Assembly (NCBI RefSeq): GCF_014764365.1
Contig: NZ_CP061718.1
Span: 2,868,501 to 2,932,500, forward strand
Origin: Roseococcus microcysteis
Lineage (GTDB): Bacteria > Pseudomonadota > Alphaproteobacteria > Acetobacterales > Acetobacteraceae
DNA length: 64,000 nt
Reading direction: 5' to 3'
The notes below the pieces were generated by a model. It was not told where the DNA came from. It did no database searches and saw only the letters and a program-made list of their open reading frames with translations. Positions 1 through 64,000 of the stretch are shown piece after piece; position 1 is the first letter of the stretch, and each line of letters starts with the position of its first letter. The translations under genes were made by a program, and so were the position numbers.

Positions 1-2030
1 TTGCAGCCGCCCGTTGAACTGTCCTCCCCGCACGTCGATCGGAAAGGGCCGGCGGTCGAACAGCGCAAGGCGCGGGTGGCGCAGCACCGTCACCAGCCCC
101 GTCAGGGGGCCGGACAGGTTGAAGGACATCTCGGCCGTGTCCGGCTGGCCCGGCGGCGCGAAGGCGAAGCGCAGCGTGGACTCGCCCGCCTGGATGCCGC
201 CGGCCTCGGCCGCCAGCGCGCCGCCGCGCGTCTCCACCACCACGCCATCCCGCGCGAAGCGGGCGCGGCCGGTCACGCCGGCGACGGGGGGCATGGGGCG
301 CAGGTAGTGGACGGTGGCGCCTTCCACGCTTGCCTCGCCCTCCAGCGCCTCCAGCCGCGCCTCGCCCAGGGCTTCATTGGCCGAGACGCCGATGCGCCAC
401 CGCCCTTCGGTCAGGGTGCCGGCGGTGATGTTGGTGGTGATCCAGTCCCGCGCGCCCCGGACCACGCCCTCGGGCCAGAGCCGGGGCAGTTCCGCGAAGC
501 GGGCGTCGTTCAGGCTGAGCGAGACCTCGCTGGCCCAGCGCCCCTCGGCGAAGCGCGCCGCACCCGTGGCGGCCAGCCGCGTGGCCGCGCCCCCTGTCTC
601 GGGGGCGGCCAGATCAAGGTGCAAGGCCTCCAGCGTCACCGCGCCGGGGCCGAGCGAGGCGCTGACCGCCGCCTCCGCGACCTGGAGGGCGCCCATGCCC
701 GGAGGCGTCACCTCGGCCTCCGCCAGCACCAGGTCCGCGCGGCCGCCCACCACGGCCCAGCGCGTCAGGTCGGGCGCGGTGGTCACGTCCAGAAGCAGCG
801 CCGCCTCGCGCAGCACGCCCCGCTGCAGCGCCAGCCGCGTGGCCTCCCGCGCCTCGGGCGCGAGCTCGGCGGGCCAGAGGCGCGGGATGGTGGTGATGTC
901 CAGCTCGCCCAGGTTCAGCCGTGCCCGTCCGCCCCAGCCCGGCGGCCTGCGCTGGAGTTCCGCGCTGGCCTCGATGGGCTGGCCCGCGGTGCCGGGCAGG
1001 CGCAGCATGGCGCGTTCAAGAATGAGGCTGTCCGGCGTGGCCAATGCCTCCGCTTCCAGCGCATCGAAGGGGAGTTCGAGGCCGGGCGCGGGGCGCAGCC
1101 TCCCGCCCTCGGCGGCTTGCAGCGCAAGGCCCAGCCCGTGCACCTGGCCCTCGCCATCCATGCTCAGGCTGGCCTGCACCGCGACCGGCGCGTCCAGCAT
1201 GGTAAGCGGCGCGAGGAAGGGCAGAACCGCGGCCAACTCCGGCGGGCGCAGCACCGGCAGGTCGAGGCGCAGATGCACCTGGGTGGGCTCGCCCTCGGCC
1301 TGGGCGGAGACATGGACGGGTAGGCGCTTGGCGATGCCATCGGCGCCGATCGTCTCCAGCATGGCCTCGCCATCGGCCTCCAGCCCGCCCTCACCGCCGC
1401 GCAGCAGGGTCAGGTGGATCTCGCGCAAATGGAAAGTGGCGCCGAGTGCCGCGTCACGCAGGCTGATGCGCCCGCCCAGGATGCGGACGCGGCGCAGCAG
1501 GGTGTGGGCGGCGCGTTCCTCCGGCGGGCGCATCAGGTCGGCCAGGAGCTGGGGCAGGGCGGAGGGCGTGCCGTCCGCCGGCGCCGGCTCCGCGCCTGGC
1601 TGGGGCGTCAGGTCGAGGCCCACCGTGCCATCCGCCTCCCGCCGCAGGCTGAGGACGGGGGCGAAGAGGTCCACCGTCGCGGGGGCGAGGGTTCCGCGCA
1701 AAAGAGGCGCCAGGGCGAAGGTGACGGCGGCATCGGGCAGGGCGCCGGCCACCACGCCCTCCGCATCGGTCAACCGGGCGCCGGAGACGCGCACCTCCAC
1801 GGGGGCCGAGCCGCCATGGAAGCCTTCCCAGGCGATGGCCGCGCGGCCGACGGAGAGGCGCAGTTCACCCCCTCGGCATTGGCCGCGCGCTCGATCTGCC
1901 GGGCGAGGAAGGCCGATTCCCAGGGTCCGGAGGAGAGCCGCCAGGCCAGCGCGCCCAGCGCCAGCCCGGCCAGCAGCGGCAGGAAGAGCAGCAGCGAGAG
2001 GCCCCAACGAAGGGCTTGACCAGGCTTCAC
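1..2030 (-). CDS. AsmA-like / DUF3971 family membrane protein, 3' partial, frameshifted
   Basis: The gene reads leftward and runs off the window edge, so its C-terminus is missing. A GTG at 2030 follows an AGGGGA ribosome site and opens a single N-terminal membrane anchor (LSLLLFLPLLAGLALGALAW). That frame stops near 1770. A second frame is fully open from 1863 to base 1 (I checked every codon for stops) and encodes long beta-rich repeats typical of AsmA/YhdP-type proteins, such as WEGFHGGSAPVEVRVSGARL. Adding one C to the five-C run at 1868-1872 joins the two frames. AsmA/YhdP proteins are inner-membrane-anchored and act in envelope lipid transport; that role is family knowledge. It is divergent from glnE, with 23 bases between the starts. 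It may be an intact gene with a sequence error. Confidence 0.7.
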
Positions 2031-2053
2031 CCTGCGCGTTCCCCTGCCCACCC

Positions 2054-4969
2054 ATGACACGTCCCCTGCACGACCCCGAAGGAATCGCGCGGCTTCGCGC
2101 ACGCCTGGCGGAGGGCGACGCCGCGCAGCAGGCGCTGGCCGGCCGCGCCGAGGCGGAGCCGGTGCTGGAGGTGCTGGGCGCGCACAGTCCCTTCCTCTCG
2201 GACCTCGCCTTCCGCGAGGCGCCCACGCTGCACCGCCTGCTGGACCGGGGGGCGGATGCCGCCATGCAGGCGGTGCTGGAACCCCTCTCCACGGCCGATG
2301 TCGCCTCCCCGCGCGATGCGGTGGCGAGCCTGCTGCGCCGCGCCAAGCGCCAGGGCGCCCTGGTGGCGGGCGTGGCGGACCTGATGGGCATGTGGCCGCT
2401 GGACCGCGTGACCGGCGCGCTGTCCGACCTGGCGGACGAGACCATCGAATTCGCCATCGCGCATTTGCTGCTGGACGGCGCGCGGCGCGGCCAGATCCGG
2501 CTGCCGCGCACAAAGGGCGACAAGCGGCAGATCACGAAGGGCTCGGGCCTGATCGTGCTGGGCATGGGCAAGCTCGGCGCGCGCGAGCTGAACTACTCCT
2601 CGGATGTCGATCTCCTGCTGCTGCACGACCCGGATTCGCCTTCCTACCACGAGGAACATGGGCCCGCGCCCTACATCCGCATCGCCCGGGACCTCGTTCG
2701 CCTGATGGAAGAACGCACGGGCGAGGGTTACGTTTTCCGAACCGACCTGAGATTGCGTCCGGACGCCACGCCGCTCTGCGTCTCCGTGCCGGTGGCGCTG
2801 AGCTATTATGAAAGCCTGGGCCAGAACTGGGAACGCGCCGCCATGATCAAGGCGCGCTGCGTGGCGGGCGACCGCGCGCCGGCCGAGGCCTTCCTGCGCG
2901 AATTGCGCCCCTTCATCTGGCGGCGGCATTTGGATTTCGCCGCGGTGGCCGACATCCATTCCATCAAGCGGCAGATCCACATCCACAAGGGCGAGCGTGG
3001 GGCGGGCGGCGAGATCGCGGTGGCGGGCCATGACGTGAAGCTGGGCCGCGGCGGCATCCGCGAGATCGAGTTCAGCGTGCAGGTGCTGCAACTGATCTGG
3101 GGTGGGCGCGACCCGGCGCTGCGCGACCAGACCACGCTGGGCGCGCTGGCGGCCCTGGCCGCGGCCGGCAAGATGGACCGCCGCGCGGCGGCCGACCTCG
3201 CGGACGCCTATGTCTTCCTGCGCAACACCGAGCACCGGCTGCAGATGGTGGAGGACCGCCAGACCCACCGCCTGCCCGAGGCGCCGCAGGAGCTGGACCG
3301 CATCGGCCGCTTCATGGGCTTCGCCGATGGCACGGAATTCGGCGCGGCGCTGACCGCGCACCAGCGCCGGGTGGAGCAGCACTACAGCCGCATGTTCGAG
3401 GCCGCGCCCGCCCTCTCCACCGAGGGCGGCAGCCTGGTCTTCACCGGCGTGGAGGATGACCCGGCCACGCTCGAGAACCTGCGCGGCATGGGCTACCGCG
3501 AGGTGTCCTCCATCGCGGGCATGATCCGCTCCTGGCACCATGGCCGCCCGCGCGCCACCCGCACCGAGCGCGCCCGCGAATTGCTGACCGAGATCATGCC
3601 CGCCCTGCTGGCCGCCTTCGCCCGCCAGCGCGAGCCGGATGCGGCGTTGATCCGCTTCGGGGAATTGCTGGGGCGGTTATCGGCCGGGGTGCAGTTCCTG
3701 TCGCTGCTGCACCGCAACCCGCCGCTGATGGGGCGGCTCGCCGGGCTGCTGGGCGCGGCGCCACAACTGGCGGACCACCTGGCGCGACAGCCCGTGGCGC
3801 TGGACGGGCTGCTGGCCGGCAGCCATGCCGCGCCCGGCGAGAAGCCGCTCGCCGCCCTGCCCGCCCTGGTGCGCGAGGCACGCGACCTGGAGGAGGCGCT
3901 GGAGGCCACCCGCCGCCTCGTCACGGAACGCATGTTCGAGGTGGATGCGGCGAGCCTGGAGGGCCGGATGGACGCCGATGCCTCCGCGCTCGCGCGCAGC
4001 GAGGTGGCGGACGCCGCCATCTCCGCCCTGCTGCCCGCGGTCGAGCGCGACTTTGCCCGCCGCTTCGGCCGCGTGGCGGGGGGCGGCATGGCGGTGCTGG
4101 CGGTGGGCAAGCTGGGCGGGCGGGAGATGCTGCCGGCCAGCGACCTGGACCTGATCCTGATCTATGAGCACGCGCCCGAGGCCGAGGCCAGCGAGGGCGG
4201 GGCCAAGGCGCTCGCGCCTTCGGAATACTTCATCCGCCTGGCGCACCAGGTGGTGGCGGCGCTGACCTCGCCGGGGAAGGAGGGGCGGGCCTTCGAGGTG
4301 GACATGCGGCTGCGCCCCTCGGGCAACAAGGGGCCGGTGGCGGTGCGGCTCTCGGCCTTCCAGCGCTACCACGCCGAGGAGGCCTGGACCTGGGAGCGCA
4401 TGGCCCTGACCCGCGCCCGCGCCGTGGCCGGCCCGGCCGAGCTGTGCAAGGCCGTGCAGGCGGCGCGCGACGCGGCGTTGACCAAGCCGCGCGACCCCGC
4501 CGCCGCCCTGGCCGATGCGGCGCATATGCGCGCCCGCATGCTGCGCGACATCCCGGGCGACGGGCCCTGGGACATCAAGTCCATGCCCGGCGGGTTGGTC
4601 GAGGTGGAGTTCATCGCCCAGGCGCTGACGGTCGCCCATGCGCCCGAACGCCCGCGCCTGCTGCGCGGCACGACGCGCGAGGTGCTGGCCGCGCTGGGCC
4701 GCGCCGGATACCTGGAGGAACGCGAGGCTGCGACCCTGATCCAGGCCGAGCGCCTGTGGCGCACCCTGCTGGGCGTGATGCGCCTGACGGTGGGGCAATG
4801 GAAGGACCCGACCCTGCCCGTCACGGTCGAGGAGTCCCTGCGCGAGGCCGCGGCCACCCTTGTCCACCACGCGGTGCCGGATTTGGCCGCGCTGCGCGAG
4901 GTGATGCGCGACCACGCGGCGGCCGTGCGCGCGAGCTTCGAGCGGCGGGTGGGCAAGCTATCGCCTTGA
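2054..4969 (+). CDS. glnE: bifunctional glutamine synthetase adenylyltransferase / adenylyl-removing enzyme
   Basis: This enzyme adenylylates glutamine synthetase when nitrogen is plentiful and removes the AMP when it is scarce, under control of PII. The 971-residue protein has the family's usual length and its two nucleotidyltransferase halves. The removase half carries GMGKLGARELNYSSDVDLLL around residues 165-190, and the transferase half carries VGKLGGREMLPASDLDLIL around residues 680-705. Both keep the paired aspartates (DVD, DLD) that bind metal. The ATG at 2054 is chosen because the protein begins MTRPLHDPEG, as expected, although the ribosome site is weak. Its stop overlaps the convergent ABC permease gene by 12 bases. 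Confidence 0.96.
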   Translation: MTRPLHDPEGIARLRARLAEGDAAQQALAGRAEAEPVLEVLGAHSPFLSDLAFREAPTLHRLLDRGADAAMQAVLEPLSTADVASPRDAVASLLRRAKRQGALVAGVADLMGMWPLDRVTGALSDLADETIEFAIAHLLLDGARRGQIRLPRTKGDKRQITKGSGLIVLGMGKLGARELNYSSDVDLLLLHDPDSPSYHEEHGPAPYIRIARDLVRLMEERTGEGYVFRTDLRLRPDATPLCVSVPVALSYYESLGQNWERAAMIKARCVAGDRAPAEAFLRELRPFIWRRHLDFAAVADIHSIKRQIHIHKGERGAGGEIAVAGHDVKLGRGGIREIEFSVQVLQLIWGGRDPALRDQTTLGALAALAAAGKMDRRAAADLADAYVFLRNTEHRLQMVEDRQTHRLPEAPQELDRIGRFMGFADGTEFGAALTAHQRRVEQHYSRMFEAAPALSTEGGSLVFTGVEDDPATLENLRGMGYREVSSIAGMIRSWHHGRPRATRTERARELLTEIMPALLAAFARQREPDAALIRFGELLGRLSAGVQFLSLLHRNPPLMGRLAGLLGAAPQLADHLARQPVALDGLLAGSHAAPGEKPLAALPALVREARDLEEALEATRRLVTERMFEVDAASLEGRMDADASALARSEVADAAISALLPAVERDFARRFGRVAGGGMAVLAVGKLGGREMLPASDLDLILIYEHAPEAEASEGGAKALAPSEYFIRLAHQVVAALTSPGKEGRAFEVDMRLRPSGNKGPVAVRLSAFQRYHAEEAWTWERMALTRARAVAGPAELCKAVQAARDAALTKPRDPAAALADAAHMRARMLRDIPGDGPWDIKSMPGGLVEVEFIAQALTVAHAPERPRLLRGTTREVLAALGRAGYLEEREAATLIQAERLWRTLLGVMRLTVGQWKDPTLPVTVEESLREAAATLVHHAVPDLAALREVMRDHAAAVRASFERRVGKLSP

Positions 4970-5779
4970 GCGGCTGATCCCATCCGCCAGCAGGTTGCAG
5001 GCCAGCACCGTCAGCATGATGGCGAGCCCCGGCCAGAAGGCGGCCAGCGGTGCCTGGAACACCAGTTCCTGCGCGTTGGCCAGCATGTTCCCCCAAGAGG
5101 GGGCGGGCGGGGCGATGCCCAGACCCAGGAAGCTCAGCACGCTTTCCGCCAGCACGGCGCCGCCCACGGCCAATGCCGTGGCGATGGCGATGGGGGCCGC
5201 GAGGCTCGGCAGCACATGGCGCATCAACACGCGCCGTTCCGAAACGCCCAGCGCCCGCGCCGCCCGCACGAAATCCCGCGCCAGCAGCGACAGCGCCGAG
5301 GCGCGCACCAGCCGCGCCACCCCCACCCAGCCGAAGGCGGCGAGCAGCCCCGCGATGCGGACCATGTCGGCCCCGGCCTCGCCGCGCGGCAGGCCGATGA
5401 TGGCGGGGTCCAGCGCGGCCAGGATGACCAGCAGCGGCAGGGCGGGCAAGGCGAGGATACCGTCGGCGAGGCGCATCAGCACCGCATCCAGCCAGCCGCC
5501 GCGCCAGGCGGCGAGCAGGCCCACCACCGTGCCGATGGTGGTGGCGGCCAGCGCCGCCGCCAGCCCCACCGTCAGCGACACCCGCGCCCCGTGCAGCAGC
5601 CGCAGCAGCACGTCGCGGCCGAGATCGTCCGTGCCCAGCGGGTGCTCGGCGGAGGGCGGGGCGAAGCGGTTGAACAGATCGGGCGCGAAGGCGTCATGGC
5701 CGAGCCACCAGCCGGCCAGCGGCGCGGCCAGCGCGGCCAGGGCCAGCAGCGCCAGCAGGGCGAGGCCCACCCGCATCAT
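4958..5779 (-). CDS. ABC transporter permease, DppC/OppC-like
   Basis: This is an inner-membrane permease of a peptide/nickel-type ABC importer, 273 residues long. It has about six membrane segments, the N-terminal signature HPLGTDDLGRD of the DppC group, and the cytoplasmic EAA loop (RAARALGVSERRVLMRHVLP) that contacts the ATPase. The ATG at 5779 overlaps the stop of the upstream permease in an ATGA, so the two are translationally coupled. It is the last gene of the operon and overlaps the 3' end of glnE. No ATPase gene follows it here. Confidence 0.93.
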   Translation of the reverse strand: MMRVGLALLALLALAALAAPLAGWWLGHDAFAPDLFNRFAPPSAEHPLGTDDLGRDVLLRLLHGARVSLTVGLAAALAATTIGTVVGLLAAWRGGWLDAVLMRLADGILALPALPLLVILAALDPAIIGLPRGEAGADMVRIAGLLAAFGWVGVARLVRASALSLLARDFVRAARALGVSERRVLMRHVLPSLAAPIAIATALAVGGAVLAESVLSFLGLGIAPPAPSWGNMLANAQELVFQAPLAAFWPGLAIMLTVLACNLLADGISRSRR

Positions 5780-6693
5780 GCGATCCGCGGGTCCAGCCAG
5801 CGCTGCGCCAAGTCGGCCGCCAGCGTCGCCAGCATGGTCACCACCGCCACCAGCAGCAGCGCCAGCAGGGCCAGGTTGAAGTCGCTGCCCATCACCGCGT
5901 CGTAGATCAGCTTGCCCATGCCGGGGCGGGCAAAGACCGTCTCGGTGATCAGCGCGCCCGAGACCATGGCCCCGGCATCGAGCGCGACGATGGTCAGCAG
6001 CGGCACGGCGGCGTTCGGCAGGGCGTGGCGCGCCAACACCCGCGCCTCGGAGGCGCCCTTGGCACGGGCGGTGCGGATGTGCGGCTCCTGCAGGGCGGCG
6101 CCGAGCGCCGCGGCGGAATGCCGCGCATAGGCCGCGAGGTTGGCGAAGGCCAGCGTCGCCACCGGCAGCACCAGGAAGCGCCAGCCCGCATCGGCCCCGC
6201 CCGCCGGCAGCCAGCCCAGCTGCACGGCGAAGAGGATGATCAACAGGATGCCGAGCCAGAAGGAGGGCGTCGCCTGCGCCACCAGCGCCACCCCCTGCAC
6301 GAAGGGCGCCAGCCGCGGCCGCGCCGCCGCCAGCGCCCCCAGCCCCACTCCCAGGGTGATGGCGATGCCGATGGCCAGCGCCAGCAATTCCAGCGAGGAG
6401 AGCAGCGCCGGCCACAAAAGCTGCGCCACCGGCTGCGCGAAGAGGCGCGAGTGGCCGAAATTGCCGCGCAGCACCTCGCTCCCCCAGGCCAGGTAGCGGG
6501 CCATCAGCGGCTGGTCGAGGCCATGCAGCGCGCGCAGCCGGGCCGCGTCCTCGCTGGTCAGGCGCGGGTCGCCCGCGATGGCCATCTCGATCGGGTCGCC
6601 CGGCATCAGCCCGATCAGCAGGAAGGCACAGAGCGAGAGGATCACCGTCATCACCGCGATCTGCGCCAGGCGCGAGAGGATGAGGCGCGTCAT
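5776..6693 (-). CDS. ABC transporter permease, DppB/OppB-like
   Basis: This is the partner permease of the peptide-type importer, 305 residues. It has the N-terminal membrane helix and periplasmic loop of the DppB group (LMPGDPIEMA, LRALHGLDQPL), several further membrane segments, and the EAA loop RTARAKGASEARVLARHALP. It is coupled by ATGA overlaps to the VOC gene upstream (6690-6693) and to the second permease downstream (5776-5779). The substrate cannot be read from the sequence. Confidence 0.94.
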   Translation of the reverse strand: MTRLILSRLAQIAVMTVILSLCAFLLIGLMPGDPIEMAIAGDPRLTSEDAARLRALHGLDQPLMARYLAWGSEVLRGNFGHSRLFAQPVAQLLWPALLSSLELLALAIGIAITLGVGLGALAAARPRLAPFVQGVALVAQATPSFWLGILLIILFAVQLGWLPAGGADAGWRFLVLPVATLAFANLAAYARHSAAALGAALQEPHIRTARAKGASEARVLARHALPNAAVPLLTIVALDAGAMVSGALITETVFARPGMGKLIYDAVMGSDFNLALLALLLVAVVTMLATLAADLAQRWLDPRIA

Positions 6694-7082
6694 GGTTCGG
6701 GGCGGTTGCAGACGGCCTCGACGCGGTTGCCGTCCGGGTCCAGCAGGAAGGCGCCGTAATAGGCGGCGTGGTAATGCGGCCGAAGCCCGGGCGCGCCGTC
6801 ATCCCGCCCGCCGGCCGCCAGCCCCGCCGCGTGGAAGGCGCGCACCATGGCGCGGCTGCGCGCGCGGAAGGCCCAGTGTCGGCGATCCGCCACCACGCCG
6901 GGCCGCTGCAGGAGGGTGAGGAAGCTGCCCGCCTCCGCCGCTTCCGTGCTGCGGATGCCGTAGCCGATGCCATCGGCCTTCCGCCAGACGCAGGGCACTT
7001 CCAGCGCGGCCATCACGGCGTCGTAGAAGGGGGCGGCCGTGGCGAGGTCATTCACCGTGATGGAGACATGGTCCAGGATCAT
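6690..7082 (-). CDS. VOC family (glyoxalase/dioxygenase-fold) protein
   Basis: This 130-residue single-domain vicinal-oxygen-chelate protein begins MILDHVSITVNDLATAAPFY and ends with the usual FLLDPDGNRVEAVCNRPEP block. His5 and the Glu in NRVEAV are in the usual metal-ligand positions, and HYHAAYYGAFL supplies another histidine-rich strand. Members are glyoxalases, ring-cleaving dioxygenases or resistance proteins, and the reaction is not determined here. It sits between the binding protein and the permeases of an ABC importer with ATGA overlaps on both sides, so it may act on the imported solute (inference). Confidence 0.88.
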   Translation of the reverse strand: MILDHVSITVNDLATAAPFYDAVMAALEVPCVWRKADGIGYGIRSTEAAEAGSFLTLLQRPGVVADRRHWAFRARSRAMVRAFHAAGLAAGGRDDGAPGLRPHYHAAYYGAFLLDPDGNRVEAVCNRPEP

Positions 7083-8728
7083 CGCACGCCCCACCGCTCG
7101 GCCCAGAGGCTCGACGGGTTCAGGTGGCCGGTGGGCCGCACGCCCGTCAGCCATTGCGGCCAGACATGCGCGTCCTGCCGGAACCAGAGCGGCAGGGCGG
7201 GCAGTTCCTCCGCATAGATGGCCTGGAGGCGGTGCCACATCGCCCGCCGCCGTTCGCGGTCCAGCTCCTGCGGCAGGGCTTCGAGCAGGGCGTCCATCTC
7301 AGCGTTGCGGAAGCCCGGGTAGTTCTGGCCGGACCAGTTGCGTTCCGCCGTCGGGATTTCGGTGCTGTGCAGAGAGCTGCGCGGCACGCCCTCGGGCGCG
7401 GACACCCAGGCGAAGAGGACAGCGCCGGTGAAGCGGCGGCGCGAGAGGGTTTCCCCGAACAGCACCCGGGGGGGTTCGTTGCGGATGCGCGCCTCGACGC
7501 CCACCGCGCGCCATTGCGCCTGGATCACCTGCTGCGTGGCCTCGCGCGAGCGGTTGCCGGCCGTGGTCATCAGCTCGATGGACAGGCGCTCGCCGGCCGC
7601 GTTGCGGCGGATGCCGCCGGGGCCCATGGTCCAGCCGGCCTCCTCCAGCAGGGCGGCGGCGCGGGCCGGGTCGTGGTTGTAGCGGCGCACATTCTCGTCA
7701 TGCGGCCAATCCAGCGGGTTCACGCTGGTGTGGGCCACGGTCTGCCGGCCTTCGAAGAGGCGCGCCACGATCTGCTCGCGGTCCAGCGCGTGCAGCAGGG
7801 CCTGGCGCACCCGGCGGTCCTCGAGCGGCGGCTGGTCCATCCGCAAATCCATGTGCTCATAGACCAGGCCGGGGCGGAATTCGGTGCGGAAGCGGGTGCC
7901 GGTGCGGCGGGCCAGGGCACTGGCCTGTTCCACCGGCAGGCCGAGCTCGCCCGCGATCATGTCCACCTGGCCGGCCAGAAGCTGCGCCTCCAGCGCCGGC
8001 GTGTTCTCCACCGTGCGGATGGTGATGCGCCGGAAATGCGGCGCGGGGCCGGACCAGTGCGGGTTGCGCTCCAGCGTGATCGCCGCCCCCGCCTGCACCT
8101 GCGCCACCCGGAAGGGGCCATTCCAGAGGCCGGGGTTGGTCGGCTCCGTGTCGTAGAGGGTGCGGGTGCGGTAGGTGCGTGGCTCCTGCTCCCAGCGGGC
8201 GCGTTCCAGATGGGCGGGCAGGGGGGCGAAATCGCCCAGGCTGCCGAATTCGAAGGTGACGCGGTCGAAGCGCAGGGTGAAGCGGCGCTCATCCTCCGCG
8301 ATGAACTCATAGGCGCTGCGGTAGAATTCGGCGGGGCCGATGCCGGTGGTCCCGTCGCGCCCCGCGTCATAGGTGAAGCGCAGATCGGCGGTGGTGATGG
8401 GCGTGCCATCGCCCCAGCGCAGCCCCTCGCGCAGCACCCAGGTCACGCGCAGGCCGGGGCGGCCATCGGGCGTGGTTTCCCGCACCGCCAGCCCGTTCTC
8501 CAGCGTGGGGATGGTTTCGCAGAGCAGGCAGATGAGGCGCCAGTCGGGGTCATAGGCCGTGACGGGGCGGCGCGCGAAACCCAGCACATAGGATTTCGCC
8601 ACCATGTTCTCGATATTGGGATGGAGCGTGGAGGGGTACTGCGTGATGCCGATGGTCAGCGCGTCGCGCGGCTGGGCCTGGGCGGGGAGGGCCAGGAGAA
8701 GAAGACAGATCAGGAAACGGGCGGCCAT
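7079..8728 (-). CDS. ABC transporter substrate-binding protein, peptide/nickel type (SBP_bac_5)
   Basis: This periplasmic receptor starts the importer operon. The 549-residue protein opens with a Sec signal peptide (MAARFLICLLLLALPAQAQ) and then shows the SBP_bac_5 fold, with GLRWGDGTPITTADLRFTYD near residue 115 and RVRQALLHALDREQIV in the second half. The ATG at 8728 is preceded by AAGGAG at good spacing, which fixes the start. It overlaps the VOC gene by an ATGA. The likely cargo is a peptide, opine or similar molecule, but the ligand cannot be inferred. Confidence 0.93.
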   Translation of the reverse strand: MAARFLICLLLLALPAQAQPRDALTIGITQYPSTLHPNIENMVAKSYVLGFARRPVTAYDPDWRLICLLCETIPTLENGLAVRETTPDGRPGLRVTWVLREGLRWGDGTPITTADLRFTYDAGRDGTTGIGPAEFYRSAYEFIAEDERRFTLRFDRVTFEFGSLGDFAPLPAHLERARWEQEPRTYRTRTLYDTEPTNPGLWNGPFRVAQVQAGAAITLERNPHWSGPAPHFRRITIRTVENTPALEAQLLAGQVDMIAGELGLPVEQASALARRTGTRFRTEFRPGLVYEHMDLRMDQPPLEDRRVRQALLHALDREQIVARLFEGRQTVAHTSVNPLDWPHDENVRRYNHDPARAAALLEEAGWTMGPGGIRRNAAGERLSIELMTTAGNRSREATQQVIQAQWRAVGVEARIRNEPPRVLFGETLSRRRFTGAVLFAWVSAPEGVPRSSLHSTEIPTAERNWSGQNYPGFRNAEMDALLEALPQELDRERRRAMWHRLQAIYAEELPALPLWFRQDAHVWPQWLTGVRPTGHLNPSSLWAERWGVR

Positions 8729-8777
8729 CCACTGCTCCTTGCGGAGGCCGCGCCGGGTTGGCGCGGCCGCGCCGAGG

Positions 8778-9503
8778 CTAGCCGCCCTTCCCCTTGAACG
8801 CCAAAGCCTCATCCAGGCTGCCCACGCCGCCATGCGCGCGCGACCAGGCCACGGGGTCCTCCAGGAACTTCCGCACGCCGGTGAGGGACGCCTCCGGGAA
8901 GTAGTCGCGCTCCCGGCACACCTCCAGCACGTCCCACCAGGTGGCGAGATGATGCAGCGAGAGGTCCATGGCCTTCATCTGCTCGAAGCTGCCGGGGAAG
9001 ACGCCGTAGTAGAACACCACGAAGGTGTGGGCGCATTTGGCACCCGCCTCGCGCAGGGCCTCGGCGAAGCGGATCTTGCTGGCGCCGTCGGTCGTCAAAT
9101 CCTCGACCAGCAGCGTCTCGCGGCCCACGGGCACGTCGCCCTCGATCAGCGCGTTGCGGCCGAAGCCCTTGGCCTTCTTGCGGACATAGGCCATGGGCAG
9201 GTTCATGCGGTCGCTGATCCAGGCCGCGAAGGGAATGCCGGCCGTCTCGCCGCCCGCGATGCTCTCGATGGTCTCGAAGCCCACCGCGCGGTTGATCTTC
9301 TCCACGCCCAGGTCGCAGATGCGGGTGCGGGCGCGCGGGTAGGAGATGATCTTGCGGCAGTCGATATAGACGGGGCTCTTCCAGCCCGAGGTCAGGGTAT
9401 AGGGTTCCTCGGGGCGGAAATTCACCGCCTTGATTTCCAGCAGGATGCGCGCGGTGGTCAGGGCCGCGTCGCGATCGAACTCCGAGGCGTGGTGCGTCGT
9501 CAT
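8778..9503 (-). CDS. pyrE: orotate phosphoribosyltransferase
   Basis: This enzyme joins orotate to PRPP to make OMP in pyrimidine synthesis. The 241-residue protein carries the PRPP-binding motif LLVEDLTTDGASK at residues 131-143 and the N-terminal substrate block LTSGWKSPVYIDCRK. It is the longer alphaproteobacterial-type form with a C-terminal extension. The ATG at 9503 is preferred because AGGG lies five bases upstream; an in-frame ATG at 9515 would add four residues. It lies upstream of the ABC operon on the same strand (49 bases apart) and is divergent from the ELM1-like gene. Confidence 0.95.
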   Translation of the reverse strand: MTTHHASEFDRDAALTTARILLEIKAVNFRPEEPYTLTSGWKSPVYIDCRKIISYPRARTRICDLGVEKINRAVGFETIESIAGGETAGIPFAAWISDRMNLPMAYVRKKAKGFGRNALIEGDVPVGRETLLVEDLTTDGASKIRFAEALREAGAKCAHTFVVFYYGVFPGSFEQMKAMDLSLHHLATWWDVLEVCRERDYFPEASLTGVRKFLEDPVAWSRAHGGVGSLDEALAFKGKGG

Positions 9504-9554
9504 GGGAACCCTCATCGTGCTGCGCCCCAGTAACCTCCAGGCGCGGGCGCGACA

Positions 9555-10477
9555 ATGACCGAAGCGCCGATCTGGGTGCTGGAGGACCCGCGCGCGGGCA
9601 CGGCGGCCCAGGCGCTGGGCATCGCGGAGCGGCTGGGGCTGCCCTTCCGGGTGGTGCCCCTGCGCTGGAGCCCCTGGGCGCGGCTGCCCCTTCCCCTGCC
9701 CACGCTGCTGGGCCTGGCCGACCGGAGCGCCTTTGCCCCGCCCTGGCCCAGGCTGGTCATTTCCGCCGGGCGGCGGGCCGCGCCGGTGTCGCGCTGGCTG
9801 CGGGTGCGAGGCGCGCGGACCGTCCATGCCATGCGGCCCGGGCTGGGTGCGGCGGATTTCGACCTGCTGGTGATCGGCGCGCATGACCGGCCGCGTGCGG
9901 CTGCCAACCTGCTGGAAATCCAGGGCGCCACCCACCGCATCACCCCTGCGAAGCTGGCGGCGGCCGCCACCGCCTTCCCGGAACTGGCCGCCCTGCCGCG
10001 CCCGCGCGTGGGCCTGTTGCTGGGCGGGAAGGTGCGGGCGGAGGGCATGGACCCCGGCACCGCCGCCCGCATCGCCAACCAGGCGGCCGGGCTTGGCAAC
10101 TCCGTGCTGGCCACCACCTCCCGTCGCAGCGGCGAGGCGGCCGTGGCGGCCCTGGCCGGGGCGCTGCGAGGCCTGCCGCACCACCTGTATCCTTTCGGGG
10201 GGGTGGAGCGAACCCGCTGCATGGAATCCTGTCCCTGTCGGATGTGCTGGTGGTGACCGGTGACAGCATCTCGATGCTCTCGGAGGCGCTGATGACCCCT
10301 GCCCCGCTCCACATCGCCGACCCGGGCGGGCTCGGCCCGCGCCACCGCGCGGTGGCGGACAGCCTGTTCGCGGCGGGCTTGGCCGCGCCGCTGGGCGGCC
10401 CCCCGCCCCCTCCGCGCGCCGCCCTGGACGAAACCGCCCGCGTCGCCGCCGAAATCCGGGCGCGCGGATGGGCGTGA
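9555..10477 (+). CDS. ELM1/GtrOC1-like family protein (DUF1022), frameshifted
   Basis: The first part (9555 to about 10200) begins IWVLEDPRAGTAAQALGIAE and contains the family's VISAGRRAAPVSRWL block. The frame then breaks. The C-terminal part (VLVVTGDSISMLSEALMTP and onward to 10477) continues in another frame and matches the end expected for this family. Adding one G to the seven-G run at 10197-10203 restores one 307-residue protein. The family, named after plant mitochondrial fission protein ELM1, resembles nucleotide-sugar enzymes and its bacterial role is unclear. Its stop overlaps msrQ by 10 bases. A sequencing error is likelier than a true pseudogene, because both halves keep coding bias and motifs. 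Confidence 0.8.
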
Positions 10478-11307
10478 CCCTCGCCCTGCCCTGGCAGGAC
10501 CGCCAGGGCCGGTTCTCGGGGCTGCGGGCGGTGGTGCTGGCGCTTCTCTGCCTGCCCCTGCTGCCTCTGCTCTGGCCCTGGGCCACCGGCACGTTGGGGC
10601 CGGAGCCCATCGAGGAGGCCATGCACGAAACCGGCCGCTGGGCCATCCGCTTCCTGCTGCTGACGCTGGTGGTGACGCCGCTGGGCCGCATCCTTGCCTG
10701 GCCGCGCCTGTTCCAGGTCCGGCGGATGCTGGGGCTGGGCGCCTTGGCCTGGGCCGTGCTGCATCTGGGCCTCTATGTGGCCGAGCAGGATTTCGTTCTG
10801 GCGCGCGTGGTCAGCGAGATCGTGAAGCGCACCTATTTGCTGATCGGCTTCGCGGCCTTGTGCGGCCTGGCGGTGCTGGGCTGGACCAGCACGGATGGCT
10901 GGATGCGCCGGCTGGGGCGGGGCTGGAAGCGGCTGCATCGCCTCGTCTTTCCCATCGCGGTGCTGGCGCTGCTGCACGCCTTCATCCAGGCCAAGTCCGA
11001 TGTGTCCCAGGCGGTGCTGTTGAGCGCGCTCTTCCTCTGGCTGATCGGCTGGCGGGCACTGCCGGCGCGCTTGCAGGGGCATCTCGGCGCTTTGGCGGGG
11101 CTTGCGCTGGCGGCGATGCTGGGCGCGGCGGCGGTGGAATATCTCTGGTACGCCCTGGCCACCAATCTGCCGGCCGCGCGGGTGGCGGCGGCCAATCTCG
11201 ACCTCACCTTCGGCCCGCGCCCGGCCGTGCTGGCGGGCATGATTGGGCTCGGGTTCGTGGCGCTGCTGGGGGTGTGGCGGCTTGTGGGCGCGCGGCGCGC
11301 GGCGTAG
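10468..11307 (+). CDS. msrQ: MsrQ-like heme-binding membrane subunit of the periplasmic methionine sulfoxide reductase
   Basis: This is an integral membrane cytochrome-b-type protein that passes quinol electrons to MsrP, which repairs oxidised methionines in the periplasm. The 279-residue protein has about six membrane helices and the ferric-reductase-like core. Candidate heme-ligand histidines lie in LAWAVLHLGLYV, WKRLHRLVFPIAVLALLHAF. E. coli MsrQ is about 210 residues, and the extra length here is in the C-terminal helices. It overlaps the ELM1-like gene upstream, and no msrP gene is visible nearby. Confidence 0.82.
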   Translation: MGVTLALPWQDRQGRFSGLRAVVLALLCLPLLPLLWPWATGTLGPEPIEEAMHETGRWAIRFLLLTLVVTPLGRILAWPRLFQVRRMLGLGALAWAVLHLGLYVAEQDFVLARVVSEIVKRTYLLIGFAALCGLAVLGWTSTDGWMRRLGRGWKRLHRLVFPIAVLALLHAFIQAKSDVSQAVLLSALFLWLIGWRALPARLQGHLGALAGLALAAMLGAAAVEYLWYALATNLPAARVAAANLDLTFGPRPAVLAGMIGLGFVALLGVWRLVGARRAA

Positions 11308-11336
11308 GGATTTTGCCATCGGAGGAAGGACATCCC

Positions 11337-12407
11337 ATGGCCCGCACGCACCGCATCGCCGTCATTCCGGGCGATGGCATCGGCAAGGAAACCACGCCCG
11401 AGGGGCTGCGCGTCCTGGACGCCGCCGCCCGCCGCTTCGGCTTCGAGCTGAAGCTGACGGAATATGACTGGTCCTGCGAGACCTACCTCAAGACCGGCAA
11501 GATGATGCCCGATGATGGGCTGGACCAGCTGAAGGACAGCGACAGCGTCTTCCTGGGCGCGGTGGGCTGGCCGGGCGTGCCGGACCACACTTCGCTCTGG
11601 GGCCTGCTGATCCCGATTCGCCGCGGCTTCGACCAGTATGTCTCGCTGCGCCCGTGCAAGCTGCTGCCCGGCGTGAAGACGCCGCTGGCCAACCGCGAGC
11701 CGCACGAGATCGATTTCTACGTGGTGCGCGAGAACACGGAAGGCGAATATTCCAGCGTCGGTGGCCGCATGTTTCCCGGCACCGACCGCGAATTCGTCAG
11801 CCAGCAATCCATCCTGACCCGCACCGGCACCGACCGCATCATCAAATACGCCTTCGAACTGGCGATGACCCGGCCGCGCAAGAAGGTGACCAGCGCCACC
11901 AAGTCCAACGGCATCACCTTCACCATGCCCTATTGGGATGAGCGCTTCGCCGAGATGGCGAAGAACTACCCCGAGGTGACGACGGACCAGTTCCACATTG
12001 ACATCCTCTGCGCCCATTTCGTGCAGCACCCGGACTGGTTCGACGTGGTGGTGGGGTCCAACCTGTTCGGGGATATTCTTTCGGATCTGGGGCCGGCGGT
12101 GGCGGGGTCCATCGGCGTGGCGGCCTCGGCCAACATCAACCCGGAAAAGGCCTTCCCCTCGATGTTCGAGCCGGTGCACGGCAGCGCGCCGGACATCGCC
12201 GGCAAATGGATCGCGAACCCCATCGGCCAGATCTGGTCCGGGGCCATGATGCTAGAGCATCTGGGCGAGACCGAAGCCGCCCGCGCCATCACCGATTCGA
12301 TCGAAAAGCTGCTGGCCGAGGGCGGCCCCCGCACCCGCGACCTGGGCGGCCAGGCCGGCACGGTGGATGTGGGCAAGGCCATCGCGGAGGCGGTGTCCCG
12401 CGCTTGA
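11337..12407 (+). CDS. tartrate dehydrogenase / isopropylmalate dehydrogenase-like oxidative decarboxylase
   Basis: This cytosolic NAD-dependent beta-decarboxylating dehydrogenase has 356 residues. The N-terminus IAVIPGDGIGKETTPEGLRV is the family signature, and VVGSNLFGDILSDLGPAVAG carries the aspartates that bind the divalent metal. The insert YDWSCETYLKTGKMMPDDGL and the segment VGWPGVPDHTSLWGLL resemble tartrate dehydrogenases more than LeuB. No leuC or leuD genes are adjacent, which also argues against LeuB. The ATG at 11337 follows a strong GGAGGAAGGA site. D-malate dehydrogenase is the main alternative. Confidence 0.87.
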   Translation: MARTHRIAVIPGDGIGKETTPEGLRVLDAAARRFGFELKLTEYDWSCETYLKTGKMMPDDGLDQLKDSDSVFLGAVGWPGVPDHTSLWGLLIPIRRGFDQYVSLRPCKLLPGVKTPLANREPHEIDFYVVRENTEGEYSSVGGRMFPGTDREFVSQQSILTRTGTDRIIKYAFELAMTRPRKKVTSATKSNGITFTMPYWDERFAEMAKNYPEVTTDQFHIDILCAHFVQHPDWFDVVVGSNLFGDILSDLGPAVAGSIGVAASANINPEKAFPSMFEPVHGSAPDIAGKWIANPIGQIWSGAMMLEHLGETEAARAITDSIEKLLAEGGPRTRDLGGQAGTVDVGKAIAEAVSRA

Positions 12408-12418
12408 TGGGCAGGAGC

Positions 12419-12457
12419 ACGATCCGCGACGGCGGATACGCCGGAGCGGTGAATCGT
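12419..12457 (+). repeat. three-stem palindromic repeat, copy 1
   Basis: Outer arms ACGAT/ATCGT (12419-12423 and 12453-12457), middle arms CCGC/GCGG, inner arms GGCG/CGCC, loop GATA, and a TGA bulge just before the closing ATC. It lies 12 bases after the dehydrogenase stop. Bases 12441-12455 recur exactly at 16916-16930. It belongs to the seven-copy family described in the findings. Confidence 0.75.
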
Positions 12458-12471
12458 CCTCCCGGCAAAGG

Positions 12472-12522
12472 CTGGACCATGAGCCCTCATGGGGGATCAT
12501 GGTCCAGGGGGCGCAAGCCCCC
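12472..12522. other. two adjacent hairpins downstream of the dehydrogenase gene
   Basis: The first hairpin has an 11-base perfect stem, CTGGACCATGA (12472-12482) with TCATGGTCCAG (12497-12507). The second follows at once: GGGGGC (12507-12512), a GNRA-type GCAA loop, and GCCCCC (12517-12522). There is no T-run, so a classic terminator is not supported. They could protect the upstream mRNA end or structure the region before the next promoter. Confidence 0.6.
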
Positions 12523-12545
12523 CCTCCCGCATCTGCGAACAACAC

Positions 12546-12601
12546 TTGAACAGGCGTTCAGACGTCGGTATCGTACTCTGACATTGCGAGTGATTCGCAA
12601 T
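12546..12601 (+). promoter_or_regulatory. putative promoter with palindromic, Fur-like operator
   Basis: A sigma-70-like pair TTGAAC (12546-12551) and TATCGT (12569-12574) is spaced by 17 bases. Just past the expected transcription start lies a perfect inverted repeat, ATTGCGA (12583-12589), five bases, then TCGCAAT (12595-12601). It sits directly before the ribosome site of the 81-residue protein gene. The spacing fits a repressor operator, and the sequence resembles alphaproteobacterial Fur-type boxes (inference from memory). Confidence 0.55.
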
Positions 12602-12612
12602 TGGAGGGTTTC

Positions 12613-12858
12613 ATGGGCCGCGACTACAGCCACATCGCCCGGCGCTGCGAACGGGCGGTCATCACCGCCTACCGTGAACTGCGCGATGTGGGGCAGAACG
12701 ACATGGCGGCCTTCCAGGCCTGCACCACGCTCTATCGCGTCCATCACCCCGAAGCCTCGGTGGCCGAGGCGCGACGGCTGGTGGCCGAATGGGTGGACCA
12801 TCACGTGACCCGAGCCTCCGAAGGCCCGACCCCGGGCTGCGAGTGCGCGGCCGAATAG
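12613..12858 (+). CDS. small protein of unknown function, 81 residues
   Basis: I do not recognise the family. The ATG at 12613 follows GGAGGG with four bases spacing, so the gene is well supported despite its size. The protein is soluble and largely helical, beginning MGRDYSHIARRCERAVITAY. It has a histidine pair in WVDHHV and two cysteines in the tail PGCECAAE, which could bind metal. It has its own promoter with a palindromic operator, making it a regulated single gene. It is followed convergently by the DUF411 gene, seven bases away. Confidence 0.7.
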   Translation: MGRDYSHIARRCERAVITAYRELRDVGQNDMAAFQACTTLYRVHHPEASVAEARRLVAEWVDHHVTRASEGPTPGCECAAE

Positions 12859-12865
12859 CCACGCC

Positions 12866-13327
12866 TCAGACCGGCAGCGCGCCCCGCATGCGCAGCCAGG
12901 GCGCGTGGCTGCCATCCCGCCGCCAGGCGACCACCTCATAGACCTCTGCCTCCCGCCCCGGCACTTCCATGCCAGGTGTGCCGATGGGCATGGCCGGCAC
13001 CGAAAGCCCCACGAAGCCCGCGGGGCGCTCCGCCAGGAAGCGGCGGATGGCGTGGGCGGGCACATGCCCCTCCAGCGCCACCCCCTGCACCCGCGCCGCA
13101 TGGCAGGAGAGCAGGTCGGACGGCGTGCCCAGCGCGCGGCGGAAGGGCCCCACGCTTGGCACCACGCGGTCCGTGACCGCGAAGCCCTCCTGCCGCAGAT
13201 GCGCGACCCAGCCCTCGCAGCAGCCGCAATAGGGGTCGCGCCAGACCTCCACGCGAAGCCCCTCCTGGCTGGCCGCGGGAAGGGCGGGCAGGGCGAGCGC
13301 GCCCAGCAGCAGGTGGCGGCGGATCAT
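12866..13327 (-). CDS. DUF411 family periplasmic metal-binding protein
   Basis: This small exported protein (153 residues) has a signal peptide, MIRRHLLLGALALPALPAAS, followed by the DUF411 motif DPYCGCCEGW with cysteines at 34, 36 and 37. DUF411 proteins are linked to copper handling in the envelope. The segment SDLLSCHAARVQGVALEGHV adds a further conserved Cys-His pair. The ATG at 13327 has GGAGGA about seven bases upstream; an ATG two codons earlier (13333) would abut that site. It follows the enoyl-CoA hydratase gene on the same strand by 13 bases. Confidence 0.88.
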   Translation of the reverse strand: MIRRHLLLGALALPALPAASQEGLRVEVWRDPYCGCCEGWVAHLRQEGFAVTDRVVPSVGPFRRALGTPSDLLSCHAARVQGVALEGHVPAHAIRRFLAERPAGFVGLSVPAMPIGTPGMEVPGREAEVYEVVAWRRDGSHAPWLRMRGALPV

Positions 13328-13340
13328 CGGCATTCCTCCC

Positions 13341-14117
13341 TCAGCGCCCCACCCAGCGGGGGGCGCGCTTTTCGATGAAGGCCCGCGGGCCTTCCTGGAA
13401 ATCCTCCGTCTCCCGGATCGCGCGGCTCGCTTCGCCGCACAGGGTCCAGAGGGCGTCATCCTCCAGGTCGTTCGCGCGGCGGGCGATGGCAAGGCTTTCC
13501 CGCACGGCGATGGGGGCGTTCACCGTGATGCGCGCGGCCAGCGCCAGGGCGGCCGCCATCACCTGCTCGGCCGGCACGGCGGCATTGACCAGGCCCAGCG
13601 CCGCGGCGCGGGTGCCGGTGATGGGCTCGCCGGTCGCGATCATCTCGAAGGCGATGGCGCGCGGCAGGGCGCGGGGCAGGCGGAAGACGCCGCCGGCGGC
13701 GGCCACCAAGCTGCGCTTCACCTCGGGCAGGCCAAAGGTGGCGCCCTCGGCCGCCACCGCCATGTCGCAGGCCAGCAGCAATTCCAGCCCGCCCGCCAGC
13801 GCATGGCCCTGTGCCGCCGCGACCCAGGGCTTTTTCCGGGGCGCGCGGACGAAGCCGGCGAAGCCGCCACGCTCGGTGTAGAGGTCGGCCCCGCGGCCGG
13901 CCGCCACCTCCTTCAGGTCGGCCCCGGCGCAAAAGGCGTGCGGGCCGGCGCCGGTCAGGATGGCGACGCGGATGTCGTCCTCCGCCTCCACCCGCGCCAC
14001 GGCGGCGTCGAGCGCCCCGGCCAGCGCACCATTCACGGCGTTGCGCGCCTCGGGCCGGTTCAGCGTGACCAGCGCCACATGCGGGGCCACGGTCTCGAAC
14101 AGGACGGCGTCGGGCAT
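13341..14117 (-). CDS. enoyl-CoA hydratase/isomerase family protein
   Basis: This is a crotonase-fold enzyme of 258 residues acting on acyl-CoA thioesters. VTLNRPEARNAVNGALAGAL starts the fold, and the oxyanion-hole regions are AFCAGADLKEVA and GHALAGGLELLLACD. The substrate is unknown. The start at 14117 gives MPDAVLFETV, the usual crotonase N-terminus; upstream codons to 14219 read through the repeat at 14178-14227 and are not credible. It is followed by the DUF411 gene in the same direction. Confidence 0.9.
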   Translation of the reverse strand: MPDAVLFETVAPHVALVTLNRPEARNAVNGALAGALDAAVARVEAEDDIRVAILTGAGPHAFCAGADLKEVAAGRGADLYTERGGFAGFVRAPRKKPWVAAAQGHALAGGLELLLACDMAVAAEGATFGLPEVKRSLVAAAGGVFRLPRALPRAIAFEMIATGEPITGTRAAALGLVNAAVPAEQVMAAALALAARITVNAPIAVRESLAIARRANDLEDDALWTLCGEASRAIRETEDFQEGPRAFIEKRAPRWVGR

Positions 14118-14177
14118 CTCGGGCGTTCCTCTTCCTGAAGCGCGCGGCGCGAACGCCGTCCGCTCCTGCCATTGTTG

Positions 14178-14227
14178 AGGGCGGGATTCAGCGCCTTCGG
14201 TGATTCCACCTCGACGCATCCCGCCCT
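14178..14227 (-). repeat. three-stem palindromic repeat, copy 2
   Basis: Read on the minus strand: outer arms of 10 bases (AGGGCGGGAT/ATCCCGCCCT), middle arms GCGTC/GGCGC with one G-T pair, inner arms GGTG/CACC, loop GAAT, and a TGA bulge before the closing ATC. Its sister copy at 31420-31469 differs at paired positions that keep the stems. Its end supplies part of the TAG stop of the N-formylglutamate amidohydrolase gene. Confidence 0.8.
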
Positions 14228-15077
14228 ACAGGAAGGACCAGTCCTCCTGGGCCAGGCCGGCCAGGATGGCGGCCAGGTTGGCGCGCAGCCGGTCGAAGCC
14301 GGCGTGGCGCTCGATCCGCGCCTCGTCCATGTAGAGGCTGCGGGCGATCTCGATCTGGATGGCGTGCACCCGCTCGCGCGGGCGGCCGTAATGGCGGGTG
14401 ATATAGCCGCCGGCATAGGGGTCGTTGCGGCGCACGCGGTAGCCCTGGCGCTGCAGCGCGGCCTCGATGAGGCGCGTCGCGCGAGGGGCGCAGGCGGTGC
14501 CATGGGCGTCGCCCAGGATGATGTCGGGCTGGTCGGCGCCCGGGGCGGGGTGGCTCGGCATGGAATGGCAATCCACCAGCAGGCAGGCGCCGAACTGCAC
14601 CCGCGTCTCGGCGATCAGGTCGCCCAGCGCCGTGTGGAAAGGTTCCCAGCAGTTGCGCACCCGGCTTTCCGCCTCGCGGAAGGAGAGGCGCCGGCGGTAG
14701 ATGGCCTCGCCCGAGGCCACCACGCGGGCGATGGTGCCGAGCCCCGCCCCCACGCGCGGGCTGCCGCTGTTCACCCAGGGCGGCAGGGGGGCATCGAACA
14801 TGCCCGGGTCCAGCTCCCAGGGCTCGCGGTTGGCGTCGCACCAGGCGCGGGGGAAGCGGGCGGCCAGCAGGGGGGCGCCGAGGCGCGGGGCGGCGGCGAA
14901 GAGGTCGTCCACGAAGGCGTCCTCGCTGCGGCGCAGGGATTGCGCGTCCAGCCGCGCGGCGTCCAGGAATTCCAGCGGATAGTCCCGCCCTGAATGCGGC
15001 GAGGTGAAGACCAGCGGGCAGAGGGCCGTGGCGGGTCGCGTCAGGTCATAGGCGGTGAGGGGGGCGTGCTGGTCCAT
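14226..15077 (-). CDS. N-formylglutamate amidohydrolase family protein
   Basis: This enzyme hydrolyses N-formyl-glutamate or related N-acyl amino acids and often ends a histidine-degradation route. The 283-residue protein shows the family blocks LVFTSPHSGRDYP near residue 25, VDCHSMPSHP and DAHGTACAPR, with conserved metal-type histidines. No other hut genes are nearby, so the substrate is uncertain. Its stop lies in a palindromic repeat, and it is divergent from the DUF169 gene across 158 bases that hold repeat copy 3. Confidence 0.9.
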   Translation of the reverse strand: MDQHAPLTAYDLTRPATALCPLVFTSPHSGRDYPLEFLDAARLDAQSLRRSEDAFVDDLFAAAPRLGAPLLAARFPRAWCDANREPWELDPGMFDAPLPPWVNSGSPRVGAGLGTIARVVASGEAIYRRRLSFREAESRVRNCWEPFHTALGDLIAETRVQFGACLLVDCHSMPSHPAPGADQPDIILGDAHGTACAPRATRLIEAALQRQGYRVRRNDPYAGGYITRHYGRPRERVHAIQIEIARSLYMDEARIERHAGFDRLRANLAAILAGLAQEDWSFL

Positions 15078-15176
15078 GGGTCCGCCCTACACCACCACGC
15101 GCGCGCGCCGCTGTCACCCGCCGGCTTCCGGGGGGCGGCGCATTCGTGCCACGCTGTTCGGCAAGGAGCTCGCCGT

Positions 15177-15212
15177 CCGATCGTCGCCGGCGTAGCCGGC
15201 GGCGTGAATCGG
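15177..15212 (+). repeat. three-stem palindromic repeat, copy 3
   Basis: Outer arms CCGAT/ATCGG, middle arms CGTC/GGCG with one G-T pair, inner arms GCCGGC/GCCGGC, loop GTA, and a TGA bulge before the closing ATC. It lies in the divergent region between the amidohydrolase and DUF169 genes, close to the DUF169 ribosome site, so it may fold in that 5' leader. Confidence 0.7.
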
Positions 15213-15235
15213 CCGGCCAAAAAGGAGGAAGCACC

Positions 15236-16042
15236 ATGCCCGATGGCATCACCGAGAAGCCCGCGCCGACGGGGCCGGAGCTGGTCCAGCTCGCCGCGCA
15301 ACTGTCCGAGCTGCTGAAGCTCCGCACCCTGCCCTTCGGCATGAAGCTGATGCGCGACGCGGCCGAGCTGGAGGCCGTGCAGGGGTTGCGCCGCCCGCCG
15401 GCCGGCAAGCGCTTCTCCACCTGCCAGCTGGTGACGCAGGCGCGCATCGCAGGCTTCACGCTCGGCATCACCCACGACAACGTGCCGGAATTCTCCAATT
15501 GCGGGGGCGTGATCGGGCTGAACCAGCCCTCGGAGCTGTATCTCTCCGGCCGCAAGATGGAGGGCGTCTGGTTCGAGAACCTGGAGGCCTCGGCCGCGCA
15601 CCAGGCGCAGATGCCGCGGGTGCCGCCCGAATACCACGCGCTGGTGGTCTCGCCCCTGCGCTCGGGCCGGCTGAACCCGCCGGATGTCTGCCTGTTCTAC
15701 GCCAACCCGGCGCAGATGATCCTGTTCATCAACGGGCTGCAATGGCGCAACTACCGCCGCTATGACTTCTCGATCACCGGCGAGAGCGCCTGCGCGGACA
15801 GCTGGGGCCGGGCGCTGCGCGACCGGACGGTGTGCCTCTCCATCCCCTGCTATGCCGAGCGCCGCTATGGTGGCGTGGCCGATGACGAGATGCTGATGGC
15901 CTGCCCGCCGGCCGATTTCGCGCGCGGGATCGAGGGGCTGATCGGCCTGTCCAAGGCCGGGCTGCGCTATCCCATCATGCCCTATGGCCCGCAATCGGAC
16001 CCCGCGGCCGGCATGGAGAAGAGCTACGCCGGGAAGTCGTAG
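15236..16042 (+). CDS. DUF169 domain-containing protein
   Basis: This soluble 268-residue protein matches the DUF169 family in its length and in blocks such as LLKLRTLPFGMKLMRDA, GKRFSTCQLVTQAR and DDEMLMACPPADF. The conserved cysteines in STCQLV, FSNCGG and MACPP are typical, and some relatives occur with redox enzymes. Function is unknown. The ATG at 15236 follows AAGGAGGAAGC, a strong site. The 3' end overlaps the convergent amidohydrolase gene by 19 bases. Confidence 0.88.
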   Translation: MPDGITEKPAPTGPELVQLAAQLSELLKLRTLPFGMKLMRDAAELEAVQGLRRPPAGKRFSTCQLVTQARIAGFTLGITHDNVPEFSNCGGVIGLNQPSELYLSGRKMEGVWFENLEASAAHQAQMPRVPPEYHALVVSPLRSGRLNPPDVCLFYANPAQMILFINGLQWRNYRRYDFSITGESACADSWGRALRDRTVCLSIPCYAERRYGGVADDEMLMACPPADFARGIEGLIGLSKAGLRYPIMPYGPQSDPAAGMEKSYAGKS

Positions 16043-16887
16043 AGCCTGGCCGGATTGTCCACGAGGACGCGCTGGCGCGTGGCCTCGTCGGGCAGCCATT
16101 CGTCCAGCCAGTCGAGCAGCAGCCCGTCGTCGAGCATCTGCTCCGGCGTGCTGAACTGCGTGTGCGGCCAGTCGGTGCCCCAGACGCAGCGTTCGGGCGC
16201 GGCGGCCAGGAAGCGGCGCGCCAGCGGCGCCAGGTCGTCATAGGGCGGGCGGCTGGCGCGATAGCCGCAGAGCTTCACCCAGGCGCGGCCAGTGTCGAGC
16301 AGCCGGCATGCCGCGTCCATGGCGGGGCTTTGGGCGCCATCGGCGGCGCGGGCGCCCGCCATGTGGTCCAGCACCACGGGCACGGGCAGCCCAGCGAGGC
16401 GTGGGGCCAATTCCACCAGCGCCTCGGCCTTCAGGAAAAGCTGGATGTGCCAGCCCAGGGGCGCGATGCGCCGTGCCAGGGCTTCCAGCTGCTCCAGCGG
16501 CGCGCCATTGCCGCTGACGGCGTTGAAGCGCACGCCCACCGCCCCGGCATCGGCCATGGCCTGCAAGGGCGCGTCATCTTCCACCACCACGATGGCGCGG
16601 CTGTCGGCCCGGCCGAGCTGCTGCACCGCGTCCAGCGTCACGGCATTGTCGGTGCCATAGACGCTGGCCTGCACGATGACGCGCCGCGTCAGGCCCAGGG
16701 TGTTCGCCATGTCGAGGTAGTGCGCCACCGAGGCGGGCGGCGGCGTGTAGGGCCGCGACGCACTCAGCGGAAAGCGGTCATAGGGGCCGAAGATGTGGAA
16801 GTGGCTGTCGCAGGCGCCCACGGGCGCGCGGCGGCGCGGCGGGTTGGTGCGAGCGTTCGCGGGGGCGCAGGTGAAGGACAGGTTCAT
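16024..16887 (-). CDS. amidohydrolase family protein, 2-pyrone-4,6-dicarboxylate lactonase-like
   Basis: This 287-residue TIM-barrel hydrolase has the N-terminal metal motif CDSHFHIFGPYDRFPLS and the C-terminal GTDWPHTQF block that marks this amidohydrolase group. Members hydrolyse lactones or decarboxylate aromatic acids such as 2-pyrone-4,6-dicarboxylate. VVLDHMAG carries the mid-barrel histidine. The exact substrate cannot be told, and no protocatechuate genes are adjacent. It overlaps DUF169 tail to tail and is divergent from the SDR gene. Confidence 0.85.
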   Translation of the reverse strand: MNLSFTCAPANARTNPPRRRAPVGACDSHFHIFGPYDRFPLSASRPYTPPPASVAHYLDMANTLGLTRRVIVQASVYGTDNAVTLDAVQQLGRADSRAIVVVEDDAPLQAMADAGAVGVRFNAVSGNGAPLEQLEALARRIAPLGWHIQLFLKAEALVELAPRLAGLPVPVVLDHMAGARAADGAQSPAMDAACRLLDTGRAWVKLCGYRASRPPYDDLAPLARRFLAAAPERCVWGTDWPHTQFSTPEQMLDDGLLLDWLDEWLPDEATRQRVLVDNPARLYDFPA

Positions 16888-16894
16888 GGAGCGT

Positions 16895-16932
16895 CGGATC
16901 CGCGGAGGTGAAACACCGGAGCGGTGAATCCG
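16895..16932 (+). repeat. three-stem palindromic repeat, copy 4
   Basis: Outer arms CGGAT/ATCCG, middle arms CCGC/GCGG, inner arms GGTG/CACC, loop AAA, and a TGA bulge before the closing ATC. It lies between the divergent amidohydrolase and SDR genes, eight bases from the amidohydrolase start codon, so it must be compatible with that gene's leader. Confidence 0.75.
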
Positions 16933-17014
16933 CCGCCCCGGTACGGCACCAGATTGCGGCCCGCGCGCCCCCGGCGCAATCTTGCGCCGCAACGAGCCAG
17001 GGGAGCGAGACGGC

Positions 17015-17764
17015 ATGAGCAAGGTGGCGGTGGTGACGGGGGCGAGCACGGGCATCGGGCGGGCCGCGGCGCTCGCTTTGTTAAAGGCGGGCTATCGCGT
17101 GGCGCTGGTGGCGCGCCGCCAGGCCGACCTGGAGGAGACCGCGCAGATGGCCGGCGCCAATAGCGGCAACGCAATGCCCGTGCCCACCAATGTGGGCGAC
17201 CCGGAGAGCGTGGCCGCGGTCTTCACCAAGGTGAAGTCCAACTGGGGCCGCTGTGACCTGCTGTTCAACAATGCCGGCATGGGCGTGCAGGGCTTCCTGC
17301 TGGAGGACCTGCCCGTGGAGAAGTGGCAGGAGGTGGTGAACGTCAACCTCAATGGCAGCTTCTACTGCGCGCAGCAGGCCTTCCGCATGATGAAGGAGCA
17401 GTCGCCGCAGGGCGGGCGCATCATCAACAACGGCTCGATCAGCGCGCATGCGCCGCGGCCCGACAGCATCGCCTACACCGCCACCAAGCACGCCATCACG
17501 GGGCTGACCAAGTCGCTGGCGCTGGATGGGCGGAAATACAACATCTGCGCGGGCCAGGTGGACATCGGCAACGCCGCCACGAACATGACCCAGCGCATGA
17601 CCAAGGGCGTGAAGCAGCCCAATGGCGAGATGATGGTGGAACCCACCATGGACGTGCAGAACGTGGCCAACGCCATCGTCTACATGGACAGCCTGACCCT
17701 CGATGCGAACGTGCTGTTCATGACCATCAAGGCGACGAAGATGCCGTTCGAAGGGCGGGGCTGA
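17015..17764 (+). CDS. short-chain dehydrogenase/reductase (SDR) family oxidoreductase
   Basis: This 249-residue classical SDR has the nucleotide motif [10 protein letters not shown] at the N-terminus, the NNAG motif, the catalytic serine region [10 protein letters not shown], and the Tyr-x3-Lys pair in [11 protein letters not shown]. It therefore should oxidise or reduce an alcohol or ketone with NAD(P)H. The ATG at 17015 follows GGGGAGCGA. Its TGA stop lies inside repeat copy 5, which also holds the stop of the convergent DehI-like gene. The substrate is unknown. Confidence 0.92.
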
Positions 17765-17799
17765 TTCACTTCATCGCCGCTTCCGGCAACGACGATCAG
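17761..17799 (-). repeat. three-stem palindromic repeat, copy 5, holding two stop codons
   Basis: Read on the minus strand: outer arms CTGAT/ATCAG, then an 11-base stem (CGTCGTTGCCG with CGGCGATGAAG, with G-T pairs and one mismatch), loop GAAG, and a TGA bulge before ATC. The plus-strand TGA at 17762-17764 ends the SDR gene and the minus-strand TGA at 17798-17796 ends the DehI-like gene. It may act as a two-way 3' end structure. Confidence 0.65.
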
Positions 17800-18605
17800 G
17801 CGCGGAAGGCCGCGCCCAGCACGCCGCCATTCACCACCATGCGCCCGATGGCGTCCTGGATGAAGACGTCCAGCGCCGCCTGCACAGGCGGCAGATCGGG
17901 CGGTGGCGGCAGGCGCGGCAGCAGGGTCGCCATGCGCGCCGCTTCCTCCCGCGCCAGGTCGCGTGTTGCGGCGATGGCGGCCTGCAATTCGCCCCGCGCG
18001 TGCAGCGGCGCCAGCACGCCATGCGCCAGAGACAGCGCGCCCGGCCAATGCGCCATGTGGCGATACATGCTGGCCAGGATGGGCTGTCCCGCCGTGCTGC
18101 CCATGGCGTTCAGCGCCAGCACCATCTCCGCAGCGTGTGACGGCATTTCGTCCAGCGCCAGCAGTGCGGGCAGCGGAATGGGCGCTTCCTCGGGGAAGAG
18201 CGGCGCACGCGGCGCGCCGCCGGCCACGAAGCCCGGTGCCGTGCTTTCGCGCAGCAGGGTGAGGGCCGCCAGCGCCATGGGGTTGCTGCGGTCATAGGCC
18301 GCGATCACGTCGCGCACCGGCGCGGGGTCGAGGCCGATGCAGGCCCAGGCGGCCTCCGGCACGCGCGGCGCCTCCGGCAGCGGGCGGTCGGCGCGCAACA
18401 CGGCCGCCGCTGCCGCCACATGCCCGCCGACATAGAGCGGCTTCAGGCTGCCCCAGGCCCAGGGCAGCGCGCCCTCGAACACCGCCAGGTGCCGCCAGAT
18501 CAGGTTCACCACGCCGATGCGATAGGTGGCGCGGATATCGGCGAAGATCTCAGCGATCTCGCCGGTCGCCTCCGCCTCGCGGATGGCGGGGACGGGGTCG
18601 CTCAT
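17796..18605 (-). CDS. DehI-like (halocarboxylic acid dehalogenase family) helical protein
   Basis: The 269-residue all-helical protein matches the DehI/AhpD-like fold through VNLIWRHLAVFEGALPWAWG near residue 34, YDRSNPMALAALTLL in the middle, and the second internal repeat with MYRHMAHWPGALSLAHGVLA. DehI removes halogen from 2-haloacids, but from a by-eye alignment the residues facing DehI's active site appear replaced (Met and His), so dehalogenation is not supported. It ends an operon of acyl-CoA enzymes and is coupled by an ATGA overlap (18602-18605) to the enoyl-CoA hydratase. An accessory role there is inference. Confidence 0.7.
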   Translation of the reverse strand: MSDPVPAIREAEATGEIAEIFADIRATYRIGVVNLIWRHLAVFEGALPWAWGSLKPLYVGGHVAAAAAVLRADRPLPEAPRVPEAAWACIGLDPAPVRDVIAAYDRSNPMALAALTLLRESTAPGFVAGGAPRAPLFPEEAPIPLPALLALDEMPSHAAEMVLALNAMGSTAGQPILASMYRHMAHWPGALSLAHGVLAPLHARGELQAAIAATRDLAREEAARMATLLPRLPPPPDLPPVQAALDVFIQDAIGRMVVNGGVLGAAFRA

Positions 18606-19405
18606 CGCCCCGTGAACACGCCCTGGCGCTTTTCCAGCATGGCGTTCACCGCCTCCTTGTGGTCCGCCGTCTCATGCGCGATGGCCTGGAAGGCCGCCGA
18701 CATTTCCAGCAGCGAAGCGAGCGACATGTGCTGCCCCTCGCGCAGCAGCCGCTTGGTCATGCGCAGCACCTGCGGCGGGTTCTTCGCCACGCGCGCGGCG
18801 AGTTCACGCGCGGCACTCATCAGCTCGCCATGCGGCACCACGCGCGAAACGAGGCGTGCGGCCAGCGCCTGCCCGGCATCCAGCGGGTCGCCGGTGAAGG
18901 ACATTTCCGCCGCCATCGCCATGCCCACCGCGCGCGGCAGCAGCCAGGCGCCGCCATCGCCGGGCACGATGCCCACGCGCACGAAGCTTTCGGCGAAGAT
19001 GGCCTTCTCGCTGGCCACGCGCATGTCGCACATGCAGGCGAGGTCGAGCCCCGCGCCGATGGCGGCCCCGTTCACGGCGGCGATGGTGGGCAAGTCGAGC
19101 TCCCACAGCGCCAAGGGGATGCGCTGAATGCCGCGCCGGTAGTTCTCGCGCATCACGGCCGGGCTGTCGGCGGCCATGATGCCCTTGCGGTCGCGCATGC
19201 CCTTCAGGTCGCCGCCCGAACAGAAGGCGGGGTCGGCGCCGGTCAGGATCACGCAGCGCAGGCTGTCGTCGCGCGCGATGCGGCGGCAGGCGTCCTCCAC
19301 TTCCGCGCAATCCTCGAAGGAGGAGATGGCGTTGCGCCGGTCCGGCGCGTTCAGCGTCAGCGTGACGACAGGGCCGTCCTGCTCGATCTTGAGGAAGTTC
19401 GTCAT
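18602..19405 (-). CDS. enoyl-CoA hydratase/isomerase family protein (acyl-CoA operon)
   Basis: This 267-residue crotonase-fold enzyme is in line with two acyl-CoA dehydrogenases. It has VTLTLNAPDRRNAISSFEDC, the oxyanion-hole block AFCSGGDLKGM, and AAVNGAAIGAGLDLACMCDM. It should hydrate or isomerise the enoyl-CoA made by the dehydrogenase pair. It starts 13 bases after the small dehydrogenase subunit gene ends and overlaps the DehI-like gene. The specific acyl-CoA is unknown. Confidence 0.92.
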   Translation of the reverse strand: MTNFLKIEQDGPVVTLTLNAPDRRNAISSFEDCAEVEDACRRIARDDSLRCVILTGADPAFCSGGDLKGMRDRKGIMAADSPAVMRENYRRGIQRIPLALWELDLPTIAAVNGAAIGAGLDLACMCDMRVASEKAIFAESFVRVGIVPGDGGAWLLPRAVGMAMAAEMSFTGDPLDAGQALAARLVSRVVPHGELMSAARELAARVAKNPPQVLRMTKRLLREGQHMSLASLLEMSAAFQAIAHETADHKEAVNAMLEKRQGVFTGR

Positions 19406-19418
19406 GGGTGGTGTTCCT

Positions 19419-20402
19419 TCAGGCGTCGCGCGCCGTCAAATCCGGCCAGAGGTTCGCGCCGCCGCGGGCGAGGGCGAGCTTGCCGATTTCGGCGGCCCAG
19501 GCGCGGTCGGTGCCGCCCTCCTCGCGCCAGGCCCAGAGGCGGCGGGTGAAATGGTGCAGCTCATGGTCCTCGGTGATGCCGATGGCGGCGAAGACCTGGT
19601 GCGCGGTGGCGGCGCCGAAGGTCGCGGCCTCGCCCGCCACGACCTTGGCGCAGCCGATCTCGAAGGCGGCTTCCGCCAGCCCCCGCGCATCCACCGCGCG
19701 CGCGGCATTGCTGACGGCGACCTGTACGGCCGCGACCTCGCCCGCCATGGCGGCCAATTGCTGCTGCACCGCCTGGAACTTGCCGATGGGCCGGCCGAAC
19801 TGCTTGCGCGTGTTCGCCCAATCCACGGCCAGCGCCAGGATGCGCTCCATGGCCCCCGCGATCTGCGCGGCGCGGATCAGCGCGAGGCCCAGGCGCAGCG
19901 CGCGCGGACCATGGCTGTTGGGCAGGATGCCAGCGGCGCTGCGCGGCGCGAGCGTCAGGTCGTCGCGCGGCTCGCGCCCGATATTGGCGCCGGGGGTGGC
20001 GCCCTCCACCGCGTGCAGCGTCAGCCGCGCGCCGTCCAGCTTTACGGCATTCGTGGCATGGCGGCCGAAGGGCGCGCCCTTCTCGCCCAGCGCCAACACG
20101 CCATCCGGCACCTCGACGCCCGCCGCCGAGAGCAGGGCCGCGCCCAGCATCGTCTCGGCCATGGGAACGGGCGCACCATGCTGGCCCAGCACCTGCCAGA
20201 GGGCGGCCGCGTCGCCCCAGGAGAGGCCGACGCCGCCCGCCTCCTCCGGCACCAGGGCCAGGGCGAGGCCCTGTTCGCTCAAGCCGTCCCAGAGGGCTTG
20301 CGGAAAGCCGCCCGCCTCCACCTCGCGCAGCGGCGCGACGCCGCCCGCGTCCGCCACCAGCCGTTCCACTTGTTCGACGAGGATGCCGCGAAGTTCGTTC
20401 AT
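19419..20402 (-). CDS. acyl-CoA dehydrogenase family protein, smaller paired subunit
   Basis: This 327-residue FAD-type acyl-CoA dehydrogenase-like protein keeps the C-terminal helical domain (WANTRKQFGRPIGKFQAVQQ, the usual RxQFGxPI block) but has a shortened middle. It begins one base after the stop of the larger dehydrogenase gene. Such tight long/short pairs often form alpha-beta heteromers in which the flavin site is shared. Heteromer formation is inference from the pair layout. It is the second gene of the operon. Confidence 0.88.
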   Translation of the reverse strand: MNELRGILVEQVERLVADAGGVAPLREVEAGGFPQALWDGLSEQGLALALVPEEAGGVGLSWGDAAALWQVLGQHGAPVPMAETMLGAALLSAAGVEVPDGVLALGEKGAPFGRHATNAVKLDGARLTLHAVEGATPGANIGREPRDDLTLAPRSAAGILPNSHGPRALRLGLALIRAAQIAGAMERILALAVDWANTRKQFGRPIGKFQAVQQQLAAMAGEVAAVQVAVSNAARAVDARGLAEAAFEIGCAKVVAGEAATFGAATAHQVFAAIGITEDHELHHFTRRLWAWREEGGTDRAWAAEIGKLALARGGANLWPDLTARDA

Positions 20403-20403
20403 G

Positions 20404-21540
20404 TCAGCGAAGACCCAGATCGCGCGCGATGATCCCGCGCAGGATTTCCCGCGTGCCGCCGCGCAGGCTGAAGGTAGGCGTCAGCTGCGTCAGCGCGGCC
20501 AGCAGCGCGCGCAGCTCGGCCGGGCTGTCCTCCGGGTCGAGAAGGCCGCGCAGATGCTCGGGCAGCGCCTGTTCGAAGACATTGCCCACATCCTTCACCA
20601 ACGCCGCCTCCACCGCCGGGTCCTCGCCGCGCTCCAGCATGCCGCCCACCGAGAGCGACATGCCGCGCAGCGCGGAGAGCCGCGCCACCATGCGGCCCAC
20701 CGTCACTTCGGCACCCGGCACCGGGTTCGCGGCCAGCGCATCCAGGCCCAGCGACAGGGCGGGATAGGAGGAGAGGTAGCGGTCCGGTCCGCTCCGCTCA
20801 AAGGCGAGTTCGCTGGTGGCCTGGGCCCAGCCCGCGCCCTCGGCGCCGACGAGGTCATCTTCCTTCAGCATCACGTCGTCGAAGGTGACTTCGTTGAAGC
20901 TGTCCGCCCCCGCCAGGTCGCGGATCGGCCGGATGGAAATGCCCGAGAGGCGAAGGTCCACCAGGAACTGCGAGAGGCCCGCATGGCGCGACCCGCCCTC
21001 CGGCGCGGGCGAGGTCCGCACCAGCGCGATCATGTAGTCCGACTTGTGCGCGAAGGTCGTCCAGATCTTGCGGCCGTTGAGCTTCCAGCCGCCTGGCACG
21101 CGCTCGGCCTTGGTGCGGAGGTTGGCCAGGTCGCTGCCCGCATCGGGCTCCGAAAGGCCGATGCAGAAGGCGAGTTCGCCGCGCGCGATGCCGGGCAGGA
21201 TGCGGCGGCGCTGTTCCTCGGTGCCCAGCCGCAGGATCAGCGGCCCCGATTGCCGGTCGCCGATCCAGTGGGCCCCCACGGGGGCGCCGGCGGCCAGCAT
21301 CTCCTCGAGCACCACCACGCGCTCCAGGCCCGAACGCTCATGCCCGCCATAGGCCTTGGGCCAGGTCATCCCGATCCAGCCACGCGCGCCGACCTCACGG
21401 GAAAAGTCGCGGTCGAAGCCCATCCAGGAACGGGCGCGGATTTCGGGCGTCCAGGCGCGGCCCGCCTCGGCCAGGAAGGCGCGCAGCTCGGCGCGCAGGG
21501 CCTCGGCGCCCGGGGGCGTGTCCGGCAGATCGAAACGCAT
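20404..21540 (-). CDS. acyl-CoA dehydrogenase, larger paired subunit
   Basis: This 378-residue enzyme has the full acyl-CoA dehydrogenase layout: an N-terminal helical domain, the beta domain with FCIGLSEPDAGSDLANLRT and GWKLNGRKIWTTFAHKSDY, and the C-terminal end RGGTREILRGIIARDLGL. It should dehydrogenate an acyl-CoA to the enoyl-CoA with FAD, passing electrons to ETF. The ATG at 21540 follows GGAGGAGACAAC, a strong site that makes it the first gene of a four-gene operon. It is divergent from the molybdenum hydroxylase gene, 86 bases away. Confidence 0.93.
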   Translation of the reverse strand: MRFDLPDTPPGAEALRAELRAFLAEAGRAWTPEIRARSWMGFDRDFSREVGARGWIGMTWPKAYGGHERSGLERVVVLEEMLAAGAPVGAHWIGDRQSGPLILRLGTEEQRRRILPGIARGELAFCIGLSEPDAGSDLANLRTKAERVPGGWKLNGRKIWTTFAHKSDYMIALVRTSPAPEGGSRHAGLSQFLVDLRLSGISIRPIRDLAGADSFNEVTFDDVMLKEDDLVGAEGAGWAQATSELAFERSGPDRYLSSYPALSLGLDALAANPVPGAEVTVGRMVARLSALRGMSLSVGGMLERGEDPAVEAALVKDVGNVFEQALPEHLRGLLDPEDSPAELRALLAALTQLTPTFSLRGGTREILRGIIARDLGLR

Positions 21541-21626
21541 GTTGTCTCCTCCGGGAAGAAGCGTAACGGCCCCGCGTTGCCAGGGCGACCCCCCACACCT
21601 AGTTTGCGAGGAAGCCTTGGGGAGAC

Positions 21627-23945
21627 ATGTTCATGGATCAGTTCGGCATCGGCCAGCCTGTGCGCCGCAAGGAGGATGTGCGGCTCCTGACGGGGGCGGG
21701 CACCTACACCGACGACATCAACCGCGAGGGCCAGGCCTGGGCGGTGGTGCTCCGCAGCCCGCACGCCAATGCCCGCATCCTCTCCATTAACACCGAGGCC
21801 GCGAAAGCCGCGCCCGGCGTGCTGGCGGTGCTGACGGGCCATGACGCGGATGCCGATGGCTTGGGCCTGTTCCCCGTGCAGGTCGAGGTGCCGGGCCTCG
21901 ACGGCAAGCCCGTCTGGTGCCCGCCGCGCAAGACGCTGCAGACCGATTTCGTGCGCTTCGTGGGCGACCCGGTGGTGCTGGTGGTGGCCGAGACGCGCGC
22001 CCAGGCCCAGGACGCTGCCGAGTTGGTGATGGTGGATTACGACATCCTGCCCTCGGTCACCGACACCGCCGCCGCCGCCGCGCCGGATGCGCCGGTGATC
22101 TGGGAGCAGCTCGGCTCCAATGTCTGCGTGTACTGGTCGAACAAGAAGGAAGCCCAGGCCGAAGCCGCCTTCGCCAAGGCCGCGCGCACGGTCAGCGTCG
22201 AGCTGGTGAACAACCGCCTCGTCGGCAACCCGATGGAACCGCGCGTGGCGCTGGGCGAATACGACGCGGCCAAGGACCACTACACGCTGCACAGCCCCAC
22301 CCAGGGCGTGGTCCGCGTGCGTGAGGGCCTGGCGCAATACATCTTCAAGATCCCCAAGGAGAAGATGCGCGTCATCAGCCCCGATGTGGGCGGCGGCTTT
22401 GGGTTGCGCGGCAAGCTCTTTCCCGAAAGTGCGATGGTGCTCTGGGCCTCGAAGCGCCTGGGCCGTCCGGTGAAGTGGCGTTCGGACCGCACTGAGACCT
22501 TCATGTGCGACCCGCATGGCCGTGACCACGTCACCCATGCCGAGATGGCCTTCGATGCGGACGGGAAAATCCTCGGCATGAAGGTCGAGACCATCGCGGC
22601 GATGGGCGGGTATCTCTTCGACTTCGGCCCGCGCATCCCGACCGTGGCCGGCGGCCGCATCCAGGGCACGGTGTATGACATGCAGGCCGTCAGCACGCGG
22701 GTGAAGTGCGTGTTCACGAACACCGCGCCCACCGACGCCTATCGCGGCGCGGGAAGGCCCGAGACGGCCTATGTGATCGAGCGGCTGCTGGACCAGGGCG
22801 CGCTGGCCTTCGGCATCAGCCGCGAGGAAATCCGCGCGCGCAACTACGTGAAGCCCGAGCAGATCCCTTACGTGAACTGCGCCGGCAACGAGATCGACAG
22901 CGGTCGCTTCGAGGAAACCCAGCAGCAGGCCCTGGCCTTGATGGACTGGGACGGCTTCGAAGCCCGCGCCGCTGAAAGCCGCGCGCGCGGCAAGCTGCGC
23001 GGGCGCGGGCTTGGCTTCTTCATCGAGGCCTCGGGCGGGCAGCCGGCCGAATGGGCGCGGGTGCGCATCAACGCGCAGGGCGAGGCGCTGGTGCATGTCG
23101 GCACCTTCAGCCATGGCCAGGGGCATGAGACGGCCTTCGCGCAGGTGCTGCACGCGCGGCTCGGCATTCCCTTCGACAAGGTGCGGCTGATCCAGGGCGA
23201 TTCCGACGTGGTGCCGGCGGGCGGCGGCACGGGTGGCTCGCGCTCCTCGCAGATGGGCGGTGTCGCGGTGGCGCGTGCCTCCGAACTCGTGCTGGCCAAG
23301 GCCAAGCGCCTGGCCGCCCTAATTCTGGAAGCCGCCGAGGCCGATATCGAGCATGAGGGCGAAATCTTCCGCATCGCCGGCACCGACCGCACCCTCACCT
23401 GGGCCGACATCGCCCAGGCCGAAATCCCGGGCGAGACGCCGGGGCTGGACGAGGAACTCCTCTACAAGCGCAACACCGAGTGCAACTTCCCCAATGGCTG
23501 CCACGTCGCCGAGGTGGAGGTGGACACCGACACGGGTGAAGTGGCCGTGGTGCGCTACGCCGCGGTGGATGATGTGGGCGTGCCGCTGAACCCGCTGCTG
23601 GTGCATGGGCAATGCCATGGCGGCATCGTCTCCGGCATCGGGCAGGCGCTGTATGAACATGCGCGCTATGACAGCGAGAGCGGCCAGTTCCTGACGGCCA
23701 CCTTCCAGGACTACTGCATGCCGCGCGCGAGCGACCTGCCGGACCTTGAGGTGGATCTGAACGTGGTGCCCTGCCCGTCGAACGACCTCGGCGTGAAGGG
23801 CGCGGGCGAGGGCGGCTCCTGTGGCGCGCCGCCGGCGGTGGTCAGCGCCGTGTGCGATGCGCTGGGCGTGGCCCATATCGACATGCCGGTGACGCCGGAG
23901 AAGGTCTGGGCCGTGCTCAGCCAGCAGCGGATGGCGGCGGAATAA
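21627..23945 (+). CDS. xanthine dehydrogenase family molybdopterin-binding (large) subunit, CoxL-like
   Basis: This 772-residue large subunit of a molybdenum hydroxylase starts MDQFGIGQPVRRKEDVRLLT and contains DVGGGFGLRGKLFPE and the active-site region PTDAYRGAGRPETAYVIERL. The AYRGAGRPE loop is the aldehyde-oxidase-like (form II) type, not the AYXCSFR loop of true CO dehydrogenase. The ATG at 21627 follows GGGGAG closely, and an ATG at 21633 is equally credible. No FAD-binding medium or iron-sulfur small subunit gene is beside it, so partners must be elsewhere. It overlaps the convergent gene by 29 bases. Confidence 0.92.
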   Translation: MFMDQFGIGQPVRRKEDVRLLTGAGTYTDDINREGQAWAVVLRSPHANARILSINTEAAKAAPGVLAVLTGHDADADGLGLFPVQVEVPGLDGKPVWCPPRKTLQTDFVRFVGDPVVLVVAETRAQAQDAAELVMVDYDILPSVTDTAAAAAPDAPVIWEQLGSNVCVYWSNKKEAQAEAAFAKAARTVSVELVNNRLVGNPMEPRVALGEYDAAKDHYTLHSPTQGVVRVREGLAQYIFKIPKEKMRVISPDVGGGFGLRGKLFPESAMVLWASKRLGRPVKWRSDRTETFMCDPHGRDHVTHAEMAFDADGKILGMKVETIAAMGGYLFDFGPRIPTVAGGRIQGTVYDMQAVSTRVKCVFTNTAPTDAYRGAGRPETAYVIERLLDQGALAFGISREEIRARNYVKPEQIPYVNCAGNEIDSGRFEETQQQALALMDWDGFEARAAESRARGKLRGRGLGFFIEASGGQPAEWARVRINAQGEALVHVGTFSHGQGHETAFAQVLHARLGIPFDKVRLIQGDSDVVPAGGGTGGSRSSQMGGVAVARASELVLAKAKRLAALILEAAEADIEHEGEIFRIAGTDRTLTWADIAQAEIPGETPGLDEELLYKRNTECNFPNGCHVAEVEVDTDTGEVAVVRYAAVDDVGVPLNPLLVHGQCHGGIVSGIGQALYEHARYDSESGQFLTATFQDYCMPRASDLPDLEVDLNVVPCPSNDLGVKGAGEGGSCGAPPAVVSAVCDALGVAHIDMPVTPEKVWAVLSQQRMAAE

Positions 23946-24600
23946 GCGCGAGCCCGCCTTCCACCCCCAAGGCCGTGGCGTCCCACAAGGGTCGCCCGGC
24001 CACTTCCGGCCCCAGTGCCGCGACCGGGCAGTTGGTGCACCAGCCTAGCAGCACGTCGCAATGCGGGGCCACCGCCTCGCATTGCGCGCGCAGCCGCTCC
24101 AGCGGGACCGCGGCGTAGGAGAGGTTGTCGGTCAGCCCCAGATGGCTTTCCGCCCCCACCACCCAGCCGCGCGCGGCGAAGGCTTGCAGCAGGCGCGCCT
24201 GGTAGGCGTCGCTGTAGGGGGTCACGAGGCCGAGGCGCGTCGGCCCGCGCGCCTCCAGCCGCGCCTCCAGCACCAGCGCCGAGGTCGTGGCCGGCACGCC
24301 CGTGGCGGCGGTGATGCGCGCCACCAGGTCACGGTCATGCTCCAGCCCGATGATCCCACCCTTGCTGCCATTCCAGACGATGGCATCGGGCTTCGCGTGC
24401 GCCAGCAATTCGGCCGCGCCCAGCATGCCCTCCAGGTCGTAGCGGTCCGGGAAGCGGTCCACCGCGCCATGCACGGCAATCCGGGAAAAGATGGGCAGCA
24501 CGTCGGGCCGCGCGCGCAGCATGGCCTGGGTCACCGCCTCCACCACCGTGTTGCCGGAGGGGGTGATGGTGGCCAGCACGCGCGGCCCCGGCAGGATCAT
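23917..24600 (-). CDS. Asp/Glu racemase superfamily protein, arylmalonate decarboxylase/maleate isomerase-like
   Basis: This 227-residue protein has the two-domain racemase fold, opening RVLATITPSGNTVVEAVTQA. Racemases in the family use two cysteines. Here the first loop reads VWNGSKGGIIG, with glycine where the first cysteine should be, while the second loop GWCTNCPVAAL keeps its cysteine. That Gly/Cys arrangement is known from arylmalonate decarboxylase. It is translationally coupled (ATGA at 24597-24600) to the PhoX-like gene and is last in a three-gene operon. A decarboxylase or isomerase role is inference. Confidence 0.78.
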   Translation of the reverse strand: MILPGPRVLATITPSGNTVVEAVTQAMLRARPDVLPIFSRIAVHGAVDRFPDRYDLEGMLGAAELLAHAKPDAIVWNGSKGGIIGLEHDRDLVARITAATGVPATTSALVLEARLEARGPTRLGLVTPYSDAYQARLLQAFAARGWVVGAESHLGLTDNLSYAAVPLERLRAQCEAVAPHCDVLLGWCTNCPVAALGPEVAGRPLWDATALGVEGGLALIPPPSAAG

Positions 24601-25991
24601 CCCCGCGTGAGTGCCACGATGGCCGAACGCGGCGGCTGCCCGGCCGCGAATTCCGGCCAGCGCGTGGCGGGGCGGTTGAAGCTCGACCCCTGCTCGGCGC
24701 CCGGCCGGCGGACGGCGGCGAAGATGGTCCCGCCATCGGGGCTGGCCACGGCGCCGCCCACATCGGCCGCGCGGGGCGCGCCGTAGATGGCATTGGCCCG
24801 CCCGCCTTCGGCCAGCCAGAGCGGCTGGGCGTTGGCCCCCACGACGCCCTCGCCCAGGCCGCCCAGCAGCACGCGGCCGCGCGGATCGGCGCTGACGCTG
24901 CCCAGCCGGCCCATGCCCTGGCCGCCCAGGCGCCCCACGGCCATGGAATCGGCGCCCGGGTCACCGCCATCCGGCGTCAGGGCCAGTGCGCCGAAATCGC
25001 CGCAGGCCAGCAGGCGGTTGGTGCGGGAATCCCAGTCCAGCCCCTGGGGGCGGTCCATGGCGGTGGCGCCGGCCTGGCGCGCCGCCTCGGACGGGTTGGC
25101 ATAGGCGGCTTGCGGCAGGGCCAGCCAGGTGAGACGCCCGCCCTGCACCCGCGCGGCGGCAAGCGTGCCGAGCGCCAGCGCCCCCGGCGCCGCTGGCCCT
25201 TCCGAGACGAAGCGGAACAGGTAACCGCCCGCCCCCTGCTCGGCCAGGAAGACCACGGCGCGGCCGTCGCGGCTCGCGGCGGCGGCGGCATCGGCCTTGG
25301 GGAAACGGCCGAGTGCGGTCTGCTTCACCGGGATGGATTGCGGGTCGAGCGCGTCCAGCTCCACCACCCAGCCATAGGCCTCGCCCCGCCCGAACTCGGG
25401 CAGGCGGCCGGCCCAGGGGCTGGGGTCGCCCTCGGTCAGCAGCAGGGTGCCCCAGGGTGTCGCGGCACCGCCCGTCGGCGCCAGGAGGCCGCGCACCGCA
25501 CCGCCCAGGATCTCGGCGCCGGGCCCGCTGGTGGAGCAGAGGTTCGCCGCCGTCAGCCGCCGGGCCTGGAAGCCGCCATCCACGATGATCCAGCGCCCGC
25601 CCTGCTGCTCCAGGTTCAGCAGGCTGGCGCCCTGCATGCGGGCGGCGACCTCGGGCCGGTCCACGCCGCCGGGGAAGGCCATGGCCGGGTTCACGGTGGG
25701 GTGTGCCACGGCCAGCACGGCGCGGCGCACGCCATCGGCGGCCGGGGGCGGCACCACTAGGGCGGCGATGCGCGCATCCCAGCCGAACTGCGTGCCCGCG
25801 CCCTCGGCGTCGAGGCGCGCGGGGTCGAAGGGGGGCGCGTCGAAGGTGACGCGGTCGCCCCAGCGGATCAGCGTGGCGCGGCGCCAGCCCGGGGCGGTGC
25901 TGTCGTCCTGGGCGACCGGCGGCAGCGCTTGCGCGAGGGCGGCGGCCGGCAGCAGGGCCGGCGTGGCGAGCAGGGTGCGGCGAAGGATCAA
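24597..25991 (-). CDS. PhoX-like (DUF839) family secreted protein
   Basis: This 464-residue exported protein begins with a signal peptide (MILRRTLLATPALLPAAALAQA). It follows the PhoX/DUF839 six-bladed propeller pattern, with blocks WGDRVTFDAPPFDPARLD, YGWVVELDALDP and GLDWDSRTNRLLACGDFG. PhoX enzymes are calcium- and iron-dependent alkaline phosphatases, but many DUF839 members are uncharacterised and the phosphatase assignment is not certain. It is coupled by ATGA to the BisC-type gene upstream (25988-25991) and to the racemase-fold gene downstream. Confidence 0.8.
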   Translation of the reverse strand: MILRRTLLATPALLPAAALAQALPPVAQDDSTAPGWRRATLIRWGDRVTFDAPPFDPARLDAEGAGTQFGWDARIAALVVPPPAADGVRRAVLAVAHPTVNPAMAFPGGVDRPEVAARMQGASLLNLEQQGGRWIIVDGGFQARRLTAANLCSTSGPGAEILGGAVRGLLAPTGGAATPWGTLLLTEGDPSPWAGRLPEFGRGEAYGWVVELDALDPQSIPVKQTALGRFPKADAAAAASRDGRAVVFLAEQGAGGYLFRFVSEGPAAPGALALGTLAAARVQGGRLTWLALPQAAYANPSEAARQAGATAMDRPQGLDWDSRTNRLLACGDFGALALTPDGGDPGADSMAVGRLGGQGMGRLGSVSADPRGRVLLGGLGEGVVGANAQPLWLAEGGRANAIYGAPRAADVGGAVASPDGGTIFAAVRRPGAEQGSSFNRPATRWPEFAAGQPPRSAIVALTRG

Positions 25992-28276
25992 GCGGCGGCT
26001 TCCTCGATGACGGGGGGGATATGGGCGCGCACCGGCGGCAATTCACCCGTCCAGGGCTCCACGCGCACCAGGCAGGATTGCGCCGACAGGCCCTGGGTGA
26101 GGCTGGAGGTCGCCACATCCGCCGTCAGCACGTTGGGGTTGCCATGGACGCAGAGGCTGCCGGGCACGCCGGGCTCCAGCGGGTCGAACCAGGCGCCGGT
26201 GGCCAGCAGCACCACGCCGCGCAGCAGCCGGTCATCCAGCCGCAGCCCCGCCAGGCAGGCGCCGCGCGCGTTGAAGACGCGCAGGACCTGGCCTTCGGTG
26301 AGGCCCCGCGCGGCGGCATCCTCGGGGTGCATCAGGATGGGCTCGCGCCCCTGGATCTTGTCGCGCGCGGCGATGGGCCCAGGGTCGAGCTGGGAATGCA
26401 GCCGCGTGGGCGGCTGGTAGCTGAGAAGGTGCAGCTCATCCTCTGCCGCGCCGCCCAGCCATTCCCGCGGCGTGATCCAGGTCGGCAGGCCCGGGCAGTC
26501 GGGCAGGGCGAAGCCCGCGATGGTCTCGCTGAACAGCTCCACCTTGCCGGAGGGCGTGTCGAGGGGGTGTTCCTCCGGGTCGGCGCGGAAATCGGCGAAT
26601 TGCGTGTATTCCTTGCCGGGCGGCAGTTCGGGCAGCTCGACATGGCCGGCCGCCCAGAAGGCGTCGAAATCCGGCGCGTCGAAGCCCACCCGGCCGCAGG
26701 CCGTGCGCCATTTGTCGTAGAGGAAGCGCAGCCAGGCGCCCTCGTCACGCTGCTCGGTGAAGCGGTCGCGGAAACCGGCGGCATCGGCGATGTCGGCCAG
26801 CATGTCGTGGTCGTTGCGCGCCTGGCCCTGGGGCGGGATGGCCTGGTGCATGGCGCGCAGGAAGCGGTCGCGCGAGGAATGGCCGATGTCGTTGCGTTCC
26901 AGCGTGGTGGTGGCGGGCAGCACGATGTCGGCATGGCGGGCCACGGCGGTCCACCAGGGTTCGCTGACCACGATGGTCTCGGGGTGGGACCAGGCGCGCA
27001 GCAGCCGGTTCAGGTCCTGGTGGTGGTGGAAGGGGTTGCCGCCCGCCCACCAGACCATGCGGATGTCGGGCAGGGGCAACTCCCGCCCATTATAGGTCAG
27101 CGTCCCGCCCGGCCGTTCCAGCAATTCCGAGATGCGCCCCACCGGGATGAAGTGCGAGACGGGGTTGCGCGTGGCCGGCAGGCTGAGCGAGGGCATCTCC
27201 CGCCGCGGATTGCCGATGCCGCCGGAGGAACCATAGCCGAAGGCCACCCCCTGCCCCGGCTTGCCGATATTCCCCAGCGCGGCCGCCAGCGCCACCAGCG
27301 CCCAATAGGGCTGCTCGCCATAATCGGCGCGTTGCAGGGACCAGGCGGCGGTCAGCATGGTCGGGTTGTCCAGGCAGCGCGTCGCCAGGTCGCGGATGGT
27401 GGCGGCGGGCACGCCGGTGATGCCCTCGGCCCATTCGGGCGTGCGGTCATCGAGGGTGGCGCGCAGCTTGTCCCAGCCCACGCAATGGGTGGCGAGGAAG
27501 CCACGGTCCTCGCGGCCGAGGGCCACGATGTGCTGCAGCATGGCCAGCATCAGCGCGGCATCGGTGCCGGGGCGGATGGGCACCCATTCGGCGTTCAGCG
27601 CATCCTCGGTGTCGCCGCGATAGGGCGAGATGTTGACCATCCGCACGCCGGCCGCCGCCGCGCGCCGCATGTTGGGCCCATAGGTCATGGCCGCGCCGCC
27701 CGAGGTGACATAGCCGTTCTTCGCCGCCAGCCCGCCGAAGCACAGCATCAGCTTGGCGTGGCGGGCGATGGCGGCCCAGTCGGTCATGCGGCCTAGCACC
27801 ACCTCATTGGTGCCCATGATGTGCGGCACCAGGGCCTGGGCGGTGGCGTAGGAATAGGCATTGACGCTGTAGGTGTAGCCGCCGCCCATGCCCAGGAAGC
27901 GCTGCAACTGGCTCTTGGCGTGGTGGAAGCGCCCGGCGGAGGACCAGCCATAGGAGCCGCCATAGATCGCGGCATCGCCATGCTCGGCGCGCACGCGGGC
28001 GGTTTCCTCGGCCAGCAGCCGCGTGGCCTTGTCCCAGGAGACGGGGACGAAGGCATCGCCGCCGCGCAGCGCGCCACGCCGCCGCCCCTCCAGCCAGCCC
28101 TTGCGGATGTAGGGGCGGTCCACACGCGCGGCGCTGTGGACCGTCTCCGGCATGCTCTCGATGAGGGTCGCCGGCACCGGGTCCTGCGCGAAGGGGCGCA
28201 CGCCGACCAGCCGCCCATTCTCGGTCACGGCGTCGAAGAAGCCCCAATGGGCGGCGTGCGGCTTGATCTCGGTCAT
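25988..28276 (-). CDS. molybdopterin-dependent oxidoreductase, BisC/DMSO-reductase family
   Basis: This 762-residue molybdopterin guanine dinucleotide enzyme contains IYGGSYGWSSAGRFHHAKSQ near residue 105; the serine in this loop is the usual Mo ligand of BisC/TorA/DMSO reductases. The C-terminal domain (LMHPEDAAARGLTEGQVLRV) binds the cofactor. There is no twin-arginine signal and no N-terminal iron-sulfur cysteine motif, so it is probably cytoplasmic like biotin sulfoxide reductase. It leads a coupled operon with the PhoX-like and racemase-fold genes. It may reduce an S- or N-oxide. Confidence 0.93.
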   Translation of the reverse strand: MTEIKPHAAHWGFFDAVTENGRLVGVRPFAQDPVPATLIESMPETVHSAARVDRPYIRKGWLEGRRRGALRGGDAFVPVSWDKATRLLAEETARVRAEHGDAAIYGGSYGWSSAGRFHHAKSQLQRFLGMGGGYTYSVNAYSYATAQALVPHIMGTNEVVLGRMTDWAAIARHAKLMLCFGGLAAKNGYVTSGGAAMTYGPNMRRAAAAGVRMVNISPYRGDTEDALNAEWVPIRPGTDAALMLAMLQHIVALGREDRGFLATHCVGWDKLRATLDDRTPEWAEGITGVPAATIRDLATRCLDNPTMLTAAWSLQRADYGEQPYWALVALAAALGNIGKPGQGVAFGYGSSGGIGNPRREMPSLSLPATRNPVSHFIPVGRISELLERPGGTLTYNGRELPLPDIRMVWWAGGNPFHHHQDLNRLLRAWSHPETIVVSEPWWTAVARHADIVLPATTTLERNDIGHSSRDRFLRAMHQAIPPQGQARNDHDMLADIADAAGFRDRFTEQRDEGAWLRFLYDKWRTACGRVGFDAPDFDAFWAAGHVELPELPPGKEYTQFADFRADPEEHPLDTPSGKVELFSETIAGFALPDCPGLPTWITPREWLGGAAEDELHLLSYQPPTRLHSQLDPGPIAARDKIQGREPILMHPEDAAARGLTEGQVLRVFNARGACLAGLRLDDRLLRGVVLLATGAWFDPLEPGVPGSLCVHGNPNVLTADVATSSLTQGLSAQSCLVRVEPWTGELPPVRAHIPPVIEEAAA

Positions 28277-28333
28277 CGCGGGCGGGGCTCCGGCTGATGG
28301 GGCGGTAAGGCGTTAAGCGAGCGGCGGATGGAT

Positions 28334-28355
28334 GCGTCAAGCGATGCCGTGACGC
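28334..28355. promoter_or_regulatory. inverted repeat in divergent promoter region
   Basis: GCGTCA (28334-28339), ten bases, then TGACGC (28350-28355) forms a perfect 6-base inverted repeat. It lies midway between the starts of the BisC-type gene and the aminotransferase gene and could be an operator for either. No clear sigma-70 boxes are visible around it. Confidence 0.4.
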
Positions 28356-28412
28356 GCTGCCATCTGTGAGCCTACACTGTCATGAACTGAGGCCAAGGCA
28401 GGAACCCATCCC

Positions 28413-29804
28413 ATGACTCCCCCGCGCAACTCCACCGCCATCCGTGACGTCGCCAGCGTGCTGCACCCCTACACCGATGCCCGCGCGCACCAGAAGAACG
28501 GCCCGCTGGTCATCACCCGCGGCGAGGGCGTGCGCGTCTTCGACGACCAGGGGAAGAGCTATATCGAGACGGTGGCGGGGCTGTGGTGCGCGGCACTGGG
28601 CTTCCACAATGAACGCCTGGTGGAAGCGGCGACGAAGCAGATGCGCCAGCTTCCCTTCTACCATGGCTTCACCGGCCGCACGCACGAACCCCAGGTGGAC
28701 CTGGCCGAGATGCTGCTGGAACGCGCCCCGGTGCCGATGAGCAAGGTGTTCTTCGCCAATTCGGGCTCCGAGGCGAATGACAGCGCCATCAAGATGATCT
28801 GGTACTACAACAACGCCATCGGCCGGCCGCAGAAGAAGAAGATCATCAGCCGGCTGAAGGGCTATCATGGCGTGACCATCGCCTCGGCCTCGCTGACCGG
28901 GTTGCCCTACAACCACAAATTCTTCGACCTGCCGATCGCGGGCATCCTGCATGCCGGCACGCCGCACCACTACCACAACGCCCATCCCGGCGAATCGGAG
29001 GAGGCATTCGCCACCCGCCTCGCCGAGGAACTGGACGCGATGATCATGTCGGAAGGCCCCGACACGGTCGCCGCCTTCTTCGCGGAGCCCATCATGGGCG
29101 CCGGCGGCGTCATCCTCCCGCCCGCCACCTACTTCGAAAAGATCCAGGCGGTGCTCAAGAAGCACGACGTGCTGCTGGTGGCGGACGAGGTCATCTGCGG
29201 CTTCGGCCGGACGGGCGAATACTGGGGCAGCCAGAGCCTCGGCATGCGGCCGGACATCCTGACCTGCGCCAAGGCGCTGTCCTCCAGCTATTTGCCCATC
29301 TCGGCCGTCATGGTGAATGAGCGGGTCTTCGAGGGCCTGGCCGATGGCAGCGCGGGCCTGGGCACCTTCGGGCACGGCTTCACCTATTCGGGCCACCCGG
29401 TGGCGGCCGCCGTCGCGGTGGAGACGCTGAAGATCTATGACGAGATCGACATCGTGGGCCATGTGAAGCGCGTTGCCCCCACCATGCAGGACGGGCTGCG
29501 TGCCCTCTCCGGCCACCCGCTGGTGGGCGAGGTGCGCGGCATGGGGCTGATCGGCGCGGTGGAACTCGTGGCCGACAAGGCGACCCACGCCAATTTCGAC
29601 CCGGCGATGAAGATCGCCCCGCGCCTGGTGAAGATCGCGGAAAGCCACGGGCTGATCCTGCGCAGCCTGCCCAATGACAGCATCGCCTTCTCGCCGCCGC
29701 TGGTCATCACCGAGGCCGAGATCACCGACATGGTGACCCGCTTCGGCGCCGCGCTGGATGAGCTGTCGGTCACGCTGCGGCGGGAATCCCTCGCCGCGGT
29801 GTGA
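28413..29804 (+). CDS. class III aminotransferase, omega-transaminase-like
   Basis: This PLP enzyme has 463 residues. The Schiff-base lysine is Lys287 in LTCAKALSSSYLPIS, and LLVADEVICGFGRTGEYWG holds the PLP-binding aspartate. FFANSGSEANDSAIKMIWYY is the phosphate-binding block. The alphaproteobacterial relatives act on beta-alanine, taurine, putrescine or other omega-amino donors with pyruvate. The donor cannot be fixed from sequence. The ATG at 28413 has AGGAAC about seven bases upstream. It is divergent from the BisC-type operon. Confidence 0.93.
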   Translation: MTPPRNSTAIRDVASVLHPYTDARAHQKNGPLVITRGEGVRVFDDQGKSYIETVAGLWCAALGFHNERLVEAATKQMRQLPFYHGFTGRTHEPQVDLAEMLLERAPVPMSKVFFANSGSEANDSAIKMIWYYNNAIGRPQKKKIISRLKGYHGVTIASASLTGLPYNHKFFDLPIAGILHAGTPHHYHNAHPGESEEAFATRLAEELDAMIMSEGPDTVAAFFAEPIMGAGGVILPPATYFEKIQAVLKKHDVLLVADEVICGFGRTGEYWGSQSLGMRPDILTCAKALSSSYLPISAVMVNERVFEGLADGSAGLGTFGHGFTYSGHPVAAAVAVETLKIYDEIDIVGHVKRVAPTMQDGLRALSGHPLVGEVRGMGLIGAVELVADKATHANFDPAMKIAPRLVKIAESHGLILRSLPNDSIAFSPPLVITEAEITDMVTRFGAALDELSVTLRRESLAAV

Positions 29805-29814
29805 GGGCGGCGGG

Positions 29815-29835
29815 GCCTTAACGCTCCGCTAAGGC
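29815..29835 (+). other. hairpin between aminotransferase and REC-EAL genes
   Basis: GCCTTA (29815-29820) pairs with TAAGGC (29830-29835) over a nine-base loop. It starts ten bases after the aminotransferase stop. It has no T-run, so termination is possible but not shown. Confidence 0.4.
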
Positions 29836-29871
29836 TGAGGGGCCATGCTCGTCCTCCTTGAAGGGACGCGC

Positions 29872-31050
29872 ATGAGCCTCTCCAGACTGCATGTGGTGGA
29901 TGACGACCCCACGATCCGCGAGATCGCCCGCCGCGTCGCGGAGGCGGCGGGTTTCGAGGCGCTGGGCTTCGATGCCCCGGCCGCCTTCCTGGCCGCCGCC
30001 GCCAGCGACCCGCCGGAACTCGTCCTGCTCGACCTCGCCATCGGTGAGCAGGACGGCATCGGCGTGCTGGAGGCACTGGCCAAGCTCAACAGCCGTTGCG
30101 CCATCATCGTGCTGAGCGGCCTGGAGGACCGGCTGGTGGGCTCCGCCGTCCGCATCGGCCGATCGCTTGGGCTGCAGATGCTGGAACCGCTGGCCAAGCC
30201 CTTCCAATTGCAGGATTTGCGCGCGCGGCTGACCGCCGCGGCCGCCATGGTCCTGCCGATTCGCGAATCCGATGTGCAGGACGCGCTGGCCAGCCACCAG
30301 CTCGTGCCCCGCTATCAGCCCAAGGTGCGGCTGAGCGATGGCGCGCCGGTGGGGTGCGAGGCGCTGGTGCGCTGGCAACACCCCTCGCGTGGGCTGCTCG
30401 CGCCCAGCCATTTCCTGCCCCTGGTCGAGGCCGGCCCCAGCATCACGCCGCTGACCTACCAGATGATCGAGCGCGCCATGACCGACCTGGCCAGCTGGCG
30501 CCAGCGGCACCCCGGACTTTCGGTGGCGGTGAACGTCTCCGCGCGTTCCCTGGACGATCCGGAATTCGCGGACCGGGTGTGGGACATCCTGGCCCGCACC
30601 GGCGCGGACCCTTCCAGCCTCACCCTCGAAATCACCGAGACGGCCGCCATGGCCGATACGGCCGCCGTCGCCGCGATGCTGACGCGGCTGCGCATCCGCA
30701 AGGTGAATCTTTCGCTGGATGATTTCGGCACCGGCTTTTCCTCGCTGGTGGAGCTGCACCGGATGCCCTTCTCCGAGCTGAAGATTGATCGCGCCTTCGT
30801 CGGCACCATGGAGACGGACCGCGACGCGCGGGTGATCGTGAAGGCCATCATCGGCCTGGCGCACACGCTGGGCCTCACCACCGTGGCCGAGGGTGTCGAG
30901 ACCGAGGCCGCCATGGACATGCTGCGCGAGATGGGCTGCGACGTGGCGCAGGGCTATGGCATCGGCAAGCCCATGACGGCAGAGGCCTTCCAGGAATGGC
31001 TGGACGCCCGGGCCGGCATCGTGGCGCCCGCCCTGGCCCGCGTGGGCTGA
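29872..31050 (+). CDS. response regulator with EAL domain (cyclic di-GMP phosphodiesterase)
   Basis: This 392-residue protein joins a receiver domain to an EAL domain. The receiver keeps its phosphoacceptor (Asp54 in VLLDLAIGEQDG) and its acidic pair VVDDDP. The EAL domain keeps the catalytic residues: CEALVRW (Glu163), LEITET, DDFGTGFSSL, ELKIDR and AEGVET. It should therefore degrade cyclic di-GMP under phosphorelay control. ATG 29872 is preferred because GAAGGGA lies at good spacing; an ATG at 29845 would add nine residues. The Hpt gene follows after four bases. Confidence 0.92.
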   Translation: MSLSRLHVVDDDPTIREIARRVAEAAGFEALGFDAPAAFLAAAASDPPELVLLDLAIGEQDGIGVLEALAKLNSRCAIIVLSGLEDRLVGSAVRIGRSLGLQMLEPLAKPFQLQDLRARLTAAAAMVLPIRESDVQDALASHQLVPRYQPKVRLSDGAPVGCEALVRWQHPSRGLLAPSHFLPLVEAGPSITPLTYQMIERAMTDLASWRQRHPGLSVAVNVSARSLDDPEFADRVWDILARTGADPSSLTLEITETAAMADTAAVAAMLTRLRIRKVNLSLDDFGTGFSSLVELHRMPFSELKIDRAFVGTMETDRDARVIVKAIIGLAHTLGLTTVAEGVETEAAMDMLREMGCDVAQGYGIGKPMTAEAFQEWLDARAGIVAPALARVG

Positions 31051-31054
31051 ACCC

Positions 31055-31411
31055 ATGGCGACGGAGGAGCCCCTGCTCGATCTCTCCGCGCTCGCCGCGC
31101 TGGAGGAGGTGGTCGGCGCCGCCGCCTCGGCCGAGATCGCGCGCCTGTTCCGCGAGGATTCCGAGAGCCGGGTGGCGCGGGGCGGTGCGGCGCTGGCGGT
31201 GGGCGACCTGGCGGCGGTGGCGCGGGAGTTCCACGCGCTGAAATCCTCAGCGGCCACGCTCGGCGCGTGGCGCCTTTCCGCCCTGGCGGCCCGGCTGGAG
31301 GCCGCCGGGCTGGCGGGCGACGTGATGGCCGCCCGGCAGGCCGGGCTGGGGCTGGACGCGACCCTGCGCGCCACCTTGGACGCGCTGGCAGGCGGGCGCG
31401 CCGCCGCCTGA
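31055..31411 (+). CDS. histidine phosphotransfer (Hpt) domain protein
   Basis: This free-standing Hpt protein has 118 residues and a four-helix bundle, with the phosphorylated histidine at His60 in HALKSSAATLGAWRL, a near-perfect Hpt motif. It is four bases after the REC-EAL gene and is probably cotranscribed, so it likely shuttles phosphate between a hybrid kinase and that receiver. The donor kinase is not next to it; the hybrid kinase at 33745 already has its own Hpt domain. Pairing with REC-EAL is inference from layout. Confidence 0.9.
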   Translation: MATEEPLLDLSALAALEEVVGAAASAEIARLFREDSESRVARGGAALAVGDLAAVAREFHALKSSAATLGAWRLSALAARLEAAGLAGDVMAARQAGLGLDATLRATLDALAGGRAAA

Positions 31412-31419
31412 GGCGGCCT

Positions 31420-31469
31420 AGAGCGGGATGCGTTGAGGTGGAATCACCGAGAACGCTGAATCCCGCTCT
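31420..31469 (+). repeat. three-stem palindromic repeat, copy 6
   Basis: Outer arms of 10 bases (AGAGCGGGAT/ATCCCGCTCT), middle arms GCGTT/AACGC, inner arms GGTG/CACC, loop GAAT, and a TGA bulge before the closing ATC. It is the close sister of copy 2 at 14178-14227. Changes in the outer and middle arms are compensated, which supports a selected RNA or DNA fold. It lies between convergent Hpt and pyrG genes. Confidence 0.82.
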
Positions 31470-31479
31470 CAACAAAGGT

Positions 31480-31508
31480 TAGAGCAGGCTGCGTGAACGC
31501 AGCATGCT

Positions 31509-31511
<3 letters not shown>
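31480..31511. terminator. long hairpin at the pyrG 3' end
   Basis: TAGAGCA plus GCTGCGT (31480-31486 and 31488-31494) pairs with ACGCAGC plus TGCTCTA (31497-31503 and 31505-31511): a 15-base stem with one mismatch and a GA loop. It sits between convergent Hpt and pyrG and contains the pyrG stop codon. It lacks a T-run, so I infer a 3' end role and do not prove a terminator. Confidence 0.5.
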
Positions 31512-33534
<2,023 letters not shown>

Positions 33535-33642
33535 GATCTGCGCCTCCTACAGCCTTGGGCCCGGGAACGCCAGAGGCGCCGCGACACGCATGCCCCAGGG
33601 ATGCGCCTTCGGGAAAATGCGCAACACCAGATTACGCTTCAT

Positions 33643-33658
33643 GCAAATAGACATTTGC
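33643..33658. promoter_or_regulatory. palindrome in secG/kinase divergent region
   Basis: GCAAAT (33643-33648), AGAC, then ATTTGC (33653-33658) is a perfect inverted repeat in the most AT-rich stretch of this region. It may be an operator for secG or for the hybrid kinase gene. No strong -35/-10 pair could be assigned with confidence. Confidence 0.45.
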
Positions 33659-33744
33659 CAGGATGATGAGGGGTTTCCTTCGCCCTTGCGTCCGGTTCAC
33701 CATGCGTCCGCCAGCCCGCGCCTGGCGCTGGGGTGCAAGCAGAG

Positions 33745-36042
33745 ATGAATTCAGGGCCGGACGCCCACCCGACCGCCGCCGATCTTCTGCTGGAGATGGA
33801 GCTCGCGCCCGGCGAGGGCGCCGCCACGGCTCTGGTGGACGCGCTGCGGGAAGCGGCCGCGCAGGCGGGGTTCGGTCTGGACCTGGCGGCTTTGCAGGCC
33901 GCGATCGAGGCACAGGGCCCGATCCAGCTTGTGCTCGCGCGTGCCCAGGACAGGCTGCTGCTGCTGACCATCCAGCCAGGCCGGGAAGGCCGCTTGGCCC
34001 TGGCCACCTGGTTGCCCACCACGGGGCGGCGGGTGGACCTGGACATCCAGCTTCTCCAGGCGGTGATGGACCAACTCCCCGCCGCCGTCTCCATCAAGGA
34101 TTCCGAACGTCGCTACCGCTTCGTGAACCGCTGCTGGGAGGCCAGCCTGTCCTTGCGGCGGGCCGAGGTGCTGGGCCGCCGCTTCGAGGAACTGGACGGG
34201 ACCTGCCTCTCCCCCAAGACCTTCGCCCGCCTGGCCGATGAGCTGCGCCACGACGAGGAGGCGCTGATCGAGGGGCGGGCCAGCGAGACCGAGAGGGAGC
34301 AGACCTTCACCTCGCCCCAAAGCGGCCCGCGCGCCATGCTGGTCAGCAAGGTCCCGCTGCGCGGCCTGCACGACCCGCGCCCGGGGGTCCTCTCCGTCAC
34401 GGTCGAGATCACGGACCGCAAGCGGGTGGAACAGGATCTGCGCGCGGCGACGGCCCAGCTGTCGGAGCGCAGCGCGGCGCTCTCGGCCGCGCGGGACCGG
34501 GCGGAACGCGCACGCCGCGACGCCGAGGCCGCCGCCCGCACCAAGGCCCGTTTCCTGGCCATGATGTCGCATGAGCTGCGGACGCCCATGACCGGCGTGC
34601 TCGGCATGCTGGACCTGATGGAGGATGGCGGGGACGGGACCGAGGCGCGTGACCGGCTGCAGGCCCTGCGCGGCTCGGCCGAGGCGCTGATGCGCGTGCT
34701 GGACGACATATTGGACTACTCCCTGATCGAATCCGGCCATTTCGAACTGCGCGACGCGCCCTTCGACCCCGCGGCGCTGCTGCGCGAGGTGGCGGAGCAA
34801 TTCGCCGCCCTGGCCGCCCGGCAGGGGCTGTTCCTGCATGTCGAGGTGGCGCCGGACATGCCGCCGCAGGTGCTGGGCGACGCGCAGCGGTTGCGCCAGG
34901 TGCTGGGCCACCTGCTCAGCAACGGCGTGAAGTTCACCCGGGAGGGCGGGATCAAGGTGCGGATGGGCACGGAGGCGGGGCCGGATGGCGCACCCCTGCT
35001 GGTGCTGAACGTGCTGGACACCGGCCCCGGCATCCCGCCCGAACGCCGGGCGGAGCTGTTCCAGCCCTATACACCGCTGGAGGAGGTCACCTCGCGCCGC
35101 GCCGGCGGCACGGGGCTTGGCCTCGTCATCTGCCGCCAGCTGGCCCATGCGATGCGCGGCGAGGTGGCCTGCGAGGATGCGCCAGGCGGGGGCGCGCTGT
35201 TCCGCTTTTCCCTGCCGCTGCGCCTGCCCGCGCCGCCCCGCGTCGCGCCGCGCCCCACCCCCGCGCGGGTGCTGGTGGTGGATGACGTGGCCCTGAACCG
35301 CAAGGTCGTCTCCGCCATCCTGGAGCGGGACGGGCACCAGGTCGTGCTGGCCGCGACGGGTGAGGAGGCGGTGGCCCGCGTGGCCGAGGGCCCGCGCTTC
35401 GACCTGGTGCTGATGGACCTGCACATGCCGGGCATGGACGGCATCGCCGCCACCGCGGCCATCCGCGCCCTGCCGGACGAGGCGGGGCGGGTGCCGGTGC
35501 ACGCGCTGACGGCCGATGTCTTCGCGCGCACCAGCCCGGAATATGCCATGGCGGGCTTCACCGGCTTCCTGACCAAGCCGCTGGACTGGGCGGCCATCCG
35601 CCAGGCCATCGCCGCGGCCCAGGCCGGCCAGGCCACGACCGAGGCCGCGCCCGCCGCCGATGGCGCCCCCGTGCTGGACCGCGCGCAGCTGGCCGGCATG
35701 TTCGAGGGGCTGCCGCGCGATGCGGTGGACCAGATGTATCAGGAATTCCTGCGCAGCCTGCATGACGCCCTGGTGCGCCTGCGCGCGCAGCGTGACCGCG
35801 ATGACGGCGCCGCCCTGGCGCGGGAGGCGCATTCGCTGAAGGGCCTGGCGGGCAATTTTGGCGCGGCGCGCCTCGCGGAGGCGGCCGCCACCCTGCAAAC
35901 CCGGCTCGATTCGGGTGGCGTGGTCGCCGCGTTGCCGTTGGCGCCGCTGGAGGCTGCTTACAGCGACACCGCCGAAGCCATCCGCGCCGGCACCCACCTG
36001 CACCTGCTCGACGCGGCCTTTCCGCCGCCGCGCCCGCACTGA
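33745..36042 (+). CDS. hybrid histidine kinase with PAS, kinase, receiver and Hpt domains
   Basis: This soluble 765-residue kinase has no membrane helices. After about 95 residues of unassigned N-terminus comes a PAS domain (SIKDSERRYRFVNRCWEASL), then HisKA with His276 in MMSHELRTPMTGVLGM, an HATPase domain (DTGPGIPPERR, GGTGLGLVICRQLA), a receiver with Asp558 in LVLMDLHMPGMDGIAA, and a C-terminal Hpt with His696 in EAHSLKGLAGNFGAARLAEA. All phosphorelay residues are present. The output regulator is not adjacent. ATG 33745 is chosen over a GTG at 33733. The HugZ-like gene follows after 14 bases. Confidence 0.9.
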   Translation: MNSGPDAHPTAADLLLEMELAPGEGAATALVDALREAAAQAGFGLDLAALQAAIEAQGPIQLVLARAQDRLLLLTIQPGREGRLALATWLPTTGRRVDLDIQLLQAVMDQLPAAVSIKDSERRYRFVNRCWEASLSLRRAEVLGRRFEELDGTCLSPKTFARLADELRHDEEALIEGRASETEREQTFTSPQSGPRAMLVSKVPLRGLHDPRPGVLSVTVEITDRKRVEQDLRAATAQLSERSAALSAARDRAERARRDAEAAARTKARFLAMMSHELRTPMTGVLGMLDLMEDGGDGTEARDRLQALRGSAEALMRVLDDILDYSLIESGHFELRDAPFDPAALLREVAEQFAALAARQGLFLHVEVAPDMPPQVLGDAQRLRQVLGHLLSNGVKFTREGGIKVRMGTEAGPDGAPLLVLNVLDTGPGIPPERRAELFQPYTPLEEVTSRRAGGTGLGLVICRQLAHAMRGEVACEDAPGGGALFRFSLPLRLPAPPRVAPRPTPARVLVVDDVALNRKVVSAILERDGHQVVLAATGEEAVARVAEGPRFDLVLMDLHMPGMDGIAATAAIRALPDEAGRVPVHALTADVFARTSPEYAMAGFTGFLTKPLDWAAIRQAIAAAQAGQATTEAAPAADGAPVLDRAQLAGMFEGLPRDAVDQMYQEFLRSLHDALVRLRAQRDRDDGAALAREAHSLKGLAGNFGAARLAEAAATLQTRLDSGGVVAALPLAPLEAAYSDTAEAIRAGTHLHLLDAAFPPPRPH

Positions 36043-36056
36043 GGATCGGCACGCCG

Positions 36057-36773
36057 ATGACCGAAGACCATGGCCTCGCCGCGCGCCGCCTGATCCGTGC
36101 CGCGCGGGCCGCGACCCTCGCCACCCAGCTCGACGGCCAGCCCTTCGCGAGCCTCGTCACCCCGGCCTGCGCGCCGGACCTCTCGCCCCTGCTCTGGCTC
36201 TCCCGCCTGTCGGAGCACACCCGCCACCTCGAGCGCGAGCCCCGCTGCGCCCTGCTCTTCACCGGGCCGGGCGAGGGCCCCAACCCGCAGACCGCCCCGC
36301 GCGTGACGCTGACGGGCCTGGCGGAACGGGTGGAGGACCCGGCGTTGAAGGCGCGCTGGCTGGCCCGCCACCCCTACGCCGCCCTCTACGCCGATTTCGC
36401 GGATTTCGGCCTGTGGCGGATCGCGCCGCGGGGGGCGCTCATGGTCGAGGGTTTCGCCCGCGCCCACCGGTTGCGCGAAGCCGCCCTTCGACCCGACCCG
36501 GCCCATGTGGCGGCGCTGCTGGCGGCCGAGCCCGACATCATCGCGCATGTGAACGAGGACCATGCCGACGCCATCGCGGCCATCGCCCTGCATCTGCCCG
36601 GCGGCGGGCCCGGCGTGTGGAAGCTGGCGGCCGTGGACACCGAAGGTTGCGACCTCGTGGAGGGGGAGCGGGTGCTTCGCCTGGAATTTCAAACGGGTGC
36701 CACAGATGCGGACTCGGTTCGGCGGGAACTGGTACTTGCGACGCGCGCGGCCCGTGCTGCATCGCACCAATGA
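36057..36773 (+). CDS. HugZ-like heme/flavin-binding protein (pyridoxamine 5'-phosphate oxidase fold plus DUF2470)
   Basis: This 238-residue protein has an N-terminal split-barrel domain (AATLATQLDGQPFASLVTPA) and a C-terminal DUF2470 domain beginning IIAHVNEDHADAIAAIALHL near residue 160. HugZ-type proteins degrade or bind heme and use the C-terminal histidine region, here in NEDHAD. It is 14 bases after the hybrid kinase gene, so cotranscription is likely. Heme use by this copy is inference from family. Confidence 0.85.
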   Translation: MTEDHGLAARRLIRAARAATLATQLDGQPFASLVTPACAPDLSPLLWLSRLSEHTRHLEREPRCALLFTGPGEGPNPQTAPRVTLTGLAERVEDPALKARWLARHPYAALYADFADFGLWRIAPRGALMVEGFARAHRLREAALRPDPAHVAALLAAEPDIIAHVNEDHADAIAAIALHLPGGGPGVWKLAAVDTEGCDLVEGERVLRLEFQTGATDADSVRRELVLATRAARAASHQ

Positions 36774-36823
36774 CGCCCGCACAATGATTTGGGCAAGCCC
36801 TGGAAATGAACGGCTTTTCAGGA

Positions 36824-36852
36824 TTGACGCTTTTCCCGGCTCGGCCCTATCT
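36824..36852 (+). promoter_or_regulatory. putative pckA promoter
   Basis: TTGACG (36824-36829) is followed after 17 bases by CTATCT (36847-36852), a reasonable sigma-70-like pair. It would give a leader of about 70 bases before pckA, which contains a GATCATGATC palindrome near 36862. Catabolite-type control is typical of pckA but is not visible. Confidence 0.4.
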
Positions 36853-36931
36853 CCCGCCCAGATCATGATCGCATGGCTTCCTGCAGGAGGCGTGAACGGT
36901 CTGCTGTGCGCCCCCGAAGGAGGCTTTTTTC

Positions 36932-38521
<1,590 letters not shown>

Positions 38522-38525
38522 CGCC

Positions 38526-38918
38526 ATGCCGGATGGCAGCGGGTTCGGACGCGGGCCGCAGGCCCGCAACGTGCTGGGCGGGGCGCTGGTCCCGTGCGGC
38601 ATGGACCCGCTGACCGGATGGTATCGCGATGGCTGCTGCAAGACGGATGAGCACGACCACGGCAGCCACACCGTCTGCGCCGTGATGACGGCGGAGTTCC
38701 TGGAATTCTCCCGCGGCGTGGGCAATGACCTGTCCACCCCGCGGCCGGAATATCACTTCCCGGGCCTGAAGCCCGGAGACCAATGGTGCCTCTGCGCCAT
38801 GCGCTGGGAACAGGCACGGCAGGCGGGCGTCGCGCCGCGCGTCGTGCTCGCCGCGACCAATATCGCGGCGCTGCGCTATTGTGCGCTGGAAGACCTCCAG
38901 GCGCACGCCTCGGCCTGA
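38526..38918 (+). CDS. DUF2237 family protein
   Basis: This 130-residue protein matches the DUF2237 family in length and in PRPEYHFPGLKPGDQWCLC, GWYRDGCCKTDEHDHGSH and ARNVLGGALVPCGMDPLTG. Conserved cysteines and histidines (CC, DEHDHGSH, WCLC) suggest metal binding, but no function is established. It starts four bases after pckA, so it is probably cotranscribed. Its stop is three bases from the convergent MFS gene. Confidence 0.88.
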   Translation: MPDGSGFGRGPQARNVLGGALVPCGMDPLTGWYRDGCCKTDEHDHGSHTVCAVMTAEFLEFSRGVGNDLSTPRPEYHFPGLKPGDQWCLCAMRWEQARQAGVAPRVVLAATNIAALRYCALEDLQAHASA

Positions 38919-38921
38919 AGC

Positions 38922-40115
38922 CTACTCGGCCGCGGCCAATACCCGTCGCGACCGCTTCTGCTCCTGCCACAGCGCCATCGCCACCGCGATGCCCATGAAC
39001 CCGGCCGCCGCGACGAAGATCGCCTGGGGCTGGCCGTTGTCCAACAGGAAGCCGAACATCAGCGGCCCCGCGATGCCACCGATGTTGAAGCCGGTGGTGA
39101 CGATGCCGAACACCGCCCCCGCCTGCCCTGGAGGTGCCGCCGCGCGCACCAGCATGTCGCGCGAGGGCATGATGAGGCCCGTCAAGAAGCCCGAGGCCGC
39201 CATGACCAGCGTCAGCGGCACCACGCCCATGGGCACCAGCCCCGCCACCAGGATCAGCAGCGCCGCCCCGCCGAAGCCCGCCGCCGCCACCAGCCCGTGG
39301 CGGCGCGTGCGGTCGGCGATGAAGCCGCCGGCCAGCACGCCCACCGCGCTCAGCGCCAGCCAGGCCGTGAGCGCGATGTTGGCCGAGGCCAGCGACAACC
39401 CGCTGAAGGCCCCCCAGGCCGAGACCGCGAAGCTCTGCACGCCGCCCGCGGAGAGGCTGATCAGCACGAAGAACACCGTCAGCGTCAGCACCGCCGCGCT
39501 GAACACGCTGGGCGCGCCGGGCGCCGCCTTGGGCCGTGGGGGCGCCGGGCGTTCGGACAGGGCCGGGCGGATCAGCGGCAGGGCCAGCAGCGGCCCCAGC
39601 AGCCCCGCCGCCACCAGCGCCCCGCCCAGCCCGAACACCCAGGCCGTGCCCAGCATGAAGGCCGGCGCCACCGCGCCACCCAGGTAGCCCGCGAAGGTGT
39701 GGATGGAGAAGGCGCGGCCCACATGGTCCTCGGCCACGTCGCGGCCCAGGATGGCGTAGTCGGCCGGGTGATAGACGCTGTTGGCCAGCCCCAGCAGCGC
39801 CGAGGCCGCCAGCAGCCAGGAATATTCCTGGAAGATGCCCGCGAGTGCCAGCGCCAGGCCCCCCAGCATCATCCCCGTCACCAGCACGCGGTGCGGCCCC
39901 CAGCGGTCCACCAGGAAGCCCATGGGCGCCTGGGTGAAGAAGGAGACCACGTTGAACACGGTCAAGGCGAGGCCGAGTTCGAGGAAGCTCACCCCCATCG
40001 CGTCGCGCAGCAGCGGGAAGAGCGGCGGCAGGGCCAGGATGTGCAGGTGGCTGACGAAATGCGCGCCGGAAATGGCGAAAAGCGTGCGCCGCTCGGCGGT
40101 GGAAAAGCCCGACAT
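38922..40115 (-). CDS. MFS transporter, fosmidomycin-resistance-like
   Basis: This 397-residue integral membrane protein has about twelve helices. It starts MSGFSTAERRTLFAISGAHF and carries the MFS loop motif GFLVDRWGPHRVLVTG between helices 2 and 3 (residues 60-75). The N-terminal SGAHFVSHLHILALPPLFPL resembles Fsr-type efflux carriers. The substrate is unknown. It begins one base after the polA stop, so it is coupled or cotranscribed with polA. Confidence 0.85.
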   Translation of the reverse strand: MSGFSTAERRTLFAISGAHFVSHLHILALPPLFPLLRDAMGVSFLELGLALTVFNVVSFFTQAPMGFLVDRWGPHRVLVTGMMLGGLALALAGIFQEYSWLLAASALLGLANSVYHPADYAILGRDVAEDHVGRAFSIHTFAGYLGGAVAPAFMLGTAWVFGLGGALVAAGLLGPLLALPLIRPALSERPAPPRPKAAPGAPSVFSAAVLTLTVFFVLISLSAGGVQSFAVSAWGAFSGLSLASANIALTAWLALSAVGVLAGGFIADRTRRHGLVAAAGFGGAALLILVAGLVPMGVVPLTLVMAASGFLTGLIMPSRDMLVRAAAPPGQAGAVFGIVTTGFNIGGIAGPLMFGFLLDNGQPQAIFVAAAGFMGIAVAMALWQEQKRSRRVLAAAE

Positions 40116-40116
40116 C

Positions 40117-42918
40117 TCAGTGCGCCTCCGCCCAGGACCGGCCATGGCCCACCTCGACCAGCAGCGGCACGCGAAGTTGCGCCACACTCTCCATCACGGA
40201 CTTCAGGGTGGCGGCGGTGGCCTCCACCTCGGCCTCCGGCACCTCCAGCACCAGTTCGTCATGGACCTGCAGCAGCATGCGGGCGGAGAGGCCCGCCTCG
40301 CGCAGCGCCTGGGGCACGCGCACCATGGCCCGCTTGATGACCTCGGCCGCGCCCCCCTGGAAGGGGGCGTTGATGGCCTGGCGCTCGGCCCCGCCGCGGC
40401 GCACCGGGTCCTTGGACTTGATGTCCGCGATCCAGAGGCGGCGCCCGAAGGGGCTCAGCACATGGCCATGGATGCGCGCCTCGTCCTTCAGGCGCTCCAT
40501 CTCGGCGCGGATGCCGGGGTATTGCGCGAAATAGGCGTCGATGATGCCGCGCGCCTCGCCCGGGCCGATGCCCAGCCGGGCGGCGAGGCCGAAGGCGGAC
40601 ATGCCGTAGATGATGCCGAAATTGATGGTCTTGGCGCGGCGCCGCGCCTCCTTGTCCACCTGCCCCGGCGCGAGGTGGAAGATTTCCGCCGCCGTGCGGC
40701 TGTGGATGTCCTCGCCATTGGCGAAGGCCTCGCGCAGCGTCGGCACGTCGGCCAGATGCGCCAGCAGGCGCAGCTCGATCTGGCTGTAGTCGGCGCTCAA
40801 CAGCACATGGCCGGGCTCGGCCACGAAGGCGCGGCGGATGCGCACGCCCTCCTCGGTTCGGATCGGGATGTTCTGCAAATTGGGCTCGGTGGAGGAAAGC
40901 CGGCCCGTGCTGGTCATCGCCATCGAGAAGCAGGTGTGGACCCGGCCATCCGGCGCCAGCGCCGCGGCCAGCCCCTCCACATAGGTGGATTTCAGCTTGG
41001 CGAGCTGCCGCCAGTCCAGCACCACGCGGGCGAGTTCCACCCCCTGCGCCGCCATCTCCTCCAGCACGGAGGCATCGGTGGAATAGGCGCCGGTCTTGCC
41101 CTTCTTGCCGCCCTTCAGGCCCATTTCCTGAAACAGGATTTCGCCCAACTGCTTGGGCGAGCCCACGTTGAAGGGGCGGCCCACAAGGCGGTGGCACTCG
41201 GCCTCGAGCACCACCAGCCGTTCGGCGAAATCCTGGCCGATGCGGGAAAGCTCCGCGCCATCCACCTTGATGCCGGCCGTCTCCATGGCGGCCAGCACCG
41301 GGATCATCCGGCGTTCCACCTGCTCGTAGAGGGCCAGCGCCTTCTCGGCGCGCAGGCGTGGGCGCAGCGCGTGCCACAGCCGCAGCGTGACGTCGGCATC
41401 CTCGGCGGCATAGGCGGTGGCGCGGTCCAGCGGCACCTGCGCGAAGCTGATGCGCGCGCGGCCCGTGCCCGTGACCTCGTCGAAGGAGATGGGCTTGTGG
41501 CCGAGATGGAGCTGCGACAGCTCATCCATCCCATGCCCGTGCAGCCCCGCCTCCAGCGCGTAGGAGATCATCATGGTGTCGTCGACGGGCGCCACCAGCA
41601 GCCCGCCATTGGCCGGGTTGGCCAGCACCTCGATGTCGTATTTCGCGTTGTGCAGCACCTTGAGCACGCCCGGGTCGGCCAGGAGCGGCCGCAGCGCCTC
41701 AACGGCCTCGGCCTGCGGCAGTTGCGCGGGCGTCTCCGTCAGCATGTCGGGCGCTTCATGGGCCAGCGGGATATAGGCCGCGCGCCCGGGGGCCACGGCC
41801 ATGCAGATGCCCACCAGCCTGGCCGCCAGCGCATCGAGGCTGGTCGTCTCCGTGTCCAGCGCCACCACGCCGGCCGTGCGGGCTTCCGCCACCCAGAGGT
41901 CGAGCGTCGCGCGGTCGGTGATGGTGGTGTAGGGGCCGAAGGGCTTGGCCTCGGCCGGCGCCTCGGTGGTTTCCGCCATGGGACGCGGACGATGCGGCGC
42001 CCCGCCATCCCCTTCGCCCAGCCGCGCCAGGAGCGAGCGGAAATTGTTCTCGCGCAGAAAGGCCAGCAGCCGCGCGGGCTCGGGCGCGCGGGCGCGCATG
42101 TCCTCGACCGGGCAGGGCAGGGGGGCATTGGCGTCGAGCTGCACCAGGCGGCGGGAGATGCGCGCCGCCTCGGCATGGGTTTGCAGCACCTCGCGCCGCT
42201 TGGGCTGCTTGATCTCGCCCGCGCGGGCCAGCAGCGTTTCCAAATCACCATATTCGGTGATGAGCTGCGCGGCGGTCTTGATGCCGATGCCCGGCACGCC
42301 CGGCACATTGTCGGTGGCGTCGCCGGCCAGCGCCTGGACCTCGACCACCTTCTCCGGCGCCACGCCGAATTTCTCCAGCACCTCGGGCGCGCGGATGGGC
42401 TTCTGCTTGATGGGGTCCAGCATGATCACGCGGTCGCGGATCAGCTGCATCAGATCCTTGTCGGAGGAGACGATGGTGACGCGCCCGCCCTCGGCCTCGA
42501 ATTCGCGCGCATAGCTCGCGATCAGGTCATCCGCCTCGAAGCCCGGCAGTTCCACGCGGCAGACGCCGAAGGCATCGGTGGCGTCACGAATCAGGGCGAA
42601 TTGCGGGATCAGCTCTTCCGGCGGCTCCGGCCGGTGCGCCTTGTAGGCGGGGTAGATCGCGTTGCGGAAGGTCTCGCGCGCGCTGTCGAACACCACGGCG
42701 ATGTGGCTCGCCACATGCTGGCTGAGGAATTTCTCCAGCATCTGCGCGAAGCCGAACACCGCGTTCACCGGCGTGCCATCCGGGCGCGTCATGGGTGGCA
42801 GGGCGTGGTAGGCGCGGAAGATGTAGCCGCTGCCATCCACCAGGATCAGGTGGCGGTCCTCGGCGGGCAGGACGGGGCGCGACGCCTCCGCCACGCCCTC
42901 AATGGGCGTGGTCGTCAC
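40117..42918 (-). CDS. polA: DNA polymerase I
   Basis: This replication and repair enzyme fills gaps and removes RNA primers. The 933-residue protein has the 5' nuclease domain (HLILVDGSGYIFRAYHALPP to about residue 290), a 3'-5' exonuclease domain with DTETTSLD near residue 352, so proofreading is probably retained, and the polymerase domain with SADYSQIELRLLAHL, RRRAKTINFGIIYGMSAFGL and QVHDELVLEVPE. Its start overlaps the CHCC zinc-finger gene by 20 bases. Confidence 0.97.
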   Translation of the reverse strand: MTTTPIEGVAEASRPVLPAEDRHLILVDGSGYIFRAYHALPPMTRPDGTPVNAVFGFAQMLEKFLSQHVASHIAVVFDSARETFRNAIYPAYKAHRPEPPEELIPQFALIRDATDAFGVCRVELPGFEADDLIASYAREFEAEGGRVTIVSSDKDLMQLIRDRVIMLDPIKQKPIRAPEVLEKFGVAPEKVVEVQALAGDATDNVPGVPGIGIKTAAQLITEYGDLETLLARAGEIKQPKRREVLQTHAEAARISRRLVQLDANAPLPCPVEDMRARAPEPARLLAFLRENNFRSLLARLGEGDGGAPHRPRPMAETTEAPAEAKPFGPYTTITDRATLDLWVAEARTAGVVALDTETTSLDALAARLVGICMAVAPGRAAYIPLAHEAPDMLTETPAQLPQAEAVEALRPLLADPGVLKVLHNAKYDIEVLANPANGGLLVAPVDDTMMISYALEAGLHGHGMDELSQLHLGHKPISFDEVTGTGRARISFAQVPLDRATAYAAEDADVTLRLWHALRPRLRAEKALALYEQVERRMIPVLAAMETAGIKVDGAELSRIGQDFAERLVVLEAECHRLVGRPFNVGSPKQLGEILFQEMGLKGGKKGKTGAYSTDASVLEEMAAQGVELARVVLDWRQLAKLKSTYVEGLAAALAPDGRVHTCFSMAMTSTGRLSSTEPNLQNIPIRTEEGVRIRRAFVAEPGHVLLSADYSQIELRLLAHLADVPTLREAFANGEDIHSRTAAEIFHLAPGQVDKEARRRAKTINFGIIYGMSAFGLAARLGIGPGEARGIIDAYFAQYPGIRAEMERLKDEARIHGHVLSPFGRRLWIADIKSKDPVRRGGAERQAINAPFQGGAAEVIKRAMVRVPQALREAGLSARMLLQVHDELVLEVPEAEVEATAATLKSVMESVAQLRVPLLVEVGHGRSWAEAH

Positions 42919-43123
42919 CCGCCCCGTCCTTCAGGCGGTAGGTGCGGGAGCAATAGGGGCAGGTCACCTGCTCGTGCTCGATGCGCATGAAGATGGAGGG
43001 GTGGCCCAGCGTGCCGCCGCCGCCATCGCAGCGCACCTGGCGGGTTTCCACCAGGATGACCTCCTGCGGGGTGACGCCCTCGGTCAGGACGGGGGTATAG
43101 CCGGTGATCTGCGGGTCGCGCAT
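42899..43123 (-). CDS. zinc-finger CHCC domain protein (NDUFS6-like)
   Basis: This 74-residue protein has the zf-CHCC zinc site: Cys32 and His41 in CDGGGGTLGHPSIFMRI, and Cys55 and Cys58 in TCPYCSRTYRL. The motif is the one found in complex I accessory subunit NDUFS6, and alphaproteobacteria carry a free-standing form. The ATG at 43123 gives MRDPQITGYTPV; further upstream codons read into the divergent lipoprotein promoter. It overlaps polA by 20 bases in another frame, so the two are likely cotranscribed. Confidence 0.88.
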   Translation of the reverse strand: MRDPQITGYTPVLTEGVTPQEVILVETRQVRCDGGGGTLGHPSIFMRIEHEQVTCPYCSRTYRLKDGAGDDHAH

Positions 43124-43211
43124 CGAAGTCGGGTCCTGGCGTTTGCTTCCCCCGAACATACCCAAGCGGCGGAGGATGGACCAGACGGAACCTCCCCCAT
43201 ATGCCAGGGGC

Positions 43212-44264
43212 ATGGGTCGTCTCCTCCTCCTGTTGCTGCTGGCGCTGGGCGCCTGCGTGCCGTCCGAACGCCTGCCGCCGGTGGTCGCCGGGCCGGCCAT
43301 CGCGCCCTTTGAGGCCGGGCCGCTGCCCTGGGCGCCGCACCCGGCCTATCTGCTGGACGTCTCGCCGCCCCGGCCCCAGCCCGCCGGCCCGCGCCCGGAG
43401 GCGGACCTCGTCATGGAGGACGGCGCCCGCCTGCCCCTGCGCGCCTGGCGCCCCGACGGCCCGCCGCGCGTCGTGCTGCTGGCCCTGCACGGGCTGGGCG
43501 ACCATGGCGGCAACTTCCTGCTGGAAAGCGGCCCGCAGCTCGCGGCCGGTGGGGCGCTGGTCTACGCCTATGACCAGCGCGGCTTCGGCTGGACCGCCAC
43601 GCGGGGCCTCTGGGCGGGGCGGGATCGCATGGTGGCCGATGCCCGCGCGGCCGTCGCCCTGCTGCGCCAACGCCACCCGGGCCTGCCCTTCTTCCTGCTG
43701 GGCGAAAGCCTGGGCGGGGCCGTCGCGCTGCTGGCGCAGCCCGAGGGAATTTCGGGCCTCATCCTCTCCTCGCCCGCCATCTGGGGCGGTGATTACTTCC
43801 CCTGGTTCCTGCGCCCGCCGCTGGCGGTGGGGGCGGCGGTGCTGGGGCCGCTCGCCTCGCCCGCCGTGGCGGGGGGGATCGCCGCCAGCGACAATGCGGC
43901 CGCGCTGCGCCGCTTCGCGAACGACCCGCTGACGCTGAGCCACATCCGGCTGGACATGCTGGAGGGGCTGGTCGCCCTGATGGACGACGCCGTCGCCGCC
44001 CTGCCCGGCTGCTGCCGCGCCACGCCCACCCTGTTCCTGATGGGCGGCAAGGACCGCGTGATCCCGACCGCCTCCGCCCGCCGCGCCCTGCGCGACGCCG
44101 CCGTGCCCCGCGTGGTCTTTTACCCGGAAGGCTGGCACCTGCTGCTGCGCGACGCGGTGCGCGAAGAGGTGGTGCGCGACCTCCTCGCCTTCATGGCCGC
44201 CCCCGCCACGCCGCTGCCGGCCGAGGCGGCGGGCAGGGTGTGGCTGGAGGGTGCGCCGCGCTGA
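43212..44264 (+). CDS. alpha/beta hydrolase lipoprotein, lysophospholipase-like
   Basis: This 350-residue secreted lipoprotein has a short hydrophobic signal and the lipobox LGAC (acylated Cys15). The hydrolase domain shows GLGDHGGNFLL (oxyanion region), the nucleophile elbow GESLGG (Ser166), an acid residue in GGKDRVIP, and the catalytic histidine in EGWHLLLRD. It fits the monoglyceride lipase/lysophospholipase group (Hydrolase_4). The ATG at 43212 is chosen because it opens the signal peptide. It is convergent with the Bug receptor gene. Confidence 0.88.
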   Translation: MGRLLLLLLLALGACVPSERLPPVVAGPAIAPFEAGPLPWAPHPAYLLDVSPPRPQPAGPRPEADLVMEDGARLPLRAWRPDGPPRVVLLALHGLGDHGGNFLLESGPQLAAGGALVYAYDQRGFGWTATRGLWAGRDRMVADARAAVALLRQRHPGLPFFLLGESLGGAVALLAQPEGISGLILSSPAIWGGDYFPWFLRPPLAVGAAVLGPLASPAVAGGIAASDNAAALRRFANDPLTLSHIRLDMLEGLVALMDDAVAALPGCCRATPTLFLMGGKDRVIPTASARRALRDAAVPRVVFYPEGWHLLLRDAVREEVVRDLLAFMAAPATPLPAEAAGRVWLEGAPR

Positions 44265-44282
44265 GCCGCGGTCTCAATTGCC

Positions 44283-44327
44283 GCGTGATTCACGCCTTCG
44301 GGCGTTCCGCCCTTCAGCGATCACGCG
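44283..44327 (-). repeat. three-stem palindromic repeat, copy 7
   Basis: Read on the minus strand: outer arms CGCGTGAT/ATCACGCG, middle arms CGC/GCG, inner arms GGGCG/CGCCC, loop GAA, and a TGA bulge before ATC. It lies between convergent hydrolase and Bug genes and directly abuts the Bug stop codon. On the plus strand its core forms ACGCC-TTCG-GGCGT. Confidence 0.78.
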
Positions 44328-45311
44328 TTACGAATCCACCCGGATGTCCGCCCGCCGGATCACTTCGCCCCAGCGCTGGAATTCCTCCTGCTGGAAGCGG
44401 CTGAGTTCCTCCGGCGTGCCGCCGATGGGCTCGATGCCGCTGTTGTTCAGCACCGAAAGCGTCGCCTGGTCGCGCAGCGCCTCGTTCAGGATGCGGTTCA
44501 CGCGGGTGACGATGGGCTCCGGCATCCGCGCCGGGCCGAACATGGCCCACCAACCCTCGGCCGCGATGCCGGGGAAGCCGCCTTCCGCGAAGCTCGGCAC
44601 CTGCGGCATCAGGTTCGACCGCTCCGTGCCCGTGATGCCGAGCGCCATCATCGTGCCCTGCTGCACATGCGGCCGCACGAATTGCGTGTGGTAGAACATG
44701 CCGTCCAGCCGCCCGGAGACGAGGTCCGTCACCGCCTGGCCGCCATCGCGATAGGGCACATGGTTCATCGGGATGCCGCTGAGATTGGCCAGCAGCGCCT
44801 GGTTGAGATGCCCCGTGGTGCCCGTGCCGGCCGAGCCGATGTTCATCGTGCGCTGCCGCGCCAGCGCCAGGAAATCCGCGAGGTTCCGCGCGCCGAGCGA
44901 GGGCGGCACCACCAGCAGGATCTTGGTCTTGGAATGCGCCAGGATGGGCGTGAAGTCGCGCGCCGGGTCATAGGTCAGGCCCCGCATCAGATGCGGGTTC
45001 ACCGCATGCGTGCCGATCACGCCCAGCAGCAGCGTGTGGCCATCGGGCGCGGCCTGCGCCACCGCCGCCGCGCCGATGGTGCCACCCGCGCCGGCGCGGT
45101 TCTCGACCACCACCACATGCCCGTCGAGCCCGCGCGAGAGGTGCTGGCCGATCAACCGCCCCACGATGTCGGTGCTGGTGCCGGCCGCGAAGGGCACGAT
45201 CAGGCGGATGGGACGCTGCGGCCAGGCGCCCTGCGCGCGGGCCGGTGCGGCGATGACGGCGGGGGCGGCGAGCCCCGCGCCCAGCAAGGCACGGCGGGTG
45301 GTGCTGTTCAT
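44328..45311 (-). CDS. Bug-type (TctC) tripartite tricarboxylate transporter receptor protein
   Basis: This is a periplasmic solute receptor of 327 residues. The twin-arginine-like or Sec signal MNSTTRRALLGAGLAAPAVI is followed by the Bug motif WPQRPIRLIVPFAAGTSTDI and VVVENRAGAGGTIGAA. Bug proteins bind carboxylic acids, often without a matching permease, as here. It is third-gene neighbour to metabolic enzymes; its start overlaps the deacetylase stop by four bases (ATGA 45308-45311). The ligand is unknown. Confidence 0.92.
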   Translation of the reverse strand: MNSTTRRALLGAGLAAPAVIAAPARAQGAWPQRPIRLIVPFAAGTSTDIVGRLIGQHLSRGLDGHVVVVENRAGAGGTIGAAAVAQAAPDGHTLLLGVIGTHAVNPHLMRGLTYDPARDFTPILAHSKTKILLVVPPSLGARNLADFLALARQRTMNIGSAGTGTTGHLNQALLANLSGIPMNHVPYRDGGQAVTDLVSGRLDGMFYHTQFVRPHVQQGTMMALGITGTERSNLMPQVPSFAEGGFPGIAAEGWWAMFGPARMPEPIVTRVNRILNEALRDQATLSVLNNSGIEPIGGTPEELSRFQQEEFQRWGEVIRRADIRVDS

Positions 45312-45967
45312 GTGGCGTTTTCCTCCTGGCAGATTTTTGTGAGTTCGTAGCCCGGCGCGGGCCGGCCGGCCACCAGCGGCAGGCAGGCGGCGGGGAAGTC
45401 CGGGGTGAAGCGGGCGCCTTCCTCGGCCAATTGGCCCAGCACCCGGTCGAGATGGGCCATGGCGCCCGGCAGCAGGTCGTGCAGCACCATCAGCACGGGG
45501 GAATGGGCCTGCCGCACGGCGGCCAGGGCGCGGTCGGGCCAGCCCTCCGCGTCGTCCCAGTCGCGCGGGACGGCATTCCACAGCACCAAGGAATAGGCTT
45601 CGGTCGCCAGGTGGTCCAAGGCCGCGCGGTTGAGCAGATGCGGCCCGATCCGTCCCCCGCCGCCATTGGGGCGGAACAGGCGATGGGCGTTCAGGCCATC
45701 CAGCAGGGCCTCGGCGCCGGTGATTTCCGCCACCGCCTCCCCGGCCGGGCGAAGGCCCAGCGGCGTGCCATGGTGCAGGGTGTGGTTGCCGATGCGGTGC
45801 CCCTCGGCCAGGGCGCGTTCCGCCAGCGCGCGCCGCGCCGGGTCACGCAGCTTGGTGCCGATGGGGAAGAAACTCGCCTGGATGCCGCGCCGCGCCAGCA
45901 CCTCCAGCACCAGCGGCGTCGCCTCGGGTTCAGGACCATTGTCGAAGGTGAGGCAGACGGGCTGCAT
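45308..45967 (-). CDS. polysaccharide deacetylase (NodB-fold) family protein
   Basis: This 219-residue protein has the NodB fold: motif 1 TFDNGPEPEATPLVLEVLAR at the N-terminus and motif 2 NHTLHH (His62, His66). In typical enzymes motif 1 is TFDDG, whose second Asp binds metal; here it is Asn10. There is no signal peptide, so it is likely cytosolic. It could be a small-molecule deacetylase or an inactive relative. It is coupled to the Bug gene and lies five bases after the methyltransferase gene. Confidence 0.82.
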   Translation of the reverse strand: MQPVCLTFDNGPEPEATPLVLEVLARRGIQASFFPIGTKLRDPARRALAERALAEGHRIGNHTLHHGTPLGLRPAGEAVAEITGAEALLDGLNAHRLFRPNGGGGRIGPHLLNRAALDHLATEAYSLVLWNAVPRDWDDAEGWPDRALAAVRQAHSPVLMVLHDLLPGAMAHLDRVLGQLAEEGARFTPDFPAACLPLVAGRPAPGYELTKICQEENAT

Positions 45968-45972
45968 CGGCG

Positions 45973-46575
45973 CTATCGCCGCCAGACCCCACGCACGACC
46001 TCGGCCAGGCCCTGGTGGCGCGGGCCTTCGTCGAGGTGGACGGCGCCCTCGGTCAGTTCCAGGGTTTGCAGCGCGGCGAACTCGGCCTCCGCGATGGCAC
46101 GGGACCAGAGCAGTTCGGGCAGCTTCGGCCCGCCGGAACGCCGCCCCTCCTGCGCGGGGGAAAAACATTCCAGCACCAGCAGCCCGCCCGGCTTCAGCGC
46201 GCGCAGGCAGCCCTGGGCGGCGGCGTGGCGGTCAGCCGGCGGCAGGTGCAGGTAGATCCAGGCGATCAGGTCGAAGCTGGCTTCCGGATACGTCCAGGCG
46301 GCGGCATCCGCCACGCGGGCATCGAGCGCCACTCCCCGCCGCGCGGCCAGGGCGCGGGCCTTGGAAACCCCCACCTCCGACCAGTCCAGGGTGGTGACGT
46401 TGAGGCCCTGCTCCGCGAGGAAGACGCCGTTGCGCCCCTCACCATCCCCCAGGCACAGCGCGGACATTCCGGGCCGCCAGCGCCAGGATTGCGCGCGCAG
46501 ATAGTCATTCGGCGCCTCCCCGAACTGGAAGCCGCCGCCGCGATAGCGCTCATCCCAGGCGAGCGAGGTGCTCAT
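45973..46575 (-). CDS. class I SAM-dependent methyltransferase
   Basis: This 200-residue protein has the Rossmann methyltransferase core: ALCLGDGEGRNGVFLAEQG as motif I and VTTLDWSEVGVSKARALAA as motif II, with FDLIAWIYLHLPPADRHAA downstream. It starts MSTSLAWDERYRGGGFQFGE, as in the tellurite-resistance TehB-like group. The substrate is unknown. It is coupled by ATGA (46572-46575) to the cupin gene. Confidence 0.88.
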   Translation of the reverse strand: MSTSLAWDERYRGGGFQFGEAPNDYLRAQSWRWRPGMSALCLGDGEGRNGVFLAEQGLNVTTLDWSEVGVSKARALAARRGVALDARVADAAAWTYPEASFDLIAWIYLHLPPADRHAAAQGCLRALKPGGLLVLECFSPAQEGRRSGGPKLPELLWSRAIAEAEFAALQTLELTEGAVHLDEGPRHQGLAEVVRGVWRR

Positions 46576-47033
46576 CGGCCCGAAGGGGCGCGCGGCGTGG
46601 GCCGCCAGTCGGGCGGGGCCATCTCGAAGCCCGCGAAGTCGAAGGCGGGGGAGACGGTGCAGCCCACCAGCGTCCAGCGCCCCAGCGAGGCGGCGCTCTG
46701 CCACACCCCGCGCGGCACCATCAAGAAAGGCCGCTGCCCCGCGCCCAGATCGGGGCCGAGATGGTGGGCGGAGGCGTCATGCCCATCGGGCGACATGGTC
46801 AGCACCAGCGGCCCGCCGCCATACCAGTGCCAGGCCTCGTCGGCGTCCACGCGGTGCCAGTGGCTCACATCGCCGGGGCCCAGCAGGTAGTAGATGGCCG
46901 TGCTGGCCCCGCGCCCGCCATCTTCCGGCCGGTCACGCCAGATCTCGCGATAATAGCCCCCCTCGGGATGCGGCTGCATGCCGAGGGCGGTGACGATCTC
47001 GCGCGCGTCCAGCGCGGGGTCGGCCAGGTTCAT
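46572..47033 (-). CDS. cupin domain protein (DUF985 / Cupin_5)
   Basis: This 153-residue single-domain cupin starts LADPALDAREIVTALGMQPH and carries PEGGYYREIWRD, the DUF985 opening, and VSHWHRVDADEAWHWYGGGP, which supplies the metal-binding histidines. Members bind metal or sugars, and some are epimerase-like. The function is not settled. Its start overlaps the GST stop by one base, and it is coupled to the methyltransferase gene. Confidence 0.88.
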   Translation of the reverse strand: MNLADPALDAREIVTALGMQPHPEGGYYREIWRDRPEDGGRGASTAIYYLLGPGDVSHWHRVDADEAWHWYGGGPLVLTMSPDGHDASAHHLGPDLGAGQRPFLMVPRGVWQSAASLGRWTLVGCTVSPAFDFAGFEMAPPDWRPTPRAPSGR

Positions 47034-47620
47034 CAGCCGGGCTTCGTCTCGGCGAAGATGGGGTTCTGCATCTGCGCCTCGTAGAAGGCTTCCAGCTTCG
47101 GGTGGCCCGGGCGCCAGGGCTCATGCGCGTAGCGGAAGTCGAGATAGCCCAGCGCGCACACCACGCCGACCTTGCCGATATCCAGCGGTCCGGACAGGTC
47201 CATGCCCTCCAGCGCATCCACGGCCCGCGTCATGGCGGCCTTGAAGCGCGCATCGGCGGCCTGGCGGCCCTCATCCTGCGGCAGCATGGAGGCGCCGCGG
47301 CGCGGCACCGCGGCGTCCAGGATGCCATCGGCCAGCACGGCCATGGCCAGCGCCTTCCAGCGCGCGGGGCCGGGCGCCGGGAACAGCTTCGCACCCTTGC
47401 CGATGTGATCCAGGTATTCACAGATCACCGGGCTGTCGTTCAGCGCCAGCCCGTCATCCGTGACGAAGGAGGGCACCTTGCACAGCGGGTTGTCCGCCAG
47501 CAGCGAGGCCGGGTTCTGCGCCGGGTTGGCGGGCACATGCTCCATGCTCAGCCCATGGTGCTTGGCCACGGCCACGCATTTGCGGACATAGGGGCTGGTG
47601 CCCGAAAAGTGCAATTTCAT
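47033..47620 (-). CDS. glutathione S-transferase family protein
   Basis: This 195-residue cytosolic protein has the thioredoxin-like N-terminal domain, starting MKLHFSGTSPYVRKCVAVAK and with CKVPSFVTDDGLALNDSPVI as its glutathione-binding segment, and a helical C-terminal domain. The Ser-Pro in TSPYVRK occupies the catalytic site position. It probably conjugates or reduces small electrophiles with glutathione. It lies 19 bases from gloB, another glutathione enzyme, on the same strand. Confidence 0.9.
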   Translation of the reverse strand: MKLHFSGTSPYVRKCVAVAKHHGLSMEHVPANPAQNPASLLADNPLCKVPSFVTDDGLALNDSPVICEYLDHIGKGAKLFPAPGPARWKALAMAVLADGILDAAVPRRGASMLPQDEGRQAADARFKAAMTRAVDALEGMDLSGPLDIGKVGVVCALGYLDFRYAHEPWRPGHPKLEAFYEAQMQNPIFAETKPG

Positions 47621-47639
47621 GAAGACGTTTCCTGTTGCT

Positions 47640-48368
47640 TCAGCGGAAATTGTCCTTCGCTGCGCGCCGGGCCGCAAGCTCCGCCACGTCACTTGCGCGC
47701 AGGAAGGGGTTGAATTCGTGCTCGTCCGCGATGGTGGTGGGCACGGTGGGCTGGCCCGCCTCGCGCAGCGCCTTGGCCTTCGTGGCGAATGCCTGAAGCG
47801 CGGCGTTGTCCGGCTCCACGCTCAGCGCGAACTTGATGTTGGACAGCGTGTATTCATGCCCGCAGCAGACCAGCGTCTCGCCGGGCAGGGCGCCCAGGGC
47901 CTGCAGCGCGCCGTGCATGTCGGCCGGCGTGCCCTCCAGCAGGCGGCCGCAGCCGGCGGCGAACATCGTGTCGCCCGACAGCACGGCCGGCCCGTCCGGG
48001 AAATGCCAGGCGATGGCACCCAGCGTGTGGCCGGGGCTGTCGAGGATATGTGCCTTCGCCTCGCCCAGCTGGAAGCTGTCGCCCGGCTTCAGCGCCACAT
48101 CCAGCCTGGGCAGCCGGTGCGCGTCGGCCGCGGCGCCGGCCACCTTCGCGCCGAAGCGTGCCTGCACCTCCGGGATGCCGGCCACATGGTCGCCGTGGTG
48201 GTGGGTGATGAGCAGCCAATCCAGCCGCCCGCCCTCCTTTTCCACGAAGGCGATGACGGGCGCGGCCTCGGCGGCATCGGCCACGGCGGTCATGCCCGTG
48301 GCCTCGTCGCGCAGGAACCAGGCGTAATTGTCGTCGAGAATGGCGATGGGCTTCACGGTCAAAGCCAT
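47640..48368 (-). CDS. gloB: hydroxyacylglutathione hydrolase (glyoxalase II)
   Basis: This metallo-beta-lactamase-fold enzyme hydrolyses S-lactoylglutathione in methylglyoxal detoxification. The 242-residue protein has the zinc motif ITHHHGDHVAGIPE near residue 54 and further ligands in DSPGHTLGAIAWHFPDG, SGDTMFAAGCGRLLEG and CCGHEYTLSN. The ATG at 48368 follows AGGGAGGCC. It is divergent from a methyltransferase gene, a common alphaproteobacterial arrangement, and the GST gene lies just downstream. Confidence 0.95.
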   Translation of the reverse strand: MALTVKPIAILDDNYAWFLRDEATGMTAVADAAEAAPVIAFVEKEGGRLDWLLITHHHGDHVAGIPEVQARFGAKVAGAAADAHRLPRLDVALKPGDSFQLGEAKAHILDSPGHTLGAIAWHFPDGPAVLSGDTMFAAGCGRLLEGTPADMHGALQALGALPGETLVCCGHEYTLSNIKFALSVEPDNAALQAFATKAKALREAGQPTVPTTIADEHEFNPFLRASDVAELAARRAAKDNFR

Positions 48369-48410
48369 GGCGGCCTCCCTCTGGCGGTGTGGCCGCCCTA
48401 TATCCCCTGC

Positions 48411-49154
48411 ATGAGTGGCGAGGTCCATGGTCTGCCCGAATTCTACGCCAGCCCCCCGGGCCAGGTGGCGATACGGCTGATCCGCATGCGGCTTTCCGCC
48501 CTCTGGCCAGACTGCACGGGGCTCGACGTGCTGGGGCTGGGCTGGGCGGCGCCCTATATGGGAATCTGGGCCGGGCAGCGCGGAAGGCGCATCAGCCTGG
48601 TGCCCGCCTGCTTCACCCCGGTCCACGGCACGGCCCTGACCGATGACCATGATCTTCCCCTGCCCGACCGCAGCCTGGACCGCATCCTGCTGATCCATGG
48701 GCTGGAAGCCAGCGAGCATGTGCGCCCGCTGCTGCGCGAGTGCTGGCGGGTATTGCGGGATGATGGGCGCCTTCTGGTGGTGGCCCCCAACCGGCTGGGC
48801 CCCTGGGCGTTGTTCGACCACACGCCCTTCGGCCAGGGCCGCCCCTATTCGCGCGGGCAGCTCAGCCGGCTTCTGGAGTCCCGCATGTTCCATGTGCTGC
48901 GCCGCGAGGAAGCGCTCTTCGTCCCGCCCTTCCCCTGGCGCTTCGCCCTGCGCGGCGCCCGGCTGTGGGAAAGCGTGGGCCGCGTCGCGGCGCGGCGCCT
49001 GGCGGGTGTCGCCCTGGTCGAGGCCGAGAAGGACATGTTCGCGGCATTGCCCGCCGGCGCCGTCTCGCTGGGCCGGCGCGTGGTGCAGCCCGTTCCGGCG
49101 CGCTACGCCGTCGAGCCGCCCGCCTCCGACGACAGCTCCAGCGCGCGGGCATAG
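48411..49154 (+). CDS. SAM-dependent methyltransferase, type-11-like
   Basis: This 247-residue protein has a methyltransferase type-11 pattern: VLGLGWAAPYMGIWAGQRGR replaces a strict glycine motif I, and LDRILLIHGLEASEHVRPLL and ECWRVLRDDGRLLVVAPNRL form later motifs. The weak motif I makes activity less sure. It is divergent from gloB by 42 bases, as in many alphaproteobacteria, and overlaps rsmI tail to tail by 52 bases. Confidence 0.85.
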   Translation: MSGEVHGLPEFYASPPGQVAIRLIRMRLSALWPDCTGLDVLGLGWAAPYMGIWAGQRGRRISLVPACFTPVHGTALTDDHDLPLPDRSLDRILLIHGLEASEHVRPLLRECWRVLRDDGRLLVVAPNRLGPWALFDHTPFGQGRPYSRGQLSRLLESRMFHVLRREEALFVPPFPWRFALRGARLWESVGRVAARRLAGVALVEAEKDMFAALPAGAVSLGRRVVQPVPARYAVEPPASDDSSSARA

Positions 49155-49954
49155 ACGCGCTTGCGGGGCAGACCTGTGGCGGCGGCCACCGCGGCGGCGG
49201 CGTCGCGCACCGACATCCGTGCCATGGCATCGCGCAGCGTGGCGTCCAGCGTCTCGGCGGCCGTCTCGGCCGGTGGCGGCGCGGGGCCGACGCAGAGCAC
49301 CACCTCGCCCCGCGCCTCATGGGTGGCGTAGTGGGCGGCGAGTTCGCCCAGCGTGCCGCGCCGCACCTCCTCGAAGCGCTTGGTGAGTTCGCGGGCCAGG
49401 GCGGCCGGGCGGTCGGCGCCCAGACCCTCGGCCAGGGCCGCCAGCGCCTCCGCCGCGCGGTGCGGCGCTTCATAGAAGATCAGCGTGGCCGAGAGCCCCG
49501 CCGCCTCCAGCGCCGCCATCCGCGCGATCTCCGCCGCGCGGGCGGCCGCCTTGGGCGGCAGGAAGCCATGGAACAGGAAGGGGTGCGGCGGCAGGCCGGA
49601 GAGCGTCAGCGCCATCAGCGCCGCGTTCGGCCCCGGAATGGCCGTGACCGGCACGCCCGCCGCGATGGCGGCCCGCGCCAGCCTGTAGCCGGGGTCGCTG
49701 ACCAGCGGCGTGCCGGCATCGCTCACCAGCGCCAGCGCCTCGCCCGCCTGCATCCGCGCGACCAGGCGGGGGGCCATCTCGGCCTCATTGTGGTCGTGCA
49801 GCGCGATCATTGTCGCGGAAATGCTATGCCGGGCCAGCAGCCTGGACGTTACCCTGGTATCCTCGCACAAGATGGCGGCCGCCTGTTCCAGGGCCGCCCG
49901 CGCGCGGGGCGGGAAATCGTCCAGGTTGCCGATCGGGGTGGCGACGAGTGTCAA
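49103..49954 (-). CDS. rsmI: 16S rRNA 2'-O-methyltransferase RsmI
   Basis: RsmI methylates the ribose of C1402 in 16S rRNA. The 283-residue protein has [20 protein letters not shown] at the start, [20 protein letters not shown], and [20 protein letters not shown], all conserved tetrapyrrole-methylase-fold motifs. No ATG or GTG suits the N-terminus; a TTG at 49954 gives [11 protein letters not shown] and the family's usual length. It is divergent from the PBP-activator-like lipoprotein gene, 22 bases between starts, the arrangement known for rsmI and yraM. Confidence 0.92.
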
Positions 49955-49976
49955 TCCACCGGAAGGGGGGAGTTCA

Positions 49977-51104
49977 ATGAGGTTTCGTATTCCATGGCAG
50001 GCGGCCCTCGCGGCCCTCTTCCTTCCGCTGATCGGCTGCGCCCCGCAAGCCCAGGTTTCCGGGCCCAGGCCTTTCGCCGCCCCCGTGACACCCTTTGCCA
50101 TGCCCCAGGCCCAGCCCGAGCCGGTGCGCCGCGTCGGCCTGTTGCTCCCGCTGACCGGCGGCAATGCGGCCCTCGGCCAGGCCATGCTGAACGCCGGGCA
50201 GCTTGCCCTCTTCGACCAGGGCGACCGGCGCATCGAATTGCTGCCCCGCGACACCCGCAGCACCGCTTCCGGCGCGGCCGAGGCGGCGCGCGATGCCGAA
50301 AGCCAGGGCGCGCTGGCCATCGCCGGCCCGCTGACGCTCGGCGAGACGGCCGCCGTGGCGCGGACCACCCGCGTGCCCGTCTTCGCCTTCACCTCGGACG
50401 AGGCGCAGGCCAGCGGGCGGGTCTGGGTGCTGGGCATTACCCCCACCCAGCAGGCCCGCCGCGTGATGAGCGCCGCCAACGAGCAGGGCGCCCAGCGCTT
50501 CGGCCTGTTGGCGCCCAATGACGCCTTCGGCCAGCGCCTCGCCACCGCCATGCGGGAGGCCGCGCGCCAGGCCGGCTGGCCCGCGCCCGCCATCCAGCTG
50601 GTGCCGCAGCGCACGACGGAATTCGCGGCCCAGGCCGAGGCGCTGCGCGCGGCGGATGTGCAGGCGGTGCTGGTGGCCTTCGCCGGCGCCGGCGCCCGCA
50701 CCGCCGCGCAAGCCCTGGCCGAGGGCGGCAGCCGCCCCCTGATCCTGGGCACGATCCTCTGGGCGGCCGAGCCCAATCTGGGAGATGAACCCGCTTTGGC
50801 CGGGGCGCTCTTCCCCGGGCCGGACCCCTCGGGCCGCGACCGCTTCGACCAGCAGTTCGAGGCCGCCTTCGAGGCCCGCGCCTCGCGCCTCGCGGGCCCC
50901 GCCTATGACGCGGTGGCGCTGGCCGCGCGCACCGCGCGCGAGGGGGCGCCGCCTGTCGGCAGCGCCTTCCTGGGCGCGGATGGGCCCATCCAGCTCGATG
51001 CCGGAGGCGTCACGCGCCGTGGGCTTGCGGTCTTCGCGCTGCAGCCGGGCGGTCAGCCGCGCCTCGTCTCGCCCGCCCCGGTGCCGGGCGGCGCCGGAAG
51101 CTGA
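49977..51104 (+). CDS. penicillin-binding protein activator-like lipoprotein (LpoA/YraM C-domain)
   Basis: This 375-residue outer-envelope lipoprotein has the lipobox LIGC (Cys21) and then a periplasmic-binding-fold domain beginning RVGLLLPLTGGNAALGQAML near residue 52. This fold forms the C-terminal part of LpoA, which activates PBP1A in Gammaproteobacteria; the alphaproteobacterial form lacks LpoA's N-terminal repeats. GGAAGGGGGGAG precedes the ATG at 49977. It is divergent from rsmI, which supports the assignment. Confidence 0.87.
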   Translation: MRFRIPWQAALAALFLPLIGCAPQAQVSGPRPFAAPVTPFAMPQAQPEPVRRVGLLLPLTGGNAALGQAMLNAGQLALFDQGDRRIELLPRDTRSTASGAAEAARDAESQGALAIAGPLTLGETAAVARTTRVPVFAFTSDEAQASGRVWVLGITPTQQARRVMSAANEQGAQRFGLLAPNDAFGQRLATAMREAARQAGWPAPAIQLVPQRTTEFAAQAEALRAADVQAVLVAFAGAGARTAAQALAEGGSRPLILGTILWAAEPNLGDEPALAGALFPGPDPSGRDRFDQQFEAAFEARASRLAGPAYDAVALAARTAREGAPPVGSAFLGADGPIQLDAGGVTRRGLAVFALQPGGQPRLVSPAPVPGGAGS

Positions 51105-51151
51105 CGCCCGCCCGCCTCCTGGCGGCAACGCTGCTGACCGGGGCGGCGCCG

Positions 51152-52477
51152 GTGCTGGTGCTGCTCGTCCTGATGGTGACGGGGGCGGTGTCGGTGGGGC
51201 CGGGGCTGCTGGCGCTGCTGATCTGCCTGGGGGCGGCCTTCGCGGTGGCCTGGCTGTGGATTTCGGCCGTGACGCGGCTCGCGGCCGCGCTGCGGCGGGC
51301 GGCGGAGGAGGAGGGGCCGCTCCGCCACGAAATGCCCCCCCTGCCGCCCCTGCCGGCCCTGGTCGAGATCGAGGAAGGGCTGGCGCGGCTGGTGCGATCG
51401 CTGGAGGTGCGCGCCGCCCTGGTCGGCCAGCTCCGCGCCGCCGACGAGGCCATCGTCGAGGCCCTGCCCGACCCCTTGCTGGTGCTGGGCCCCGACCGCG
51501 CGCCACTGCGCGCCAACCAGGCCGCACGCCGCCTCTTCGGCATCGCGGGCGCGGAGGGTGAGACGCGCCAGGGCGATGTGCTGGCCCTGCTGCGCCACCC
51601 CCTGCTGGCCGGCGCCGTGGACCGGGCGATGACCGAGGCCCGCCCGCAATCCCTGGACCTGACCCTGCCCGGCCAGGCCACGCGGGAGCTTTCGGCCCAG
51701 GTGATCCCGATGAACCCGCCCTTGGCCGATGGCGGAAGGCTGGTGGTGGTGCTGACCGACCGCACCGCCGCCCGCGCGGTGGAGCGCATGCGCGTGGATT
51801 TCGTGGCCAATGCCAGCCACGAACTCCGCACCCCGCTGGCCAGCCTGATGGGTTTCATCGAGACCCTGCGCGGCCCGGCCGCCGACGACCCGCCGGCGCA
51901 GCAGCGCTTCCTGGGCATCATGGCCGACCAGGCGGACCGCATGCGCCGCCTGGTGGATGACCTTCTGGGCCTCTCCCGCGTCGAGGCCACGGAGCATCTG
52001 CCCCCGCAGGGCCGCGCCGACGTGCAGGCCGTGCTGCGCGCCGAGGCGGCGGCGGTGGAACCCCTCTTCGCCGCGCGCAAGGTGCGCCTGCGTCTCGACC
52101 TCCCCGAGGGCGCGCTTCCCGCCGACCCCGCCGATGCCGACCAGATCGCCCAGGTGGCGCGCAACCTGCTGGACAACGCGCTGCGCCACGCGAAGGAGGA
52201 GGTGGTGATGCAGGCCGCCCCCGCCCGCCATGCAGGCCGCCCGGGTGTCGCCTTCCAGGTGCGCGATGACGGGCCGGGCATCCCGCCCGAACACATCCCC
52301 CGCCTGACCGAGCGCTTCTACCGCGTGGATTCGGGGCGGGCGCGGGCGGCGGGGAATACCGGCCTCGGCCTCGCCATTGTGAAGCACATTCTGAACCGGC
52401 ACCGCGGCACGCTGGTCATCGAGAGCCCGCCGGGGCAGGGCGCCACCTTCCGGGTGTGGCTGCCCGGTCCCGGGTGA
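51152..52477 (+). CDS. PhoR-like sensor histidine kinase
   Basis: This kinase has membrane helices near its N-terminus, a linker, a PAS-like region (AIVEALPDPLLVLGPDRAPL), the HisKA domain with its histidine (His223) in VANASHELRTPLASLMGF, and HATPase blocks NLLDNALRHAKEE, DDGPGIPPEH and GNTGLGLAIVK. The GTG at 51152 would cut the first membrane helix; an in-frame CTG at 51101, overlapping the previous stop as CTGA, would restore it, giving 458 residues. No response regulator lies beside it. PhoR of phosphate control is the nearest group. Confidence 0.88.
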   Translation: MLVLLVLMVTGAVSVGPGLLALLICLGAAFAVAWLWISAVTRLAAALRRAAEEEGPLRHEMPPLPPLPALVEIEEGLARLVRSLEVRAALVGQLRAADEAIVEALPDPLLVLGPDRAPLRANQAARRLFGIAGAEGETRQGDVLALLRHPLLAGAVDRAMTEARPQSLDLTLPGQATRELSAQVIPMNPPLADGGRLVVVLTDRTAARAVERMRVDFVANASHELRTPLASLMGFIETLRGPAADDPPAQQRFLGIMADQADRMRRLVDDLLGLSRVEATEHLPPQGRADVQAVLRAEAAAVEPLFAARKVRLRLDLPEGALPADPADADQIAQVARNLLDNALRHAKEEVVMQAAPARHAGRPGVAFQVRDDGPGIPPEHIPRLTERFYRVDSGRARAAGNTGLGLAIVKHILNRHRGTLVIESPPGQGATFRVWLPGPG

Positions 52478-52480
52478 GCG

Positions 52481-53917
52481 TCAGAGGGAAGTCCCGCCCA
52501 CCGTCAGCCCCATCATCTTCAGCGTGGGCTGGCCCACGCCCACCGGCACGCCCTGCCCCTGCTTCCCGCAGGTGCCGATGCCGGGGTCCATGCCCGTGTC
52601 ATTGCCGATCATGCTGATCTTGGTCAGCGCGTCCGGCCCGTTGCCGATGAGGGTGGCGCCCTTCACCGGCGCGCCGATCCTGCCGTCCTCGATGCGGTAG
52701 GCCTCGCTCATGGAAAACACGAATTTCCCGCTGGTGATGTCCACCTGCCCGCCGCCGAAATTCACCGCAAAGATGCCGCGCTTCACGCTGCGGATGATCT
52801 CCTCCGGCGCGTATTCGCCATTCATCATCAGCGTGTTGGTCATGCGCGGCATGGGGCTGTGCGCATAGGATTGCCGCCGGCCATTGCCGGTGGGGGCGAC
52901 ACCCATCAGGCGGGCATTCTGCCGGTCCTGGATGAAGCCGCGCAGATAGCCATCCTCGATCATGACCATGCGGCCGGAGGGCGTGCCCTCGTCATCCACC
53001 GTCAGGCTGCCGCGGCGGTCGGGGATGGTGCCGTCATCCACCACCGTGACGCCGGGGGCCGCGATGCGCGTGCCGACCAGCCCGGCGAAGGCGCTGGTCT
53101 TCTTCCGGTTGAAGTCGCCCTCCAGCCCGTGGCCGATCGCCTCGTGCAGCAGGATGCCGGGCCAGCCCGGGCCCAGCACCACCTCGGTTTCGCCGGCCGG
53201 GGCGGGCTGGCTGTCCAGGTTCACCAGCGCCTGGCGCAGGGCTTCCGCCACGCCGCGCTGCCAGCCCCCATTCTCCAGCACGCGGGCATAGGCGAAGCGG
53301 CCGCCGGTGCCGAAGCTGCCCGTCTCGCGCCGGCCATCCTGTTCCACCACCACGCTGACGCCGAAGCGCACCAGGGGGCGGATATCGGCCACGCGCTCGC
53401 CATCGGGGCGGACGATCTGCACCGCCTGCCATTCGCCGGTCAGCGAGGCCATCACCTGCACCACACGCCGGTCCAGCGCGCGCGCATAAGCGTCGAGTTC
53501 CAGCAGCAGCGCGGTCTTCTCCGCGAAGCCCATGGCGGTCAGCGGGTTGGCGGGTTCGTAGAGGCGCGTGTTGGTGGCGCGCGGCGCCAGGTCCAGCGTG
53601 CCCGAACGTCCCTGCCGCACCGCCTTCACCGTCTCGGCCGCGCGGGCCAGCGCCGCGTCGGTGATCTCGCCCGAATGGGCATAGCCCGCCGCCTCGCCCT
53701 GCACGGCGCGCAGCCCGAAGCCGCGCGAGGTGTCATAGCTGGCCGAGCGGATGCGGCCATCCTCCAGGCTGATCGCCTCGCTCTCGCGGTATTCCAGGAA
53801 CAGCTCGCCATCCTCGCAGCCCAGCGTGGCCTCCCGCAGGCGGGCCAGCGCGGCGGCGGGGTCCAGCTCGGTGTGGAACAGGCGGTCGGTGATGGAGAGC
53901 GGGCTGTCGAGGGGCAT
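52481..53917 (-). CDS. tldD: metalloprotease TldD
   Basis: TldD works with TldE/PmbA as a zinc peptidase, for example in maturing ribosomally made peptides. The 478-residue protein has the zinc motif HEAIGHGLEGD (His258, Glu259, His262). It also has TSRGFGLRAVQGEAAGYAHS near residue 63, GGGQVDITSGKFVFSMSEAY near the end, and LTVGGTSL at the C-terminus, as is usual. It stands between the PhoR-like kinase gene (convergent, 3 bases away) and the eleven-PAS kinase gene, in the same direction as the latter. No tldE is in the window. Confidence 0.95.
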   Translation of the reverse strand: MPLDSPLSITDRLFHTELDPAAALARLREATLGCEDGELFLEYRESEAISLEDGRIRSASYDTSRGFGLRAVQGEAAGYAHSGEITDAALARAAETVKAVRQGRSGTLDLAPRATNTRLYEPANPLTAMGFAEKTALLLELDAYARALDRRVVQVMASLTGEWQAVQIVRPDGERVADIRPLVRFGVSVVVEQDGRRETGSFGTGGRFAYARVLENGGWQRGVAEALRQALVNLDSQPAPAGETEVVLGPGWPGILLHEAIGHGLEGDFNRKKTSAFAGLVGTRIAAPGVTVVDDGTIPDRRGSLTVDDEGTPSGRMVMIEDGYLRGFIQDRQNARLMGVAPTGNGRRQSYAHSPMPRMTNTLMMNGEYAPEEIIRSVKRGIFAVNFGGGQVDITSGKFVFSMSEAYRIEDGRIGAPVKGATLIGNGPDALTKISMIGNDTGMDPGIGTCGKQGQGVPVGVGQPTLKMMGLTVGGTSL

Positions 53918-53928
53918 GGGGGCTCCGT

Positions 53929-56900
53929 TCAGGGAAGGAGGGAGGCGTGCGGGAAGCGCAGCAGCGCGCGCGTTCCCTCGCCTTCGGCGCTGTCGAGGGT
54001 AAGGGTGCCGCCTTGCGCTTCCGTCAGCACGCGGCAGAGGTAGAGGCCGAGCCCCGCGCCCGGATAGCGGCGGGCCAGCTGGCTGTCGATCTGGGTGAAG
54101 GGCTCGAAGACGCGCGAGAGATCATCAGCCGCGATGCCGATGCCGGTGTCGCGCACCTCGATCTCCAGGCCCTTGTCGCAGACGCGCGCCGTCAGCGTGA
54201 TGCGGCCGCCCGCCGGCGTGAACTTCACCGCATTGGTGACGAGGTTCAGCAGCACCTGGCGCAGCCGCTGCTCATCCGCGCGCAGACGCGGCAGCGGGCC
54301 CATCGGCACGAGGCTGAGCGTGAGCCGCCCGGCCTCCGCCGTCGGCCGCATCATGCGCTCCACACCCTCCAGCAGCGGCGGCAGGGAGAGGGTTTCCAGC
54401 GTCACGGGCAAATGGCCGGATTCGGCGCGGGTCACGTCCAGGATGTCGTCGATCAGCGTCAGCAGATGGCGCCCCGCCTCCTGGATGGCGCGGGCGAATT
54501 CCTGGGTCTGCTCGCGCGGCGCATCGCCGCTCAACACCTCGGAGAAGCCGATGACGGCATTCAGCGGCGTGCGAAGCTCATGGCTCATGGTGGCCAGGAA
54601 GCGCGACTTGGCGAGGCTCGCCGCCTCGGCCGCGGTGCGGGCGCGTTCCAGCTCGTCGCGGATGCGCCGGTCGTCGGTGACGTCGGTGTAGGTCAGCACG
54701 AAGCCGCCATCGGGCGTGGGGTCGGAGACGATCTCGAGGATGGCGCCGTCGGGCCGCCGCCGGACCTGGCGCCGGGGCGCCTCGCGCGGATGGACGATGA
54801 TGGATGCGGCGATGCGCTCGGCGTCCTCGCCCTCGCCATATTCGCCGCGGGCGTGCAGCGTCTCCACCAGGTCCTTCACGGTCATGCCGGGTGCCAGCAG
54901 CCCGGGCGGCAGGTCCAGCATGCGCGACACCATGGGGTTGGCGGCCACCAGCAGCCCGTCGCCGTCGAACAGCACGATGCCGTGGCGGATGTTGTCCAGC
55001 ATCACGCCCAGGATGGTGGCCCTGCGGTCGGCCTCCTCCTGCGCCTGGGCCAGTGCCGTCACATCCGTGATGGAGACGACATAGCCGCCATCGGGTGTGG
55101 GGTGGGAGGCGTTGTTCAGCACCCGCCCATCGGCCGTCACGCGCTGGTGGAATTGCGGCACGCTGCGATCCTGCTCGATCAGGTGGCGCAGCAGCGCCTC
55201 GGCCACGGCACCCGTGCCGAAATTGCCGGCCTCGAACTGCCGCCGCAGAATCTCCTCCATGCTGTGCCCGCGCAGCTCGGCCAGATCGGGCAGGCCGAGC
55301 GCCTTGGTGGCCAGGTCGTTCAGCGCGACCAGGCGACGATCCTTGTCGTAGAGCAGGATGCCCAGGCTGATGTTGTCCAGCATGGTCTGCATGATGCCGG
55401 CGCGATGCTCGGCCTCCTCTTCCGCGCGCGCCAGGGCCGTCACGTCGGCCACGGAGATGACGAAGCCCCCATCGGGTGTGGGGTCGGAGGCGATGTCGTA
55501 GCGCCGCCCGTCGGGCAGCGTGCGCTGCATGCGTTGCGGCTTGCTGCGGTCCAGGTCGCGGAAGTCGCGCTCTGTCCGGTTGCCGTCCTCCTCGTCGGCA
55601 TACATGCCGCGCGCGCGCTGGGCGGCCAGGATTTCGGCATGGGGGGTGCCCGGCTTCTGCAGGAGGTCCGCCACTCCCATCAGTTCGCCGGCGAGGGCGT
55701 TGGCGGCCACCAGGCGGTGGTCGGCATCATAGAGCACGATGCCATGGCGGTTGTTGTCGAGCATGGCCTGGAGCACACCGGCCCTTCGCTGCGCCTCCTC
55801 CTCCGCCTGCACCAACGCCGTCACATCGGCCACCGAGATCGCGAAGCCGCCATCATGCGTGGGCTCGGACTGCACATCCAACACACGGCCATCGGGGTGG
55901 CGGCGCTGGTAGCGCAGGGATTTCGTGCGATCGAGCCCGGCATACTGCGCGATGAAGGCGGCCTGCGCGACGAGGTCGCCAGGGAAATGGGCCTCGGCCT
56001 GGTGCCGCAGGATCTCGGTGATGGTCAGGCCGATCAGATCGCGCTCATCGGCATAGCCGGCCAGCTCGGCCGCGATGCGGTTGGCGGCCACGGCGCGATG
56101 CTCGGCATCGTAGAGGGTGATGGTGTGGCGCGTGGCATTCAGCGCCGCCGCCAGGACGCCGGCCCTGCGCTGCGCCTCCTCTCGCGCCTCGAACAGCTCG
56201 GTCACGTCGGCGATGGTCACGACATAGCCGCCGCCCGGCACCGGGTCCGAGGCCACGTCCAGCACCCGCCCGTCCGATCCGCGGCGCTGGTATCGATGGG
56301 GCTTGCTGCGGTCAATGACGTTGAAGGCCAGGCTGGGAGGCAGGTCGGGCGGGCCTCCCTGGGCGCGCCGCGCCTGCGCGATCACCTCCGCATGGGTCAG
56401 GCCCACCGGCGTCCGCGCGTCAGGAAAGCCCGAAAGCTGCGCCGCCATGTCGTTGCAAGCGACCACCCGGCCATTGGCGTCGAAGAGGGTGATGCTGTGG
56501 CGCGAGGCATTGAGCGTGGCGGTCAGCACGGTGGCCCGCGCCTGCGACTCCTCCTGGGCCCGCACGCGCTCGGTCACGTCGGTCAGCGTCAGCACGAAGC
56601 CGCCGCCGGGCACCGGATTCGTGCGGATCTCGAGCACGGTGCCGTCCGGCCGCCGGCGCTGCCAGGCCTGGGGGGCGTCGAAGTCCCGGGCGTTGAGCTG
56701 CCGCAGCGTCTCCTCCGCCTGTTCGGGTGGGCCGAATTCACCCTGTGCGGCCTGCAGCCGCGCCATCTCGCTGCGCGTCATGCCGGGATGCAGCAGCCCC
56801 TCGATGCCGTTCAGCCGGGCGCAAAGCGTATTGGCCACCAGCAGCCGGTGTTCCGCGTCGAACATCGCGATGCCGTGGCGCATGTTTTCCAGCATCACCT

Positions 56901-58824
56901 GCATCATCACGTTGCGCTGCGAGACCTCGGCCTGGGCCTCCGTCAGTGCGGTGACGTCGGTAAAGGTGCGGACACAGCCGCCGCCTGGCGTCACGTCGGT
57001 GCGGACCTCGACCACGGTGCCGTCGGGCCGCTGGCGCGTGTAGGTGCTGTCGCCCTTCCAGGGCTCGGGCGTGCGGCGGCGGCGGTATTCCTCGGGGCTG
57101 AGATTGGGGCCGTGCTCGCCACGTTCGGCCTGGATGTCGCGCAGCGTGTCGAAATGCACGCCGGGCTTCAACGCCTCGACCGGCAGCCCGGCCAGGGCGG
57201 CGCCCAGCGCGTTGGCCACGCGGACATAGCCTTTCTGGTCGTAGAGGATGACGCCGTGGCGCATGCTGTCCAGCACGGTCTGGAGCATGGCGGCGCGTGA
57301 CGTGGCCTCGGCCTCGGCGCGGGCCAGCGCGGTCACATCGCTGTAGCTGCGGACGAAGCCGCCGCCCGGCAATGTGTCGGTGATGACCTCGACCACCGTG
57401 CCATTTTCACCGGCCCGCCGGTACTGGTGCGGGCCGAAGAGGGGCGCGTTCAGCCAATCCTCCAGCGAGGTCTGCCGCTTGGCCAGCTGCGGGTCGCGCG
57501 GCTGGTGCTCGCCGCTCTTCTCGTATTGGCGGCGCCGCAGTTCCGAGACATGGGTGCCGCGCGCGAAATCCTCCGGAGACAGCCCGCAGAAATGCGCCGC
57601 CAGCCGGTTCGCCAGGATCACGCGCGACTGGTCGTCGAACATCACGATGCCGTGGCGCGTGGCCTCCAGCGTGGTGGTCAGCAACTGCTCGCGCGCCAGG
57701 ATCTCGGCCTGGGCGGCATTCAGCTCGGAGACGTCCGCCACCACCACGACATGGCCGCCATCGGGCAGGGGCACGCTGCGATGGGCCGTGGTGCGGCCGT
57801 TGACGACGCGCTCGAAGCTGACGTGCTGGGTCACACGCGCGAGGCGCGTGGCCACCTCCTCCTCCGGATCACCGGGGCCGAATTCGCCCGCCAGGGCGCG
57901 GCGCATCATGATGTCGCGCAGATGCTCGCCCACGCGCACCTGGGTGTTGCCATAGACCTTGTGGTAGGCGGGATTGACGTAGCGCAGCACGCGGTCGGGA
58001 CCGAACACCGCCACCCCCAGGGGCAGGGCCTCCAGCAGCGCGTCCTGCAAGGCGATGCGCCGCTGGGCTTCCTCGGCCGCCTCCCGTTCCTTCGTGATGT
58101 CGGTCACTTCCGCCAGCCAACCGCCCTCGGGCAGCAACTGGTTGCGGAACCGGATGGTCTGCCCGTTGGGCCGTCGCCGCTCCCACGCCGGGGCGTTGCG
58201 CCAGTCGGGGTCCTTCATCCGCTCGAGCAGCACTTCCCGCCAATTGTGCGGATGCTCGCCGCGGCGGGCCTGGGCCTCGTTCAGTTCGAGGAAGTGCGCG
58301 CCGGGCAGGGCCTCGCTGGGCTGCAGCCCGACCAGGGCGGGGAAGGCGGTGTTGGTGAAGCGCAGCCGCTGGTCGTTGCCATAGACCGCGACGCCGCTGG
58401 ACAGGCGCTGGAGCACGGCGTTGAGGTCGCGCAGCTCCCGCTGGGCGCTGTCGAGCGCCTGGGCCAGTTCGGTCGTCTCGGGCAGGGCGATGATGCAGCC
58501 GCCATGTGTGAGCGGCACCTGCACCCATTCCATCCGCCGCCCGCCGGCGGTGCGCAGCCGGGCCCCGCGCCCCACCGGGGCGTCGAGCATCCGGGCGGCC
58601 AGCTCGGTCGGGTTGCCGCTGCCGAACAGGCCGGCGAAGGCCAGGATCCGCAGCGCCTCGGCGCGGGTCAGGCCCGGGCGCAGCACCTCGGGGCCGGTGT
58701 CCACCAGCCCGTGCAGGGCGGGGTTGGCGAGGATCAGCCGGTCCTCGGCGTCGAAGGCCAGCAGCGCGACCGGCAGAGCGGCCAGGATGGCCGGGCGGGG
58801 GTCGCGCGGGGCCTCGGCGTTCAT
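53929..58824 (-). CDS. soluble histidine kinase with eleven tandem PAS-like modules
   Basis: The 1631-residue protein has no membrane helix. Eleven PAS-like (PAS_7-type) modules run from residue 1 to about 1403, each 122-135 residues; they begin near 1, 136, 262, 384, 516, 643, 769, 893, 1020, 1147 and 1274. Each opens with an RHGIVLYDADHRLVAAN-like strand, has R(x)RPDGTVLE in the middle, and closes GGGFVxxxxDVTxL plus a charged helical linker. HisKA follows (His1415 in MSHELRTPLNAVIGFSEV), then HATPase (NLVTNAVKF, DTGIGIAADD, GAGLGLYLCRV). There is no receiver or Hpt. Its start overlaps the ctaA stop by four bases. Expansion by module duplication is inferred. The ligand or redox signal is unknown. 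Confidence 0.92.
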   Translation of the reverse strand: MNAEAPRDPRPAILAALPVALLAFDAEDRLILANPALHGLVDTGPEVLRPGLTRAEALRILAFAGLFGSGNPTELAARMLDAPVGRGARLRTAGGRRMEWVQVPLTHGGCIIALPETTELAQALDSAQRELRDLNAVLQRLSSGVAVYGNDQRLRFTNTAFPALVGLQPSEALPGAHFLELNEAQARRGEHPHNWREVLLERMKDPDWRNAPAWERRRPNGQTIRFRNQLLPEGGWLAEVTDITKEREAAEEAQRRIALQDALLEALPLGVAVFGPDRVLRYVNPAYHKVYGNTQVRVGEHLRDIMMRRALAGEFGPGDPEEEVATRLARVTQHVSFERVVNGRTTAHRSVPLPDGGHVVVVADVSELNAAQAEILAREQLLTTTLEATRHGIVMFDDQSRVILANRLAAHFCGLSPEDFARGTHVSELRRRQYEKSGEHQPRDPQLAKRQTSLEDWLNAPLFGPHQYRRAGENGTVVEVITDTLPGGGFVRSYSDVTALARAEAEATSRAAMLQTVLDSMRHGVILYDQKGYVRVANALGAALAGLPVEALKPGVHFDTLRDIQAERGEHGPNLSPEEYRRRRTPEPWKGDSTYTRQRPDGTVVEVRTDVTPGGGCVRTFTDVTALTEAQAEVSQRNVMMQVMLENMRHGIAMFDAEHRLLVANTLCARLNGIEGLLHPGMTRSEMARLQAAQGEFGPPEQAEETLRQLNARDFDAPQAWQRRRPDGTVLEIRTNPVPGGGFVLTLTDVTERVRAQEESQARATVLTATLNASRHSITLFDANGRVVACNDMAAQLSGFPDARTPVGLTHAEVIAQARRAQGGPPDLPPSLAFNVIDRSKPHRYQRRGSDGRVLDVASDPVPGGGYVVTIADVTELFEAREEAQRRAGVLAAALNATRHTITLYDAEHRAVAANRIAAELAGYADERDLIGLTITEILRHQAEAHFPGDLVAQAAFIAQYAGLDRTKSLRYQRRHPDGRVLDVQSEPTHDGGFAISVADVTALVQAEEEAQRRAGVLQAMLDNNRHGIVLYDADHRLVAANALAGELMGVADLLQKPGTPHAEILAAQRARGMYADEEDGNRTERDFRDLDRSKPQRMQRTLPDGRRYDIASDPTPDGGFVISVADVTALARAEEEAEHRAGIMQTMLDNISLGILLYDKDRRLVALNDLATKALGLPDLAELRGHSMEEILRRQFEAGNFGTGAVAEALLRHLIEQDRSVPQFHQRVTADGRVLNNASHPTPDGGYVVSITDVTALAQAQEEADRRATILGVMLDNIRHGIVLFDGDGLLVAANPMVSRMLDLPPGLLAPGMTVKDLVETLHARGEYGEGEDAERIAASIIVHPREAPRRQVRRRPDGAILEIVSDPTPDGGFVLTYTDVTDDRRIRDELERARTAAEAASLAKSRFLATMSHELRTPLNAVIGFSEVLSGDAPREQTQEFARAIQEAGRHLLTLIDDILDVTRAESGHLPVTLETLSLPPLLEGVERMMRPTAEAGRLTLSLVPMGPLPRLRADEQRLRQVLLNLVTNAVKFTPAGGRITLTARVCDKGLEIEVRDTGIGIAADDLSRVFEPFTQIDSQLARRYPGAGLGLYLCRVLTEAQGGTLTLDSAEGEGTRALLRFPHASLLP

Positions 58825-59896
58825 CGGGGTGGGGCCCGCAGGCCGTGCCAGGCGCAGAGCCCCGCCGCGAGCACGCCCACCGCCACCGTCTGGTGCAGCG
58901 TGCCGAGCGAGACGGGAACCACATGGACCAAGGTCAGGACCCCCAGCGCGTATTGAGCCACCACCGAAGCGGCCATCACCAGCGCCGCGCTGCGCGCGAA
59001 ACCGGATGGCAGGTGGCGGAAGGCTGCCACGCCGACCCCCACCGCCGCCAGCCCCGTGAGCGTGGCCAGCAGCCGGTGGTTGAATTGCACCGCCGCGAGA
59101 TTCTCGGTCAGGTTGAGCCAGGCGGGCGAAAGATCCAGGTAGCCGGCGGGGATGAGCGCGCCATCCATGAGAGGGAATGTATTATAGGTGAAGCCCGCCC
59201 GCGTCCCCGCCACGAAGCCGCCCGCCAGCATGGTGGCCGCCGCAAGCCAGAAGGCCCATTGCACTTGCCGCCGCACCTTGCCGCGCCGGGCCTCTTCCGC
59301 CGCCGGCAGCGCCGCCGGCGCCGGGCGCAGCAGGCCGAGCGCGGTCCAGACCAGCAGCCCGAACAGCAGGAAGGCCATGGAGAGGTGCAGCACCAGCCGA
59401 TAGGGCGAGACGGCCGTGCGGTCCGCCTGGAAGCCCGAGGCCACCATGAACCAGCCGATGGCCCCCTGCAGCCCGCCCAGGGCAAACAGCAGCCAAAGCC
59501 GGGGCATCAACTCGCGCGGGATGGCGCCGCGCGCCCACAGCCACAGGAAGGGCAGCAAATAGGCCAGCCCGATCAGCCGCCCCCAGAAGCGGTGCAGCCA
59601 TTCCAGCCAGAAGATCTGCTTGAACCCCTCCATGCCGAAGCCGGCATTGAGCAGCGTGTATTGCGGCACGGTGCGGTAGAGGTCGTAGAGGCGCTGCCAT
59701 TCGGCCTCGCTCAAGGGCGGCAGGGTGCCTGAGAGCGGCGCCCATTCCATGATGGACAGGCCCGAGCCCGTCAGCCGCGTGGCCCCCCGATGGCCACCAT
59801 GATCCAGACCAGCCCCGCGACCGACAGCAGCCACCAGGCCACGGTGCGGGGGCGCAGGCGGGATTGGGCGGCGGCGGGAGGCGTGTCGAAGGGCAT
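58821..59896 (-). CDS. ctaA: heme A synthase (CtaA/COX15), frameshifted
   Basis: CtaA oxidises heme O to heme A for cytochrome aa3-type oxidases. The N-terminus (MPFDTPPAAAQSRLRPRTVA, then WWLLSVAGLVWIMVAIGG) and the rest (ATRLTGSGLSIMEWAPLSGT onward) lie in different frames. Adding one C to the six-C run at 59783-59788 joins them into about 358 residues, the normal length. LEWLHRFWGRLIGL, VLHLSMAFLLFGLL, QFNHRLLATLTGL and GTLHQTVAVGVL keep the heme-ligand histidines. It is translationally coupled to the PAS kinase. A sequencing error is the likely cause of the break. Confidence 0.88.
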
Positions 59897-59960
59897 GGGC
59901 GCGATATAGGGCGTCCCGCCGCATTGGCGAACCCGGCCCGCCGCGGGGTTGTGAGGCGAC

Positions 59961-59981
59961 GGGGCGGCTGGTAACCGCCCC
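59961..59981. other. hairpin in ctaA/VTT divergent region
   Basis: GGGGCGG (59961-59967) pairs with CCGCCCC (59975-59981) over a seven-base loop. It is about 25 bases before the VTT start and may structure that leader. No promoter boxes are clear here. Confidence 0.35.
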
Positions 59982-60004
59982 CGCATGTTCGCCTCCAGGC
60001 TTCC

Positions 60005-60673
60005 ATGACCCGCGCGGGCTGGCTGCGCCTCGCGCTGCTGGTGGGGGGCCTCGCCCTGGCCGGCGTGCTGTTGCGCGAATGGGGTGCGCTGCCCGGCACC
60101 GACTGGGCCGACCGGAACCTGCGCGGCCAGGGGCTTTCGGGCGATTTCGTATTCGTGCTGGTGGGGGCCGCGCTGACGGCGGTGGGCCTGCCGCGGCAGG
60201 GCGTGGCCTTTTTGGGGGGCTATGCCTTCGGGGCCGTGCTGGGGACCGCGCTGGCGCTGGCGGCGCAGTTGCTGGGTTGCCTGCTGGCCTATGGCTGGGC
60301 GCGCGCGGTGGGGCGCGGCTGGGCCGAGCGCCGCCTGTCCGGCCGCTTCGGGCCGCGCCTGCGCCCGCTGGTGGAGGTGATGCGCGACAACCCCTTCGGC
60401 ACCACGCTCGCCCTGCGGCTATTCCCGGCGGGCAGCAACCTGGCCATGAACGCGCTGGCCGGGCTGACGGGGGTGGCGGTGGTGCCCTTCCTGGCGGCCT
60501 CGGCCCTGGGCTATCTGCCGCAGACCGTGGTCTTCGCCCTGCTGGGCAAGGGCATCCGGGTGGACGGCGCCTGGCAAATGGGGCTTTCCGCCGTGCTGCT
60601 GCTGCTGAGCGTCGTGCTGGGCATCTGGCTCATGCGCCGGCACCGGGCGGGGCGGGCGGTGGGACCGGACTGA
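60005..60673 (+). CDS. VTT-domain (TVP38/TMEM64/DedA-like) membrane protein
   Basis: This 222-residue integral membrane protein has about five helices and the VTT (SNARE-associated) pattern: VGLPRQGVAFLGGYAFGAVL, followed by MRDNPFGTTLALRLFPAGSN with the conserved arginine, and YLPQTVVFALLGKGI. Relatives move or scramble envelope lipids such as undecaprenyl phosphate. The exact lipid is unknown. It is convergent with the GT2 gene, overlapping its 3' end by 44 bases. Confidence 0.87.
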   Translation: MTRAGWLRLALLVGGLALAGVLLREWGALPGTDWADRNLRGQGLSGDFVFVLVGAALTAVGLPRQGVAFLGGYAFGAVLGTALALAAQLLGCLLAYGWARAVGRGWAERRLSGRFGPRLRPLVEVMRDNPFGTTLALRLFPAGSNLAMNALAGLTGVAVVPFLAASALGYLPQTVVFALLGKGIRVDGAWQMGLSAVLLLLSVVLGIWLMRRHRAGRAVGPD

Positions 60674-61397
60674 CCCCGGTCATCTCCCGTGCGCCCGGCA
60701 CGCGCTTCCGCCGCCGGATCAGCCACATGACGCCCAGCATATCGTCAATGCCGACCCAGAGACGGTCGAAGAAGCCGTATTTCGACACCCCCGCCTGGCG
60801 CGGCCGGTCGCGCACATCCACGAAGACCACCCCCAGCCGCTCGCGCTTCACCAGCGCGGGCAGGAAGCGATGCAGCCCGTCGAATTGCGGCAGCGCCAGG
60901 AACACGTCACGCGGCAGCAGGGCGAAGCCGCAACCGGCATCGCGCGTCGCATCGCCCAGCATGCGCTTGCGCACGCCATTGGCCAGCCGCGACTGCCAGC
61001 GCTTGAAGGCCGTGTCCTTGCGGCCGAGGCGCTGCGCCATGACCAGCACCGGCGCGCCCGCCGCGTCATGCGCGGCCAGAAGCCGGGGAACATAGGCGGG
61101 GTCGTTCTGCCCGTCGCCATCCATCAGCGTGATCAGCGCCCCGCGCGCCGCCCGGGCGCCGGCCCGCAGCGCCTCGGCCTTGCCGGCATTGGCGTCGAGG
61201 GTCAGCAGGCGCAGGTGCGGGCGCGTGCCGGCCAAAGCGAGGATTTCCTCCACCGTGCCGTCGGTGGAGCCGTCATTCACATAGAGGATCTCGAATTCCA
61301 CCACGCCGGTCAGCGCGGCCTCGATCTCCGCCACCAGGGGGGCGATGTTCCCGGCCTCGTTGCGGACCGGGATCAGGACGGTGAGACGCGGGCTCAT
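60630..61397 (-). CDS. glycosyltransferase family 2 protein, dolichol-phosphate mannosyltransferase-like
   Basis: This 255-residue GT2 enzyme has [20 protein letters not shown] at the start, [14 protein letters not shown], the metal motif [12 protein letters not shown], and the later [20 protein letters not shown]. It probably transfers a sugar to a polyprenyl phosphate. A tail helix ([20 protein letters not shown]) may tie it to the membrane. It is coupled (ATGA 61394-61397) to the ArnT-like gene, suggesting the pair forms a lipid-linked sugar and then transfers it. Confidence 0.9.
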
Positions 61398-63094
61398 GGC
61401 AGGCGCCGCCACAGCACCATCTGGCGCCAATGCCCACCATTCATGTTGCGGCCCTCCACCATCGTCAGGCGTTCGGCGCGCAGGCCCAGCTCCTCCAGCC
61501 GCGCCAGGAAGGCCACCTCCTGCGAGGGCTGGCCGCGCCGGCCGGGGGCCGCATCCACGAAGGCCACGCGGCAGCCCTCCAGCGCCAGGAAATCCGCGGC
61601 CTCTCGCCCGCCCGTCAGCAGGGCGTCGGTGCGGGTGAGGAAGGGGAAGCTCGGCTCCCGGTAGCCGCCCGAGGCGATGGCGGGGTCCGGGCAATGGGCC
61701 TGGGCGCGGATGGCCTCGGCCATGCGGGGGGAGAGCCAGAGGCTGTCCATCCGCGCCACCATCGGCCAGGTGCCGAGCCAGGTGAACAGCGCGGCCGCCG
61801 CCACCACCGGCACCGTCGCCACGGCGGAGCGATGCGCCACCACCACCGCCAGCATCCCCAGCCCCACGCCACCCAGCAGCGCCAGGATGGAGAGGGGTGG
61901 CAGCCAGCCCTCATAGAACCAGAAGGCCCCGCCGCCGGCCAGAAGCAGAGCCAGCGGCAGCAGCCAGAGCCCTTGCAGCGTCAGGCGCGACCACCAGCCG
62001 CGCGCCAGCACGCCGATCTCGGTCACGGCCAGCGCCACCAGCGCGGCCAGGGCCGGGTAGGTGGGCAGGACGTAGTGGGGAAGCTTGGTGGCGACGATCT
62101 CGAAGATCAGCCACATCGGCACCACGAGGCAGAGCAGCACCACGACCTCGCGCCGCCGCCGCTCGGCCCAGATCCAGGGCAGCAGGGCGGCCAGCAGGGA
62201 GGCTGCCGGCCAGAAGGTGACCCAGACCAAAGCCAGGTAGAAGCCCGGCGGTCCGCCATGGCCCTGATGGGCGTCGGCCACCTTGCCCAGCGCGTTCCAG
62301 CCCAGCGCGGTGGCGAAGAAGGCGCCCTCGGTGCGGATGGTGATGGCGATGTACCAGGGCAGGGCGATGGCCAGCAGCAGCAGCACCCCCGGCCACGGGC
62401 GCAGGGCACCCAGCCAGCGCACGCCCCGCGCCGGCAGGCAAAGCGCCACGGCGGCCACCGCGACCACCAGCAGCCCGATGGGCCCCTTGATCATGCTGCT
62501 GACGCCGAGCGCCCCCCAGAACAGCCAGGGCAGCCAGGTGGCGCGCAGCTTCATGGGGTCGAGGAAGGCGCGGAACAGCACGCCTGTCGCCGCCATGACG
62601 GTGGCAAACAGGACGGCATCGGTCTTGGCGATGCGGGCCTCCACCCCCAGCAGCAGCGTCACCCCCATCAGCGCGCCCGCCAGCAGCGCCGCCCGCCGCC
62701 CGATCAACGGCAGGAAGGCCCACCAGGTCAGCACCGTGCCCGTCACGGCGCCGATCAGCGAGGGGATGCGATAGACGCCGATGGGCGCGGCATCGCCCTG
62801 GCCGCTCAGATGCACCGCCGCCGCTTGCAGCCAGTAGATACCGGCGGGCTGCTTGTGCCGCGGCTCGTCCTGGTTGCGGATGTCGATATAGTCGCCGCTG
62901 GCCACCATCTGGCGTGTGGCCAGGGTGTAGCGTCCTTCGTCGCGGTCGGTGGGCGGCAGGGTGGCATAGCCGGGCAGGAAGGCGCCCGCCGCCACCAGCC
63001 CCACCAGCAAGGCGGCGCGCAGAGGCGCACGGCTGGCCCAGGCGATCAGCTTCAGTGCGGCCGCGATTGTGGCCGCCACGATTCGTTCCAGCAT
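61394..63094 (-). CDS. ArnT/PMT-like membrane glycosyltransferase (GT39/GT83)
   Basis: This 566-residue protein has about twelve membrane helices and a large C-terminal soluble part. The first extracytoplasmic loop [20 protein letters not shown] has the catalytic Asp-Glu pair of ArnT-type transferases, and [20 protein letters not shown] matches their conserved block. It should move a sugar from a polyprenyl-phosphate donor to lipid A or another acceptor. ATG 63094 ([14 protein letters not shown]) is chosen over a TTG at 63145. It is coupled to the GT2 gene, its likely donor maker. Confidence 0.88.
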
Positions 63095-63198
63095 CCGGTC
63101 ATCAAGCGCGGCCCGAAGTCGGGAGGGCCCGCGGCATCCTTCCAAGGCGGGGGAGGGGCCGCATGGGAGCGCCAGACGGTCCGGTGGGTGGTCCTAGC

Positions 63199-63258
63199 GC
63201 GGCGGCAGCCGCGCGGGAAGAGATGGTTGCGGCGGCAGCCGCGCGGGAAGGGATGGTG
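63199..63258 (+). repeat. two tandem 30-base repeats upstream of rpmJ
   Basis: Two head-to-tail copies (63199-63228 and 63229-63258) differ at only two bases and start GCGGCGGCAGCCGCGC. They lie in the 267-base region between the ArnT-like and rpmJ genes. They contain local GCGGC palindromic parts and may influence rpmJ expression; nothing else is seen there. Confidence 0.6.
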
Positions 63259-63361
63259 GCGGGAGTTGACTCCAACCACCCCTCCCGCCTATCTGCCGCA
63301 TCCCGGTGCGAGGGCTTCCTTCGCGCCGCCCTGTTTCCGTTTGCCGAGTGGGTCCCGTGCC

Positions 63362-63487
63362 ATGAAAATCCGCAACAGCCTGAAGTCCGCCAAGTTGCGG
63401 GACAAGAACTGCGTGGTCGTGCGTCGCCGCGGTCGCCTGTATGTCCTCAACAAGAAGAACCCGCGGATGAAGGCCCGCCAGGGCTGA
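63362..63487 (+). CDS. rpmJ: 50S ribosomal protein L36
   Basis: This 41-residue ribosomal protein starts [20 protein letters not shown] and ends [10 protein letters not shown]. It lacks the zinc-binding CxxC-type motif, so it is the zinc-free (C-minus) form common in alphaproteobacteria. The ATG is at 63362. It stands alone and is followed by a strong hairpin terminator. Confidence 0.95.
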
Positions 63488-63515
63488 ACTTGCACGGCCT
63501 CCGGGCCTTGCGATG

Positions 63516-63557
63516 ACAAGACAGCGCCGCTGGGGAAGCCCGGCGGCGCTTTCTTGT
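63516..63557 (+). terminator. Rho-independent terminator of rpmJ
   Basis: AGCGCCGC (63523-63530) pairs with GCGGCGCT (63543-63550), extended by ACAAGA (63516-63521) with TCTTGT (63552-63557) after one mismatch, giving a 15-position stem. The 3' side is T-rich. It begins 28 bases after the rpmJ stop. Confidence 0.85.
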
Positions 63558-63621
63558 TTGCAACCATCATCTCCGGCGGCGGTTCTCCTGGCATCGGCAT
63601 TCACCGAACAGGAGACCGAAC

Positions 63622-64000
63622 ATGCGAACTCTTTGGATCGCCGGCCTCGGGGCCGTTCTCATCAGCGGCGGCGTGGCCGCGCAGGGCATGACCTCGCCCC
63701 ATGGCACCGGCGTGGACCGGCATGGCGCCGCCATGCCGCGCGCGACCGAAAGCCCCTTCCAGCGCCAGCCGGGCGATGCGCCCGACAACACGCTGCGCGG
63801 CCAGGACCCCCGTCTGACGCAGGGCCGCCTGCCGACCGGGCAGAATACGAACCAGCCCGCGCCGATTCCGCCGGGCCTGCAGGCTTCGCCCAACCAGCAG
63901 ACGCCTGACCGCACGCTGGAAGCGCAGGATCCGCGGCTGCAGCAGCAGCGTGGCACCTCTCGCCAGAATGTCACGGGCGGTTCCGGCCCGGGTGGGCGCG
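63622..64000 (+). CDS. secreted low-complexity protein of unknown function, 3' partial
   Basis: The reading frame is open to the window end. It starts at ATG 63622 after AGGAG at good spacing, with a signal peptide (MRTLWIAGLGAVLISGGVAA) and then a Pro/Gln/Gly-rich mature region. A motif is repeated: PDNTLRGQDPRL and PDRTLEAQDPRL, 46 residues apart. It has no cysteine. It does not resemble a known family to me. It is probably an exported, unstructured protein. Confidence 0.65.
   Translation, partial: MRTLWIAGLGAVLISGGVAAQGMTSPHGTGVDRHGAAMPRATESPFQRQPGDAPDNTLRGQDPRLTQGRLPTGQNTNQPAPIPPGLQASPNQQTPDRTLEAQDPRLQQQRGTSRQNVTGGSGPGGR

Follow-up and report, generated by a model that had tools for sequence, protein, structure and literature searches.

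Bulged hairpins often fused to stop codons in Roseococcus and other Acetobacteraceae: probable copies of a non-autonomous mobile element

The window, by which we mean the whole 64-kb stretch of Roseococcus microcysteis DNA analysed here (64,000 nucleotides), contains seven short palindromes that had been predicted from its letters to share one shape. An exact scan of the window for an arm of at least five bases ending in GAT, followed by 15-50 bases, TGA and the arm's reverse complement, returned precisely these seven elements and zero extra (Table 1). Six of them lie where the original prediction had placed them, whereas the last is one base longer than predicted. In the three minus-strand copies the TGA bulge is on that strand, and the plus-strand fold of the 17761 copy is weak (-8.4 kcal/mol). 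Two copies, at 12419 and 31420, are complete two-hairpin elements, and the 14178 copy has a weaker second hairpin. The 76-bp surroundings of the latter recur elsewhere at 84-87% identity, and the 50-mer at 31420 has an identical copy at L013:19728-19777.

Table 1. Hairpins and associated features in the window, with the state of the corresponding sites in the comparison genomes G010 and G003
Feature	Position	Strand	Remarks	Site in G010 and G003
Hairpin 1 (GAT...TGAATC core) of a complete two-hairpin copy	12419-12457	+	Outer arm extension GGAGC/CCTCC	Occupied in both
Hairpin 2 of the 12419 copy	12472-12507	+	Follows a linker containing CGGCAAAGG	
Hairpin 1, 50-nt subtype (AGGGCGGGAT)	14178-14227	-	Then CAACAATGG and a weaker hairpin to 14137	Occupied in both
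Hairpin 1, short copy	15177-15212	+	In a divergent-gene gap	Missing from both
Hairpin 1, short copy	16895-16932	+	In a divergent-gene gap	Occupied in both
Hairpin 1, short copy	17761-17799	-	Overlaps both called stops of a convergent gene pair	In G010 with several arm bases changed; missing from G003
Hairpin 1, 50-nt subtype	31420-31469	+	Left end TAGAGC (T at 31419)	Occupied in both
Linker CAACAAAGGT	31470-31479	+		
Hairpin 2, TAGAGC...GCTCTAG	31480-31512	+	Right end of the complete copy 31419-31512	
Hairpin 1, 8-bp outer arm	44282-44327	-	Abuts a called gene end at 44328	In G003; missing from G010

Over 464 kb (the window plus 20 evenly spaced 20-kb stretches), the same scan gave 20 matches, where 20 first-order Markov simulations averaged 5.65 (sd 2.5, maximum 13). 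Some GC-rich bulges outscore TGA in the real sequence (GCC 52, CGC 46, GGC 32), probably as a result of codon structure; because of them, we treat the exact scan alone as moderate, suggestive evidence.

Further genomic copies were sought with a covariance model, as the original prediction had proposed. The model was built from 12 short copies, four of them from the window, which had been picked for GAT and TGAATC, so that such copies are favoured. Among 150 candidates scored in the 4.2-Mb genome to which the window belongs (G000), at least 143 match at E 3.1e-5 or better and 148 at E <= 1. At E <= 0.01, with the count for each genome capped at 111, matches were found in 30 of 60 genomes: all 21 of the genus (G000 included), 8 of 15 from sister genera and 1 of 24 from other families. 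A pattern search of genome contigs returned at least 80 loci, and the listed ones are titled as Acetobacteraceae genera, uncultured Acetobacteraceae or Rhodospirillales. These distributions support a centre of the family in the Acetobacteraceae, as had been supposed. A second model, of the complete element described below, was run over 289 genomes of the class, with at most 14 candidates scored per genome, and matched in nine: G000 and eight from outside the family. By eye, the 14 readable loci in these eight genomes (excluding L286, which is unreadable at the expected place) have the TGAATC bulge amid very different arms in 10 cases and lack it in 4, in matches to a model that was itself trained on TGAATC copies. 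The 10 loci come from four genomes, so that related elements with other arms and the same bulge are found outside the family. Plasmids searched with a complete element from another genus gave no match. In a check for replication-strand bias, the GC skew of the sampled stretches was irregular.

The arms change in a coordinated way. In the 12 seed copies, covariation exceeds that of all 500 shuffles and all slid controls. For a larger alignment, 145 copies from G000 and G010, 111 of them distinct, were left after 21 antisense duplicates, three hits with E above 0.2 and copies containing N had been dropped. Covarying pairs in this set are 1-39 (CG 83, GC 26, AT 2), 2-38 (TA 58, CG 35, GC 13, TG 3, AT 1, unpaired 1), 7-30 (CG 52, GC 50, AT 4, unpaired 5) and 8-29 (GC 68, CG 27, TG 9, TA 3, GT 1, unpaired 3), whereas pairs 3-37 (GC 110), 4-36 (AT 105) and 5-35 (TA 109) are near invariant, as are the bulge columns (T 107, G 103, A 110). 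Judging from these column counts, pairing of the arms is kept largely regardless of the letters, but GAT and TGAATC are kept by letter. The model nevertheless tolerates changes there, since one four-unit array with GAC...TGAGTC scores 39 bits. Between the 17761 copy and its G010 ortholog, the arms differ at several places and, by eye, are mostly still paired. The predicted covariation is therefore borne out statistically, and the supposedly fixed bulge is nearly fixed, with TGA in 100 of the 111 distinct copies. From covariation, the original prediction had concluded that either the fold is selected or one mobile palindrome has been refolding; turnover between close species, described below, favours mobility, but covariation alone is no proof of selection on an RNA fold.

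One conceivable reason for the constancy of the bulge is that TGAATC holds GANTC: the hairpin would then be a CcrM methylation site in an inverted repeat, tying the copies to cell-cycle control. GANTC is present at the bulge in 100 of the 111 distinct copies and is scarce in the sequence at large (278 found vs 1,087 expected in 400 kb; control CTNAG 267), and one array alters the pair at N yet retains GANTC. GcrA is encoded in G000, with matches in all 36 family genomes searched, and so is a CcrM-like protein (PF01555 and PF18755; NF050803 at 611 bits, under the curated cut-off of 830). Because of GcrA and this predicted methyltransferase, the bulge GAATC could be methylated. CcrM tolerates any base at N of GANTC, yet N is A in 109 of the 111 copies; T32, outside GANTC, is T in 107, whereas G33, inside it, is the most variable (103). 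Moreover, while 23 of 26 complete elements have an apical GANTC, just 22 of the 98 distinct copies from Roseococcus do. This pattern of conservation weakens a CcrM site as the sole cause of the bulge, and we regard the explanation as improbable.

The flanks of copies from other genera reveal a larger whole: TAGAGC or TAGCGY, hairpin 1, a linker such as CTCAAACAAAGCC, and hairpin 2 ending in GCTCTA or GCTGTA. The palindrome that was first noted is, in the complete form, the first half of a two-hairpin element, which extends the earlier reading. The 26 complete copies that we aligned are 93-106 bp long and comprise two hairpins and an A-rich linker, often with TAGAGC...GCTCTA ends. They start with TA in 21 cases and end with TA or TAG in 17, with both in 15, some of these ends having been set by hand. 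Their two arms contain 30 predicted pairs, and for 22 of these at least one sequence has both partners replaced. In most Roseococcus copies hairpin 1 stands alone, singly or in head-to-tail arrays, whose cores are 14-20 bp apart in the short subtype and 51-61 bp apart in arrays that include the 50-nt subtype. A permissive test, which also admits adjacent units and palindromes arising by chance, scored a downstream hairpin for 50 of the 145 hits in Roseococcus and 42 of the 80 in other genera.

Arms that differ and still pair might also be produced by template-switch (quasipalindrome) correction, which would keep them complementary with the fold under no selection. The orthologous second hairpin at 12472-12507 is a case in point, because its whole inner arm differs in G010 and pairing is retained, and in complete copies the arms of both hairpins covary. 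Such correction, however, should fill the bulge, yet TGA is unpaired in nearly all copies and in the four genomes of other families, and new sites are left unexplained. As an account of the family it is quite improbable, although it may contribute alongside mobility.

The anatomy of the complete form appears to fit that of the CIR elements of Caulobacter and Brucella (Chen and Shapiro 2003, via the review PMC2229807). In the part of that review concerned with them, CIR elements are about 110 bp long and intergenic, with two stem-loop arms, a linker, TA termini and GANTC at the terminal loop of one arm, and the mechanism of their mobility is stated as unexplained. Complete copies of the family described here have a similar length, two arms and a linker, and mostly an apical GANTC (23/26); single-hairpin copies are shorter. 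TA termini are common in complete copies (start 21/26, TA or TAG end 17/26, some hand-set), whereas 55 Roseococcus sites are mostly without them; and while CIR elements are described as not lying within genes, 4 of 95 sites here were called inside genes by a simple gene caller. Unlike CIR elements as reviewed, the family has the fixed TGA bulge with GAT/ATC, many single-hairpin copies, arrays, stop fusion and short inverted ends. We liken the two by description, and do not file the family as CIR.

Copies come and go between close species. Aligned blocks of G000 and G010 (344 kb in blocks over 1.5 kb) share 93.0% identity. Of 33 G000 sites, 32 could be anchored, and G010 is occupied at 23 of these and empty at 9; conversely, 39 of 44 G010 sites were anchored, with 23 occupied and 16 empty in G000. 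Because occupancy differs at 9/32 and 16/39 anchored sites, the element behaves as mobile. Unit number is unequal at 8 of the 23 shared G000 sites, and the three-unit array B76960 is read as a gain in G010 because G000 and G003 share one empty sequence there. By eye, the insertion junctions are sharp on the left and untidy on the right, with some bases unaligned, and the empty/full site pairs among G000, G010 and G003 have no consistent target duplication. Some of the "empty" sites (A80482, B166130 and B323024) show remnants or other rearrangements. Dispersed copies with occupied and empty orthologous sites are also what MITEs display; of their terminal inverted repeats, the complete copies here have a TAGAGC start in 11/26 and a GCTCTA(G) end in 8/26, with no consistent duplication. 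The element works like a MITE or a CIR element.

The copies are unevenly placed with respect to genes, as called by a simple codon-model gene caller. Among 89 classified sites (of 95, three duplicate sites retained), 49 are convergent, 34 codirectional and 6 divergent, and the convergent share compares with 67 of the 444 gaps that are at least 50 bp long (Fisher P 1.7e-14). This enrichment, together with the strong covariation and a core that often begins 3 nt past a stop, would suit a structured RNA element of mRNA 3' ends that is selected in place as an exonuclease barrier, terminator or termination element, with a protein or RNase acting at the TGA bulge. Of the 49 convergent copies, 39 share the strand of whichever gene is closer (P 4e-5), which is partly a consequence of stop fusion; codirectional sites, in contrast, have no clear strand bias (22/34, P 0.12). 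Copies also lie between divergent genes (6/89) and at sites called within genes (4/95), turnover between close species is high, and positions 12300-18000 gave no credible Rfam match. We consider this explanation rather unlikely. The comparison with Rfam that had been suggested returned no family at gathering score in the window or over the elements in four further loci. The weak match of RF02600 (BASRCI27, Brucella sRNA CI27) over hairpin 2 at L084 reaches 31.6 bits (E 0.0018) against a gathering score of 59.8, and has no counterpart in 12300-18000 of the window.

Stop codons are the most precise landmark. For 142 elements at 92 sites (copies on L016 and L017 that duplicate L212 and L221 having been dropped), a TAG lies six bases ahead of the core at 44 sites and is the stop codon of the sense gene in 36 of the 44. 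The distance from stop to core is 3 at 37 sites, the runner-up being -4 at 7 sites. In the sampled stretches, 157 of the 802 TAGs called stop or noncoding are stops (the 36 included), and against this background 36/44 is far from chance (P about 1e-18). In other genera, for which 57 of the at least 80 listed loci were scanned (23 titled Roseococcus omitted), TAG precedes the core by six bases at 43 of 63 scorable sites, a further 8 of the 71 sites being too near a contig end to score; 17 of these TAGs score as coding stops, and a stop-core distance of 3 occurs 17 times, the next commonest 3 times. The element is thus fused to the stop codon at many sites.

What stood at such places without the element can be read from eight in-frame stop-fused sites that are empty in the other species of the G000-G010 pair (A282214 and A294198, where TAG is out of frame, are outside the eight). 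The stops of the empty alleles are TAG in 5, TAA in 1 and TGA in 2. The end of the protein coincides at 7 of the sites and is displaced by a single codon at 1. TA-bearing stops make up about 20% of the background, compared with 6 of these 8 alleles (P 0.0013). The empty-allele stops favour insertion at TA that restores TAG as a putative cause of the fusion. TA at the left end is not general, because away from the 37 distance-3 sites the left end has T in 33% and A in 29%. Nor would a preference for TA combined with tolerance by the host suffice on its own for 36/44, because the stretches offer 1,390 noncoding TAs, which are hardly used, against 222 TA-bearing stops.

Which enzyme could move such an element? 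Short, high-copy and mostly intergenic palindromes bring to mind REP elements moved by a RAYT (Y1 transposase), and a linked RAYT had been named as something to look for. The Y1 model PF01797 has no match in G000 or G035 (the latter with at least 111 copies), nor in 19 of the remaining 20 genomes of the genus; it has three matches in G016 (9 element copies), and 5 of 14 control genomes were positive. The missing match leads us to reject a RAYT link for the G000 genome. The CGTC-tagged REPs of alpha-Proteobacteria, as portrayed in the relevant sections of PMC3733652, are likewise short, palindromic and high in copy number, but have 8-9 bp stems with a CGTC head and often a CCA tail, and are reported missing in Acetobacteraceae; the family here, with a left flank consensus of TAGCGY/TAGAGC or GCGY, has neither the CGTC nor the GTAG head of the REP superfamilies covered there. 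Br-REP1 (about 200 sites) and Br-REP2 of Bradyrhizobium are intergenic palindromes in 3' regions, with another consensus; the consensus displayed in PMC5082802 does not contain the GAT/TGAATC bulge. With both the Y1 match and the tag missing, the RAYT-linked REP identity is rejected, and we give it next to no credence.

Genes of IS630 and IS5 type are present in some high-copy genomes and missing in others: PF13358 (IS630 type) has no match in G003 and G010 (each with at least 111 copies) and one in G000, and G020 (80 copies) is without a PF13340 match. The best-scoring IS5-type loci (PF13586, PF13340 and PF01609) were inspected for inverted ends, and no autonomous partner with matching (GAGCnTGAT) ends was found among them. 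Some PF13586 loci (L304, L313) have inverted ends starting TAG[AG]G, yet none has GAGCnTGAT. IS5-type insertion sequences are a possible source of such ends, which may resemble those of the IS1031 group.

Taken together, we believe that the palindromes are copies of a non-autonomous, MITE-like or CIR-like mobile element, and give this reading, inclusive of an enzyme acting in trans and the use of TA within stops, a probability of about 0.6. A putative trans-acting enzyme would recognise hairpin 1 through the bulge and the three flanking pairs; with recognition resting on the bulge region, the arms would be free to drift provided that pairing persists. The complete form is two hairpins and a short A-rich linker, and many Roseococcus copies have hairpin 1 only and also multiply, as head-to-tail arrays. 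Insertion would prefer TA, and where that TA lies within a TAG or TAA stop codon, the G with which the element starts would make a new TAG. The end of the protein would be preserved, and the insertion may survive for that reason. The element could also affect mRNA ends. More tentatively, there could be a mobile palindrome throughout the class, read by a putative enzyme via the GAT/TGAATC bulged hairpin, which enters the TA of TAG or TAA, supplies the G, settles at those TA sites of GC-rich genomes where it does least harm and thereby acts as a stop-codon specialist; we doubt this wider version more than we trust it.

In the literature searched, mostly open-access journals, we found no account plainly describing the family or its fusion to stop codons, which is weak evidence of novelty. 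The family supplies a clear candidate for a recognition motif, in that a fixed bulge and three pairs stand out from arms that change freely. It also supplies close species in which sites have been gained or are empty, and stop codons as an exact landing place. Should the stop-codon reading be true, it would show how a mobile element can spare its host where the genome is dense and GC-rich, and how many genes come by new 3' ends. Among the observations that point away from the mobile-element model as formulated here are the two empty alleles with TGA and the gain at the G010 site B164161, where an 18-19 bp flank duplication, instead of TA, surrounds the element, and where G000 and G003 have the short sequence CTGATTCACC.

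The family of palindromes, hairpins with a GAT...TGAATC core and an unpaired TGA bulge, also includes a four-unit array with a period of 50 in the Roseococcus microcysteis genome (extracted locus L007:15797-15982, contig C1, at about 1.216 Mb). Here, C-G replaces T-A at the last outer pair (GAC...TGAGTC), and despite this swap both the pairing and the GANTC motif are retained.

Individual sites differ among genomes of the genus. Internally shortened palindrome copies of 22 nt are found in R. microcysteis (L209:1844-1865) and in the related genome G010 (L232:6804-6825); in genome G003 this site is occupied by a perfect palindrome that is longer and lacks the TGA bulge. At R. microcysteis palindrome site A245324 (L217:1324-1363), a single hairpin is located after a gene start region; it is absent from the G010 counterpart, where short tandem repeats (about 22-27 bp) occur further on.

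Several Rfam models matched in loci that carry complete elements (two hairpins joined by an A-rich linker). The suhB/mmgR sRNA (RF00519) scored above its gathering score at L067:7411-7485, close to a complete element. In locus L084, hairpin 2 of a complete element weakly matched the Brucella sRNA CI27 (RF02600; positions 3885-3930, 31.6 bits, below the Rfam cut-off of 59.8), and positions 750-1109 matched the cspA thermoregulator-like RF01766 (64.7 bits, below the cut-off of 78).

Within the genus, matches to the RAYT-type Y1 transposase (PF01797), sought as a partner of the palindromes, were detected only in genome G016, at three places, yet this genome has a low palindrome copy number (9). 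The R. microcysteis contig carries four near-identical copies of an IS5-type insertion sequence with inverted ends AGCCCATCCGG.

Positions of the insertion sequence copies in the R. microcysteis genome (G000)
Feature	Position	Extracted loci
IS5-type insertion sequence copies	G000:C1 near 0.482, 0.664, 2.039, 2.289 Mb	L331, L338, L344, L349
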